Source: Stichopus chloronotus
Taxonomy: Eukaryota; Echinodermata; Holothuroidea; Aspidochirotida; Stichopodidae
Reading direction: 5' to 3'
Assembly: GCA_021234535.1 (NCBI GenBank)
Contig: CM037842.1
Span: forward strand, 27,930,189-27,994,188
Length of the DNA stretch: 64,000 nucleotides
Part shown: piece after piece, positions 1 to 64,000 of the stretch
How positions within the stretch are numbered: position 1 is the first letter of the stretch
How the letters are laid out: each line of letters starts with the position of its first letter
The notes under the pieces: model-generated
What the model was told of the DNA's origin: nothing
What the model saw: the letters and a program-made list of their open reading frames with translations, nothing else
Databases searched by the model: none
Program-made: the position numbers and the translations under genes

Positions 1-488
1 GATATAAGTGATGAGATCACATCAACATTACAGTAATTACAATATGAAGTTGTCCATGGATCAAGGCTTTACCGATGTAGATATGTATCTAGTTCTGAAA
101 TATCCAGTGATAAATGAAACGTTTAAATAACACAGAAGAGTTCCTCAAAAGTATCTCTACTGTCCTCCATCTGGACGGACTCTTTAAATTACACATTTTT
201 AAGTAGGCTCACTTTTCAATTGACTCTCTCTACAAAATATGAGACAACAGCATGAATGGTGCAGTACAGTAGTTCTACTTCAAAATGTGTGGTATACAAT
301 AGAGATAAGATGCTGGGACAAAGAAACTTAAAACATATTCTGAATATTAAGTTGTGTAAAATTTATTTAATTCTCCAGTATGTACGTGCAGCATCAAGTG
401 TGGTAAACAGGCTTTATGACATTCCACTTTCCATCTTGATCTAACAATTTTGTGGCATGTCATAAGCCACATTCAAAAGATCAAATGA
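1..488. repeat. Left flank of the 2.41-kb array, repeated at 20,842
   Basis: This stretch is nearly identical to 20,842–21,328 (same words such as GATATAAGTGATGAGATC and a shared TGAATGGTGCAGTACAGTAG). The window thus opens inside a large duplicated block. No gene seen. Confidence 0.85.
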
Positions 489-640
489 AACCAGAAAGCC
501 AAAGCACTTGCTGATTTCTTGTGATATGTGAACAAATTGTAACAAATATGAATTCCCTACCTGATAAGAATATAAGGTATCCTTCTTGAGATATCATTCA
601 ACTAAATTTTTGACCTTTTGAAATCTTTCGACCAAGTGAC
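489..640 (+). mobile_element. HINE-like element start, diverged
   Basis: AACCAGAAAGCC followed by GATTTCTTGTGATATG resembles the left end of the HINE-like elements at 16,415 and 50,995. It continues into the diverged tandem core (GTGACCTTTCATCTCC) in the first array unit. A second copy is at about 21,329. Confidence 0.6.
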
Positions 641-2698
641 CTTTCATCTCCTTTTAATATGTACAATAGGGATCACCTACAGTACCTTATATGACCATCT
701 ACACACTAGATGTGAACAACTAATAAACAATCCGGAGAATTACGGAATTTCTCACAGTTGTATTACTATAATTGTCATGTACACAAGTTTTTTTTATCAT
801 TTGCAACCGGCGACTGATATTTGAGTCCCACAAAAATGATAAGACACAAGTACTCACTGTTAACAATTCGCACTCTTAAAGCTGGAATATGAGTTGAACA
901 TTTGCCATATTTTGCCACTGAAAGTCAAATATGTTATAGCCACTACAAAAGAGAACATTGTTTAAGCTCTATTTTTGCATATATCACTAGTCATATCCAT
1001 TCCCGTTTGTCTGTTTGATTTGAAGTAACAGTGATTGATGGCTAAGCTCTTGGAGAGTCTGAATTTGATATGGCCAACAAAAATGTTGAGACAATTTTGA
1101 TATACAAATATCTGGAAGATGAGTGCACAGTTCTTTTTCAGGTTTTGGTGAAGTGATCTTTTCCTCTACTTTTTCTTCCATGAAACACTGATGAAGAACA
1201 AAAGTAGATGACGGGGTGATTGCCAGTACAACTCATATTCCAACTATAAGTAACTGAATCTTTCTTGAGGTATTGTTTGTAAGGTTTTGACCAATTGACA
1301 TCTGGTGATCTGGAATGTTCCTTTGATCTCCAACAGTAAACAATGTGGAAACCAATTACTCAACGTAGGTAATGTGCATGCTTAGTATGGGATCCGTCAT
1401 ATTTATTTTTTTCTTGAGATATTGTGTGCAAGATTTTGACTTCTTTGACTAGTGGTGACCCAGAATGATCTTTGACCTCCACCAAAAACAAAGGATCATC
1501 TACTCAGTAAAAGCACGTTAAGCATGCTTCTCATGCTAAGGTTAAGATAGACGGATGTCTGTATTTTCAATGAATCGGACTTTATTCATTTAGAAACAAT
1601 AGAAATAACTGGAATATTAAAATAATCATGGCAAAAATGTTTTAAATCTACTGACAGATTGCTTTTAAATAGGTGTATCTGTAATGAAGCTGAGCTTACA
1701 TTGTATTTCGCTCTCCTTTTTCTCTTTCGTTTCTGGTGTTTCTTTTGGGTATGTGATGAATTCCTTGGTACCGCACTAGAACTGCTTGCTGTCCCTGATT
1801 CTGCTGATGTGTGGTATTCCTAACATACGACCATAACGTGAGGAAGCAATTAAATCATTTTTAGTCACTTTATCCAAGAAGGACTAAATCATCAAACTCT
1901 GCATTGAAGTGATCTGACTGGATTCCCTTTCTTTGAGGGCTATGTTTAAATTGAAGTCACAAGTTAAATCTTGTAATGATCCCCTCTGATCCAAAACAAA
2001 CAAATGAAGTCATATTCTATTAGGTTATCTATATTATCTAGTTTATCTTAGTATTTAATACAGGCAGATGAAATGGTTTACAAGTTCATGTAACTCTTTT
2101 TCGTTCCAACCTAGGCTTGTAAATACCATCCAATCTTCAAAACCAAACAATACAACAAACTAAATGATTTCTTTTCCTGCCCATGAACCTGTATTTTGTG
2201 AGTTATACTCCCTATACTTTAGTTAGGATATAGTCATGGCAATCTTAAATCCAGAAGGTAAGGCTCAGACACACAAGAAAAATACACTGAATTTGGGGCT
2301 ACTATTGAAAATAAAATCTGGGGGTTCTAAATAGAAACTCTAGATGACCCTGTACCATTGACAGATTATCTGGATATGATCAGTCCAGGTGAAATGAGAA
2401 TCAACAAACAAACCAAGAAACTTATTTACATTTCAATGCAGCATGTTAATACCACAAAGTTGTGTGTGGTTTACACTCTGATTATACTGATTGGAAGGTG
2501 ACTGGAAAAATAACAAAATTGATTTTCTTTACATTGAAAGATAGTTTGTTTGCGCAAAACCAGCTGTGAACATTGATAAATTCATATTGTGTTACATTTA
2601 GTAGACAACAGAGGTCATTACTGGAATAAAAAGATTGGTATCGTTAGCATAAGAAATAACATGAAATTGAGACTCAGTATGTTCGAATGAAAGTTTCG

Positions 2699-3043
2699 CA
2701 TGAAAGTTTCAAAAGGTGTGGGAATACTTAACAGATTGCGACAATTTCTTCCTATAAAAATTTTGGTTTCCCTGTGTTATACTCTTATACTCCCTGATCT
2801 CACTTATTGTGATATCATTTGAGGAAGCACTTATGCTACCAGAATTAAACCTCTCTTTATTCTACAGAAAAGGGCTATTACATGTAAATGCAACATAGAC
2901 TATCGTCATCATACTGCACATCTTTTCGCTAGTCTCAACCTTCTTAATATTTATGATTCAAATCGGAATCATATCGGGTTGTTTATTTTAGACTGGCTAC
3001 ATAACAGAGCCACATCAATATTTAGTCCTCATTTTCAGTTTCG
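2699..3043 (+). pseudogene. LINE reverse-transcriptase C-terminal fragment, array copy 1
   Basis: Reads KVSKGVGILNRLRQFLPIKI, then YTLILPDLTYCDIIWGSTYA, as in the C-terminal region of CR1/L2-type non-LTR retrotransposon proteins. This copy has a TGA in place of the Trp codon (ATTTGAGGAAGC). The reading frame is cut at the array junction near 3,043. Confidence 0.85.
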
Positions 3044-5110
3044 ACTAAGTGACCTTTCATCTCCTTTTAATATGTACAATAAGGATCATCTGCAGTACCT
3101 TATATGACCATCTACATGCTAGATGTGAACAACTAATAAACAAACCGGAACATTACGGAATTTCTCACAGTTGTATTACTGTAATTGTCATGTGCACAAG
3201 TTTTTTATCATTTGCAACCAGCAACTAATCTTTGAGTCCCACAAAAATGATAAGACACAAGTACTCACTGTTAACAATCCTCACTCCCAAAGCTGGAATA
3301 TGAGTTGAACATTTGCCATATTTTGCCACTGAAAGTCAAATATGTTGTAGCCACCACAAAAGAGAACATTGTTTAAGCCCTATTTTTGCATATATGACTA
3401 GTCATATCCATTCACGTTGGTCTGTTTGATTTGAAGTAACAGTGATTGATGGCTAAGTTCTTGGAGAGTCTGAATTTGATATGGCCAACAAAAATGTCGA
3501 GACAATTTTGATATACAAATATCTGGAAGATGAGTGCACAGTTCATTTTCAGGTTTTGGTGAAGTGATCTTTTCCTCTACTTTTTCTTCCATGAAACATT
3601 GATGAAGAACAAAAGTAGATGACAGGGTGATTGCCAGTACAACTCATATTCCAACTATAAGTAACTGAATCTTTCTTGAGGTATTGTTTGTAAGGTTTTG
3701 ACCAATTGACATCTGGTGATCTGGAATGTTCCTTTGATCTCCACCATAAACAATATGGAAATCATTTACTCAACGTAGGTAATGTGCATGCTTAGTATGG
3801 GATCCGTCATATTTATGTTTTTCTTGAGATATTGTGTGCCAGATTTTGACTTCTTTGACTAGTGGTGACCCAGAATGATCTTTGACCTCCACCAAAAACA
3901 AAAGGATCATCTACTCAGTAAAAGCATGTTCAGCATGCTTCTCATGCTAAGGTTAAGATAGACGGATGTCTGTATTTTCAATGAATCGGACTTTATTCAT
4001 TTAGAAACAATAGAAATAATTGAAATATTAAAATAATCATGGCAAAAATGTTTTAAATCTACTGACAGATTGCTTTTAAGTTGGTGTATCTGTAATGAAG
4101 CTGAACTTACTTTGTATTTCGCTCTCCTTTTTCTCTTCCGTTTCTGGTGTTTCTTTTGGGTATGTGATGAATTCCTTGGTACCGCACTAGAACTGCTTGC
4201 TGTCCCTGATTCTGCTGATGTGTGGTATTCCTAACATACGACCATAACGTGAGAAAGCAATTAAATCATTTTTAGTCGCTTTATCCAAGAAGGACTAAAT
4301 CATCAAACTCTGCATTGAAGTGATCTGACTGGAATCCCTTTCTTCAAGGGCTATGTTTAAATTGAAGTCACAAGTTAAATCTTGTAATGATCCCCTCTGA
4401 TCCAAAACAAACAAATGAAGTTATATTCTATTAGGTTATCTATATTATCTAGTTTATCTTAGTATTTAATACAGGAAGATGAAACGGTCTACAAGTTCAT
4501 GTAACTCTTTATCGTTCCAACCTAGGCTTGTAAATACCATCCAATCTTCAAAACCAAACAATACAACATAATAAACTAAATTGTTTCTTTTCCTGCCCAT
4601 GAACCTGTATTTTGTGAGTTATACTCCCTATACTTTAGTTAGGATATAGTCATGGCAATCTTAAATCCAGAAGGTAAGACTCAGACACACTAGGAAAATA
4701 CACTGAATTTGGGGCTACTATTGAAAATAAAATCTGGGGGTTCTAAATAGAAACTCTAGATGACCCGTACCATTGACAGATTATCTGGATATGATCAGTC
4801 CAGGTGAAATGAGAATCAACAAACAAACCAAGAAACTTATTTACATTTCAACGCAGCATGTTAATACCACAAAATTGTGTGTTGTTACACTATGATTAAA
4901 CTGCTTAGAAGGTGAGGTTAAATAACAAATTTGATTTTCTTTACATTGAGAGGTAGCTTGTTTGTGCAAAACCAGTTATGAACATTGATAAATTCATATT
5001 GTGTTACATTTAGTAGACAACTGAGGTCATTAATGGAATAAAAAGATTGGTATCGTTAGCATAAGAAATAACATGAAATTGAGACTCAGTATGTTCGAAT
5101 GAAAGTTTCG

Positions 5111-5455
5111 CATGAAAGTTTCAAAAGGTGTGGGAATACTTAACAGATTGCGAACAATTTCTTCCTATAAAAATTTTGGTTTCCCTGTGTTATACTCTTA
5201 TACTCCCTGATCTCACTTATTGTGATATCATTTGGGGAAGCACTTATGCTACCAGAATTAAACCTCTCTTTATTCTACAGAAAAGGGCTATTACATGTAA
5301 ATGCAACATAGACTATCGTCATCATACTGCACATCTTTTCGCTAGTCTCAACCTTCTTAATATTTATGATTCAAATCGGAATCATATCGGGTTGTTTATT
5401 TTAGACTGGCTACATAACAGAGCCACATCAATATTTAGTCCTCATTTTCAGTTTC
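5111..5455 (+). pseudogene. LINE C-terminal fragment, array copy 2
   Basis: Same fragment as copy 1, with one extra A after TTGCG near 5,150 that shifts the frame at its start; the Trp codon TGG is intact. It ends at the junction to HINE-like sequence near 5,455. Confidence 0.85.
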
Positions 5456-7525
5456 GACTAAGTGACCTTTCATCTCCTTTTAATATGTACAATAAGGATC
5501 ATCTGCAGTACCTTATATGACCATCTACATGCTAGATGTGAACAACTAACAAACAAACCGGAAAATTACGGAATTTCTCACAGTTGTATTACTGTAATTG
5601 TCATGTGCACAAGTTTTTTTATCATTTGCAACCAGCAACTAATCTTTGAGTCCCACAAAAATGATAAGACACAAGTACTCACTGTTAACAATCCTCACTC
5701 CCAAAGCTGGAATATGAGTTGAACATTTGCCATATTTTGCCACTGAAAGTCAAATATGTTGTAGCCACCACAAAAGAGAACATTGTTTAAGCCCTATTTT
5801 TGCATATATGACTAGTCATATCTATTCACGTTGGTCTGTTTGATTTGAAGTAACAGTGATTGATGGCTAAGTTCTTGGAGAGTCTGAATTTGATATGGCC
5901 AACAAAAATGTCGAGACAATTTTGATATACAAATATCTGGAAGATGAGTGCACAGTTCATTTTCAGGTTTTGGTGAAGTGATCTTTTCCTCTACTTTTTC
6001 TTCCATGAAACATTGATGAAGAACAAAAGTAGATGACCGGGGTGATTGCCAGTACAACTCATATTCCAACTATAAGTAACTGAATCTTTCTTGAGGTATT
6101 GTTTGTAAGGTTTTGACCAATTGACATCTGGTGATCTGGAATGTTCCTTTGATCTCCACCATAAACAATATGGAAATCATTTACTCAACGTAGGTAATGT
6201 GCATGCTTAGTATGGGATCCGTCATATTTATGTTTTTCTTGAGATATTGTGTGCCAGATTTTGACTTCTTTGACTAGTGGTGACCCAGAATGATCTTTGA
6301 CCTCCACCAAAATCAAAAGGATCATCTACTCAGTAAAAGCATGTTCAGCATGCTTCTCATGCTAAGGTTAAGATAGACGGATGTCTGTATTTTCAATGAA
6401 TCGGACTTTACTCATTTAGAAACAATAGAAATAATTGAAATATTAAAATAATCATGGCAAAAATGTTTTAAATCTACTGACAGATTGCTTTTAAGTTGGT
6501 GTATCTGTAATGAAGCTGAGCTTACTTTGTATTTCGCTCTCCTTTTTCTCTTCAGTTTCTGGTGTTTCTTTTGGGTATGTGATGAAGTCCTTGGTACCGC
6601 ACTAGAACTGCTTGCTGTCCCTGATTCTGCTGATGTGTGGTATTCCTAACATACGACCATAACGTGAGAAAGCAATTAAATCATTTTTAGTCGCTTTATC
6701 CAAGAAGGACTAAATCATCAAACTCTGCATTGAAGTGATCTGACTGGATTCCCTTTCTTCAAGGGCTATGTTTAAATTGAAGTCACAAGTTAAATCTTGT
6801 AATGATCCCCTCTGATCCAAAACAAACAAATGAAGTTATATTCTATTAGGTTATCTATATTATCTAGTTTATCTTAGTATTTAATACAGGAAGATGAAAT
6901 GGTTTACAAGTTCATGTAACTCTTTTTCGTTCCAACCTAGGCTTGTAAATACCATCCAATCTTCAAAACCAAACAATACAACATAATAAACTAAATTGTT
7001 CCTTTTCCTGCCCATGAACCTGTATTTTGTGAGTTATACTCCCTATACTTTAGTTAGGATATAGTCATGGCAATCTTAAATCCAGAAGGTAAGACTCAGA
7101 CACACTAGGAAAATACACTGAATTTGGGGCTACTATTGAAAATAAAATCTGGGGGTTCTAAATAGAAACTCTAGATGACCCGTACCATTGACAGATTATC
7201 TGGATATGATCAGTCCAGGTGAAATGAGAATCAACAAACAAACCAAGAAACTTATTTACATTTCAACGCAGCATGTTAATACCACAAAATTGTGTGTTGT
7301 TACACTATGATTAAACTGCTTAGAAGGTGAGGTTAAATAACAAATTTGATTTTCTTTACATTGAGAGGTAGCTTGTTTGTGCAAAACCAGTTATGAACAT
7401 TGATAAATTCATATTGTGTTACATTTAGTAGACAACTGAGGTCATTAATGGAATAAAAAGATTGGTATCGTTAGCATAAGAAATAACATGAAATTGAGAC
7501 TCAGTATGTTCGAATGAAAGTTTCG

Positions 7526-7870
7526 CATGAAAGTTTCAAAAGGTGTGGGAATACTTAACAGATTGCGACAATTTCTTCCTATAAAAATTTTGGTTTCCCT
7601 GTGTTATACTCTTATACTCCCTGATCTCACTTATTGTGATATCATTTGGGGAAGCACTTATGCTACCAGAATTAAACCTCTCTTTATTCTACAGAAAAGG
7701 GCTATTACATGTAAATGCAACATAGACTATCGTCATCATACTGCACATCTTTTCGCTAGTCTCAACCTTCTTAATATTTATGATTCAAATCGGAATCATA
7801 TCGGGTTGTTTATTTTAGACTGGCTACATAACAGAGCCACATCAATATTTAGTCCTCATTTTTAGTTTCC
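7526..7870 (+). pseudogene. LINE C-terminal fragment, array copy 3
   Basis: Open for 112 codons from KVSKGVGILNRLRQFL to SPHF, then TAG. Truncated reverse-transcriptase tail, non-functional. Confidence 0.85.
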
Positions 7871-9943
7871 GACTAAGTGACCTTTCATCTCCTTTTAATA
7901 TGTACAATAAGGATCATCTGCAGTACCTTATATGACCATCTACATGCTACTAGATGTGAACAACTAATAAACAAACCGGAAAATTACTGGAATTTCTCAC
8001 AGTTGTATTACTGTAATTGTCATGTACACAAGTTTTTTTATCATTTGCAACCAGCAACTAATCTTTGAGTCCCACAAAAATGATAAGACACAAGTACTCA
8101 CTGTTAACAATCCTCACTCTCAAAGCTGGAATATGAGTTGAACATTTGCCATATTTTGCCACTGAAAGTCACATATGTTGTAGCCACTACAAAAGAGAAC
8201 ATTGTTTAAGCCCTATTTTTGCATATATCACTAGTCATATCCATTCCCGTAGGTCTCTTTGATTTGAAGTAACAGTGATTGATGGCTAAGTTGTTGGAGA
8301 GTCTGAATTTGATATGGCCAACAAAAATGTCGAGACAATTTTGATATACAAATATCTGGAAGATGAGTGCACAGTTCTTTTTCAGGTTTTGGTGAAGTGA
8401 TCTTTTCCTCTACTTTTTCTTCCATGAAACATTGATGAAGAACAAAAGTAGATGACCGGGTGATTGCCAGTACAACTCATATTCCAACTATAAGTAACTG
8501 AATCTTTCTTGAGGTATTGTTTGTAAGGTTTTGACCAATTGACATCTGGTGATCTGGAATGTTCCTTTGATCTCCACCATAAACAATATGGAAATCATTT
8601 ACTCAACGTAGGTAATGTGCATGCTTAGTATGGGATCCGTCATATTTATGTTTTTCTTGAGATATTGTGTGCCAGATTTTGACTTCTTTGACTAGTGGTG
8701 ACCCAGAATGATCTTTGACCTCCACCAAAAACAAAAGGATCATCTACTCAGTAAAAGCATGTTCAGCATGCTTCTCATGCTAAGGTTAAGATAGACGGAT
8801 GTCTGTCTTTTCAATGAATCGGACTTTATTCATTTAGAAACAATAGAAATAATTGAAATATTAAAATAATCATGGCAAAAATGTTTTAAATCTACTGACA
8901 GATTGCTTTTAAGTTGGTGTATCTGTAATGAAGCTGAGCTTACTTTGTATTTCGCTCTCCTTTTTCTCTTCCGTTTCTGGTGTTTCTTTTGGGTATGTGA
9001 TGAATTCCTTGGTACCGCACTAGAACTGCTTGCTGTCCCTGATTCTGCTGATGTGTGGTATTCCTAACATACGACCATAACGTGAGAAAGCAATTAAATC
9101 ATTTTTAGTCGCTTTATCCAAGAAGGACTAAATCATCAAACTCTGCATTGAAGTGATCTGACTGGATTCCCTTTCTTCAAGGGCTATGTTTAAATTGAAG
9201 TCACAAGTTAAATCTTGTAATGATCCCCTCTGATCCAAAACAAACGAATGAAGTTATATTCTATTAGGTTATCTATATTATCTAGTTTATCTTAGTATTT
9301 AATACAGGAAGATGAAACGGTCTACAAGTTCATGTAACTCTTTATCGTTCCAACCTAGGCTTGTAAATACCATCCAATCTTCAAAACCAAACAATACAAC
9401 ATAATAAACTAAATTGTTTCTTTTCCTGCCCATGAACCTGTATTTTGTGAGTTATACTCCCTATACTTTAGTTAGGATATAGTCATGGCAATCTTAAATC
9501 CAGAAGGTAAGACTCAGACACACTAGGAAAATACACTGAATTTGGGGCTACTATTGAAAATAAAATCTGGGGGTTCTAAATAGAAACTCTAGATGACCCG
9601 TACCATTGACAGATGATCTGGATATGATCAGTCCAGGTGAAATGAGAAACAACAAACAAACCATGAAACTTATTTATATTTCAACGCAGCATGTTAATAC
9701 CACAAAATTGTGTGTTGTTACACTATGATTAAACTGCTTAGAAGGTGAGGTTAAATAACAAATTTGATTTTCTTTACATTGAGAGGTAGCTTGTTTGTGC
9801 AAAACCAGTTATGAACATTGATAAATTCATATTGTGTTACATTTAGTAGACAACAGAGGTCATTAATGGAATAAAAAGATTGGTATCGTTAGCATAAGAA
9901 ATAACATGAAATTGAGACTCAGTATGTTCGAATGAAAGTTTCG

Positions 9944-10288
9944 CATGAAAGTTTCAAAAGGTGTGGGAATACTTAACAGATTGCAACAATTTCTTCCTAT
10001 AAAAATTTTGGTTTCCCTGTGTTATACTCTTATACTCCCTGATCTCACTTATTGTGATATCATTTGGGGAAGCACTTATGCTACCAGAATTAAACCTCTC
10101 TTTATTCTACAGAAAAGGGCTATTACATGTAAATGCAACATAGACTATCGTCATCATACTGCACATCTTTTCGCTAGTCTCAACCTTCTTAATATTTATG
10201 ATTCAAATCGGAATCATATCGGGTTGTTTATTTTAGACTGGCTACATAACAGAGCCACATCAATATTTAGTCCTCATTTTTAGTTTCC
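9944..10288 (+). pseudogene. LINE C-terminal fragment, array copy 4
   Basis: Same 112-codon fragment with Gln in place of Arg before FLPIKI; stops at TAG just after SPHF. Confidence 0.85.
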
Positions 10289-12358
10289 ACTAAGTGACCT
10301 TTCATCTCCTTTTAATATGTACAATAAGGATCACCTGCAGTACCTTATATGACCATCTACATGCTAGATGTGAACAACTAATAAACAAACCGGAAAATTA
10401 TGGAATTTCTCACAGTTGTATTACTGTAATTGTCATGTGCACAAGTTTTTTTTATCATTTGCAACCAGCAACTAATCTTTGAGTCCCACAAAAATGATAA
10501 GACACAAGTACTCACTGTTAACAATCCTCACTCCCAAAGCTGGAATATGAGTTGAACATTTGCCATATTTTGCCACTGAAAGTCACATATGTTGTAGCCA
10601 CTACAAAAGAGAACATTGTTTAAGCCCTATTTTTGCATATATCACTAGTCATATCCATTCCCGTACGTCTCTTTGATTTGAAGTAACAGTGATTGATGGC
10701 TAAGTTGTTGGAGAGTCTGAATATGATATGGCCAACAAAAATGTCGAGACAATTTTGATATACAAATATCTGGAAGATGAGTGCACAGTTCTTTTTCAGG
10801 TTTTGGTGAAGTGATCTTTTCCTCTACTTTTTCTTCCATGAAACATTGATGAAGAACAAAAGTAGATGACCGGGTGATTGCCAGTACAACTCATATTCCA
10901 ACTATAAGTAACTGAATCTTTCTTGAGGTATTGTTTGTAAGGTTTTGACCAATTGACATCTGGTGTTCTGGAATGTTCCTTTGATCTCCACCATAAACAA
11001 TATGGAAACCATTTACTCAACGTAGGTAATGTGCATGCTTAGTATGGGATCCGTCATATTTATGTTTTTCTTGAGATATTGTGTGCCAGATTTTGACTTC
11101 TTTGACTAGTGGTGACCCAGAATGATCTTTGACCTCCACCAAAATCAAAAGGATCATCTACTCAGTAAAAGCATGTTCAGCATGCTTCTCATGCTAAGGT
11201 TAAGATAGACGGATGTCTGTCTTTTCAATGAATCGGACTTTATTCATTTAGAAACAATAGAAATAATTGAAATATTAAAATAATCATGGCAAAAATGTTT
11301 TAAATCTACTGACAGATTGCTTTTAAGTTGGTGTATCTGTAATGAAGCTGAGCTTACTTTGTATTTCGCTCTCCTTTTTCTCTTCAATTTCTGGCAGTTT
11401 CTTTTGGGTCTGTGATGAAGTCCTTGGTACTGCAAGAGAACTGCTTGCTGTCCCTGATTCTGCTGATGTGTGGTATTCCTAACATACGAACATAACGTGA
11501 GGAAGCAATTAAATCATTTTTAGTCGCTTTATCCAAGAAGGACTAAATCATCAAACTCTGCATTGAAGTAATCTGACTAGAATCCCTTTCTTTGAGGGCT
11601 ATGTTTAAATTGAAGTCACAAGTTAAATCTTGTAATGATCCCCTCTGATCCAAAACAAACGAATGAAGTTATATTCTATTAGGTTATCTATATTATCTAG
11701 TTTATCTTAGTATTTAATACAGGCAGATGAAACGGTTTACAAGTTCATGTAACTCTTTTTCGTTCCAACCTAGGCTTGTAAATACCATCCAATCCTCAAA
11801 ACCAAACAATACAACATAATAAACTAAATTGTTTCTTTTCCTGCCCATGAACCTGTATTTTGTGAGTTATACTCCCTATACTTTAGTTAGGATATAGTCA
11901 TGGCAATCTTAAATCCAGAAGGTAAGACTCAGACACACTAGGAAAATACACTGAATTTGGGGCTACTATTGAAAATAAAATCTGGGGGTTCTAAATAGAA
12001 ACTCTAGATGACCCGTACCATTGACAGATGATCTGGATATGATCTGTCCAGGTGAAATGAGAATCAACAAACAAACCAAGAAAGTTATTTACATTTCAAC
12101 GCAGCATGTTAATACCACAAAGTTGTGTGTGGTTTACACTCTGATTAAACTGCTTGGAAGGTGACTGCAAAAATAACAAAATTGATTTTCTTTACATTGA
12201 GAGATAGCTTGTTTGCGAAAAACCAGCTGTGAACATTGATAAATTCATATTGTATTACATTTAGTAGACAACTGAGGTCATTAATGGAATAAAAAAGATT
12301 GGTATCGTTAGGATCAGAAATAACATGAAATTTGGACTCATGTTAGCATGAAAGTTTC

Positions 12359-12850
12359 GCATGAAAGTTTCAAAAGGTGTGGGGATGCTTAACAGATTTC
12401 GACAACTTCCTATAAAAATTTTGGTTTCCCTATACAATACCCTTATATTCCCTTATCTCACTTATTGTAATATCATTTGAGGAAGCACTTATGCTACCAG
12501 AATTAAACCTCTCTTTATTTTACAGAAAAGGGCGATCAGATGTACATGCAATGTTGACTATCTTCATCATACTGCACCTCTTTTCGCTAGTCTTAACCTT
12601 CTTAATTATGACTTAAATCGGTATCATATCGGGTTGTTTATTTTTGACTGGCTACATAACAGAACCCCGTCAATATTTAGTACTCATTTTCAGTTTTGTG
12701 ATAGCCATTACCCTTACCCTAGTCGTGCTTCAAATCAGTTTATCACTCCACTTTGTAGGCTTAGGTTATCTCAATTTGGTCTTCTTTTTGTAGGTGCAAA
12801 ACTATGGAATTCTCTCCCCTTGGAAGTTACAAACTGTAAAACACCATATT
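12359..12850 (+). pseudogene. LINE C-terminal fragment, array copy 5, extending past the unit
   Basis: Here the fragment continues beyond SPHF/STHF into CDSHYPYPSRASNQF and FVGAKLWNSLPLEV, the conserved C-terminal block of CR1/L2-type LINE proteins, then breaks off at 12,848. It carries a TGA at IISF*GSTYA and small gaps. It shows what the other units lost at the junction. Confidence 0.88.
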
Positions 12851-12954
12851 AACCAGAATGCAGAAATTTATTGCAGTTTCGATGATCCGATTAAGAGTAT
12901 TTTTGCGGAATCTGATATAATAGCATTTGTTTGTGTCACATTGAGCTACGTATG

Positions 12955-13450
12955 CTTTATATGAAGTACAGTGTATGAGATCTGCACAAGCTTCCTTTCT
13001 TGACATCATACCTCCATGTTCACAATTTGATGCTTGCTGACATGGAATAACCTTCTACCTCCATTAAAGACTAACATTCTTGTGCTAAATGAAATACAAC
13101 TACACACTGAATACGACATCTGTCCAAGCTTCCCTTCATGAAATAATATGTTTACAAGAATTCCACACTGTGACCCTGTTGACTGCGAATGACCTTTGAC
13201 CTTCACTGAAGAAAATGAAAATTTTTGTAAATTCAGTGAGATAAACCTACAGTCTAATTGGGAGATCTGCTCATAAGTTTTCCTTCTTGAAATATTGTGC
13301 TTACAATATTTTCACAATTTCACCCCTGTTGACCTCAAATGACCTGTGACCTCCACCAAAATCAACAGGAATCTGGTAATCAATGTGACACACTCACATA
13401 CCAAATGTGAAGTTTGTCCAAGCTTCTTGCAACGTACTGTTTACAAGTAA
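12955..13450 (+). repeat. Diverged DR-core tandem repeat, AAGCTT subfamily
   Basis: About three to four units of roughly 140 bp with GAGATCTG…AAGCTTCC and TGACCTGTGACCTCCACC. Related to the cores at 15,360 and 63,040. Confidence 0.75.
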
Positions 13451-15360
13451 GCTGGGTCAGTAGGAGCACTATACTCATATATATCAGTATACATGGCTGC
13501 TCCACTACCTAAATGGCAGGAAAACATCGGCTTCATCACTTTACCTCTGCAATCAATTAAGACCTGATACATTCTGTCACAACCCTGAAAAAGTATGCAT
13601 TTGTTTTCTTGTTAACAAAATAGTGAGGAATTGAGATACACTGAGTGTCAATATGCAACCATTAATTTGAGGAAATTAAGTGCCAAACACATTGGGTGGG
13701 TGGGTGCTGGGGGGTGTGGGTGAGGGATGAGAATGGAAAATACTAGGAAGTTTACATTTAGAAGTGCTAGTAAATTATTTACCCATCCCCTGTGGCTATA
13801 AGCCAATATGACTGAGCAGAGCTTGGTCTCAAATGCATTGAGTTGGAGTTATGAAAATGTGTTGGTTTGTCGTAACACTGTTATATATAGTGAAATTTTC
13901 TCCACTCTTGTTTCAGTTTAATGTGCGAACTTTCAGTGTAAAATATACCATCCTGTTCCTGATGACCAAATATAAGCTTAGCAATATATCAGGCAACATA
14001 AAGCACATTTTCAAAGAGTTTGGGTCAAAATTTTTCTTGAAAATTTTAGTCTAGTCTGTTCCTGTACAGTAAGTGTAGGGCACCGGTAATCAGTGTTGGC
14101 TAGGATCTATCTCAGTATTACGTACATATGTTAGGCTACAGCAAAAGTCCCAAGTCACTCTGAACGAAAATATCTCGTAAAAGGAAACCTTCGAATTAAA
14201 ATTTTCGAAAATGATGTGGATTGCTGGTTTGGGGTGTTATGCATATGCCATGCAAATGTTTTTGGCAGATTGACCGATCGAGATATACTTTTTATACGTT
14301 CGACAAACGATGTTTTCCTGAGCATTGTGATACTAACTACAGTACAAAGTGTACACAGACAACAGAACAGCGTGTGTGATCCAACTATGGCTTTTGTGAC
14401 TGAAATCTCTTACTCTAGAGAGTCTAAAACCTCAATACCACTCGCAGTTTGCATCAACAGAAAGTTTGTCTTTGGATTAAATGTTGGGTAAGCATTCAGT
14501 TCCGACCAGGGAGTTGCTATTTGACCCCGTTCCGGCCGTACTGCCTTGCATACGCGATGTACTGTATGCATACGAGGCTCGGCTACATGGGCAGTATGTA
14601 CTGGGACGAATCTATCATTCTATGCAACGTTAATGAAACGGACAGGTGTGCAACTGACTCAGTATAGGGAGATGGTATACGGAGAGATGGGCTCAAAACT
14701 GTAGGTGAAAACCTAATTTAGCTATTTTTTTCCCCCGCTTATAAAACTGAGCTTTCTTTTTGGCGGGAATTACGGGAAAATGTTACTCCATGTTTCATCA
14801 ACACGAATGTTTTCCAATTTGTAGTAACGAAATGGAAACATACAGCAATTCACTCCTCCTTTTTGCTATTCTGATGTACTGTACCTAATACGGTGGCAAG
14901 TAGCCATATCGGCCTTTCAACTGTTTTTCTAGGTAGGTGTACGGTACTTCGGATACTCCTCGTTCTCGCACTTTGCTTTTGTTTTTATGTCTGACAAACA
15001 TTGCTACTTATTTTGATGTTCCATTGTCACCAAGTTTTTTTATGTTACTAAAATGCTAATTTGTGTTCATGTGCCCGGCAAGTTGCACAGCTTTTGCGTA
15101 CACAACTTGAAGAGGTTGTCTTGGAATTTTTCGTCAGCTCAATCATGGACTGTTCCAATTACAAACAGTTCAGTTACATACTCTCTGATCGACTAACTTG
15201 AGAAGCGAGGTGGTATCAATTGGTTTCTTCACATGGCTTTACTTTATGACGTATTATCCATTTTTCCGGGTACACCTGGTATGTTTGGTATACTTGTAAG
15301 CTTTTAATTTTGTTACTGTAAGTGTAGGTGTCAATGCCATGCCCACGTATACCAGTAAAT
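13450..15360. other. Single-copy stretch, CpG-richer from about 14.1 kb
   Basis: No convincing gene or splice-site pair seen on either strand. A G-run cluster lies at 13,694–13,725. From about 14,130 to 15,260 CG dinucleotides (CGATCGAG, TTCCGGCCGTAC, CATACGCG) are visibly more frequent than in the surrounding introns. Open frames at 14,216–14,491 and 14,449–14,667 show no recognisable features. 13,735–13,870 resembles 31,430–31,560, so part is a dispersed repeat. Confidence 0.5.
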
Positions 15361-15810
15361 TGTCACAGTTTATTTACAAGGTTTTCACAGTCTGACCCTT
15401 GTTGACTTCAAATGACCTTTGACCTCCACCAAAAACAATAGAGATCGTCTACTCAATGTGGTAGACCTACATACTGAATATGAGATATGTCCAAGCTTCC
15501 CTTCTTGAGATATCGTGTTTACAAGGTTTTCACAATTTGACCCCTGTTGACCTGAAATGACCTTTGACCTCCACTAACAACAATAAGGTTCTTCTTCTTA
15601 ATATGGTCCACCAACATACCAAATATGAGATCTCTCCAAGCTTTTATTCTTGAGATATCCTGTTCACAAGGTTTTCACAATTAGACCCCTGTATCTTGAG
15701 ATATCGTGTTTACAAGGTAGGGCGTGACGGACATACATACATACACACACACACATATGCACGCATCCATACACATACACATATGCATAATAACAAAGGT
15801 TACGATTTTC
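15360..15810 (+). mobile_element. Tandem-repeat element with type-2 end
   Basis: Three DR-core units (TGACCTTTGACCTCCAC at about 15,414 and 15,560), then a CATA/CACA run, then ATAACAAAGGTTACGATT at 15,790–15,807. The same 18-base end recurs at 22,511–22,528, so this is a second end type for the element group. Confidence 0.65.
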
Positions 15811-15967
15811 ATCGAAACCAAAAAGCAACTTAAAGCGACTTAAATCCAGAAGGGGATTGGCTCAGAAACACTAGGAAAATACACTGAATTTGGGGCTACT
15901 ACTATTGAAAATAAAATCTGACTCAATTGAACATACCAGTAAACTTTTTTCTCTACTTAACTAGCTG

Positions 15968-16243
15968 AAGTTCACCGACTTAATCCACTTCAAAGAAGCA
16001 GTCTTTGCTTACCTCATCATACACAATCTTGCCCCACCGTACTTTCAACAAATATTCTCATTTGACTATGACACACATGACCATAATACAAGGCAGTCCG
16101 GATATCTCCGATTACCACGTTTTATTTCAAATTTTCTGAAGCAAAGTTTACACGTAAGAGCCTCCTCCATCTGGAATACCCTCCCTAATGAAGTCCAACC
16201 TGGCAAAACAATTTCTAGTTTTAAAAGTAAGTATTGCAAGTAA
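15968..16243 (+). pseudogene. LINE protein C-terminus
   Basis: An open stretch ending at TAA 16,241–16,243 encodes FKEAVFAYLIIHNLAPPYF, HDHNTRQSGYLRLPRF and RASSIWNTLPNEV, the conserved C-terminal block of CR1/L2-like non-LTR retrotransposons. Its 3' part with a GGAGTGCTCT…AGAGTACTTCC inverted repeat extends to about 16,410, where a HINE-like element begins. No start codon; 5' truncated. Confidence 0.85.
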
Positions 16244-16414
16244 TGTATAGAAAATTATTGATTAATGAATTATTTCATGCAGCATTCACCACTCTTATGT
16301 TCACTGTATATCGTTTAGGTTAATGTTCATCTTTTCCTTTTTGTACTTCTTACAGGGAGTGCTCTGTCCCATAAGCCTACCAAGGTTTTTAGAGTACTTC
16401 CTTTCATAACTTTC

Positions 16415-18228
16415 AACCAGAAAGCCAAAAGGCTTTGTGATTCCTTGCCACATGGTTATATTATAACAAGCATGAATTATTCACATGACAAGTATGATAT
16501 CAACTGCAGTTACTGGTCTTGAAACACCACATTAATAAGCCTTTAACCCAAATAACCTTTATTTTGGTGACCTCAAATGACATTTGATGTCCACTAAAAG
16601 CAATAGGGATCACCTACCCAGTATGGGGAACCTACACATCAAGTATGACATCAGTCAACATTACTCTTCTGGAGATAATGTGCTAGAAAATTTTCACCTC
16701 GGGGGACCTCAAACGACCTTTGACCTCCACAAAAACAATAGGAGTCATCTACTCAATATGACTGACCCACACACCAAGTATGACATCAGTCACACTTACC
16801 CTTCTAGAGATACTGTGTTTACAATGTGTTTACAGTTTGACTCAGGGTAACCTCAAGTGACCTTTATCTCCACCAAAAACAACAGGGATCATCTACTCAA
16901 TATGACCAACTTACACACCAAGTATGGCATCAGTCGCAGTTACCGTTCTTGAGATATCATGTTTACAAGGTTTTCACATTTTGACCTCTGGTGACCTCAA
17001 ATGACCTTTGACCTCCACCAAAAGCAATAGGGATCATCTACTTAATATGACCAACCCACACAGTAAGTATGACATCAGTCACAGTTACTCTTCTGCAGAT
17101 ACTGTGTTTACAAGGTTTTTCCAGTTTGACCTCCATTGACCTCAAATGACCTTTGACCGCCACCAAAAACGATAGGGATCACCTACTCAATATGTCTAAC
17201 CCACACACCAGGTATAATATCAGACACAGTTACCGTTCTTGAGATATCGTGTTTACAAGGTTTTCACATTTTGACCTCTGGTGACCTCAAATGACCTTTG
17301 ACCTCCACCAAAAGCAATAGGGATCATCTACTTAATATGATCAACCCACACAGTAAGTATGACATCAGTCACAGTTACCCTTCTGAAGATATTGTGTTTA
17401 CAAGGTTTTTCCAGTTTGACCTCCGTCGACCTCAAATGACCTTTGACCGCCACCAAAAACAATAGGGATCATCTACTTAATATGACTAACCCACACACCA
17501 GGTATGACATCAGACACAGTTACCGTTCTTGAGATATCGTGTTTGCAAGGTTTTCACATTTTGACCTCTGGTGACCTCAAATGACCTTTGACCGCCACTA
17601 AAAACAATAGGGATTATCTACTCAATATGACCAACTCACACACCAAGTATGACATCAGTCACAGTTACCGTCTTGAGATATCGTGTTTACAAGGTTTTCA
17701 CATTTTGACCTCTGGTGACCTCAAATGACCTTTGACCTCCACCAAAAGCAATAGGGATCATCTACTTCATATGACCAACCCACACAGTAAGTATGACATC
17801 AGTCACAGTTACCCTTCTAGAGATATTATGTTTACAAGGTTTTTCCAGTTTGACCTCCGTTGACCTCAAATGACCTTTGACCGCCACTTAAAGCAATAGG
17901 GATCATTTACTCAATATGACTGACCCACACACTACGTATGACATCAGACACAGTTACCGTTCTTGAGATATCGTGTTTACAAGGTTTTCACATTTTGACC
18001 TCTGGTGACCTCAAATGACCTTTGACCCCCACTAAAAACAATAGGGATCATCTACTCAATATGAACAACCCACATACAGTAAGTATGACATCAGTCACAG
18101 TTACTGTTCTTGAGATATCGTGTTTACAAGAAGTGTCACATACACACATACACACACCCTCACACACACATACACACACACACGACATCACCATCGCATA
18201 GACTTCCTTCTGCCTTCGGCAAGGAATC
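16415..18228 (+). mobile_element. HINE-like non-autonomous element, copy a (1.8 kb)
   Basis: Starts AACCAG then the palindrome AAAGCCAAAAGGCTTT (16,421–16,436) and GATTCCTTGCC (16,439–16,449). The core holds 11 units of about 145 bp carrying TGACCT half-sites. It ends in a CA-rich run and a hairpin at 18,201–18,228 whose right arm GGCAAGGAATC is the exact reverse complement of GATTCCTTGCC. Subterminal inverted repeats, tandem core, microsatellite and 3' hairpin are the plan of Helentron-associated (HINE, DINE-1-like) elements; that class is my inference. No coding capacity. Confidence 0.8.
16569..18120 (+). repeat. 145-bp tandem core with DR4–DR4–DR1 half-sites
   Basis: Each full unit contains TGACCT-N4-TGACCT-N4-TGACCT-N1-TGACCT, followed by CCACCAAAA…GGGATCATCTACT and GAGATATCGTGTTTACAAGG. 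From about 16,980 units alternate between a form with GACCTCTGG and one with GACCTCC(A/G)T, giving a higher-order period of about 292 bp. Confidence 0.88.
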
Positions 18229-18308
18229 AAAAATGTAGTTTGTTACAATACTGTACATATGTAAATATTGTTATTATTGGTCGTTATGATAAAACAAATA
18301 AATGAAAT

Positions 18309-19320
18309 GAAATGTGCATTCTTAGTATGGGATCCATCATATTTATTTTTTTCTTGAGATATTGTGTGCAAGATTTTGACTTCTTTGACTAGTGGTGACC
18401 CAGAATGATCTTTGACCTCCACCAAAAACAAAAAGATGATCTACTCAGTAAAAGCACGTTCAGCATGCTTCTCATGCTAAGGTTAAGATATACAGATGTC
18501 TGTATTTTCAATGAATCGGACTTTATTCATTTAGAAACAATAGAAATAACTGAAATATTAAAATAATCATGGCAAAAATGTTTTAAATCTACTGACAGAT
18601 TGCTTTTAAATAAGTGTATCTGTAATGAAGCTGAAGCTTACACTGTATTTCGCTCTCCTTTTTCTCTTCCGTTTCTGGTGTTTCTTTTGGGTCTGTGATG
18701 AATTCCTTGGTACCGCACTAGAACTGCTTGCTGTCCCTGATTCTGCTGTGTTACATTCCTAACGTACGACCATAACGTGAGAAAGCAATTAAATCATTTT
18801 TAGTCACTTTTTCCAAGAAGGACTAAATCATCAAACTCTGCATTGAAGTGATCTGACTAGATTCCCTTTCTTTAAGTGCTATGTTTAAATTGAAGTCACA
18901 AGTTAAATCTTTTAAATGATCCCCGCTGATCCACAACTAACAAATGAAGTAATATTCTATTAGGTTATCTATGTTATCTAGTTTATCTTAGTATTTAATA
19001 CAGGCAGATGAAACGGTTTACAAGTTCATGTAACTCTTCATCCTTCCAACCTTGTAAATACCATCCAATCCTCAAAATCAAACAATACAACGTAATAAAC
19101 TAAATTATTACTTTTCCTGCCCATGAACCTATATTTTGTGAGTTATACTCCCTATACAGTACTGTAGTTAGGAAATAGTCATGGCAATCTTAAATCCAGA
19201 AGGTAAGGCTCAGACACACTAGGAAAATACACTGAATTTGGGGCTACTATTGAAAATAAAATCTGGGGGTTCTAAATATAGAAACTCTAGATGACCTGCA
19301 CCATTGACAGATTATCTGGA
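18309..19320 (+). repeat. Diverged copy of array-unit interior
   Basis: Corresponds to positions about 1,376–2,390 of the first array unit (GTATGGGATCC…, TTAGAAACAATAG…, AATCTGGGGGTTCTAAATA), then jumps directly to the LINE tail. The segment at 2,390–2,640 of the unit is missing here. Confidence 0.85.
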
Positions 19321-19379
19321 GTATCGTTAGCATAAAAAATAACATGATATTTAGACTCAGTATGTTAGCATGAATTTCG

Positions 19380-20077
19380 CATGAAAGTTTCAAAAGGTGT
19401 AGGGATACTTAACGGATTTCAACAACTTCTTCCTAGGAAAATTTTGGTTTCCCTGTGTAATACCCTTATACTTCCTTATCTCACTTATTGTACTATCAGT
19501 TTGGGGAGCACTTATGCTACCAGAATTAAACCTCTTTTTTTTTTACAGAATAGGGCTATTAGATGTATGCAACATAGACTATCGTCATCATACTGCACCT
19601 TTTTTCGATAGTCTCAACCTTCTCAATATTTATGATTTAAATCGGTATCATATCGGGTTATTTTTGACTGGCTACATAACAGAACCCGTTAATATTTAGT
19701 ACTCATTTTCAGTTTCGTGATAGCCATTACCCTTACCCTAGTTGTGCTTCAAATCAGTTTATCACTCCCCTTTGTACTCTTACTGTACGTCATCTCAATT
19801 TGGTCTTCGTTTTGTAGGTGCAAAACTATGGAATTCTCTGCCCTTGGAAGTTACAAACTGTAAAACACCATATGCATTTAAAAAGCAGCTTAAAGTTAAT
19901 CTCATTGCAAACTACCTTCGAACTATCGCCTTGTTTATATTTCTGTACTCTATTCTTGTTGTTTTTTGTGCTTTTCTTATTTATGTCTCGTATTTCTGTC
20001 TGCCTATAAGGGGTGTCAACACCCACAATCTCCTAGGAGCTTTTACTTAACACTCCTCAGTCTCTTACCTTGTTTTG
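19380..20077 (+). pseudogene. LINE C-terminal fragment with 3' region
   Basis: Same LINE as in the array but reaching further: KVSKGVGILNGFQQLL, SHYPYP, FVGAKLWNSLPLEV and FKKQLKVNLI, followed by a 3' region. Frameshifts and a T run at about 19,535 interrupt it. Confidence 0.85.
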
Positions 20078-20648
20078 TTAAAAAGATGGTCCTGCCACAA
20101 ATATAGCTTTGATATGTTAAAGAGTAAGTTAATTTGACCATGACAGTGAAACTTCCATTCAATTTCCATGTGTGGTTTCGGAGATATGAGCAGTTGAAGT
20201 TGTCACATTTGTTACTGACAGTTGACTTGAAACAAGCAGGAATGATGTCATCTCCCCACATTGATAAAGCATTTTATGTTTTTCTTTAATATTTACACCA
20301 AATTTAATACTTCAATATCTAGTTCTATCACAATGTGAATGTATGATGTGTATGAGAGTTTTGCGACCTTCACATAATCAGTACTTACGCTGACCACCTG
20401 TTGATTTCAAGTTCAAAATAATAAATTCAATAATAAAGAAAACAAAAGACTATTCAGGCATGTGAGGAGATGATGTCACTCCTGCTTGCCTCAAGTTCAC
20501 AGTTGGTAGAAAAGGGGGTAACTTCAACTGGTAATATCTTGAGAACCACTCATGGGAACTAAATCGAAGTTTCACCAGAATGGTTGGATCAAGGAGGTTC
20601 TACAAGGAACATATCCAAGCTAATTTTGTGGCTAGACCATCCTTTTAA
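20078..20648. mobile_element. Foldback element with about 190-bp inverted arms and TTAA target
   Basis: Arms 20,082–20,275 and 20,452–20,644 are imperfect reverse complements (left AAAGATGGTC…GCCACAAA; right end, reversed, AAGGATGGTC…GCCACAAA). TTAA flanks both ends (20,078–20,081 and 20,645–20,648), as for piggyBac- or Kolobok-type insertion. The spacer is about 175 bp. No coding capacity. Confidence 0.75.
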
Positions 20649-20841
20649 GTAAAGTAATTATTTTATGATGTGTCTAAGCTTGATTATCCTTATATACTAT
20701 AATTTCGTTACTTTTACCACTCTCAGAATATTGTTATGTTTTTTATATTATAGTAAGAGATTGGAATAAAGTCATACTGAACTGGACTGGTTTCTACAGT
20801 GGTGCTACTTCAAACTGACTAAACAAATGCATTTCAATTCT

Positions 20842-22400
20842 GATATAAGTGATGAGATCACATCAACATTACAGTAATTACAATATGAAGTTGTCCATGG
20901 ATCAAGGCTTTACAGATGTAGATATGTATCTAGTTCTGAAATATCCAGTATTAAATGAAACAGTTTAAATAATACAGAAGAGTTCCTCACAAGTATCTCT
21001 ACTGTCCTAAATCTGGACGGACTCTTTAAATTACACATTTTTAAGTAGGCTCACTTTTCAATTGACTCTCTCGACAAAATATGAGACAACAGCATGAATG
21101 GTGCAGTACAGTAGCTCTACTTCAAAATGTGTGGTATACAATAGAGATAAGATGCTGGGACAAAGAAACTTGAAACATATTCTGAATATTAAGTTGTGTA
21201 AAATTTATTGTTTCTCCAGTATGTACGTGCAGCATCAAGTGTGGTAAACAGGCTTTATGACATTCCACTTTCCATCTTGATCTAACAATTTTGTGGCATG
21301 TCATAAGCCACATTCAAAAGATCAAATGAAACCAGAAAGCCAAAGCACTTGCTGATTTCTTGTGATATGTGAACAAATTGTAACAAATATGAATTCCCTA
21401 ACTGATAAGAATATAAGGTATCCTTCTTGAGATATCATTTAAATAAAATTTAGACCTTTTGAAATCTTTCGACCAAGTGACCTTTCATCTCCTTTTAATA
21501 TGTACAATAGGGATCACCTACAGTACCTTATATGACCATCTACACGCTAGATGTGAACAACTAATAAACAAACCGGAGAATTACGGAATTTCTCACAGTT
21601 GTATTACTGTAATTGTCATGGGCACAAGTTTTTTATAATTTGCAACCAGCTACTGATATTTGAGTCCCACAAAAATGATAAGACACAAGTACTCACTGTT
21701 AACAATCCGCACTCTTAAAGCTGGAATATGAGTTGAACATTTGTCATATTTTGCCACTGAAAGTCAAATATGTTATAGCCACTACAAAAGAGAACATTGT
21801 TTAAGCCATATTTTTGCATATATAACTAGTCATATCCATTCCCATTGGTCTGTTTGATTTGAGGTAACAGTGATTGATGGCTAAACTGTTGGAGAGGTTA
21901 AATTTGATATGGCCAACAAAAATGTCGAGAGAATTTTTAAATACAAAAATCTGAAAGATGAGTGCACAGTTCTCTTTCAGGTTTTGGTGACATGATCTTT
22001 TCCTCCACTTTCTCTTCCCTGAAACACTGATGAAGAACAAATGCAAATGACTGGGTGATTGCCAGTACAACTCATATTCCAACTATAAGTAACTGAATCT
22101 TTCTTGAGGTATTGTTTGTAAGGTTTTGACCAATTGACATCTGGTGATATGGAATGTTCCTTTGATCTCCACCATAAACAATATGGAAACCATTTACTCA
22201 ATGTAGGTAATGTGCATGCTTAGTATGGGATCCGTCATATGTATTTTTTCTTGAGATATTGTGTGCAAGATTTTGACCTCTTTGACAAGTGGTGACCCAA
22301 AATGATCTTTGACCTCCACCAAAATCAAAAGGATCATCTACTCAGTAAAGCATGTTAAGCATGCTCCTCATGCTAAGGTTAAGATAGACAGTACACATCT
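20842..22400 (+). repeat. Diverged copy of the window's first 1.55 kb
   Basis: Position 20,842 aligns with position 1, and similarity runs through the HINE-like start (21,329) and the opposite-strand 64-codon frame (here broken by a stop) to GGTTAAGATAGACAG. It then leaves the unit and ends by 22,400. Confidence 0.88.
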
Positions 22401-22449
22401 TAAGATATAGAATGACACTTCAAACTCTGGGGACAACTAAAATCACACA

Positions 22450-22535
22450 CATGTTATGTACAATGTAATACTGTGTGTGTATATATATATTTATATATAT
22501 ATATCCCATGATAACAAAGGTTACGATTATCATGG
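22450..22535 (+). repeat. TA/CA microsatellite and type-2 terminal hairpin
   Basis: A GTGTGTATATATAT run, then CCATGATAA (22,506–22,514), a 12-base loop and TTATCATGG (22,527–22,535): perfect 9-bp arms. ATAACAAAGGTTACGATT is shared with 15,790–15,807. Confidence 0.75.
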
Positions 22536-22985
22536 AAACCAAGAAAAACAGCTAATGGTGTACAAACACAGACATATCTTATCAGAAAGCAGCACAACAC
22601 GAGCTGTGAAGAAAGATGAAGTCTCACCATTAGAAGGAGCAGACATTCAAATGTCTTGTCTTAAATGTGCTTTGAACAACTAGAGTTTTTACAACTAGAG
22701 TTTTTACAAGATATTTATTATTGAACTGCACACACACACCCACATATTAATACACCCCCTTTAACCCCCTAGCGAAATTTGGTTATCCCAACGGCGGCCA
22801 ACCCATGTCATCTCTATGGTATAACATACCCTTGACAAGAAACAATGACCTACCAAATTCCAGTTGAATATTATAAGGGGTGTAAGGTGGACAAGTTTTT
22901 TTTTTTTTATAATTAAAGCACTTCGAGAACAATGTGGAGTACAACATCTTACTGCGTATAGGAATGAGAAATCACAGTTGCATAC

Positions 22986-23132
22986 CTGAAGAGGAAAGAT
23001 TAATTCCATCAGATATTTCTGTCCGGCTTTGAAGTAACAGGTACAGTCTTCAACTATTGTTACGTCCTTCCTTTTGAAAACAAATGTGCGGTAGCCCCTA
23101 TCTGATTCTTCAATTTGATTGAAAGATATTTC
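22986..23132 (-). CDS. Exon M: UPA domain, last part
   Basis: Acceptor TGTTTTCTGTTTGCCAG, donor CTTCAG|GTATGC. 147 nt, phase 0 to 0. Begins EISFNQIEESDRGYRTFVF and contains CTCYFKAGQKYLMELIFPLQ, matching the last strands of a UPA domain. The preceding intron is about 6.2 kb and holds a HINE-like element. The donor implies at least one more exon; in PIDD, NLRP1 and CARD8 a death domain or CARD follows UPA, but I found no such exon between here and position 1, where sequence is mostly repeats. Confidence 0.78.
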
Positions 23133-23199
23133 CTGGCAAACAGAAAACAATAAAACTATTTAAGATTCTCACTACTAAATGTGCAAAGGTTCAGCATAT

Positions 23200-23700
23200 C
23201 TGTCGGATGCCAATTCATATAACTTGACAGATGACACAAGTGTCATCCCCATATATATGGTTTGGTATGGCCACATAAAACCAGGATATAACTTGATGCA
23301 AGTATCAAGCAGATATGTGAGTAAGAATTGATATGGCCATATACTGTAAAGTCAGATATAATTTGATATAAGTGTCATCCACATACTCTATGTATGTTAG
23401 GTTTTATATGACCATATTAAATCAGATATAACTTGATACATATGTCATCCAGATATGTTACTTAGGGTTTTATATGGACGTATTAATGTCACATGTAGCT
23501 TAATACACGTGTCTTCCACATATGTATGTAAGGTTTGATAATGGCCAAAAAATTATGGTCAACAATAACTTGATACAAAGGTCATCCAAATAGAATAAAG
23601 GGTTTGGTATGGCCATTTAAAACAAGGTATGACTTGATACAAGACTCATCCAGATAGAGTACAATATGGTCATATAAATCCAGATATGACATTGTTTATG
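23200..23700. repeat. About 80-bp tandem repeat in intron
   Basis: Six to seven diverged units of the type GGTTTGGTATGGCCA…AACTTGATACA…GTCATCCA. Related units reappear at 24,335–24,560 after about 630 bp of unrelated sequence. Confidence 0.7.
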
Positions 23701-23709
23701 GTAAAATTT

Positions 23710-24330
23710 ACCACCCTACCTTACATCAGGGTTCATACAAGGTTCAGTTTCCAGTGTTTACCTGAGTTAACTAACCCTTTTCTCTATTCCCTTCAGTCAG
23801 TTACTATAGACAATAAGAAACATTTGAATTGGGTTGGACAAGCACTTGTTACTTGGAAAGATTGTGCAATAATTGCTGGATTGGTTAATTCATGGGTGGT
23901 AACCATTTGCATATAGAGTCTATGATTCTGATTGGTCAAGGCCATTCTCGACCTCATGGCTCTAAACCTCAGAAGCATGGGTTCAGCTATCTGCAGTTAT
24001 GAAGCCGACAATGGTAATCACGCAGTTAAAGTGTAGCTGAATTACTATGGGAGCTGTGTCGTCGTCATGGGAGCTGTGTTGTCATCTTTTCTTGCTCTCT
24101 CTCCTTTTGTCATCGTCATGTGATTGTTTGTATTCTCTCAACCATCATCGTCAACTTAATTTATCAAATTAATGTGTGTCAGTCGAATCAATTCATAAAT
24201 GGGATTCTAATCGTCAAGCCAATCTCTCTGGATCTTCGTTTCTCTCTCTGCTGTAACAGGAACTTTCCATATCGTTAGCGTTTGGGATATCAGCCGCCGG
24301 AGCAGTCATACTATGACTGTAAATCCCTAA
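23710..24330. other. Sequence splitting the 80-bp tandem repeat
   Basis: About 620 bp without repeat units lies between two blocks of the 80-bp repeat. It may be an insertion; I see no terminal inverted repeats. CAGTCATACTATGACTG near the right edge is a short palindrome. Confidence 0.4.
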
Positions 24331-24559
24331 ATACATATATTTGTTACTAACTTGATAGAAGCATGTTCTATCCATGTGTCATCCATAAATGGTATACAGC
24401 CATGCATGGCCAGGCTACACACTTGAATAAATCTTCAGATATAGATATATGTATATGGTTTGATGTGGACATAGAAAGTTTGATATATAATACTGTAACT
24501 TGATGGGGTTTCATCCCGATGTGTCACGGTAAACAATGTTTGATATGCCAGAATTAAGT

Positions 24560-27383
24560 TGACCAAAAAGTATTCCTTTTTTTTTTTTGTATTTTTTGTA
24601 TTAGACTTAACTTGACCATTACTATTGTTTTTTTTTTCATTACCATGAGATTAAATTGTTTGATATTTACCGGCTTTGTGCAATTTACCTTTTTTTTTTC
24701 ATGTTGATGTTGTTAAGTACTCATCATTGAAAGTGAAGTATCATTGAATAGCTTTCGTACGTCCTAGTTGGCCAAAAATGGTCACATAACGTAATCAGCT
24801 GTTGCTGATTGTTGTTGAGGCTTCAGAATGTTCACTTTCATCAACTTTGTTTTGCAAGAGATTAAGAGCATGCTGTAAGGAGTGTCCATATACTAAAAAA
24901 CATATTTTTTTTATAATTTTCAGTGTTTAGTCTAAATATAGACATAGCTTTTATTCAACATTTATACCACTCGACATAGCAGAAGTCAAAGCTTCTATGT
25001 TGGAGATTAAATTATTGGATACATTTCTCCTAGATTAATGATGGCAGAGTTGTACATGTGGCCAAGAGATGGTTGCAATGGGGGTCAAAGCAAGGTGGGG
25101 AGGGGGCCACGGGGGTAAGAAGACACTTGAGTGATACTTTAAATTGTTCTTTCACCAAAGTATCTACAATATGTAAAATAATTATGTTTGTTCATAATCT
25201 CATCAGTGACATGAGTTTGTGCCTGAGTTTGCAACCGTCTCATCTAGCCTTCCCCCACCCCCATCCGTCCCTCGTCCTTACTCTGACCACCATCCTTTTA
25301 TTGATAATGATAGTAAATAGGTGAAGAGATATCTAATAAGAGGTTCTAAATAGAAAAGCACCTTATAGAGGATATTAAAACACTAAAAATCAGTTTTTTT
25401 TTTTCACAATGCATCTCTATGTGGACAAATTGTCCTTTACAGTATGTTGCATGTCCCGTACGTCACGCTGATTTATTTACAGAATTGTCATTGTACCATC
25501 AAACGTAAGATTTTTACTTGGTATTTTCCTGTGTGACATATAAGTGTTTGGACTGCCATAAGTGGTATAATTGTAGCTGTATGACTACTACTGGTAGAAA
25601 ATTTTCCATGTATATTATAATTTATTATTAAGCATATTATTAAGTTATTTACATAAAAACATTTTTTCTGTTGTCATGTATGACATGGTACACAATTAAT
25701 TGAGATATTTCTCATATACTGTAATATCCTTATTAATTTTTGTTGTTTGTTTAAGTGTTAGTTCAATGCAAAGTAATTTTTTTTTTTTTTTTGCGTATGC
25801 TAGGTGACACTTTTCAATCTCTTAAATGTCCCATATGTCACAGTGCAAATAACGTATACTTGCCCTATACAATCATTTTGTTTGAGATGTAGTCATTATT
25901 GAATTGCTGGCTTATAAGATGTTTTATACAGGATGATGCCAACTAAATAAGCAGGATAGCTTACGTGAAAGTGGATTAATAATTTGATACAGTCCTGTAA
26001 GGATAAAGGACTGTACAGAGTTAAACGTACAGAATTAACTTACTTGGGCTCCTGTCTGTAAGTGGTGATATATGGGTCACTTACCTGCAAGTGGAATATT
26101 CTTCAATGCAAACTGTACTGCAATACACATAGTGCATTAGTATCTTGGAAGTCCTCATGCAGTGTGAATGACTGGTATTGCCAGGGACATGTGAGTATAT
26201 CTTCAATTTCTTCTCCTATATTAGTGGGCAGTATATACCGGAAAGGTTTGCAACTCCATAGCAAAAATTTCCAGAGAACCATCTAGACACAATGCTGTCT
26301 CACCGTTTATTTACTTACAGCTCAGCTTCCCAATCTGTTTTCTAGGTGCTATTTGGGAGAATTTTTATACATGGATTCAGCTACTGTGATCAAACCTTAT
26401 ATTTGTGTATAAGTTAACAAATATGAATTTCTATTGTGCACTTACGGTGTTGTCATATCTTTCTAGTTACAAATTGTGACTTTTACTTCCACCATCTTTC
26501 CACAATTGTTCCTTTTTTAAAATGTATGTAAGTATGCTTAATCAGACAGAACATTCAGCATTTGCCTTGTATATTGTTTAAACTATTGCAGCAACTGCAT
26601 GTTCTTAAGTACAGCAACATTATTTTAAAGTGATGAATGATAGAGACTAAAGAGTCTTATATTGTGAGTCCTGTTTGTAACGATTTGTTTTTTCATTGAA
26701 TAGGTTTCTCAGATTTATTTCTGTGGTCTTTCTGCTGTCTGAAGCTTTGGAGAGGGACATGGGGAACTCAACTGTTCATATTTTCAGTGTATTTGAAATA
26801 CCTTAATTACAAGAAGGGGCTGTAGTTACTTCGGAGGTACTTCCCCAATTTTGTGAGGACAGCTATTGTTTTTTTTAGGTTATTTTTCAACTAGTATGAG
26901 TTTCACATGTTACACTCATGTTTCTTTTTTCTGATCTAGAGAATCTTTCACACTGAGGTTCCTTTTTGTATTAATTTACACTTGCTGGCTTGCTGTTAGT
27001 TCCTATGAAAAATGTGTGCATGATAGCCTATATCCATGAAGGCTGTAGCATCTGTGTTGCACTTTTCCCCAATTTTGTGCTGCAACTGTTAAGTTTGCAA
27101 TTTATCCATATTCAAGCTTTTCAACATTTTAAAATATTTCATGATTAAGGCCATTTGCTTTAATAAAAAATATAATCAATTTTGGAAATGGAAAGCAATG
27201 CATGCAGTAGTATCTCTATGCACAAAATGCAAGGGAAAAATAACGTGAAACATTACACTGAGGCAAAATTGAGGCAATATGTGCATAATTGCCTATTAAA
27301 TGTAAGTCTGTGTACTTGTGAAATACAGCTTGTAACAAACTTCTTACAAAATTTTCAGAGGACACTAACTCATCGCATTTTAT
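24560..27383. other. Intronic, mostly single-copy AT-rich sequence
   Basis: T runs and short A/T-rich stretches. No exon with paired splice sites, no LINE and no tandem core recognised. Confidence 0.5.
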
Positions 27384-28550
27384 AACCACAAAGTCAAAAT
27401 GCTTTGAGATTCCTTGCGACATGGTTATATTATAACAAACATGTATTACGCACGTGACAAGTATGAGATCACCTGTAGTTATTGTTCTTAAAACACCACA
27501 TTAATGGGCCTTTCACCAAAAATGAACTTTATTTTGGTGACATCAGATGACCTTTGATGTCCACCAAAAGCAATAGGGATCACCTACCTAGTATGGCCAA
27601 CCAACACATCAAGTATTACGTCAGTCAACATTACCCTTCTGGAGTTAAAGTATTACCAAGGTTTGACCTCGGGTGACCTCAAATGACCTATGACCTCCAC
27701 CAAAAATAAAAGGAGTCTTCTACTTAGTATATACAATCCACACATCAAGTATGACATCAGTCAGGGTTAAACTCTTGGAAATATTGTGTTTACACATTTT
27801 TACAGTTTGACCTCTGGTGACCTCAAATGACCCTTGACCTTGTCCAAAAACACATCTTCTGCTCATTATTACCAACACACACACCAAGTATTACAACAGT
27901 CACGGTAACCCTTCTGGAGATATTGTTTACAAGGTTTTTAGTCTGACCTCTGGTGACCTCAAATGACCTTTGCCCCTCACCAAAAATAATAGGGATCATC
28001 TACTCAGTATGACCAAGCAACACACTAAGTACCACATCGGTCACAGTTACTGTCTTGGAGATATTGTGTTTACAAGGTTTTTGCAGTTTGACCTCTTGTG
28101 ACCTCAAATGACATTTGGCTCCCACCAAAATCAGAAGGAGTTTTCTACTCACAATATACAATCCACACACCAATTATGACATAAGTCACAGTTACCATTC
28201 TGGAGATACTTTGTTTAAAAGCTTTTCACAGTTTGACCTCTGATGACCTCAAATGACCTTTGACCTCACCAAAAACAATGGGGATCATCTACTTACTATG
28301 ACCAACCCACACGCTAAGTATGACATCAGTCACAGTTACCGTTCTTGACATATCATGTTTACAAGGTTTTCACATTTTGACCTCTGGTGACCTCAGATGA
28401 CCTTAGACCTCCACCAAAAACAATAGGGATCATCTACTTACTATGACCAACCCACACACCAAGTATCAGATCAGTCAGTTACCCTTTTGAGATATCGTGT
28501 TTACAAGACATCACCATCGCATAGATTCCTTCTGCTTTCAGAAAGGAATC
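27384..28550 (+). mobile_element. HINE-like element, copy b (1.2 kb)
   Basis: Starts AACCACAAAGTCAAAATGCTTT with GATTCCTTGCG, then seven to eight DR-core units (perfect TGACCTTTGACCT at about 28,256), and ends in GACATCACCATCGCATA plus the hairpin 28,524–28,550. It lies within the long intron between exons L and M. An A run follows at about 28,596. Confidence 0.8.
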
Positions 28551-29308
28551 GAAAAGGTGAAAAGCAGTTGCATGGAAGAGGTTGTTTGTTCTATGAAAAA
28601 AAAAAAAAAAAAACTATTAAGTTGTGGAGTCTATCATTCATTTATTTTTACACTTTCAAAACATTGAGCCTGTCATCTTTTGAGCTGGAAGATGTGTACA
28701 GTACAGTCTTTTACAACATGACAAAGTGATTTGGATGAAGACTTTTTTCTTTATGGCCCTTCATTGGGAAGGATTTGCAGAGAAATCGTAAATAGGATTT
28801 TGTTAATGTTTTGCATTTACAAATTCACTGTGTTTAAGTCCTAATGTTTGAGATTATTAAGGAAATAAGGTTTTGCATCCATTTAGCCTGTAGTTGATTT
28901 GTTTCATAACAATTTTCAGACACATGTGTAAGTGTTAATCTTTCACTGACATCGTAAATAATATAATTTTCATTCAGCTCTAATTTCACTTTCCTTCTTC
29001 TAAATTGTAACCTATAAGTTTGGAATTTACGCATGTTTCATCAAAATCTGTCATTACTCCTGTTCAACAGGGGGTTGAGGGTCACCAGCAGGTTGGCCAC
29101 TCATGTAATAGTGTGTACTGATCAACACTGGTATTAAAGGAATACAAATATTTAACTGGATAATCATATGTCTAAGTTATGTGTACCATAAAAAAATACA
29201 TTTTTGATAAAATGTAATGCAAAACCCATACAATACTAAATTACCATTTGAGTAAAGAGGTGTTCAATGAGCATTTTCATCATGCCAGAGGTGTGGATAT
29301 TAACTTAC
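28551..29308. other. Intron next to exon L
   Basis: Contains an A homopolymer of about 19 at 28,596–28,614. The minus-strand open frame at 28,834–29,034 has no recognisable features. Nothing else seen. Confidence 0.4.
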
Positions 29309-29449
29309 CTTATTCTTTTCATCACTGCTATCGTAATTCCAAATGGCTGGTTTTGTTCTCTCAAACTCAATTTCAAGAGGAAGTTCTCCATCTTTCCAAA
29401 ATTTGCATTCTTGATCAGCCAACAAAATCCGGTTATTCGACATGACAAC
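29309..29449 (-). CDS. Exon L: UPA domain, first part
   Basis: Excellent acceptor (TTCCTTCTTGTGGCCCAG) and donor (AATAAG|GTAAGT). 141 nt, phase 0 to 0, joining exon K without a break. About 47 residues including NRILLADQECKFWKDGELPL, ending SSDEKNK. This fits the middle of a UPA domain, the module that follows ZU5 in UNC5, PIDD and ankyrin and that, in NLRP1, mediates assembly of the freed C-terminal fragment. Confidence 0.8.
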
Positions 29450-29564
29450 CTGGGCCACAAGAAGGAAGTTAAACATGTGTTACATTAAGAAACACCTGAG
29501 ACGTAGTTGTAAGGAAAACTCATATTGGTAAAACATACATTTTGCAAATTTAATCTCCTATTAC

Positions 29565-29786
29565 CTCTTGAGCCCCTGGTAAGTTCAAGTGGTATCCAAC
29601 ATCAATATATGTGTTTCGAGTGTTTTCCAGTCTCTGCGCAGCAAAGACGACTATCCTCTTTGCTTCAACTATTTTACCATCAATTTCAATTTTCTCCCAA
29701 CTAAAGTGGGAAAGTGAAATCACAGCATTTCGCTCATTCAGTTTACAGTCAGCCATGAGTTCCTCTTCCCACTACTGGTTTCAAGC
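29565..29786 (-). CDS. Exon K: second part of ZU5 with HFS autoprocessing motif, start of UPA
   Basis: Strong acceptor (a long T/C tract ending GTCCAG) before 29,786; donor CAAGAG|GTAATA after 29,565; exit phase 0. From the ATG at 29,756 the frame encodes ADCKLNERNAVISLSHFSW, the last ZU5 strand with an HFS triplet (codons 29,700–29,708), then KRIVVFAAQRL and YHLNLPGAQE, resembling the start of UPA. In PIDD, NLRP1 and CARD8 the bond between F and S of HFS is cut by the protein itself. Entry phase 1 runs into a stop unless one extra base near 29,773 (AGTAGTGGGAAG) is removed, after which KPV joins WEEEL; use of the weaker acceptor GGGAAG|AGGAAC would also keep the frame. Confidence 0.8.
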
Positions 29787-30039
29787 CTGGACAATGGGAA
29801 AGAAAAAAAAACAGGAAAAGTTTATTTAATACACAATTCAGCAGGACGGAAATAATGACACCCTGATAAAACTTTTTTCACTACACTAAATGAACAGAAC
29901 AATTTACATAACTATAATACTGCAGGTTACGAAATCATTGCTTGTCGATAAATGACGATAGGTCACCATTTGGTGTTTCTATTATATCTGTATCTAGCAA
30001 TTACAGCAACAATGAAACAAAGCTCAAAGACGTAGTTAC

Positions 30040-30349
30040 CTTCTTCATGATGGCTGCTGTATACTTTAGCTGTCCAATGTACTCCTTTCTTGAGTACTAA
30101 ACAGTGGGGTAATGTCAGTTCTGCTGCTTTTAGAAGCTCCAACTTATTTGGAAGGAGTTCCACTACTACAGATGAATTACTCTCAAAACAAAGCTTCTTC
30201 TCTTTTGGGAGTTGATGCAGAACAATTCTCATTGTTACCAGAGTTTCGCCTGTAAGAGCACCAGGAGGTATTTCTAACTTAACACCAGTATTTGGAATAC
30301 TTAAAGAGCCTACCTTTTGTATTGACCATCACCTTCGTTGAGAATTTGT
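30040..30349 (-). CDS. Exon J: first part of ZU5 domain
   Basis: Acceptor TTTTGCTGCAG before 30,349; donor GAAGAAG|GTAACT after 30,040. The entry phase (1) matches exon I. The start encodes FSTKVMVNTKGR; the rest, in a frame shifted by one base, encodes IPNTGVKLEIPPGAL, VVVELLPNK, LTLPHC and YSSHHEE. IPPGAL and LTLPHC are hallmark segments of ZU5 domains (UNC5, ankyrins, PIDD and the FIIND of NLRP1/CARD8). An extra T in CTCTTTAAG at about 30,302–30,305 accounts for the frame change; removing it also restores the exit phase required by exon K. ZU5 packs against UPA and can autoproteolyse. Confidence 0.82.
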
Positions 30350-31600
30350 CTGCAGCAAAATAAGAAAACTGCGATATGGTAACTTTGAAACATACCAATG
30401 TTAAAATATTTATGCTGTAATACAACAAACAGATTGGGTGTTTATTTCATAACATTACTTGCCAGCAGTCATTTAAATTAAGTCAAAATCAACTTTTTCT
30501 TGAAAATAACAAACAAAAGACAAAATTACAAACTGCAAGGAGACTGGTGATAATGGCAACCTAGAATTGATACAATTATTGTTACTCTCTAAATGCCAAC
30601 AAATTGAAATTAGGGATGGCTATAAAAATTGATCACCCCACAGGAGCTCGAATGACTCTTCAAAAAGAGTGTGTTTCTTCCTTAGAGTGAATATCAGTCT
30701 TAATTCTAGAGCAATTTCAAATTTCATTCTACAGAATTCAGAGAGTAAAGATGAAAAGATTTTAGTTATCATTTGTCGTTTTTAAAGCAGAAAAAAGTAC
30801 TTTGTGATTATTTGTAATATGAGAAACTGTGGATGGAAATTTGATGATAGCACATTAACAGAATTAGTGAATGACACTATTAGTGGGATTTGTGTGAGTC
30901 CATACAAGGGAAAGTTCAACTACGATTGGTTTCTTTAGTAATAAATTTATGATCATTTCTATCCAGTACATATTACAACCTGTAATGGGACATTCACAAG
31001 AATAAAAAAAAGATGCCTTTTATTTTATGTTTGACACCACATGGAACTTATGGAAACTAATTAAGTCTTAGATCACAAATGCTTATACCCCCAACATATT
31101 AATTGTTGTTATAACTGAACCCACGATAAATTTAATACAATTTAACCATCAATGCAATAACTAAAACTAAACATCAATAAAATAAGTTTTAACCATTAAT
31201 GTAATAGTTTCTTAAAAATGGCAAAATAGGCTTCTTAACACTTGAGTCTTAGATTTACTTGATGGATGTTGTATGGCCACTGCACACTCCAAGGGGGCAG
31301 GGAATAAGTTGCTCACCCAATACTTTGGGAGGGCAGTTGTGTAAATGGAACTCCTATGTAAATCTATCTTAATGAGACCACAGATTTGAAAAATTGCTGG
31401 AAGGGGAGGAGTTTCTTGATGGAGAGGAGCAGTTCTAGGAAGTCTTTTGTAGGAGTGCTTGTGAATTTTTTCAACTATCCCCCATGGCTATATGGGCAAA
31501 TGAATGATATAGTTTGGTGTCAACTCCACTGGATTGGAGTCATGGGTTTTCATTGGTTTCACGATTTGTTACAGCATATATTTTAGGGACACACTTTTAG
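30350..31600. other. Intron, single-copy and dispersed repeat
   Basis: No exon seen. 31,430–31,560 (CCCATGGCTATATGGGCAA…GATTGGAGTCATG) resembles 13,770–13,860. Confidence 0.4.
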
Positions 31601-31639
31601 GGAATCTTATCCTTGCTCATTAGCATCGGCAAAGCCATG

Positions 31640-32102
31640 CTGAAGTGGCTACCTGTGTGTGATTCCGTTTTTTCCTCAATAACTCCTATCATACCCATAT
31701 ACAAGACATTCCAATAAGATTCATCTTCCTCATCTACGTTTATCCCTGAATAACAAATCAGTTAGGCAAACTGGTGCTTTAATTTGGAGTGACCTAAATA
31801 CTGACTTAAAATCAGTACCAACCCTGATATATTTGAGAGTATTTCTCTTTTCCACTTAACACCTTTCAGGTCAGTGCTACTGTACAGTGGCTTTTTTTTC
31901 TTTTTATACACTGTTAGATTAGTATTAGAAGGGAGGTACTCTCATTTGGTCTTTTTTGTCCATTTGTTGTTCTTTTCCTTTGTTTTCTTTCATCAGGTGA
32001 ACCTTCTTCTTGAAAACTCCAGCTGGTTCAGGTACCCATTACTTTCCTTCTCTTTTATCCTTGCTGTTCTCTCTGTACTTTTTCCTTCAGTGAGCAAAAT
32101 AC

Positions 32103-32135
<33 letters not shown>
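31640..32135 (+). pseudogene. LINE C-terminal end with ATCA microsatellite tail
   Basis: 31,700–31,860 reads LPHLRLSLNNKSVRQTGALI and WSDLNTDLKSVPTL, a degenerate LINE C-terminal block, followed by a pyrimidine-rich 3' region and a tail of eight ATCA repeats (32,101–32,135). The tail is a usual mark of CR1/L2-like 3' ends. Confidence 0.7.
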
Positions 32136-32136
<1 letters not shown>

Positions 32137-33440
32137 GGGGACAGGGTTTGGAACACTCTGCAAACATACCAGTGACAAAGCCTTTAATAAATTCAAAGGT
32201 ATCTTTTACAATTATTTCAATAGTAAATTCCTTTTTACCCAACGTGCAGTGATTAGGAACAATAACGCCAATGAGGATTTGATGACTACTGCTAGTCTGA
32301 ATTCTTATCAAACTAAAAAGATGTCGCACTGTAATTTAAATGAGTATAAACGCAACCACCTTACATCTCTGATTCATTGTGCCAAGAAGTCTTTTTATAA
32401 CCACTTACACGAGAACTGCATGATACCATTAACGGCATTGTTAATGGTACTGACAACAAAGCTTCTATTGATCATGTCAAATTAATGATAGTTAAGTTAC
32501 TGATCCCAAACAAGTGAATGATGTTTTTCAACGATTAGTTTACAAAAGAGCCTATTACTCAAAGTAGTATTTCAAATTCTAATTTAACTTTTTATAATTA
32601 CCTCTACAAAGAAATCCAAGCAGCTGTTTCATTGATTATTATCCCTACGGGCTGTGATTAAGTTCTAAAAACTATTATGTCACTGAAATCTTCTGCTCAT
32701 GGTTTTGACGGGATTTTGCCCAATGTTATTAAGCATGTCATCCACCTAATTCTGCAGACCCTTACACATGTTTTCAATATGTCTTTTACTCTGGGAATGT
32801 TCCTAACTTGCTAAAAACAGCGCGTGTCGTTCCTGTCTTTAAAAGTGGTGATACCGAAAAGGTCAATACTTATAGGCCAATCTCTCCAATCTCTGTGCTT
32901 TCATGCTTCTGTAAAATTCCTGAAAAGTTTGAATTTTCTTAGACTTTACAATTTCTTGCACAAAACCAATGCTTTTAGTGATTGCCAATTTGGTTTTATG
33001 TCAGGTTCCACCACTGATGCTACCGTATGCTACATTTTACTGATACTGTAACCAATCCTTTTGAAAAAAAAAGGTGTTAAGTTTCTGATAATGCCTTACA
33101 CCTGTCAAAAGTCTTTGATACCTTGGATCATATAATTTTACTTTCTAAACTAAAACGTTATGGTGTTTGTGGAACTACACTTATTGGTTTAAGAGCCATC
33201 TTTCTAATCGACATCAATTTGTAAGTGTTGATGATACTGTCTCTGACTCTTAACTCATCTATTGCCAGGTTCCGCATGGGTCTGTTCTCGTTCCCTTTTG
33301 TAATATGTTTAATGACTTGCACAAGGTCAGTGATACATTTCACATTGTATCGTATGTTGATGATACCAATCTGTGGTAGCAATCTCTAGTAGTATTCTCT
33401 ACAAAATTCATTTTTCAAATGGACCGTTTTAAAAAGATTG
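32136..33440 (+). pseudogene. LINE linker and reverse-transcriptase domain, frameshifted
   Basis: Starts with FNKFKGIFYNYFNSKF and EYKRNHLTSLIHCAKKSF (linker region before RT), continues AHGFDGILPNVIKHV, ARVVPVFKSGD and YRPISPISVLSCFCKI, and reaches the catalytic box SYVDDTNLW (YVDD codons at 33,353–33,364). Several stops and frameshifts; inactive. It lies directly after the ATCA tail of the previous LINE end, in the same orientation. Confidence 0.88.
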
Positions 33441-34039
33441 ATAGATCACCATGGAGCACACGTTTTACAAGAGGGCAATCCATGGAGTTGCTGTCTCATC
33501 GCCAACATGCATTGATTTCAATCAGGGCCTGCACATAGGGATTTGCAATAGTTTACTGCAACCACATGTTACAGAGATCTATAGTTCCTGGCGCTGATTC
33601 TAAATTAGAGCCAAATATTCTTCAAACATAAAATGGTTGTAAGCAGAAACCAACATGAAATTGTGATTTTTGTATTTATTGTAAGGTGGCAAGCTTACGC
33701 CTATAGCCTGGTGCCACTACTTAGGCTCAAGTAACGATCAGAACAACGGCTCAAGAGTATCTGCGCATATTACTTCACATAACACAATTGCAACATTGGG
33801 TTACTCCATATAGGTTAGAATTAGTGGTTAGAGTTAGGAAAAGGATATAAGAGCATCCCTCTATGGGTTATTTAAACATTAGTCTCCTATTTACCTGTGC
33901 AGGACCTGGTTCTGCTAAAATTATTGTTTGACCTAAAAATAGCGCTCTCATTATTGGCCGGAATGTTCAAAGACATTAAACGCAGGGGCCAGTTCTGTTA
34001 AAGCTAAAAAGTTGTGTCTATTGTCACGAATGCCGGGTA

Positions 34040-34830
34040 TATTAATTTTTTACCAAACAATCATACAATTTCACCAGTTTACTATAAGAGTGATATACCT
34101 TATCTTCTATTACTGTGTTCATAGGAAAGGCCTTGCAAAATTTTCTGTATAATGCTCCATTAGCTCTCAAGATATGCTTGAAATACAAATTTTGATTCAA
34201 AAATAGCTTTCTCAAATATCAGCACTGTAATTTCACTGGATTTACCATTACATCAATTTATGTTGAACAATGTGTTCTCTGGTGAGTCCTTACAAAGTGT
34301 TAAGTTCATTGGTCTCATAGTTCTCAAGATATGCTGGAAATACAAATTTTGCAGCAAAATTGGCTTTTTTTTCCCCTAAAAAATCAGCAAATTACACTGG
34401 ATTTACCATTACAGTAATAAAATGTTGAACATTGTGTTCTCAGGAAAGTCCTTACAACATTTAAGTTAATTGGTCTAATAGTTCTGAAGATATGCTGGAA
34501 ATACAAATTTTTGGGCAAATATGGCTTTTTTCCTCAAAAATCAGTAAAATTCACTATCTTTACTACAAAAGTAATATACCTTGAATATTACATTCTCAGG
34601 TAAGTCCTTGCAAAAGTTTGCATTAAATGCTCAAATACATCTCAAGATAAGTTGGAAATACCAATTTGGGGCAAAAATGACCTTTTTTCTCAAAAATCAA
34701 CAAATTTGACTCAATTTACCACACAACCAAAACATCTTGAACATTTTCACATCATGCTCAACTTTACCACGTTTAAACTTAATCACTCATGTACTTTTCA
34801 AGGTATTCTGGAAAAACCATAATTTGGACT
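34040..34830 (+). repeat. About 150-bp tandem repeat, second core type
   Basis: Four to five units with ACTGGATTTACCATTAC, GTCCTTACAA and CAAGATATGCTGGAAATAC. Unrelated to the DR core, yet followed directly by the same CA-rich and hairpin end as the other HINE-like elements. Confidence 0.85.
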
Positions 34831-34913
34831 AATGTGGACACACACACGTACACGCCCACACACACACACGACATCACTATCTTGTAGATTCCTTCTGCCT
34901 TGGGCAAGGAATC
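34831..34913 (+). mobile_element. HINE-like 3' end on the second core
   Basis: CACACACG runs, GACATCACTATCTTGTA and the hairpin 34,887–34,913 (GATTCCTTCTGCC with GGGCAAGGAATC). This is the same 3' module as at 18,228, 28,550, 56,841 and 60,526. Confidence 0.85.
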
Positions 34914-35095
34914 AAAAAGAAAGAATAATGTATAAGTTGTGCACATCCTGATAACCTCATTTGCAAAGTGACCATTAAATTTAAAGAGAGACAGGCAAGT
35001 TTTGAAAGTACAAGATTTCCCAGCTCATTTCCCTAGACTCATTTTAATTAGTGAATTCAGTTTTTGACCATCTACCTGTTACAGTTATCACTCAC

Positions 35096-35654
35096 CAGTA
35101 GAAGGTTCTTGTTCTCTGCCACTCGATTCCTCTCGTTGAGTTTGCTGAGCATCATACTGGATAGTTATGTTTCTGGCCTGTCCTGTCTCAGCCGCTGTGA
35201 CTCTCACTCCATCATTTCTCTGAGAGTTACTTTGCTCCTTTGATGACGTAGAACGACCCTCCACAGTGGGGTCTGTACCTTGATACATAGCTGCATATTG
35301 ATCTATAGTAGTACATGGCAAATCTACCAGATGATGCTGTGCAGATTGTTGTTCCAATGACAGAGGTATCTGGCTTTGTGTTTCATCCCTTTGTATCCCA
35401 CATGGGATGATCCAAGGTTTTCACTTGTTGAGGCCAGATGAGGCCACATACCTTGTAAAGGAAATCTGGAGGGTACAGGACCGTGAAGGCTGTGGGGGGT
35501 TACAGTCGGTACAACTGTGACAGGTACCTGTGGATGGTTCAGTCCTGACCGTGCAATCATTTCTGTAGGGTCTCTTAAATGCTGTGCAACATCAAGAGTA
35601 AATGGTGTTTCTGTAGGCAGATGCAGTAGAAGATTCTTCATCCTTTAGGTTAGG
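35096..35654 (-). CDS. Exon I: Ser/Thr/Gln-rich linker exon with two compensating frame shifts
   Basis: Acceptor TTTTATATGCAG before 35,654 and donor CTACTG|GTGAGT after 35,096. Its 559 nt would carry phase 0 to phase 1, exactly what exons H and J need, but the entry frame meets a TGA at 35,592–35,594. A different frame is open from about 35,641 to 35,324 (containing PFTLDVAQHLRDP and a Pro/Val-rich stretch), and the original frame is open again from about 35,420 to the donor (SLEQQSAQHH, then EQEPSTG). The simplest reading is one extra base near 35.60 kb and one missing base between 35,324 and 35,423. Alternatives are decay, assembly error, or an alternative acceptor at CTGCCTACAG (35,609) joined to exon G. 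The content is a disordered linker; no domain recognised. Confidence 0.55.
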
Positions 35655-35714
35655 CTGCATATAAAAACCAGACATATCACAGTAGAACACATTCAATAGA
35701 CAAGAAGTGGAATG

Positions 35715-36330
35715 ACATTGAGATTCCTTGCCAGCATTTATGAAAAACAACAGAGAACGATACATACCAATTTTTAAGCTCAAACACCTTACTCTTTGTG
35801 GGATACATGTGTCTGTAGACTGTAGTTTACAAACTATAATCTCTACTGAAGTCAAAATGACTTTTGACCGCCATAAGACATCCCAGACCTCAACTGGTTT
35901 GGTTATTAACGAACACCTCACTTACCTATCTTAGCACAGAAAATGCACTGCCATGTCCGGTACCAAGAGTACTGCACCTCCTTCCCATGAATGTTACTAC
36001 TGTAGCACTCTTTGCACAGAAGATGTGAGTGCATTTGTTGTGATGAAACAGGTAAGTGATGAGTGGAGTAAATATGACAGAGCTCATCTGCTCATCAAAG
36101 TCTGCCAATGTTGACAACTTAAAGATCCGGCAACATTCAGTTGTAGAGTACCTTAATTGGTTTTCATACTTAAAGCTCTAGTGACCTCAAATGACCTTTG
36201 ATCTCCATCGAAAACAACAGGGGTCGTCTACTTACAAAGGACAACCTGCAAGTCAAGTTTGCATCTCCAGGAACTTTCCCTTACTGAGGTACCATATCTA
36301 CAAGGTTTTCAAACTATGACCTCTGAACTG
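35715..36330 (+). mobile_element. HINE-like element, diverged copy
   Basis: GAGATTCCTTGCCAGCATTTATG, then GCTCAAACACCTTACTCTTTGTGGG and ATAATCTCTACTGAAGTC match the element at 61,587. A DR-core unit with TGACCTTTGATCTCCA follows at about 36,182. The right end is not seen. Confidence 0.6.
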
Positions 36331-37648
36331 GTAGGCACCAGGCTCATTAATTCTACCATCACTTTCGTGCTTCATTGCACTCATACATATGCATTATGCA
36401 GGGTGCATAATAGGCACTGATCGTGTACTATGGGGGTGGGATTGGCCGTCGATCCACAATGCAAGGATTCCCTTATGTTGGACTGTTGAGTGTGTAAGAG
36501 GATAAGAATTGTGGTTAGCCTCCAGGCTACGAAATCTGAGACCCGCAAAAATATTCATGAGAAGAATGCCATCATTTTCATCTCAATTCAAGTGGTTTAA
36601 GTGTACCTATATGCATGCGCATACCTCTAAGATAATGGAACACCTTGCCCTTGTAGCGTTTGGATATTTTTGGTTTTCTTTTTTTTCTGTAATTGCTTCA
36701 TTGGTATGATAGACATGTAGATTGTCATCATAGCCTGTACTTATTACATGGAATGAAAGGATGGTAACAATCCATTTTGAGGAGCCATTCCCTGCTGGCA
36801 TGGTTTTCATATACCAATCAGATTTGGTGATGGATTCCATTCGACTTAAAGCAATGGCATGATTAGTTTATTCTTTATCCACAAGTCTCAATTTTATAAC
36901 ATGCACTTACTTTGATGCCAGAGAAATTACACGAGTGCGTGATTGGTCAAGAACCGTAGTGGAGCAGTTTGCATGTGTTCATGATCAGCTTACTGTATGA
37001 TATGTTTTTCCCTCCTTTTCAGGGTATGCCTTGATATTTGCAGAGTAACTTACGCAGTATGAATTTCACCTTTTTGTGTATACATAATTTACCGAGGCTG
37101 CCTTTGTTGTAGATCAGTGGAGTAATAAACCAGTGCTATGCTTGGAGGTATCATGTGGTCTCTGGCAGTACCATGGAACCCTCTTTCCACGTTCCCCTTG
37201 GACACATCTCTCTTCAGAAACAATAAATAAGCCTTGGCAATGTTCCCCGTGAATTTGCTCTTCACAGCCGCATTTAGATGATTACTTACGACCTGTACTG
37301 TAAGGCTATGCTCCTCTGTGAAACGTGGTGAGTTTGATGTTCACAACACAAATGTTGTCAACTTTATGAAATGATCTTCATTACCATTACTGCAAGGTGT
37401 AGACATTATTACAGTGCTATGAATGTCTAGTTGAACTAAAGAATTACTGTCATATATGTTGTTATGCATAATAACATACCAGTGCTGCCCTCTGGGATCA
37501 ATGGAGCAGGAGTCTATTTAAAAATAGTTATTTAAACAAAAAAGAGTAAAACTACTAGAGAAGCAATGCAGCTATACGTTATACGAGGGAAGTAACTACT
37601 TTGCACTCATGTTGAAAAATAGGAAATAATTTCAGGATTTCTTCCTAC
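36331..37648. other. Intron, no features recognised
   Basis: Mostly single-copy. No paired splice sites with an open frame were found on either strand. Confidence 0.4.
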
Positions 37649-37836
37649 CTTAGTGATGCTTGTACTCTGTTCCTGTTGGATCTTAATTCTCTTCTCTCCT
37701 GTACGTACACCGGTTGATGATTTAGCTGGTTTCTTGTTTCCTTGCTTGGCAGGATGTTTCCCCTTCCCAGAGGAATCTTTCATCTTTCTTGCCTGTGAAG
37801 CTGTCCCTGAGGTGCTGGGTACTGTTTGTGATGAAT
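37649..37836 (-). CDS. Exon H: basic, Ser/Lys-rich linker exon
   Basis: Acceptor GTTTTCGTCAG, donor ACTAAG|GTAGGA. 188 nt; phase 1 in, phase 0 out, consistent with exons G and I. About 62 residues of low complexity, rich in Ser, Thr, Lys and Gln (for example KGKHPAKQGNKKPAK and TGEKRIKIQ). This looks like a disordered spacer; the basic clusters could act as a nuclear localisation signal, but that is only inferred. No domain. Confidence 0.72.
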
Positions 37837-40354
37837 CTGACGAAAACATAAAATTGATAAAAAAATAATAGCATGTATTAAGTCTTCGCCAGCCAACTTC
37901 CACAAAAAAAAAGTTATCAGATATTGAAGTTGAGCCCCCAGAATATCAGCATTCTGCTCTTCATACATACAACACAGTGTAGAAATCTTTAAGCTGAATA
38001 AGTATTGAATTTAGGGTTGTTTAACTTATAAGTTATAGTCAGGAACCAAAGTTGAATTTTCTCTGGGGATAGTTCATACGAAGTTCTCAAACATACCAAA
38101 GTATCAAATTTAAAATCACCTGGTGAAGTCACCATTTTGGCTCCAATGTTAAGTAGCGAACATATGGATTTCTGATTCATGATTCAAAGCAACCTACACA
38201 TGGCCACAATACCATGAAAATGTAACCACTCCAGCATAATCACATTTTTGTCAGAACTTCACCCAAAATGGCCCAGCCAAAAACACAACAAAAATTGGAT
38301 TTTTGAACCTCAAGATCCTCCCACGTGAATGTTCTATCATCAATCTGACCTTATTTTTGAAAACTACAGCCAAAAGTCTACAGCCTAGAGAGTGAGTTTA
38401 AGCCTTTTGCTAGCTTCTTCAAACAGTTAGCAACCTTCAAAGTTGCCCCATTCACCGATCATCGACATTCACAATACTACAAAAGTGACTATGGCACCGC
38501 AACTTTAAATGGCCAAAACTCGACGACAATCAAATTTTGATCACATACTGCTACAAATGAACCCCAAAATTAGCCAAATCCACAAGGCCACCAGCCAAGC
38601 CATTTGTTGATTTCATATGGAAAACCCATTACTAACCAAACTGTTACATCATGACAAACCTGGGAAAGGCTTAACATGCCAATTGTATCATTTTTCTGAT
38701 TACGGAGTATTTGCTAATGTTACTAGGTAATTTCCTTGCAAAATGATAATGTTGAAGAGATATTTTTCGTATCTTTATTCTCTCTTGCCCTCAACTGTCA
38801 GGTGGACCATGGTAGGCCATCCATCTATCAGAAAAATGCCCTTGTGTCTGATAACGCAGTAACTAGTTGTTTTTTCTTAAATTTGTAAGAGTTGCTGCTT
38901 TTAACTAAAAAAAAAATATGTCTTTGGATTGAAAGGTTAAAGGGCAGTTTCCTCTTAGAATAATGTGAGCAGTCATACACAGGGGTTGAGATCCATAAAT
39001 TTCATTACACTTAAGTTCCAATATAATAACAATAATGGCAATGATGATTAAAAAATGTGTATCTGCATCTATCGAGAAAGACACCAAGGGGGCATCAATA
39101 TGAGATATCAGTTGCATAACTTTACTTGTTACTGACCTGGTGTAGATACTTTCGGTTAATAAATCATATCAACTTCTATATAAATATATCACAGCATAAG
39201 ACATCCAAGCCCAAATACATTAAGTGACCGACACTCAGCTTCCCTTTTCAGTGTTGGCTACAGGAATACTGTTCACAGGGAACATTCACTCCTTTACTAG
39301 CACAACATTGGAAGGGTTGAGGGTTTCATGTTATCCTCTGAACAAAGATTCAGGATAATCATCACAAAGTATGGTAAATTGTCCCTTCCGTTTTGCCCAA
39401 GACTGCAGTGTAGGTACAGTTAGATGTAGGCCTATGTATGCTTGGGATTGTCCCTGTGTTATGGTTGTGTTAACCTCAACTGAATCCTAAGTTGGCAGAC
39501 AGAAATTGACCAAAAGTTTATGTACTCCTTCATTTTATAACAACTTATGCAACAAACATGTATACAGATGACAAAAGCAAGAGTAAGTACATGTAGGTGG
39601 GATGTGCTCCATAGAGCCAGGATGGTTTAAAAGAGTAGCGTACTCCCTGTAACAAGTAGATATTACATAAAAGATAATTATGTACAAAAGCAAATGCACA
39701 GAAACAAGACAAAACAAGAATGTTATGTATCTACATGGGAGTATCGTGAGTCGATCCCTAAATGAATGTTGGGACCGTACAATAGTCAAACATTTACTAA
39801 ATAAATGTTTCCAGTAATAATTGATTAGGTGTCTCTCTTTTTGTACCACATGTTTAGTGATGTCTAGATTGAGTGATGCAAATGAACTAATTTGTTACGT
39901 GACGGTTGCAATGCACAATGAAGTGTCTATGAAGTAATTTTGAGACAACTACCAACAAAAGCAGAGAAAAACAATTAATAATCACAATTGAGAATAATGT
40001 TTATAAACAAAAGGAATGTTGTCTTTTCTTTCTAAAACTGTACAATACAAGCCTCATCAAAAGACATTTTACTCACAATTTTTGCAGACTAGACCTGACC
40101 CACCTGAGATTTAACAATCCCTTTCACAGTCTCTAGTGGGCGCCATTAGATACAGAGACCTGAATGAGTACAGTACCATTGCATCCTATAGAGGTACAAA
40201 CACCAGTAAAAGACCTCTTCGAGGAAAGTGCGGCAATTTTACACGAATTCAGACCAATCCCATGTTCCATGTAAACTGCCTCTCCAGATAAGCATCTGTC
40301 AAAACAGCATGTGCTACGAGCTGAAACTTTCTTTACTGATAACTGTATACTTAC
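37837..40354. other. Intron between exons G and H
   Basis: No exon or mobile element with defined ends recognised. Open frames at 37,989–38,180 and 39,535–39,849 lack domain features. Confidence 0.4.
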
Positions 40355-40397
40355 CAGAACTTTGTTCCAACTTGGATGTTGGTCTTCTGAACTGCAC
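40355..40397 (-). CDS. Exon G: short linker exon
   Basis: Acceptor AATCCAATCAG, consensus donor TTCTG|GTAAGT. 43 nt; phase 0 in, phase 1 out. Encodes VQFRRPTSKLEQSS. It continues the frame of exon F and hands on to exon H. No function recognised. Confidence 0.68.
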
Positions 40398-40843
40398 CTG
40401 ATTGGATTAAATCAGAGATGAACCAATGAAATTAAGTCTAAAGAACATTCAAATAAAACATCAGCAGTGAGAGGGGACAAAAAGCTGCAAAACTACAGTG
40501 GAAATTAATTCCAAGATGTAATAACACATGTTACAATTATCACAGTTATTTGTGACTCATAAAACTTGAAAAGATTAAAAGCTACTGTAACTTTTATTTG
40601 GTTATGTTTTCTTCTTGACTATAATAACCGCACTACTATATCAGGGACAGTCCATACTAAGAAATTTTCAATTATGCAATAAGTGACTCACTTCAGTTTA
40701 TACATTAAAACAGTAAACAGCATCCAAGCTTGGTAGAAAACCTGCTTCTGATCTTGTAAAGTGTGCATCATAGAAAACATATTCTGCCAATAGGTAATAC
40801 TAACAAGGCAATTAAACAGACATCAATTACAAACAACTCATAC

Positions 40844-40905
40844 CTCCCATTTTCCAGTTTTCTTGTCAAGTGTGTTTACTAGTCTTTCTCCAATGATCCA
40901 CTCAA
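40844..40905 (-). CDS. Exon F: short linker exon
   Basis: Acceptor CAATAATAG, donor GGGAG|GTATGA. 62 nt; entry phase 1 fits exon E and exit phase is 0. It encodes about 20 residues (EWIIGERLVNTLDKKTGKWE). No domain recognised. The acceptor has a weak pyrimidine tract; the fit of phase and open frame is the main support. Confidence 0.7.
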
Positions 40906-42594
40906 CTATTATTGATAGAGGAAGAAAAACAAAACAGCATTAACACACACATTGTACCTTAATAAACTAAAATGTAATATGTTCAAGTTTGGACCCAGAC
41001 TTGATTAGTATATAATTCCCAAACTTGACATTTTGGTCAATAAATGTTTGCAACATTTCCATATTTACTACATAAATATAGAGTAATCATCCATTACCGA
41101 TACTTTGTCACTCAAATAAGATCAGAAATTCCACAAAATTGTAAACACACTAACAACAAACTTTGCTCCAGTAGATTTAATTTGAAAGCACTATGTAACA
41201 ACCTACTTGGAGCACATAACAAACCTCGTCACATATCTGCTCAACTCTGCTAACAAACACTGAGGCAACAATACTACAGCCTGAGAAAACCAGAGTTAAT
41301 TCTTAATAGCAGTTTAGCTGCCATTTAAGTTAATTGCAAGGATGAAATTAGATCAGGAAGGTGAGAAAAGGGAACATGCTAGGTTTTACTGTGAAGATAA
41401 TCAGATCTCTGACTTTGCTATAATGACAGTTACGAGTTGGATTTATAGTACAAAATGACACAAGTACACTTGAACTCAAGCATCACAGAGTTTATTGAGT
41501 TCAATACAATCAGGAGAGTAAATACTCTGTCTTGATATATGTCTTGATATATTCAGCACATTTTGTCCTCTTTTCACATTTATTTTAGTACAGATCTAAA
41601 GTGTAAAATATTTATTCAGTTAACACAAGGGTGAACTTGAAAAGAGTCATTACAACATTCAAGTTGTTGTTGTGAAAGCAGAGTATGCACCACATCCATT
41701 TAGGGAAGTAGGGGTCAATTACGTATGTTGTCCCAGCAACTATGAACCCTGGCATGTGGATGCAGGCTTATATTGATTTTGGTTATCTCGTAACCTTCTC
41801 ATCTCAAACAGACTTACAAACTGTGTGCTCATGCACTTAATTACTAGTAATGAAGGTGCAACATGTGACAAAGCATTATCTCTCTTGGCTATTAAAAACA
41901 ACCAGTTAAAAGTGGATAGTTAAAGAGGGTATAGCTGCATTCTTTGAACAAGTTGGATGGTAACTCAGTAGTATTCTTAAATGATAAGGCATATCCAATG
42001 TAAAAAGTAAGAAAAAGGCCAAGAATGAATTATTCAATGACTTCAGAGACAAAACATCTTTGTTTGAATCGAAGTTCTTGCCTCATGAAAGTAAGTGTTG
42101 TCACATTTTCCTCACTACCGAATTAAAATGTCCTTTGAGTTTATTTTGTAGAGATCTTTTAACCCATTACACAAAAGTGTGTGCTAAATATCTTCTACAA
42201 CTGTGCCCTAACCTACCATGTTGTTTAGAAAGCTTGCAAATGCAACTTGATAATATTAAATGAACTTTGATCTGTAATCTGAGAAATATGGTGAGGTTGT
42301 GAATTTCCATGAAATCACAGTTTTACTTTCTCAAAGTTTAAAAAATAAATAGATAGATATTACCTTTGAGAGTCTAGTATTTTCTCTTCACAAAGGAGCA
42401 TATATCCCCCATATATATCCCCTATAAACCAACCTTTATCATTTTAATTCTCTTCTGCATTAATGTGACATTTTACCTCACCCAACAAACACAATAGAGT
42501 CCTAGAGTCTGTAAGTTCACTCCATGTCTGAAGCAAAAACCATGATCAACAACAAACACATCAATGAACATTGCTTGGGCAGCAGCCAGCTCAC
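40906..42594. other. Intron between exons E and F
   Basis: AT-rich, no repeat family or exon recognised. Plus-strand open frames at 41,044 and 42,060 look accidental. Confidence 0.4.
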
Positions 42595-42668
42595 CTATGA
42601 GGTTTTTCTTCATAGAAGATAGATCTTTCTTGTCTGCAAACCTAGGCGGTGGGCTTGGAAAGATGTAC
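42595..42668 (-). CDS. Exon E: short linker exon
   Basis: Acceptor TTTGTTTACAG, donor CATAG|GTGAGC. 74 nt; takes one base to complete a CAG codon from exon D and leaves in phase 1. It encodes about 25 residues beginning QYIFPSPPPRFADKKDL. The proline run suggests a linker. No domain recognised. The call rests on paired splice sites and unbroken phase with both neighbours. Confidence 0.7.
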
Positions 42669-43624
42669 CTGTAAACAAAACAAAGCAGATGAGGTCATCA
42701 TAAACATCTCAAAAGAAAATAGTGCATGTTACAGAAATTTTGAGTGACAAATCTGAAATAAGCATAACCTCTCAACCCATAGCTCAGCCTGCAAATTGAG
42801 GACAGGAATTTAATTTGCCTCTTGGTAAAATTGAGTATACTTGAGGAAAGGTAGCACCACTGGGTCACAAGTCTGGCATGGGAAACCTAATTTTTTTCAA
42901 AAGAGTGTTTATTAGAGTAGTGCAAACTTTTGACAGTATACAGTATCACATTGGTGTCAATTACACAAGAACAGGGATTGTCAATAGTTGAATTCATTCT
43001 TCTAAATTACGATTATGATAACATAAACAGTAAACACTAAATCTATGCAATTGGGCTATCACTAAAATTGATTGATACAGTAGGTCTTCAGCAAGCTCAA
43101 CTCACCTTAACCAAAATACATTTGAGAAGAGGCAGACTATTTAGGCAAGTCCTTTGTTTTTCTCAAAGAATCCAAACCTTACTTTTCCCTCTAATATTGC
43201 TTCCTAACTCCAAAACTTGTGAAAATGGAACCAAATTTTCCTATTAATTATTCTGTTTGTATTATCTTTTTTTGTGAATTGTGTATTGTATATCTGTGTA
43301 TAATTTGTATATATGTAAAAAGGAATCAAACTCAGTCAAGTATGTAATCTCTGGTGTGTAACAGTATGTACTGGGTACACTTATGTTGCATATAATTCAT
43401 TTATCTATCTTCCCTTTAAAGTGGAATTCCAGTCAAGGAACATGTCTTCTGGAATATTTAAGCCACCTCAAACTATTTTCATTCACATCTGTGACATTTT
43501 TCAATGAACTTTTCATAGGCAAAATGATATGTTCAAACTTCGGGCCCAACAGAGTTTCTAACACTATGCATGTACACGAAGGGTGCGGCCATTATGATGT
43601 AATTGACCATGATCTCTGTGGCTT

Positions 43625-43945
43625 GTGACGTAGTGGACGACCAGCGATTATTGACATGATTAACCTACATAATTAGTAATTAGACAAACTGTGTATTCAA
43701 TGTGGCTATCACAAGATAAAATTGAGATATAACACATAAGAAGAGGAATTTCCTGTCAAAAGGCCACATTACACAGCTTAGGGCATAGCGAACATTACCC
43801 TGAAGATAAGGAAAACGTAAACTTTATTTAGTATGGAGTAAACCTTTTGAAAGACAAGGGAATAATCCATCCAATTACTAATTATGCGGGACAATCATGT
43901 TGGTTGTCGTAGATTACAGCTGATCGTCGACTAAAATCTGTGTGT
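43625..43945. mobile_element. Imperfect inverted-repeat (MITE-like) segment
   Basis: 43,630–43,684 (GTGGACGACCAGCG…ACATGATT…CATAATTAGTAATT) and 43,873–43,940 are imperfect reverse complements (ATTACTAATTATG…AATCATGT…GATCGTCGAC), with about 190 bp between. The outer limits and target duplication are unclear. Confidence 0.5.
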
Positions 43946-44672
43946 CTATTATCCATTTAAGGATCTCTAACATTTACTTCTTCCACCTTGTACCAGTTTA
44001 AGTTACATTCACTCTGTATGACAGTGGAAATGGTGAACCAGACCTGACTTAAAATAGAAAAAAGTTGATTGATAGGAGTTACCATATATTAATCAACATG
44101 TAGCTAGCTCCCACCTGATCTTTATATCTCATAACAGCAATTGTTCTACTTTTGAGGTTTTCCCCTCACTGTGTTGGGTAACTTCATTAAAGGTTTAATG
44201 TTAGTACCTCTAACATTAGTTACAATTTAAATTTCCTAAACTACAGTAGCTGATTTCATGATTTCACATTCTGTATTCATATGAGGATTAATGATTCTCT
44301 CCCTAAAAATACAGTCACAATGCAGACAAATACTTACACATAGGAAATTAGAAATTGTCTCCCAACGACGCTGAATAATAGATGGGGCTAGATGTCATTT
44401 CATGACCAGTCAGATGAGTTATGCAATTTGGGGACTTGTTACCTGCTAAGGCATGATCAAGTATATTCATGTTCAATGCATGAGACTTTCACATCTGTCT
44501 AGTACACACCCTTCAAAGGGTGCTAGAGTCCTGAAGGTAAACATTCAAATTTAAATATCTCTGCTTTGAAAATACCTTCAATGTTGGTAGCATGTCCTCA
44601 TTCTGATGAGTGCATAACATTGCTTTTAATAGACTTGGTGCAGATGCTAATGAAGTAACTCTGAGTGCTTAC

Positions 44673-44875
44673 TGTGCTTCCTTCAGTAACTTAAACTTGA
44701 AGATGAATCTGACTAAATCTTTATAGTCTTCCTCTTTCATCTGCTGGTCCCAGCGAGATACCTCAACTGATTTAACAGTGGGGAGACACTGTAAATGTAT
44801 GCCACTGTTAAAGGTTAGTTCCATCTCTGTTGCCATAACAACCACATCAATCAGTTTCAGAGTTCCTATTCGGAT
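44673..44875 (-). CDS. Exon D: linker/LRR-like exon after NACHT
   Basis: Acceptor TTTTACTGCAG before 44,875; strong donor GCACA|GTAAGC after 44,673. The 203-nt exon enters in phase 0, as the NACHT exon requires, and leaves in phase 2. It encodes about 68 residues including LKLIDVVVMATEMELTF, LQCLPTVKSVEV and KEEDYKDLVRFIFKFKLLKEA. The alternation of hydrophobic strands and a helix could be a degenerate leucine-rich-like unit; I do not recognise it firmly. The frame would stop at TAA two bases beyond the exon end, so the protein could end here if the donor were not used. Confidence 0.75.
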
Positions 44876-44989
44876 CTGCAGTAAAAGTACATAATCAATT
44901 AGCTTAAAGTCAATCCTTTATTTCAGCCTTCATGGCAAACTGTCTTTGACACATTAAGACTGCCAATTACATACAACTCAGATTACTTG

Positions 44990-45342
44990 TTAAAGGGAAA
45001 TAGGGCGTTTAGAATACACCAACATGACATACAAAAGAAATAGCTTTAGTCATTGTTAAACCATTCAGTCTCATCAATAAACACCTGCCAAAGCTTCATC
45101 TCCTCAATGCATTATGCATGTGATGAGTAACGGAAGATGCATCATTTGAATTTTGAAAAGTTTGGGTGAACAAATTGGTGTTGAGCAACAAATATCTGAG
45201 TTTCTATCTATGAGAAACTTATTTCTTGAAAAGAAGGCTACTGTCCTTCCTTTTTTTGAACAATCTATCATTCTGCATCCACAAACATTGGTTTTAATAA
45301 TATGGATGTTTTCTGTAAAACAAACGCCCTATTTCCCTTTAA
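44990..45342. mobile_element. TTAA MITE, copy 1 (353 bp)
   Basis: TTAAAGGGAAATAGGGCG at the left and its exact reverse complement at the right, with TTAA at both limits (44,990–44,993; 45,339–45,342). A second copy lies in opposite orientation at 53,833. TTAA targeting fits piggyBac or Kolobok superfamilies. It sits in the intron between exons C and D. The open frame through it (45,153–45,440) is accidental. Confidence 0.92.
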
Positions 45343-45825
45343 GTTCTTGGAATCACTTATTAAATGACAGAAGGACACAAACCCTGAACTTGGAAAACAT
45401 TCTAAATCAGTGCATTTCAAGATATCCCTGCAATGTGTGACCTGGACTATGTGACAGGAATCATGAAGTGTAGTGAACAGTAACATATGACAAGTTAGAT
45501 CTCATCTCTTTCCAATGTACACAAAAAGGGAAAACACAAATATTTACATTTTCATCTCAAGACATTGCTTTTGTCAGTAGATTCTTCCTTTCATGCTTGA
45601 GTGCTTTAGTTGACAGTTGTAGGTTAAAAGGTAAGGTAAAAATGAAAACACTTGTATAATTGCTGAAGTAGCTCTTACTGAGACAGAAAAATTAATTATC
45701 AATTCATAGAAAAGATTATCAGATAGAAAAGGAAAAGTTCTAAAATTTTGAAAATGAAGCACTGAATAGTCTCTATTTTATGAAGTACACATTAATTATA
45801 TGTGGTTATGTTTACGACATTGTAC

Positions 45826-48083
45826 CTTTGAATTAGATGCATAGGTGAGCATTGAGACCTTGGACTGTTGCAGTAGTCTGCTATCTTCACCCTGGATGGT
45901 CACAATATTTTTACAGACCTGCCTCACAGCATTGTCCATTCTCTTATCTCTGGTAGAAGAATCAACTTCAGCAAAACAAAGGAAAATACAGTTGAGTATG
46001 TATTCTGGAACAGCTCCATCTTCTTGTTTGTAAACACTATAAAGATGTTTCATGATGAGATGGCAACTGTCAGGACAGAGATAGCTTGTAAATCGTAGAA
46101 CATAATGTAGATCAGCAGGGTTGATGAGGGGAAGGTGTCTGTTCAGAAACACTCTGTGGCGACGTTTCCCTTTTGACTGTATGAGCATGGAGGAGAAGTG
46201 AATAGCTGCAAACCATTCTTGGATGACTTTATGTAGAAACTTAACTTGCAAGGACACATCATGAAGTTGTGAGGTACTAGCCACTTTATCATGTACCTTC
46301 GAAGATGTTTTTCTTGGAACACTGGCAGGTTGCAAAAGTTCTCTTTCAATGCCACTAACAGATGGCAAATCATGATGAACTGATTGCATAATAGAAATAT
46401 ATTGTTCTGTAAGTTCATCACCTGATATCAATACTTCATTGAAGTGTACATCTTCAAGGTCAGAAGAAGTCTCCTGCTCACCAGGTGGAATCAGGTACTG
46501 ATCTTCATCTGTGTCTCTTGTATCCACAAAGGCACTTGCTGAGACATTTTCTGTAGTGTTCTTTTCCTTTCTTTCTGGTTGCTCTTCCCCAACCATCAGA
46601 CCCTCTTCAACTACTGGTAGCTCTCCTCTAACCATTAGACCTTCGGAAATTTGTGGTAGCTCCAATCCAACCATTCTACTTTCTTCACCTGCTAGTAGTT
46701 CTCCACCAACCTGAAGACCCTCTTCACCCGCTAGTACCTCTCCTTCAGTCATTAGACCCTCATCACCTAGTGGTAGCAATCCACCAAGTGTTACATCTTC
46801 TTCACCTACTGGTAGCTCTCCTCTACCCATCAGACCCTCTTCAATTACTGGTAGCTCTCCTTTAACCATCAAACCTTCACCAACTGGTAACTCTCCTTCA
46901 ACCTTTGGATCCTCTTCAAGTACTGGTAAATCTCCAACCATATCACTCTCGTCTGCTACTGGTACCTCTCCTCTTACAGTTAAGCCCCCTCCACCCATTA
47001 GTGTCTCTCCCACCACCATTAGACCCTCTTCAACCACCAGTATTCCTGATTCCACCCACTCTTTCATATTAGAGACAGTTTGATCAAGGAAGCTTTTCTG
47101 CCAGAGTAACTGTTGATGTCCTTTGCATAGTCCATTGAATGCGACTTCAGATAATTCTACAGATTGCCTGTCACCCTGGTTTCCTTCTCTGTAGCTGGGA
47201 TCATGTTGAGAAAGCAAAGTATTGACCAATACTTGCATGAAAGCTCCTACCCTTTCTTGTTGGCCTGAACGTCCTAACTGTGCAAAATGTTCCACATTAT
47301 GGACAACAAAAACAAAGAGTAAGGGTGAACTGCAAAGATCTTGCAGAAAGGCAGAATTTTTGATGGTAGTTTTAACAGTCTCTTGCTTTTCCTGGATATC
47401 AGGAAAAATGTTAGCAATGTACAAGTCTCTTTCTTCCTCACCAAATTGTCCCAGTCTCAGCATTGGACATTCAGGGAGGTCACGTACAAAGTCTGAACGA
47501 GATGTCAAGACCACTGAACAGTTAGCAAGTTTCTCTTTCTTCATCACAGTCACAACCTCTGATAGTTTTCCATCTTTAGATTTGCTATTGTACTCCTCAT
47601 AGCCATCCAGGATTAAGTATGCCTTACTGGCTTGCTCCAGTAGACTTTGTATGTCATCAGCAGTCAGAGTATTATCACTGGGAATGTAAAACTTCTTGAT
47701 AGACTCAAATAGAGTCATATCTTCAACAAATCTCAGAGGTAAGAAAACAACCATGTCAGCTTCACTAATTTTGCCTACACTCCAATCATACGCTAATTGT
47801 GATGACAGCATTGTCTTACCGGACCCTGGATCTCCTTCTATGATGATTCGAGTCTCTGATTTCAGTCTGTCATGGGTAAAGATATCTCTGTACTGTAACT
47901 TACAGTCTCGGTCTATGTTTCCCACTTTCAGTTTTGACTTGGAGCCAGTAAGAATTAAACGGCAGGTAACAAACAGCTCCGATGACGTCCACTTACAGGA
48001 CTTCTTCCATGGGATTGGGGTCATTGTGTCATACCAGTTCTTGATCTTCCTTCTCAAACATTCAATAAAAACTGTTTGCTTTC
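45826..48083 (-). CDS. Exon C: NACHT NTPase domain with internal coding minisatellite
   Basis: A 2,258-nt exon bounded by acceptor TTTTTTCTCTTATAG and donor CAAAG|GTACAA; phase 1 in, phase 0 out. It encodes about 752 residues. Counting from the L of LRRKIK at 48,057: Walker A GDPGSGKT at 75–82, Walker B/Mg loop LILDGYEEY at 148–156, sensor-1 strand VVLTSRS at 182–188, and the FLHKVIQEWFAA motif at 607–618 typical of the helical part of NACHT proteins. NACHT domains bind and hydrolyse ATP/GTP and drive ligand-induced oligomerisation of NLR-type immune receptors, which act in the cytosol. Residues about 340–495 are a tandem array of acidic 12–14 residue units (consensus like EEGLMVRGELPV), followed by an acidic Ser-rich stretch. 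The array lies in the loop before FLHK, so the fold may be kept. No frameshift is seen in this exon. Confidence 0.93.
46573..47034 (-). repeat. Coding minisatellite, about 12 units of 36–42 bp
   Basis: Within exon C, a tandem repeat keeps the reading frame. Units are 12–14 codons long and diverged from one another; the best conserved core reads EEGLMVxGELPV. The array begins at VVEEGLM, which directly continues the host loop ESGILVVEEG, suggesting that it grew from that loop. Length differences between units are multiples of three bases. The product is strongly acidic and glycine-rich, probably disordered. Confidence 0.9.
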
Positions 48084-49220
48084 CTATAAGAGAAAAAAGA
48101 ATGTTTATGTAAATAAATTAAGTATGTGAGACCCACAGGTAAGGTACACCATGGACCTATCACATGTGATAGGGGGCTGCATGAAATTATCAAACCTCAC
48201 GAATCCCTATGGTTGCACTGGCTAGAAAATGGAATGTCATTCCATACTGTGATTATTAAAAGAAGGGAATAGCAATTTAATGATAATATAGCTGATTAAG
48301 ATTGGAGATTCATGTGGAGTAAATCCCATGTATGCATTCATTAATACAAATTTTCTGCCACACGATTTCATAGATCTTCTCGTAAACTTTTGTACATCTG
48401 AAAAATCATGCCTTAGTACCTATTGCAGTAACAGTGATGGCACAAAGGTTTAACACACTAACCATATTGTATACACTGAAATAAACAGTAATGACATTTC
48501 CCTTAATGCATTACACATGTAACACATACATGCACTAATTATTATCACATTAGGAGGGCTTCATATTTTACAACATTAAAGTAGGTAGCACACACACGTT
48601 CAGTAACATACAGACCCAAAGTAATTAGACCCCCATGTCATTTTACTTTACAGTTTACTGATACCACGTAAAGAAATGTTAACACGTCATTATTAAGTCA
48701 TGGTTTTGTGGCTAGCTAGTACTGTACATCAGACATCACATGAATGCCAACATCACAAGGCTTTTATGTCAGTGCTATTTATTAAGGGGCCTACAGTATT
48801 CGACATTATCAACAAACATCAGATCTTAAGACATGGCTTGACATAATACTTATTCATGCTGCTGGAATTTTCACATTACAATTGCACCAGTTCTTCAGAA
48901 TAGTTGATGCAGTAATTTAAAAAAAAAAAAGAATGCAAAAGTTATTTCTGCAATGTGAACCACAGTATGTGCTCACAGTAATACACACGTAATATTTACT
49001 CCCATCCTGACTGTTTCAACACAACACATTTTTTTGGATACAGTAAAATGAGTTAGCAATATCCAGTGGGCCAACAGGAGGGGGGTGTGGGCATTTCCAA
49101 CAGTCAGAACCTTTCCCCATAGTTTCCTCCCAATCAGCATGATGTGACCTGACAAATGCATACTTTACATGTATATGCCTATTACCTATTTTCATTCATA
49201 TTTTGGCATTTTTCTTTCTG
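48084..49220. other. Intron upstream of the NACHT exon
   Basis: No mobile element with clear ends and no exon. An A run lies at about 48,919–48,930. Confidence 0.4.
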
Positions 49221-49227
49221 TAGGAAA

Positions 49228-49690
49228 TCAATGAGACTTAAAATTTTCACTCAAAGATACATGCTAAGCCCTCAGAATTTTTGGACCAGGGGTTTGCCCC
49301 TGAACCACCAACAGACTTTGCCTCTGGACACCGCAAGGGGTTGAAAGTTTTCATATTTGAATTACTTTTTGAGAGCTAACTTCGCACCCAGAAATACTGT
49401 ATGCTAAAACTTCAGAGATCCAGTGGAACCCCACCGGATCTTGCCCCTGGACCCATAAGGGGGTCCAAAGTTCTCATGGTCTACTTGAAGGAGAGGAATA
49501 GCCAAAATAATAAAACTCATTTGGAATCTTTGCGTACAATGATGCACTTTAAACAAAGTAACACCTAATGAGTTTTAAGTTTTCACCTAAAGATGTGCGA
49601 AGAACCTCAGAGCTTCTAGGAGATCTGTCCCTGGACCTCCACCAGGGCTTTGCCCCTGGACCCCACCAGAGGTCCTAAAACACTACGCTT
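49228..49690. repeat. About 170-bp imperfect tandem repeat
   Basis: Three units with TTTGCCCCTGGACCCCACC and TTTTCACTCAAAGATAC-like segments. No coding sense. Intronic. Confidence 0.65.
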
Positions 49691-50157
49691 GTGCTTTGTG
49701 CTTGAATTCGCTTGATGCACTACATTTACGCCCTCTCAGTAGTTTCTTTTGCCCTCCATTTGCTGCCCCAAATCTAAGATCCTGTTGTAGCTACTGCTCA
49801 AAGGTTATATCTTCATTTTATCCCATAACATTCTTTCCTTGTTACACTACTTTGTTACTTTAAGCAATATTCACTCTGTAAAGTTTTACCTCTCTTTAAA
49901 TTCTTCTGACTTTTTCCTTTATCAGCTGTACTTTACCTGTACTTACTGTACTTTACTTACATATTTTTATGTCTTTTAATGCTTTCAATCATGTTTCATC
50001 ATTGTTGTATTTTACAGGAAAGTGCAATTTCAACACAGATAATTCAATAAGGTTCACTTTTATCAACGCATCTGTATCCATTTACCTGTAGTGCATTTAT
50101 GTTCATACACAAACAGAAATGACTTGTTTCTCCTACTATATTCTAGGTTTACTGTAC

Positions 50158-50472
50158 CTTTGAATGTATTGACAGGTATCTTCTTTATCTGATTACTTTC
50201 TTCAACCAGGGATTGGTATTCCTCTACTTTGGCAACAGCCTGTACTAACTGAAGTTCCCTTAATGGGGGAATGAGGGCACTAACATCAAATTGATGAATC
50301 AGACCCCTCTCATCAAGAAATGTGAGCAAGGTGAGCCCTGGTGTCCGGCTGGCAGTGACTTTGTCTTTCTCCACATCAATAACTTTGAAGTAATCACAAA
50401 GCTTCTCTGGTACTGACAGTGTCAGATGAGATGACAAAGCAGCTAAGAACCTTTCATGCGGTGTTTCCTCAC
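50158..50472 (-). CDS. Exon B: second death-effector-like domain
   Basis: Acceptor TTTATACTCAG before 50,472; donor CAAAG|GTACAG after 50,158. The 315-nt exon enters in phase 1 and leaves in phase 1, matching the exons on both sides. About 105 residues: helix 1 around RFLAALSSHL, a middle FKVIDVEKDKV, then LLTFLDERGLI and SALIPPLRELQLVQAV, the same DED-like pattern as exon A (LxxLxxRG followed by a leucine-rich helix pair), ending in a charged tail before the NACHT exon. Two DEDs in tandem are the arrangement of caspase-8/10 and FLIP, but here they precede a NACHT NTPase. The intron separating exons A and B (50.5–57.6 kb) is filled by nested transposons. Confidence 0.8.
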
Positions 50473-50994
50473 CTGAGTATAAAATAAAAATACAGTATTG
50501 TCAGGATGCTGTACACCTCACATCAAATATTATATATGCTTTGTTTTTCCCAGGCTATGGGCTACTACTGTATAAGGATTGTTAATTTAGAGAACAGGAA
50601 ATAAAACATGACATTGAAGGAAAAATCGAAAGTGATAAAAAAGAAGTGCCTACATCTAAATACATACAATCTGCATAAATTTATTAGACTGACCTCGAAA
50701 GTTATAAAAATACAATGACCATGAATAACTTCAAATTTACAGAACATTTAATTCTTAGCAACTCAAAAAAACAAATTTTCTAATACAGTGTCTAACTGCT
50801 GCATAGGTTTCATTAAATATCCTTAACTCCCAATATTCAAAGAGGACATGCTTTGCAAATGCAGATGTTGTTTTCCTCACCAGTACAGAAACACTTCCAT
50901 AAATTTTATTTGAAACTCAAATCTTCTTAAAAATATAACATTATGTATTAATGCTAAAAGGGGTTTAGTCCTAAGCTGCACCCTTAAAAAAAAA

Positions 50995-51804
50995 AACCAG
51001 AAAGCCAAAAGGCTTTGTGATTCCTTGCTACATGGTTATATTATAACAAACATGAATTATCCACATGACAAGTATAAGATCAACAGCAGTTATTGTTCTT
51101 GACGCACCACAAGCCTTTAACCCAGTACATGAACTTTATTTTGGTGACCTGAAATGACCGTGACATTTTAAGTCCACCAAAAGCAATAGCGATCACCTAC
51201 CCAGTATCGCCAACCCACACATCAAGTATGACATTAGTCACCATTAACCTTCTGGAGTTAATGTCTTAGCAAGTTTTGACCTCGGGTGACTTCAAACAAC
51301 CTTTGACCTCCACCACAAACAAAGGAGTCTTCTACTTAGTATATACAATCTACACATCAAGTAAGACATCAGTCAAGGTTAGACTCCTGGAGATATTGTG
51401 TTTACACATTTTTACAGTCTGACCTCCGATGACCTCAAATGACCCTTGACCTCAACCAAAACATTATTACCAAACCACAGATCAAGTATCACATCAGTCA
51501 TGGTTACTCTTCTGGAGATACTGTGTTTTCAAGGTTTTTCAGTTTGACCTCTAGTGACCTCAAATGACCTTTGCCCCTCACCAAAGATGACAGGGATCAT
51601 CTAATCAGTATGACCAAGCAACACACTAAGTATGACATCAGTCACAGTTACCCTCTTGGAGAAATTGCGTTTACAAGGTTTTCACAATTTGACCTTTGGT
51701 GACCTCAAATGACCTTTGACTTTCACCAAAATCAAAGGGAGTACTCTACTGACTATATACGATCCACACAACAAGTATGACATCGGTCACAGTTACCCTT
51801 CTGG
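50995..51804 (+). mobile_element. HINE-like element, copy c, left part
   Basis: AACCAG, palindrome AAAGCCAAAAGGCTTT (51,001–51,016), GATTCCTTGCT, then about five DR-core units, cut at CCTTCTGG by the transposon at 51,805. The right part resumes at 55,524. Confidence 0.85.
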
Positions 51805-54800
51805 GCAGTTCCGTAGTTGCGGACGTACATTTCAGAGACTTTGAGGGCCCAGTCTTCCAATGTGGTTGAGGCTGTAGGACATTTTACACTTGCATTTGGT
51901 GTGGTTATGGTAGAAGTGTGAAAACTGAAAATCTACTCCAAATCCCATTCTCTGTCTGCTTGATGGGTCACAAAAACATCCCTGTTGTGGACGTATTCAC
52001 AGAAAGGGCACTTTTTGAGTTACTTGTGGTTCAATCACATTCGCTCTGAAGTGTATAGATATTTAATTGAAACTGATGTGGTATTATTTGCATGAGGCCC
52101 TAAAGTGCAAAAACCAGCCAAGGCAAAAATCAAAGCTATTGCATTTCAGGTTGGGATTTTGCAATGTTTACCGTTGCGGACGTACATATTTTTGTGTTGC
52201 GGACGTACGCTGTGAATTTCCTGTACGTCCGCAACAACAAAATGACTGAACCTAGGTGGAAAAGCTAGACATATCACAGACAAATGACAGAATATTTGTC
52301 TCTAACAACAATAAGACTTAACAGTATTCATTCAAGGTGCTTGGGAGACAGATATCTTAATTTTCAGAATGTTTGTAATAAATTTCCAAATTACAGCGTC
52401 CTTTTTCGACTACCAGTGTGAAGTGGATGTAAATAACTAACTGAGCATCAAATTCAAGGCTAAAAATGCACTTACAAAAGTGCAAATCTTACACAAGGTC
52501 GTAGGCCTGCACATGTACTGTACCATAAATTGTAATCAGTACACTATTGCACAAATTGCAAAGTACAGCATGTGGTAATAAATTCAGTACCTTACCATAC
52601 CTTTGCATACATCCCTAATATTTAACAATGTGAAATCATGACCACATGGCAAATTCCTCTGCATTTATACATGTCAAATTTCTAATTAACTCTGGTTCAG
52701 TCAAATCTTTGTCAAGTAAAAATCACTAGAACAACAAACAAAGCAGGGCTGTAAAATCATGTAATTCAGCTAAGGCTTATGATCTGGAATTTCAAAGTTC
52801 AAACCTTGCAAAAAGTAAGAGAAAATGTGGTCAGTCTGTCTTGTGAAGAGCATATGTATACTGTAGTTGTACTGTACTGTCCTGGTAGAATTGGAACATA
52901 AATTTTCTCACACAGACTTTATGTGTTAAGTAAATCACTTTTTGAAATATACCAGCAGGTCATTTCCAAGTACAGTACTTTCTAGACTTTCATCTGTAAT
53001 TGAAAACTATTAAATAGTTCATAACTCAACACTTCCAGGTCAAATTGACCTGGAAGTTACAATTCATGAATACACTACCACAGCAAATTCACTAAGATTT
53101 AGATCCATTCTCTCACTTTCTTTTTCATCCACTTTTATCGTTTGCTTATTTTCATAGCTGTTCGCCATAGTTCTTAAATTTGCCTCTTTACTCTCTTTCA
53201 AAGAGGTGGTATGGATGAGAGGGTTGGATGGATGGATGCTATGTATTTTGGTATTGTACCTGCCAAAGCCTTTCCAGATTTTACTTATTTCTTGTATTTT
53301 AGTTGCAGATATATCTTTGACATGAACTTTCCATTTTTATCATCAGCAACATCTATGTGAGAAGTTCTTACGTATACAGTATCCCAATGGTTTGGTACTA
53401 CTGCCCACATGACTTCATACAGTTCTTTTAATGGTTCCCCCTAGACCCACCAACCCCTTGCCATGGAAAGTAACAAAGACGTGCCACCTTAACAGTTATA
53501 CTGAACACTGCTTCCCATTTTGAGAGGTTGGACAGCAGAAAGTGTTGCTTAAACCGAGAGCGACAGTAGTTTGCTCAATCAAAGAAAATATCAATTCTTC
53601 CTATCTCAGTTTATTTGTCTGTAATGAAACCGGGAAATGTCACTCATGAAAGCATAGACACTCAGTTTATTGTGCTGGAGATCATCAGATACTATTACTA
53701 AGCTTTCATGGAGGAGGAGCAGTGTTTGCATGGCCCCAAAACCAATGGTGTAACAATCTCAGTTAGTTCTCTGTGGCCATTAGCACACATTTATAAATTA
53801 ACAAATACACAATGTATGGTCTGACAGAAACTTTAAAGGGAAATAGGGCGTTTATTTTAGAGAAAACATCCATATTTTTGAAACCAATATTTGTGGACGT
53901 AGAATAATAGATTATTAAAAATAAGGAAGGACAGTAGCCTTCTTTTCAAGAAATAAGCTTCTCGTAGACAGAAATTCAGTTATTTGTTGTTCAACACTAA
54001 CTTGTTCACCCAAACTTTTCAAAATTCAAATGATGCATCTTCTATTACTCATCATATGCATAATGTTTTGAGGAGATGAAGCTTTGGTATATGTTTATTG
54101 ATGAGACTGAATGGTTTAACAATGACTACCGTTATTTTCTTTTGTATGTCATGTTGGTGTGTTTTGAACGCCCTATTTCCCTTTAAAGTAAACCCTGCAA
54201 AGCATGATCAGCGCATCAAAACTAGGCTGCGCATCTTGAATGGTGTCTTGATGTACCGTAATGGATGTGTAGCAACATAGGAGTATCTGAATATATAGGG
54301 GTGTCAGAACATCTAGAGGGTGTCAGAACATAGTACTGTAGGGCTGTACCCAAATTTACATGTTTATTTCTCCATGTATGGCATGCTAATGAATGGAGTA
54401 GCCAGTTTGTGTATCCAATGGGCAGACTGAATCTCCTATCTAATGTACTAGTGAGATGATCTCCAAAAAATCAACAAGCAAAGTTACCACATGCATGCCA
54501 TCAACATTTTGCTTTACAGTTTCAAAGACTGACGTATGTTGTTATTCGACATACACTTGTACCAGGCAAGCAGGCACCTTCATTTAACTCATTCAGTATT
54601 TCTGCAGAACAATGACTTCAACCGAAACCATTTTATCCATCCCAGCTTCCACTTGGAATATCTGATGTAGGTATGATAGCATCAAAGTACTGTATAGGAG
54701 CTTGTATATCAACAAAAACGAGTGTTCCAATCTTCCATGTACCTGACAGTGATAAAAGAATTCTACGAGTGAAGTCAGGATGTGTAGACCTACTTCTGGT

Positions 54801-55523
54801 AAATTGTGTGAGGGGGAAGGGGGCTTAAAGTGAGTGTGGAATTGTTGGGGATGCTTCAAATATTTATGGAATTCATAACTACCACTCAATGTTGCAATTT
54901 ATCAGGACAGTTAAGGATTTGTATGACTTCTGTATGTTTAATGTCTTTAAATATAACCGTTGTAGACGTACGTTGTTGCGGACGTACGTTTTTGGTGTAT
55001 CTTTGTAACAATGTATCTCACGAACAGAGAGACATAGAATGTTTATTTACTGTTGTTTAGACTACCCACATGGAGTGAACAGAAGATATGACTTGAAATA
55101 ATTTTGTGATACTTTGTTTGTAGTTCAGCTAAAAAAGTATGTGTTTTCCGTTGCGGACGTACATTTATGATGAAGTCCAAAATGAATTGTGTCCACTGCA
55201 GAGGAAATTGTACTTGTGAATTCCTGTTTGTGTTGGAATGATGGGTAAAGGCATTGACTTTTAAAACAACTCTTCAATGGATTTCTAGGTTGCTTTTCTG
55301 TCGCATTAACTTAGGGCATAAAAAATGTGTATTTTTTGCCTCATGTATTTGCGTTTTGACACTGTTGTGTTTATGACCTCACATATAACAAAATATAAAT
55401 GTTTGGTGGTATTCCATATTAATACACAAAAGTAGAGACTTAACCCTTTCATATGACATATAATTTACAACAATCTGACGATTTTTAATTTTAGCCGTTT
55501 GGTTGATGTAATTACGGAACTGC
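51805..55523. mobile_element. 3.7-kb DNA transposon inserted in HINE-like copy c
   Basis: Ends GCAGTTCCGTAGTT and, reversed, GCAGTTCCGTAATT; both sides are flanked by CCTTCTGG (51,797–51,804 and 55,524–55,531), an 8-bp target duplication, and removing the insert restores a normal DR-core unit. GTTGCGGACGTAC occurs at 51,816, 52,173, 52,196, 54,975 and 55,150 and inverted at 52,223, all near the ends, like transposase-binding repeats. No transposase frame was seen, so it is probably non-autonomous. The 8-bp duplication points to hAT-like families, but the ends lack the usual hAT signature. Confidence 0.85.
53833..54186. mobile_element. TTAA MITE, copy 2 (354 bp)
   Basis: Same ends as copy 1 (AGGGAAATAGGGCG and its reverse complement) and TTAA on both sides; inverted relative to copy 1. 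It is nested inside the 3.7-kb transposon. Confidence 0.92.
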
Positions 55524-56841
55524 CCTTCTGGAGATTCTGTGTTTTTAAAATGTTTTCACGATTTGACCTCTGATGACCTCAAATGATCTTTGACCTGGAC
55601 CACAAACAAAAGACATCATCTACACCATATGAACAACCCACACACTATGACATCAGTCCTAGTTACTCTTCTGGAGATATTGTGTTAACAAGGTTTTGAC
55701 AGTTTGACCTCTGGTGACCTCAAATGACCTTTGATCTCCACAAAAAACAATATGGATCATCTACTGAATATGACCAACCCACATATGAAGTATGACGTCA
55801 GTCACAGTTACTGTTCTGGAGATACTGTGTTTAAAATGTTTTTACAGTTTGACCTCTGGTGACCTCAAATGACATTTGACCTCCACCAAAAACGATAGGT
55901 ATCACCTGCTTAATATGAACAACCTACACACTAAGTATGACATCAGTCACAGTTACCCTTCTGGAGATGTGTTTACAAGGTTTTTTCAGTTTGACCTCTA
56001 GTGACCTCAAACGACCTTTGACCTTGACCACAAAGACTAGAGATCATCTACCTACTATGACCAAAACACACACCAAGTATGACATCAGTCACAGATACTC
56101 TTCTAGAGATAATGCGTTTACAAGGTTTTCACATTTTGACCATTGTTCACCAAAACAATATGGATCATCTACTTAATATGACTAACCCACACACCAAGTA
56201 TGACATCAGTCACAGTTACCATTCTTGACATATCATGTTTACAGGGTTTTCGCATTTTGCCATCTGGTGACCTCAAATGACCTTTGACGTCCACAAAAAA
56301 CAATAGGGTTCATCTACTTACTATGACCAACCCACACAGCAAGTATGAGATCAGTCATGGTTACCCTTCTTGAGATATCGTGTTTACAACAAGCATCACA
56401 CACACGCATACATGCACATACCCATTTAGGGCGCCGATCGGGGACATGAACTTTTCCTCACGTAAATGGGGATATCCCCACTTTCCATATGATGTCCCCA
56501 GTAAGTGGTATTTAGTCTTGCATGTATCCCCGATTCACCCCAGAAACGGGATTGTGTGTATAATTTTTTTACACACATACACCCCTATACACAGGTATTG
56601 ATCCATAAAATAGGTAATTGGGGACAAAGTTAGATTCGCCTATAAAGTTGAGGACGCATATCTGATACCCCAATTTGCATTATGTTAAAATATCCAGAAA
56701 AGCGGATATCCCCGTTTTTCGGCATATCCCCGGTTGCAAGTTTGAAGTTCCTGTGTGCGTCCCCGTTCGGCGCCCTATAAAACAAACCCACACACACGAC
56801 ATCAGGACTGCATAGATTCCTTTTGCCTGCGGCAAGGAATC
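55524..56841 (+). mobile_element. HINE-like element, copy c, right part
   Basis: Resumes with CCTTCTGGAGATTCTGTG, contains six or more DR-core units, then CA-rich sequence interrupted by a TA-flanked MITE at 56,429, and ends GACATCAGGACTGCATA plus the hairpin 56,815–56,841 (GATTCC…GGCAAGGAATC). Confidence 0.85.
56429..56775. mobile_element. TA-flanked MITE (347 bp)
   Basis: Ends GGGCGCCGATCGGGGAC and, reversed, GGGCGCCGAACGGGGAC: 16 of 17 bases match. TA flanks both sides (56,427–56,428; 56,776–56,777). The interior has GGGGATATCCCC palindromes. It sits within the CA-rich tail of HINE-like copy c. TA target suggests a Tc1/mariner-type helper; inferred. Confidence 0.85.
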
Positions 56842-57575
56842 AATCAGTGGCCCTACAGTAGCATCAGTTTACATCTCAAATGGATTCTCTACCTGTGGCA
56901 AAATTTCTATGCAGCCAAGCTTACTTTCCTGAATGTGTGTAACTGTGGGTAGGCTTTATGTAATTTACAAACTAAATGTCCAAATCTACTGTAGGATGAT
57001 AGGCAAAAAAAAAAAAGCGCACCCAGGTTGTGAGTATACAGAGGTGTGGCTACATGCAACGGCAGCCCTAGTGTACAGTAACAGTATTTGAATGCAGTCA
57101 CATCTACTTGGCCTTTCCGCTTGATGGAATACTCAAAACTCATCCATGTTATCTACAGCAGCCTACTCAATATGGAGAGATTAGAATATCAGACAGATTT
57201 ACTGTTTTATTCATTAATAGGATGCAATTTTAATTGTGGTTTGTAAGGATTTGCCTTAAAGTTTTTCTTTTTTCTTCGAATTATCCAATAATTTTCATCA
57301 AACAGGAAGCTTTGCAGCATTCACAGTGCACAAGATATGTCTAACAATAATGATAGGCTAAACTGGGTTTGTGTAGTAACATCACAACCTGCGTTAGTGG
57401 CGAGTCTGAGTTCAGTAACTATGATGAACCAGAAACAGCGAAAATCCTGCAAAGCTTCTCTACTACTATTTTACAGATCTGTATTGACAGTGATTACAAG
57501 ACCAAATGTGGAGATTTATTCACTTCATCAGCTTTCTCCTGTATCAAAGAAGAGTGAAAATGTAGAAATCCTCAC
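56842..57575. other. Intron next to exon A
   Basis: No mobile element with defined ends seen. Plus-strand frames at 57,337 and 57,369 overlap the exon or precede it and look accidental. Confidence 0.4.
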
Positions 57576-57849
57576 CTTTATACTTTCTGTAAAATTCTGC
57601 ACACTGGACTGCTTCCTTTAATTTCAGCTGATGAAATGCTTGAAGTAGTCTATTGATATTACTAGGATATACAATCCCACGCTCTTCAAGGCTGTTGAGG
57701 AGGTCCTTCACAGGTGACTGGCTGTCCGTGACTGTGTCTTGATGTTCCCTTGAGAGTTGGAAGAAATTTCCAACTTGTTGGCAGTCATTTGATGACAAAA
57801 CTTTAGCAAGTGTCCCTTTGAATACTTCATAGTCTTTGAATATCTCAGT
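57576..57849 (-). CDS. Exon A: first death-effector-like domain of the DED–DED–NACHT–ZU5–UPA gene
   Basis: On the minus strand a pyrimidine-rich acceptor ending TCTCTTACAG precedes 57,849 and a donor AAAG|GTGAGG follows 57,576. The 274-nt exon is open in entry phase 0 and leaves in phase 1. It encodes about 91 residues that look like a six-helix death-fold domain of the DED type: a leucine-rich first helix (VFKGTLAKVL), then KDLLNSLEERG and RLLQAFHQLKLKEAV, which fit the 'L-L-x-x-L-x-x-R-G' pattern of DEDs. Such domains normally recruit other DED adaptors or caspases. No initiator ATG lies in the exon, so a further 5' exon must exist and was not found. The domain type is assigned by eye; a CARD or death domain is the alternative. 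Confidence 0.75.
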
Positions 57850-57901
57850 CTGTAAGAGAAACAGATCTAAGTATATCAGAAAGGCTCACATGTAATGGTT
57901 A

Positions 57902-57932
57902 CCCACTCACTGCACCACCAGTGAGTGGATTT
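57902..57932. repeat. Perfect 10-bp-arm hairpin
   Basis: CCACTCACTG and CAGTGAGTGG separated by six bases, about 60 bp upstream of exon A on the minus strand. Could be the end of an element; no partner end found. Confidence 0.6.
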
Positions 57933-58189
57933 TTTTGTGCGGTAAGTGAAAGTTTAAATGTGGGTAAGTTACTGTAGGGGGTAGTGTATATTGATATTTT
58001 CATAATATGACTGATCAAAAATAAATTTAAAAAAATGATAAAGAGCATCAAGTTTATTGTGATTTCCTTTACTTTGCATGATTTATAACCTATCACAAAG
58101 TTTGCTACAAGAAACTGATGGGCTGTGTGGTTCCTTGTGTGAACTGTGAAGATCATTTTAACTAGAGTCCTTTAGACTTAAAATCTGCA

Positions 58190-58838
58190 ATTTATCAACT
58201 GAATACCATATAATCTGTAAGATAAGCATTTTGCAGGATTTCGTAAAAGAGCCCATTTGGACCTTGGACCCCAAACTCCTGAACACCCTGGGTTACACTA
58301 CCACAATGCCAATTTGTAGGAGAAGCGTTTTGCATGGTTTTCAATTCTGAACGGTCCAGTTTCCACTACGACAAAATGCTAATTTGACAAACCTTTCATA
58401 ATTGAAAGCAAAACATGCAACATTTTGCATAATTTTATAAAATGGTCCCTATGAATCATATGGGATCATTAGTTCTGAACTGGAGCAGTAATGAGACACA
58501 ATTTCAACTGAATGCCATACAATCAGTAGTAGAAGCACTTTGCATGATTTCATAAAAGGGCCTATATGGCCATTTGGACCTTGGACCCCCAAATCCTAAA
58601 CACTTAAGTTTCCACTACCACAATGCTAATTTGAAAAACCTTTACCATACCCAAGCAAGTGTCACACAGACACAGGTTTTTGCCCCCAGTATCCCAACAT
58701 TTGACTTCCACCAAAAACAAAAGGGGACAGCTTCTCAGTATCAAATATTGAGTTAGATGTGCCCAAGCAAGTGTCACAGACACACACACACATGCAGACC
58801 TGACTGCATAAATTCCTTAGCTGATGCAAGGAACCCAA
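58190..58838 (+). mobile_element. HINE-like element with third core type
   Basis: About three diverged units with TTTGGACCTTGGACCCC and TTTCCACTAC(C/G)ACAATGC, then CACACACACAC, GACCTGACTGCATA and a degenerate hairpin ATTCCTTAGC…GCAAGGAA. The core differs from both the DR core and the 34-kb core. Confidence 0.65.
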
Positions 58839-58969
58839 AACAGTTATAATCCAGAATGTACGACACAAGTGCCACATATTTTGAACTAAGAATACTGATA
58901 ATGCTCATTGGCAATTTTACATTCTAATGGTACCTGCAGACTGTTCAACCTGCACAATATTGTTTTATT

Positions 58970-59590
58970 ATTAAGGCAGAAGTATGTTGATTTTGTTTTT
59001 CTGGATTTTCAGAAAGCTTTTGATAAGGTTCCCGACCCATACACAGTAGACCCCCAAATGGATTCAGAATTGGCTATGTAATGGGAAGCAGAGGATGGTT
59101 TAACTTGAAATGGTTGCACTCCCTCTTGGCAGGAGGTACTATAGGTGTTCTCTAGGGGTCTGTGTTGGGTCCTCTCATGTTTATTGCTTTCATTAATGAC
59201 ATTGATGTTGATATTGTGCATAGAACCAAGAAGTTTGCTGATGACACCAAACTGTATCCTGAGGTCTCCTCTGAAGATGATTCGAAAAGTTTTTAGAAGG
59301 ATTTAGAGAGGGTGTTCACTTGGTGTCAAGAGAGGCAAATGCTGTTCAATATTGATAAATGCAAGTTTATGCATATTGGCAATAATAATCCTAGGTATTC
59401 GTACACTTTAAATGGACAGTCACTGCAAGAGGTTTCTGTTGAAAGGTACTTAGGTGTTCATATAAATTCTTCTTTACAGCCAGCTAAGCAGTTTGTTGAA
59501 GCATCTAGAAGAGTAAATAGGATTTTAGGTATGATTAAGAGAAATTTTAGAATCCCTCAAGCAAGACATTGTTGTTGGACTCTATAAGCA
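58970..59590 (+). pseudogene. LINE reverse-transcriptase fragment
   Basis: Reads KYVDFVFLDFQKAFDKVP, then CVLGPLMFIAFINDID, FADDTKLYPEV (FADD codons at 59,234–59,245), DLERVFTWCQERQML, NIDKCKFMHIG and VERYLGVHINSSL. These are RT motifs of a CR1/L2/jockey-type element. Several stops and frame changes upstream; open from 59,297 to 59,587. A HINE-like element begins right after it. Confidence 0.9.
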
Positions 59591-59616
59591 GTTGGTTAGG
59601 CCTCATTTAGAGTACA

Positions 59617-60526
59617 GATTCCTTGCCAATATTTATGATGAAGAAATGATAACCAGCATACCAATTTTGAAGTTCACTCCTTGAGATACCGTATCTACAA
59701 CAAATCAGTCTCTGATACGTATCTTCCTTACAAGGTCTTCAAACTCAAGCACTGGTGATCTCAAATGACCCAAGACCTCCATGAAAAACAGTAGAGCTCA
59801 TCTACTCACAATGGCCAAACTATATCTAACTAAGTCTGAAGTTCGAACAACTTTTCCTTCAGGAGGGTGTTTACATGCTAACGTTTTCAAATTAGGTCCT
59901 CTACTGACCTTGTGTGACCTTTGACCTACCTAAGCCCTGACAGAGATCATTTAATCATCAAAAGCAACCAAGGTTAAGAGTTTGAAGTTTCAGCAAATTT
60001 CAGCAGCTGAGATAGCTTATACAATAAGTTTTTAGAGTTTCTCCTTTGATGACCTCAAATGACGTATACCTTTCACCTACCTGGAAAAGAATAGGGGCCA
60101 TATGCTCACAATTGAAACACCTATATACCATCTTTGAAGTTCACCTTTCCCTCGTTGAGATACCGTGTTTACAAGGTTTTCAAGCTATGTCCTCTGCTGA
60201 TCTCATGTGACCTTTGACCTCATCCACACTTGACAGAGATCATCTACTTTACTTATCAAGTGCTACCAATTAATGGTTTAATTCTGATGTTCCAGCAATT
60301 TTCTGTTGTTGACATATCCTCTTTAATAGGTTTTCAGACTATCCCTCCTGGTGACCTCAATTAACCTTTAACCTATCTGAAAAAGAATAGGGACCATCTA
60401 CTTCCTATGGACTACCCACACGGCAACTTTAAAGTTCAAGCAACAGTGCCTTCTTGAGATATCGTGTATATACACACACACACCATCACCATCGCATAGA
60501 TTCCTTGTCTGCTTTTGACAAGGAAT
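59617..60526 (+). mobile_element. HINE-like element, copy e (0.9 kb)
   Basis: GATTCCTTGCC at 59,617–59,627, five to six diverged DR-core units (TGACCTTTGACCT at about 59,920 and 60,207), CACACACACACC, CACCATCGCATA and the hairpin 60,499–60,526. Confidence 0.82.
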
Positions 60527-60529
60527 AAA

Positions 60530-61586
60530 AATAACACAAATCTGGTATTCCTGCCAGATTTGAAATCCGGTGCACCCCTATTGTGTTGTTGTCATGTTTT
60601 GCAGGATTATGTGTGGATTTTGTTTTGCAATCAAAACCCAGTGGTCTGCTCCTTAAAGAAAACCTAGTGTAGCCAACAATTTGGCCTAATATACATATTT
60701 CACACAAAAGATGAGCAATGGTTTTTATTAGCATCCAACATGTTTCAAGGCATATACATGATTATGATTAATGTTACATGTTTCATGTCACCAATATGTC
60801 TGTTTGTGTAGAGAATAATCAGCATACACCATAAAATACTGTGCACTGTATGCCTGATAGTAAAATCTTTAATACTGTAGTGAGTGCATGTAGTTTAGAT
60901 CAGGTATGTTGTTGTTACACTAGCTCAAGGATTCTGAGTGAAAGTGGCAGCTGTGTTCTTCAGTGTAGTGTGAACATGCAGTTATGCACTGTCCTGTGGG
61001 AGGGATATACTGTAAGAGGAGGGGATACTTTGACCGATACTATACAGAATATTCGGAGACTGCAAACATGTGCTGTCTTTTTCCTACTTTTAGTTCAGGT
61101 TTGCAATAATCTTATTTCCAAGTATATTCAGATATTTACAGTGGAATTTGTCTTACATTTTGTGCCTGTCAGTAACCTGGTGATAGCAGGTTGATAAGCA
61201 TTGGTTCTGGCTGGCTACAGTTGACTGTCATTGGCTGGCATGACTAAAGCCTGTTCTGGATGTGCTTTTGTTTTTCTCATTTTTGTTTTTGCTCCTGGAT
61301 GGTCTGGATGTTGGTACACAAGGATTAAGGTGTGTATGGTCAAAGTCAAAATATGATTACTGGTTAATGGGCTGACATGCTTTCTCTTCAGACAACTGAA
61401 TAATTACTGTAAGGTAGCCAAAAATACTGTAAGCATTAAACTGTACAGTAATGTGGCCCCTGGTCTTGAGCATAATTACCTACGTATTTTCACAATTTGC
61501 TTTGAGACATGGTTACAGTGGATACTAATTTGCAAATTTAATCATTTGCATAAAGAAATATGCTGTATTGTGAGTAGCATAAGCTT
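60530..61586. other. Intergenic or intronic, nothing firm
   Basis: The plus-strand frame at 60,841–61,194 is Cys-rich by chance of TGT/TGC words and has no recognised domain. No mobile-element ends. Confidence 0.35.
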
Positions 61587-64000
61587 ACAAACCATAAGTC
61601 AAATGACTTTGAGATACCTTGCCAAAATTTTAAAGAAACAAAAGACAATTGATAAGTTCAAACACCCTACTCTTTGTGGGGAACAATGTCTACAAGTTTG
61701 CAAACTATAATCTCTATTCACTTCAAAAAGACCTTTGACCTCCATAAGATGTGACAGAGCTCACCTGCTCATCAAGGTCTATCAATGTTAACACCTTGAA
61801 GATCCAGCAACATTCAGTTGCAGAGATAAGTTCCTTAAAGGAATTCTCTACCATTGCTTCTCATGTCTCTCCTGGTATCGACTTATCCAGATCATTGCTG
61901 TTATATATTTTTATCTCAAGCTGCGGTTTACAGTACTGTTCTGATCTCTTACTTGGTGACCTACATTTCGTAGCATTGTTCAGAGCTACCTAATTGTTTT
62001 AGGATTAGTTGCCTTAATAACATTGCTCTATAAATGATATTGAACTGGTGCCAATGGAATAAAGGATAGAAATACCTTTCAGCTAATCACTATACCTTAT
62101 CTTCCCTCTCTTTGGTGGGTCTTAAAGTATTAGCAGTACATAAATTTTATGTCCATCACAATAAAAGCTCCACTGGTTTCATGCATGAAAAATATCAAAC
62201 TGAATGTAGACATTCATGTGGTTTTCATACTCTCTACACTAAAGAGTTTTGCATCTCAAAACCTTGCCAGAAACACAAAGAGTGCAAAAAAATGGAAAGC
62301 AATATTTGTCTAATTTATGTCACACAATTTCAGGCTCATACTGAAAGTCAACTTTGAAAGCGTTATTTCACATCCAAGAAAGTTTCCTTTGGTAAAATCA
62401 TTATGTTTAAGTGATCATAGAATGGTAAAGAATCTCACATAGTGTGTTAAGTTGTCTTGTTGGTGGTGAATTCCTTTAACTGGTTTTCTTACTTCAGCCT
62501 CTAGTGAAAAGCTTCAAATTGATCTCCATGAAAAATGGTGGGGAACATTAACTTACGATGGACTACCAGCACACTATTTTTGAAGTTCAAGCAACATTCA
62601 ATTGCTGAAATAATTAGTAATAGATTTACAGTTTTTAGCTTCTGGTGACCTTTGACCTCCATGAAAAACAATAGGAAAACAATCTAGTACTTACACTGGA
62701 CAATCTAAAAGTCGAGTTGCACTCCCAACAACTTTCCATTTATATTGAGATACTGTACCACGTCTCCAAGGCTTTCAAACTACTATGCAATCTCCACTAG
62801 TCTGACATGACCTATGACCTCCATAAAGCAGAATGCAAAATGCAATGTGGTTTTGATGAATTCATTGAGAGAATTTCTTCTCATGAATCTGACATACAGT
62901 ACTGCACACTGTTATGCAAGTATATGTAATTTGCTTGGTTATTTTTTATACTGTAATGTGTCATACTGTATCACCAATTCAGATGTACAATGACAACTGC
63001 TGATTGACCTACTGTAAGTTGACAGATAAGGTAGGTATCAATCTGGACATATATAATTGCAGGGTAAAGAAACATATCCAAGAGCTTCACTACATACCAA
63101 ATGTCAAATCTGTGCAAGCTTCCCAAGATTGCGTTTGCATGATTGTCTTGACATGTCCCTTGTTGACCTTAAGTGATCTTTGACCTCTAGCTAGCAAAAA
63201 CAAAAGCCTATTTGAACTCAATAAATTACAACTACTTACCAAATATGTGCAAAGTTTCCTCTCTTGAGATATTGTATTTATAATGTTTTCACTATTTGAC
63301 CTTTGTTGCCCCAACCCCCAAATAACCGTTAATCTGCACCAAAACAAAGCTATACCGGTAATGTAATCAAGATGGCACCTCTGCATACCAACAATGGGCA
63401 ATGTACAGGCTTTCATTGTTGTGATATTTTGTTCTCAAGGCTTTCATTCATTAACCCCTATGAACAAATGAACTTTGACTTCTACCAAGCAGTAGGCATC
63501 TTGTGCTTTTAATAAGGCTCAACAACATACTAAAATGAGATCTGTACAAGTTTCATATGCTGAGATATTGTTGTCAAGGTTTTCACTAGGCTAGTGAAAA
63601 CATGTTGATCCCCAAATAACCTTTGGCCTCCACCAAAGACAATCTATAGGCTTCTTATCCTTAATATTGTACACTCACATACCAAATATGAGATATGTAC
63701 AAGTTTCCCTCCTTGAGATCGTGTTCACAAGGTTTTCCCCATTTCACCCCTGATGACCCCAAATGACCTTTGAATACCACAAAAAAATGGCAGTTTCGCT
63801 TCTTGAGATATTGTGTTTACGTTTTCACTACTCTATCACCCAGCCCTGTTGATGCCAAATGACCTTTGACCTCCACCAAAGACAATCAGTCTTCTTGCAC
63901 TCAATACGGTAAACCCACACACCGAACATGAGACCTGTACAAGCTGACCTTCTTTAGATATTGTGCTTACAAGGTATATGTTACAGACATACACACACAC
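61587..64000 (+). mobile_element. HINE-like element(s), diverged, running off the window
   Basis: AACCATAAGTCAAATGACTTTGAGATACCTTGCC is a diverged left end; DR-core units appear at 61,730, 62,480–62,830 and 63,040–63,990, the last group of the AAGCTT-type. The window ends in ACACACACAC, where the CA-rich tail would start; the hairpin would lie just outside. The interior 61,850–62,480 is unlike the core. Confidence 0.6.

Follow-up and report, generated by a model that had tools for sequence, protein, structure and literature searches.

Exon organization of the locus

The window, that is the whole stretch of 64,000 nucleotides of Stichopus chloronotus DNA that was analysed, carries exons of a gene coding for DED, NACHT, ZU5 and UPA domains. 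The following features were located.

57576..57849, minus strand: DED1 exon; AG/GT borders, phase fits DED2; family DED1 profile E=1.2e-24
50158..50472, minus strand: DED2 exon; phase fits DED1 and NACHT; family DED2 profile E=2.7e-30
45826..48083, minus strand: NACHT exon with 752 stop-free codons; Pfam NACHT E=9.3e-18
46575..47032, minus strand: 39-bp minisatellite (13-residue repeats) in the linker within the NACHT exon; tandem repeat finder
44673..44875, minus strand: tail exon after NACHT; in phase; 50-51% identity to P0061/P0062
42595..42668, minus strand: short tail exon; tblastn with P0061, 82% identity, E=6e-5; phase compatible with both neighbours
40844..40905, minus strand: short tail exon; tblastn with P0061, 61% identity, E=3e-5; upstream phase compatible
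30040..30313 (start 30313 or 30309), minus strand: ZU5 exon 1, containing LTLPHC and the two histidines of SHH; Pfam ZU5 E=8.3e-12; family profile E=1.5e-37
29565..29771, minus strand: ZU5 exon 2 and start of UPA; family profiles ZU5 E=3.3e-8, UPA E=7.2e-7
29697..29708, minus strand: predicted autocleavage motif HF|SW; from the sequence and the aligned position in relatives
29309..29449, minus strand: UPA part 1; family UPA profile E=3.6e-9, tblastn, border scan
22986..23132, minus strand: UPA part 2; family UPA profile E=2.2e-10, tblastn, border scan

AG/GT borders and in-phase joins were found for DED1, DED2, NACHT and 44875-44673. The border scan showed that phase 2 fits the join of 44673 to 42668, phase 1 that of 42595 to 40905, and phase 0 those of 29565 to 29449 and 29309 to 23132; a GT donor at 22986 closes the last exon of the window at the same end as in the earlier note. 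Splice phases were compatible on both sides of an unalignable linker, which lies at 35-38 kb of the window. It was observed by tblastn that ten exons of the window are colinear with a single Apostichopus japonicus protein, P0061, in the order DED, DED, NACHT, three tail exons, ZU5 (two) and UPA (two). This bears out the DED–DED–NACHT–ZU5–UPA order claimed earlier, and ten of the thirteen exons then proposed are backed by relatives, the other three falling in the linker. The motifs GDPGSGKT, LILDGYEEY, FLHKVIQEWFAA, IPPGAL and LTLPHC were all present where they had been reported. Two stretches that look UPA-like by eye, 29037-28834 and 27500-27216, were rejected, as neither gave a Pfam match (the latter having been scanned together with another piece) or matched the family profiles significantly. 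A search of the window against a phage collection gave no match, and Rfam at gathering thresholds gave nothing in the window.

Pfam search, put forward earlier as a check on the domains, returned NACHT at E=9.3e-18 and ZU5 at E=8.3e-12. The NACHT exon is 64% identical to P0061 over 48099-47023, and its NACHT domain, in which Walker A and B motifs are present, is that of a STAND/NACHT NTPase. The product is not an NLR in the strict sense, which has LRRs after NACHT: no LRR family came up at E<=1 when the NACHT exon of the window and the complete relatives P0006, P0008, P0003, P0022 and P0005 were searched. Two adjacent DEDs were recognised by sequence. The Pfam DED model stayed below its cut-off in the window (E=0.0017, 19 of the 35.9 bits needed) and also in P0006, P0003 and P0005, but it matched all seven aligned members at E<=1, with a best value of 4.5e-9. 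A structure model of the N-terminal part holds two six-helix bundles, and the match list of its fold search was filled by propellers.

Extent of the gene and its relatives

The full gene spans about 102 kb; most of it lies in the window, and it extends beyond both ends. A search of the flanks located an exon for a six-bladed NHL-type propeller 21 kb outside one end, and a death-domain (DD) exon 16 kb outside the opposite end (family DD profile E=4.6e-30); both exons are open. Inside the window the family profiles found neither a DD nor a propeller (best E 0.12 and 0.41 respectively). The gene placed by the earlier note at 22986..57849 is real, but those coordinates hold only a part of it. The architecture proposed earlier lacks the propeller as well as the death domain at the C-terminus, whose exons are outside the window, so that death folds flank the predicted cleavage site on both sides. 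These data establish the domain order and its membership of one gene, and the locus probably codes for a member of a sea-cucumber NACHT receptor family with the order propeller–DED–DED–NACHT–linker–ZU5–UPA–DD.

About fourteen related copies exist elsewhere in the same genome. At 13 of the 15 family NACHT copies, DED1 and DED2 precede NACHT and ZU5 follows it, all on one strand. The NACHT–ZU5 pairing was seen at 14 of 15, and it was for this pairing only that a random control was made, with 27 ZU5 places scattered uniformly and all contig sizes except that of C14 assumed. A death domain was found further downstream of 13 of the 14 paired ZU5 exons, a count made within a 50 kb limit and outside the random control. 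The colinearity counts took 29 of 42 DED places (leaving out a place on C16 together with the 12 weakest) and 15 of 60 DD places. It could be argued that the NACHT and ZU5 exons are two adjacent genes merged by the predictors, as NACHT-less ZU5–UPA–DD relatives (P0050, P0057) occur and the NACHT–ZU5 model P0073, which also has SH3 domains, may be a fusion. However, this is very improbable: 13 of 15 loci share order and strand, gene models from two named species have the identical order and the splice phases are compatible on either side of the linker. Two separate genes were rejected on the colinearity with P0061, these loci and the splice phases.

Named database matches with E<1e-19 came from A. 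japonicus and Holothuria leucospilota only. After a gap there followed NACHT proteins of the LRR type (E from 7e-7 to 3e-5 in one search, 1e-7 in another) and a Lingula helicase with ZU5 (E=6.6e-5). Distant relatives may be missed by these searches because they pre-filter on exact words and one of them scored only those 7,990 candidates that shared most words. The earlier view that no such gene had been described holds for the open-licence PMC literature, in which no description of the propeller–DED–DED–NACHT–ZU5–UPA–DD order was found, but two named sea cucumbers have predicted proteins with this order, which are already public as 'uncharacterized protein' or 'NLRC5'.

ZU5–UPA module and predicted cleavage site

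The UPA profiles were built from relatives only. The UPA claimed earlier was recovered as three pieces matching these profiles (E=2.2e-10, 3.6e-9 and 7.2e-7; next best 0.17). Pfam gave no UPA for the joined sequence that was scanned, which contained a wrong exon. In a structure model of relatives, the best of five (mean pLDDT 39-49 for the remaining four), the predicted ZU5–UPA–DD fold is close to UNC5B, CARD8 and NLRP1. The site in the window has Phe|Ser (HFSW), and SHH puts a histidine at the place of CARD8 His-270. Among 48 family ZU5 copies the site residue is Ser in 33 and Cys or Asn in 15; of the 14 copies of Holothuria leucospilota, 12 belong to the latter group. Phe is kept in 43 of 48, and so is the His at the His-270 place. 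Self-cleavage of ZU5–UPA is predicted from the model and these residues, which lend support to the NLRP1/PIDD-like module proposed earlier; the copies with Cys or Asn weigh against the self-cutting reading. The ZU5–UPA fold and the Phe|Ser site with its activating His are those of a FIIND, but DD is found after UPA instead of CARD, and Pfam Death was found in the relatives P0006, P0008, P0003 and P0022. ZU5–UPA–DD is as in PIDD; N-terminal LRRs without NACHT, also a mark of PIDD, were not found. It is conceivable, though unlikely, that ZU5–UPA–DD is a non-cutting autoinhibitory clamp as in UNC5B and that the DEDs signal once NACHT opens. CARD8 cleavage needs both Phe and His-270, and the retention of both in the family speaks against the clamp. 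UNC5B, moreover, has Leu at the Phe position (PMC3210808).

Frame breaks and constraint

The phases of ZU5 exons 1 and 2 fit only via an AG at 29764, inside exon 2. The AG after the pyrimidine tract gives an incompatible phase and hence a frame break near 29,772, just upstream of HF|SW, and a second frame change lies in the linker near 35.4 kb. Because of these two frame problems the copy in the window may be inactive or damaged; related copies with in-frame ZU5 exons exist. It could well be that this copy is a pseudogene, the family being real and the locus making no receptor, and the chance of this falls only a little short of even. Apart from the two breaks, DED2 has a dN/dS of 0.98 against its paralog (3 synonymous changes, 10 others), the closest paralog has 6 stops in the NACHT frame over the aligned stretch, and the introns are rich in repeats. 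On the other hand, the 752-codon NACHT, both DED, the propeller and the DD exons are all open, and the AG at 29764 would preserve the frame across the ZU5 exons, with only a few residues lost. The dN/dS values of 0.26-0.29 for the NACHT core, ZU5 and DED1 also stand against a pseudogene, and most domains are under constraint, where dN/dS mirrors past plus present constraint. The value for the whole NACHT exon (0.66) is raised because its internal linker has 1.02.

Discussion

The sea-cucumber gene resembles NLRP1/CARD8 in NACHT (NLRP1), the ZU5–UPA fold, the Phe|Ser site, the His-270 place and a death fold after UPA. It differs in that it has no LRR match, DD replaces CARD, and two DEDs and a propeller are N-terminal; no PYD is named in the relatives. 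With PIDD1 it shares the ZU5–UPA–DD order and an HF|S-type site; PIDD carries LRRs and two ZU5s. The cytoplasmic module of UNC5B/ankyrin (ZU5–UPA–DD) is the nearest fold. The tandem DEDs are like those of vFLIP, cFLIP and caspase-8, the sequence similarity being weak. Neither PIDD nor UNC5B/ankyrin is known to have NACHT or DED, and vFLIP, cFLIP and caspase-8 are not known to have NACHT or ZU5.

Self-cleaving NACHT sensors are known mainly as vertebrate NLRP1. On the most probable reading of the sea-cucumber gene, the propeller would detect a ligand or partner, NACHT would act as an ATP-driven oligomerisation switch, and ZU5 would cut its own Phe|Ser bond, as happens in CARD8, NLRP1 and PIDD. 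After the cut, propeller–DED–DED–NACHT–ZU5 and UPA–DD would stay together as two halves joined by non-covalent contacts. Activation would then cluster the DEDs and/or release UPA–DD, and these would recruit FADD/caspase-8-type or RIPK1-type partners, the choice of partner being a guess from fold similarity. We tentatively suggest, as a possibility at somewhat less than even chance, a self-cutting receptor that bears both interaction folds of FADD, DED and DD, across the scissile bond with the NACHT motor between, which could be its own adaptor and would have been multiplied in sea cucumbers as an immune repertoire with Ser/Cys sites.

NACHT and ZU5 within one protein have been described in sponges, cnidarians and ctenophores, and the portions of these accounts available give no order with DED, UPA, DD or propeller (PMC12909245, PMC8260672). 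Fusions of DED/TRADD-N proteins with FIIND or UPA–ZU5 occur in marine invertebrates, no NACHT order of the sea-cucumber kind being described in the sections at hand (PMC8195603). In A. japonicus, AjNLRC4 and AjNLR-new are NACHT proteins with an immune role, but they are Ig–NACHT–transmembrane proteins, and ZU5 is nowhere mentioned in that paper (PMC13133943).

If the self-cutting reading is true, cleavage would give one half that signals through DED and another that signals through DD. A family in invertebrate deuterostomes with tandem DEDs and a DD would place the self-cleaving module in a different signalling context, and its Ser, Cys and Asn sites would form a natural series for asking what purpose cleavage serves.

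Structure of the gene within and beyond the window

The propeller–DED–DED–NACHT–linker–ZU5–UPA–DD gene lies on the minus strand and extends past both ends of the window (C14:27930189-27994188; C14 is contig CM037842.1). Profiles from relatives, run over 184 kb around the window, located the following features.

C14:28015989-28014937, minus strand, propeller exon (profile E=6.9e-82), upstream, 21 kb past the window's end
C14:27914460-27914221, minus strand, DD exon (profile E=4.6e-30), downstream, 16 kb before the window's start
C14:27902574, weak ZU5-like piece (E=1.9e-7), beyond the DD exon

Two related sea cucumber proteins, P0061 (Apostichopus japonicus) and P0062, are colinear with the locus from the propeller exon through to the DD exon; ten window exons are matched in order by P0061 and nine of those ten by P0062. 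Within the window, the motifs GDPGSGKT, LILDGYEEY, IPPGAL and LTLPHC named in the earlier note were all located, and a Pfam check detected both NACHT and ZU5. The earlier claim that the exons join in phase stood for DED1, DED2, NACHT and the following exon (junction phases 1, 1 and 0) and, by a border scan, for two further tail exons and the UPA exons, whose splice phases are compatible. The frame is broken in two places, one at ZU5 exon two and one near 35.4 kb in the linker; from ZU5 exon one to exon two the frame is kept only via an AG internal to the second exon, and not via the stronger-looking AG behind a pyrimidine tract.

Five direct repeats of ~2,415 bp occupy window 1-13000. Most segments compared are 94–100% alike and some less so, and the repeats contain an ORF resembling a LINE tail by eye. 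Arrays of a ~145-bp repeat, several of which lie within the gene's introns, are found at

window 15373-15692
window 16568-18130
window 27535-28507
window 51352-51804
window 55525-56389

A family of sea cucumber proteins

When a joined DED–NACHT protein was queried against 5.8 billion proteins, 42 matches were obtained (7,990 candidates scored), of which 33 form one family (E<=5.8e-134) that includes A. japonicus and Holothuria leucospilota, and the remaining nine are LRR-type NACHT proteins (E 7e-7 to 3e-5). Two further searches brought the family to 64 proteins, which are gene models and isoforms and not a number of genes. By precomputed Pfam columns 42 of the 64 have NACHT and ZU5 and 30 have Death additionally; five (P0050, P0053, P0055, P0057 and P0066) are without NACHT. 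In a NACHT tree of 56 rows (the window and 55 of the 64 proteins, the rest being without alignment over 280 residues), the window groups with A. japonicus P0001, P0061, P0062 and the long-branched P0010, and with P0002 (support 100/99). The H. leucospilota model P0070 by eye has two propeller–DED–DED units around a single NACHT and a partial ZU5 at the end.

Copies in the same genome

Searching the window's own genome (719 Mb, 267 contigs) with the NACHT query yielded 15 places at E<=1.1e-51, followed after a gap by 8.2e-36 (142 of 233 candidates scored). DED2 lies within 20 kb upstream in all 15 and DED1 in 14, ZU5 lies within 30 kb downstream in 14, and all three are present around 13. Random scatter of ZU5, a control for the NACHT–ZU5 pairing alone (2,000 runs, most contig sizes being assumed values), gave a mean of 0.1 pairs and a maximum of 2. 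Of the 14 ZU5 places, 13 are also followed by a DD at a distance of up to 50 kb. Internal stops occur in 1/15 NACHT, 4/15 DED2 and 3/13 DD matches.

NACHT matches over the whole genome numbered at least 104 in one search and at least 142 in another, on many contigs and above all on C5 and C10; all but the 15 are distant from the DED–NACHT–ZU5 family, and a weak DED match adjoins one of these distant matches on C12. Contigs C22 and C23 carry many ZU5 exons as same-strand pairs, with some 5–10 kb between members, which may represent a distinct expansion of double-ZU5 genes.

State of the window copy

In a comparison with the nearest paralog (at 28.59 Mb of C14), dN/dS was 0.29 for DED1, 0.98 for DED2 (resting on few changes), 0.26 for the NACHT core (328 codons), 0.54 for the helical tail, 1.02 for the linker inside the NACHT exon and 0.27 over the 91 codons of ZU5 exon one. 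ZU5 exon two gave 0.20, with dS saturated. Therefore, most domains of the window gene have been under constraint in the past. The aligned NACHT-exon frame of this paralog holds six stops. A 39-bp minisatellite (window 46575-47032) lengthens the linker inside the NACHT exon, and this minisatellite linker is 64% identical to the 28.59 Mb paralog with dN/dS about 1. Compared with C14:28579772-28610354 the window gene is a mosaic: dS is around 0.1 for DED1 and for the NACHT core, while ZU5 reaches about 1.07 and the DD shows just 55% identity, a pattern that would fit recent copying or conversion of the N-terminal half.

Predicted self-cleavage site

CARD8 is cleaved at Phe-296|Ser-297, where His-270 is important and the role of His-252 is probably structural, according to D'Osualdo et al. 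(PMC3210808). From 61 family proteins 54 ZU5 copies were surveyed, and the 48 covering both motifs were used (6 dropped). The LPHC His is present in 48/48, a His at the His-270 place in 43/48 and Phe before the site in 43/48. The residue after the Phe position is Ser in 33, Cys in 14 and Asn in one, where two counted as Ser, the first ZU5 of P0053 and of P0055, are divergent and may be misaligned. Cys occupies the site in 12 of 14 H. leucospilota copies. Nine copies in the window's genome showed the site, which reads HFSW in the window and NFSW in the 28.60 Mb copy. The other seven come from 13 stretches next to other ZU5 exons and read SFSW three times, RFSW, SFSL twice and NFCW, the two SFSL sites belonging to weak matches with E of 0.003 and 0.03. 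In the remaining six stretches no site-bearing exon was found within 1.3 kb.

Discussion

PMC12909245 and PMC8260672 describe NACHT with ZU5 as a combination that recurs in sponges, cnidarians and ctenophores, and PMC8195603 describes FIIND or UPA–ZU5 fused with DED/TRADD-N proteins in marine invertebrates. According to a citation in PMC13228809, NLR-type genes have expanded in the genome of A. japonicus. No description of the propeller–DED–DED–NACHT–ZU5–UPA–DD order was found in the open-licence literature searched.

The receptor is probably a NACHT switch that, after the predicted self-cleavage, would be kept as two halves, one carrying the tandem DEDs and the other a DD. What would follow cleavage is proposed by analogy with NLRP1, PIDD and FLIP/FADD biology. 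In one sea cucumber, both FADD and caspase-8 have been cloned (PMC7161275).
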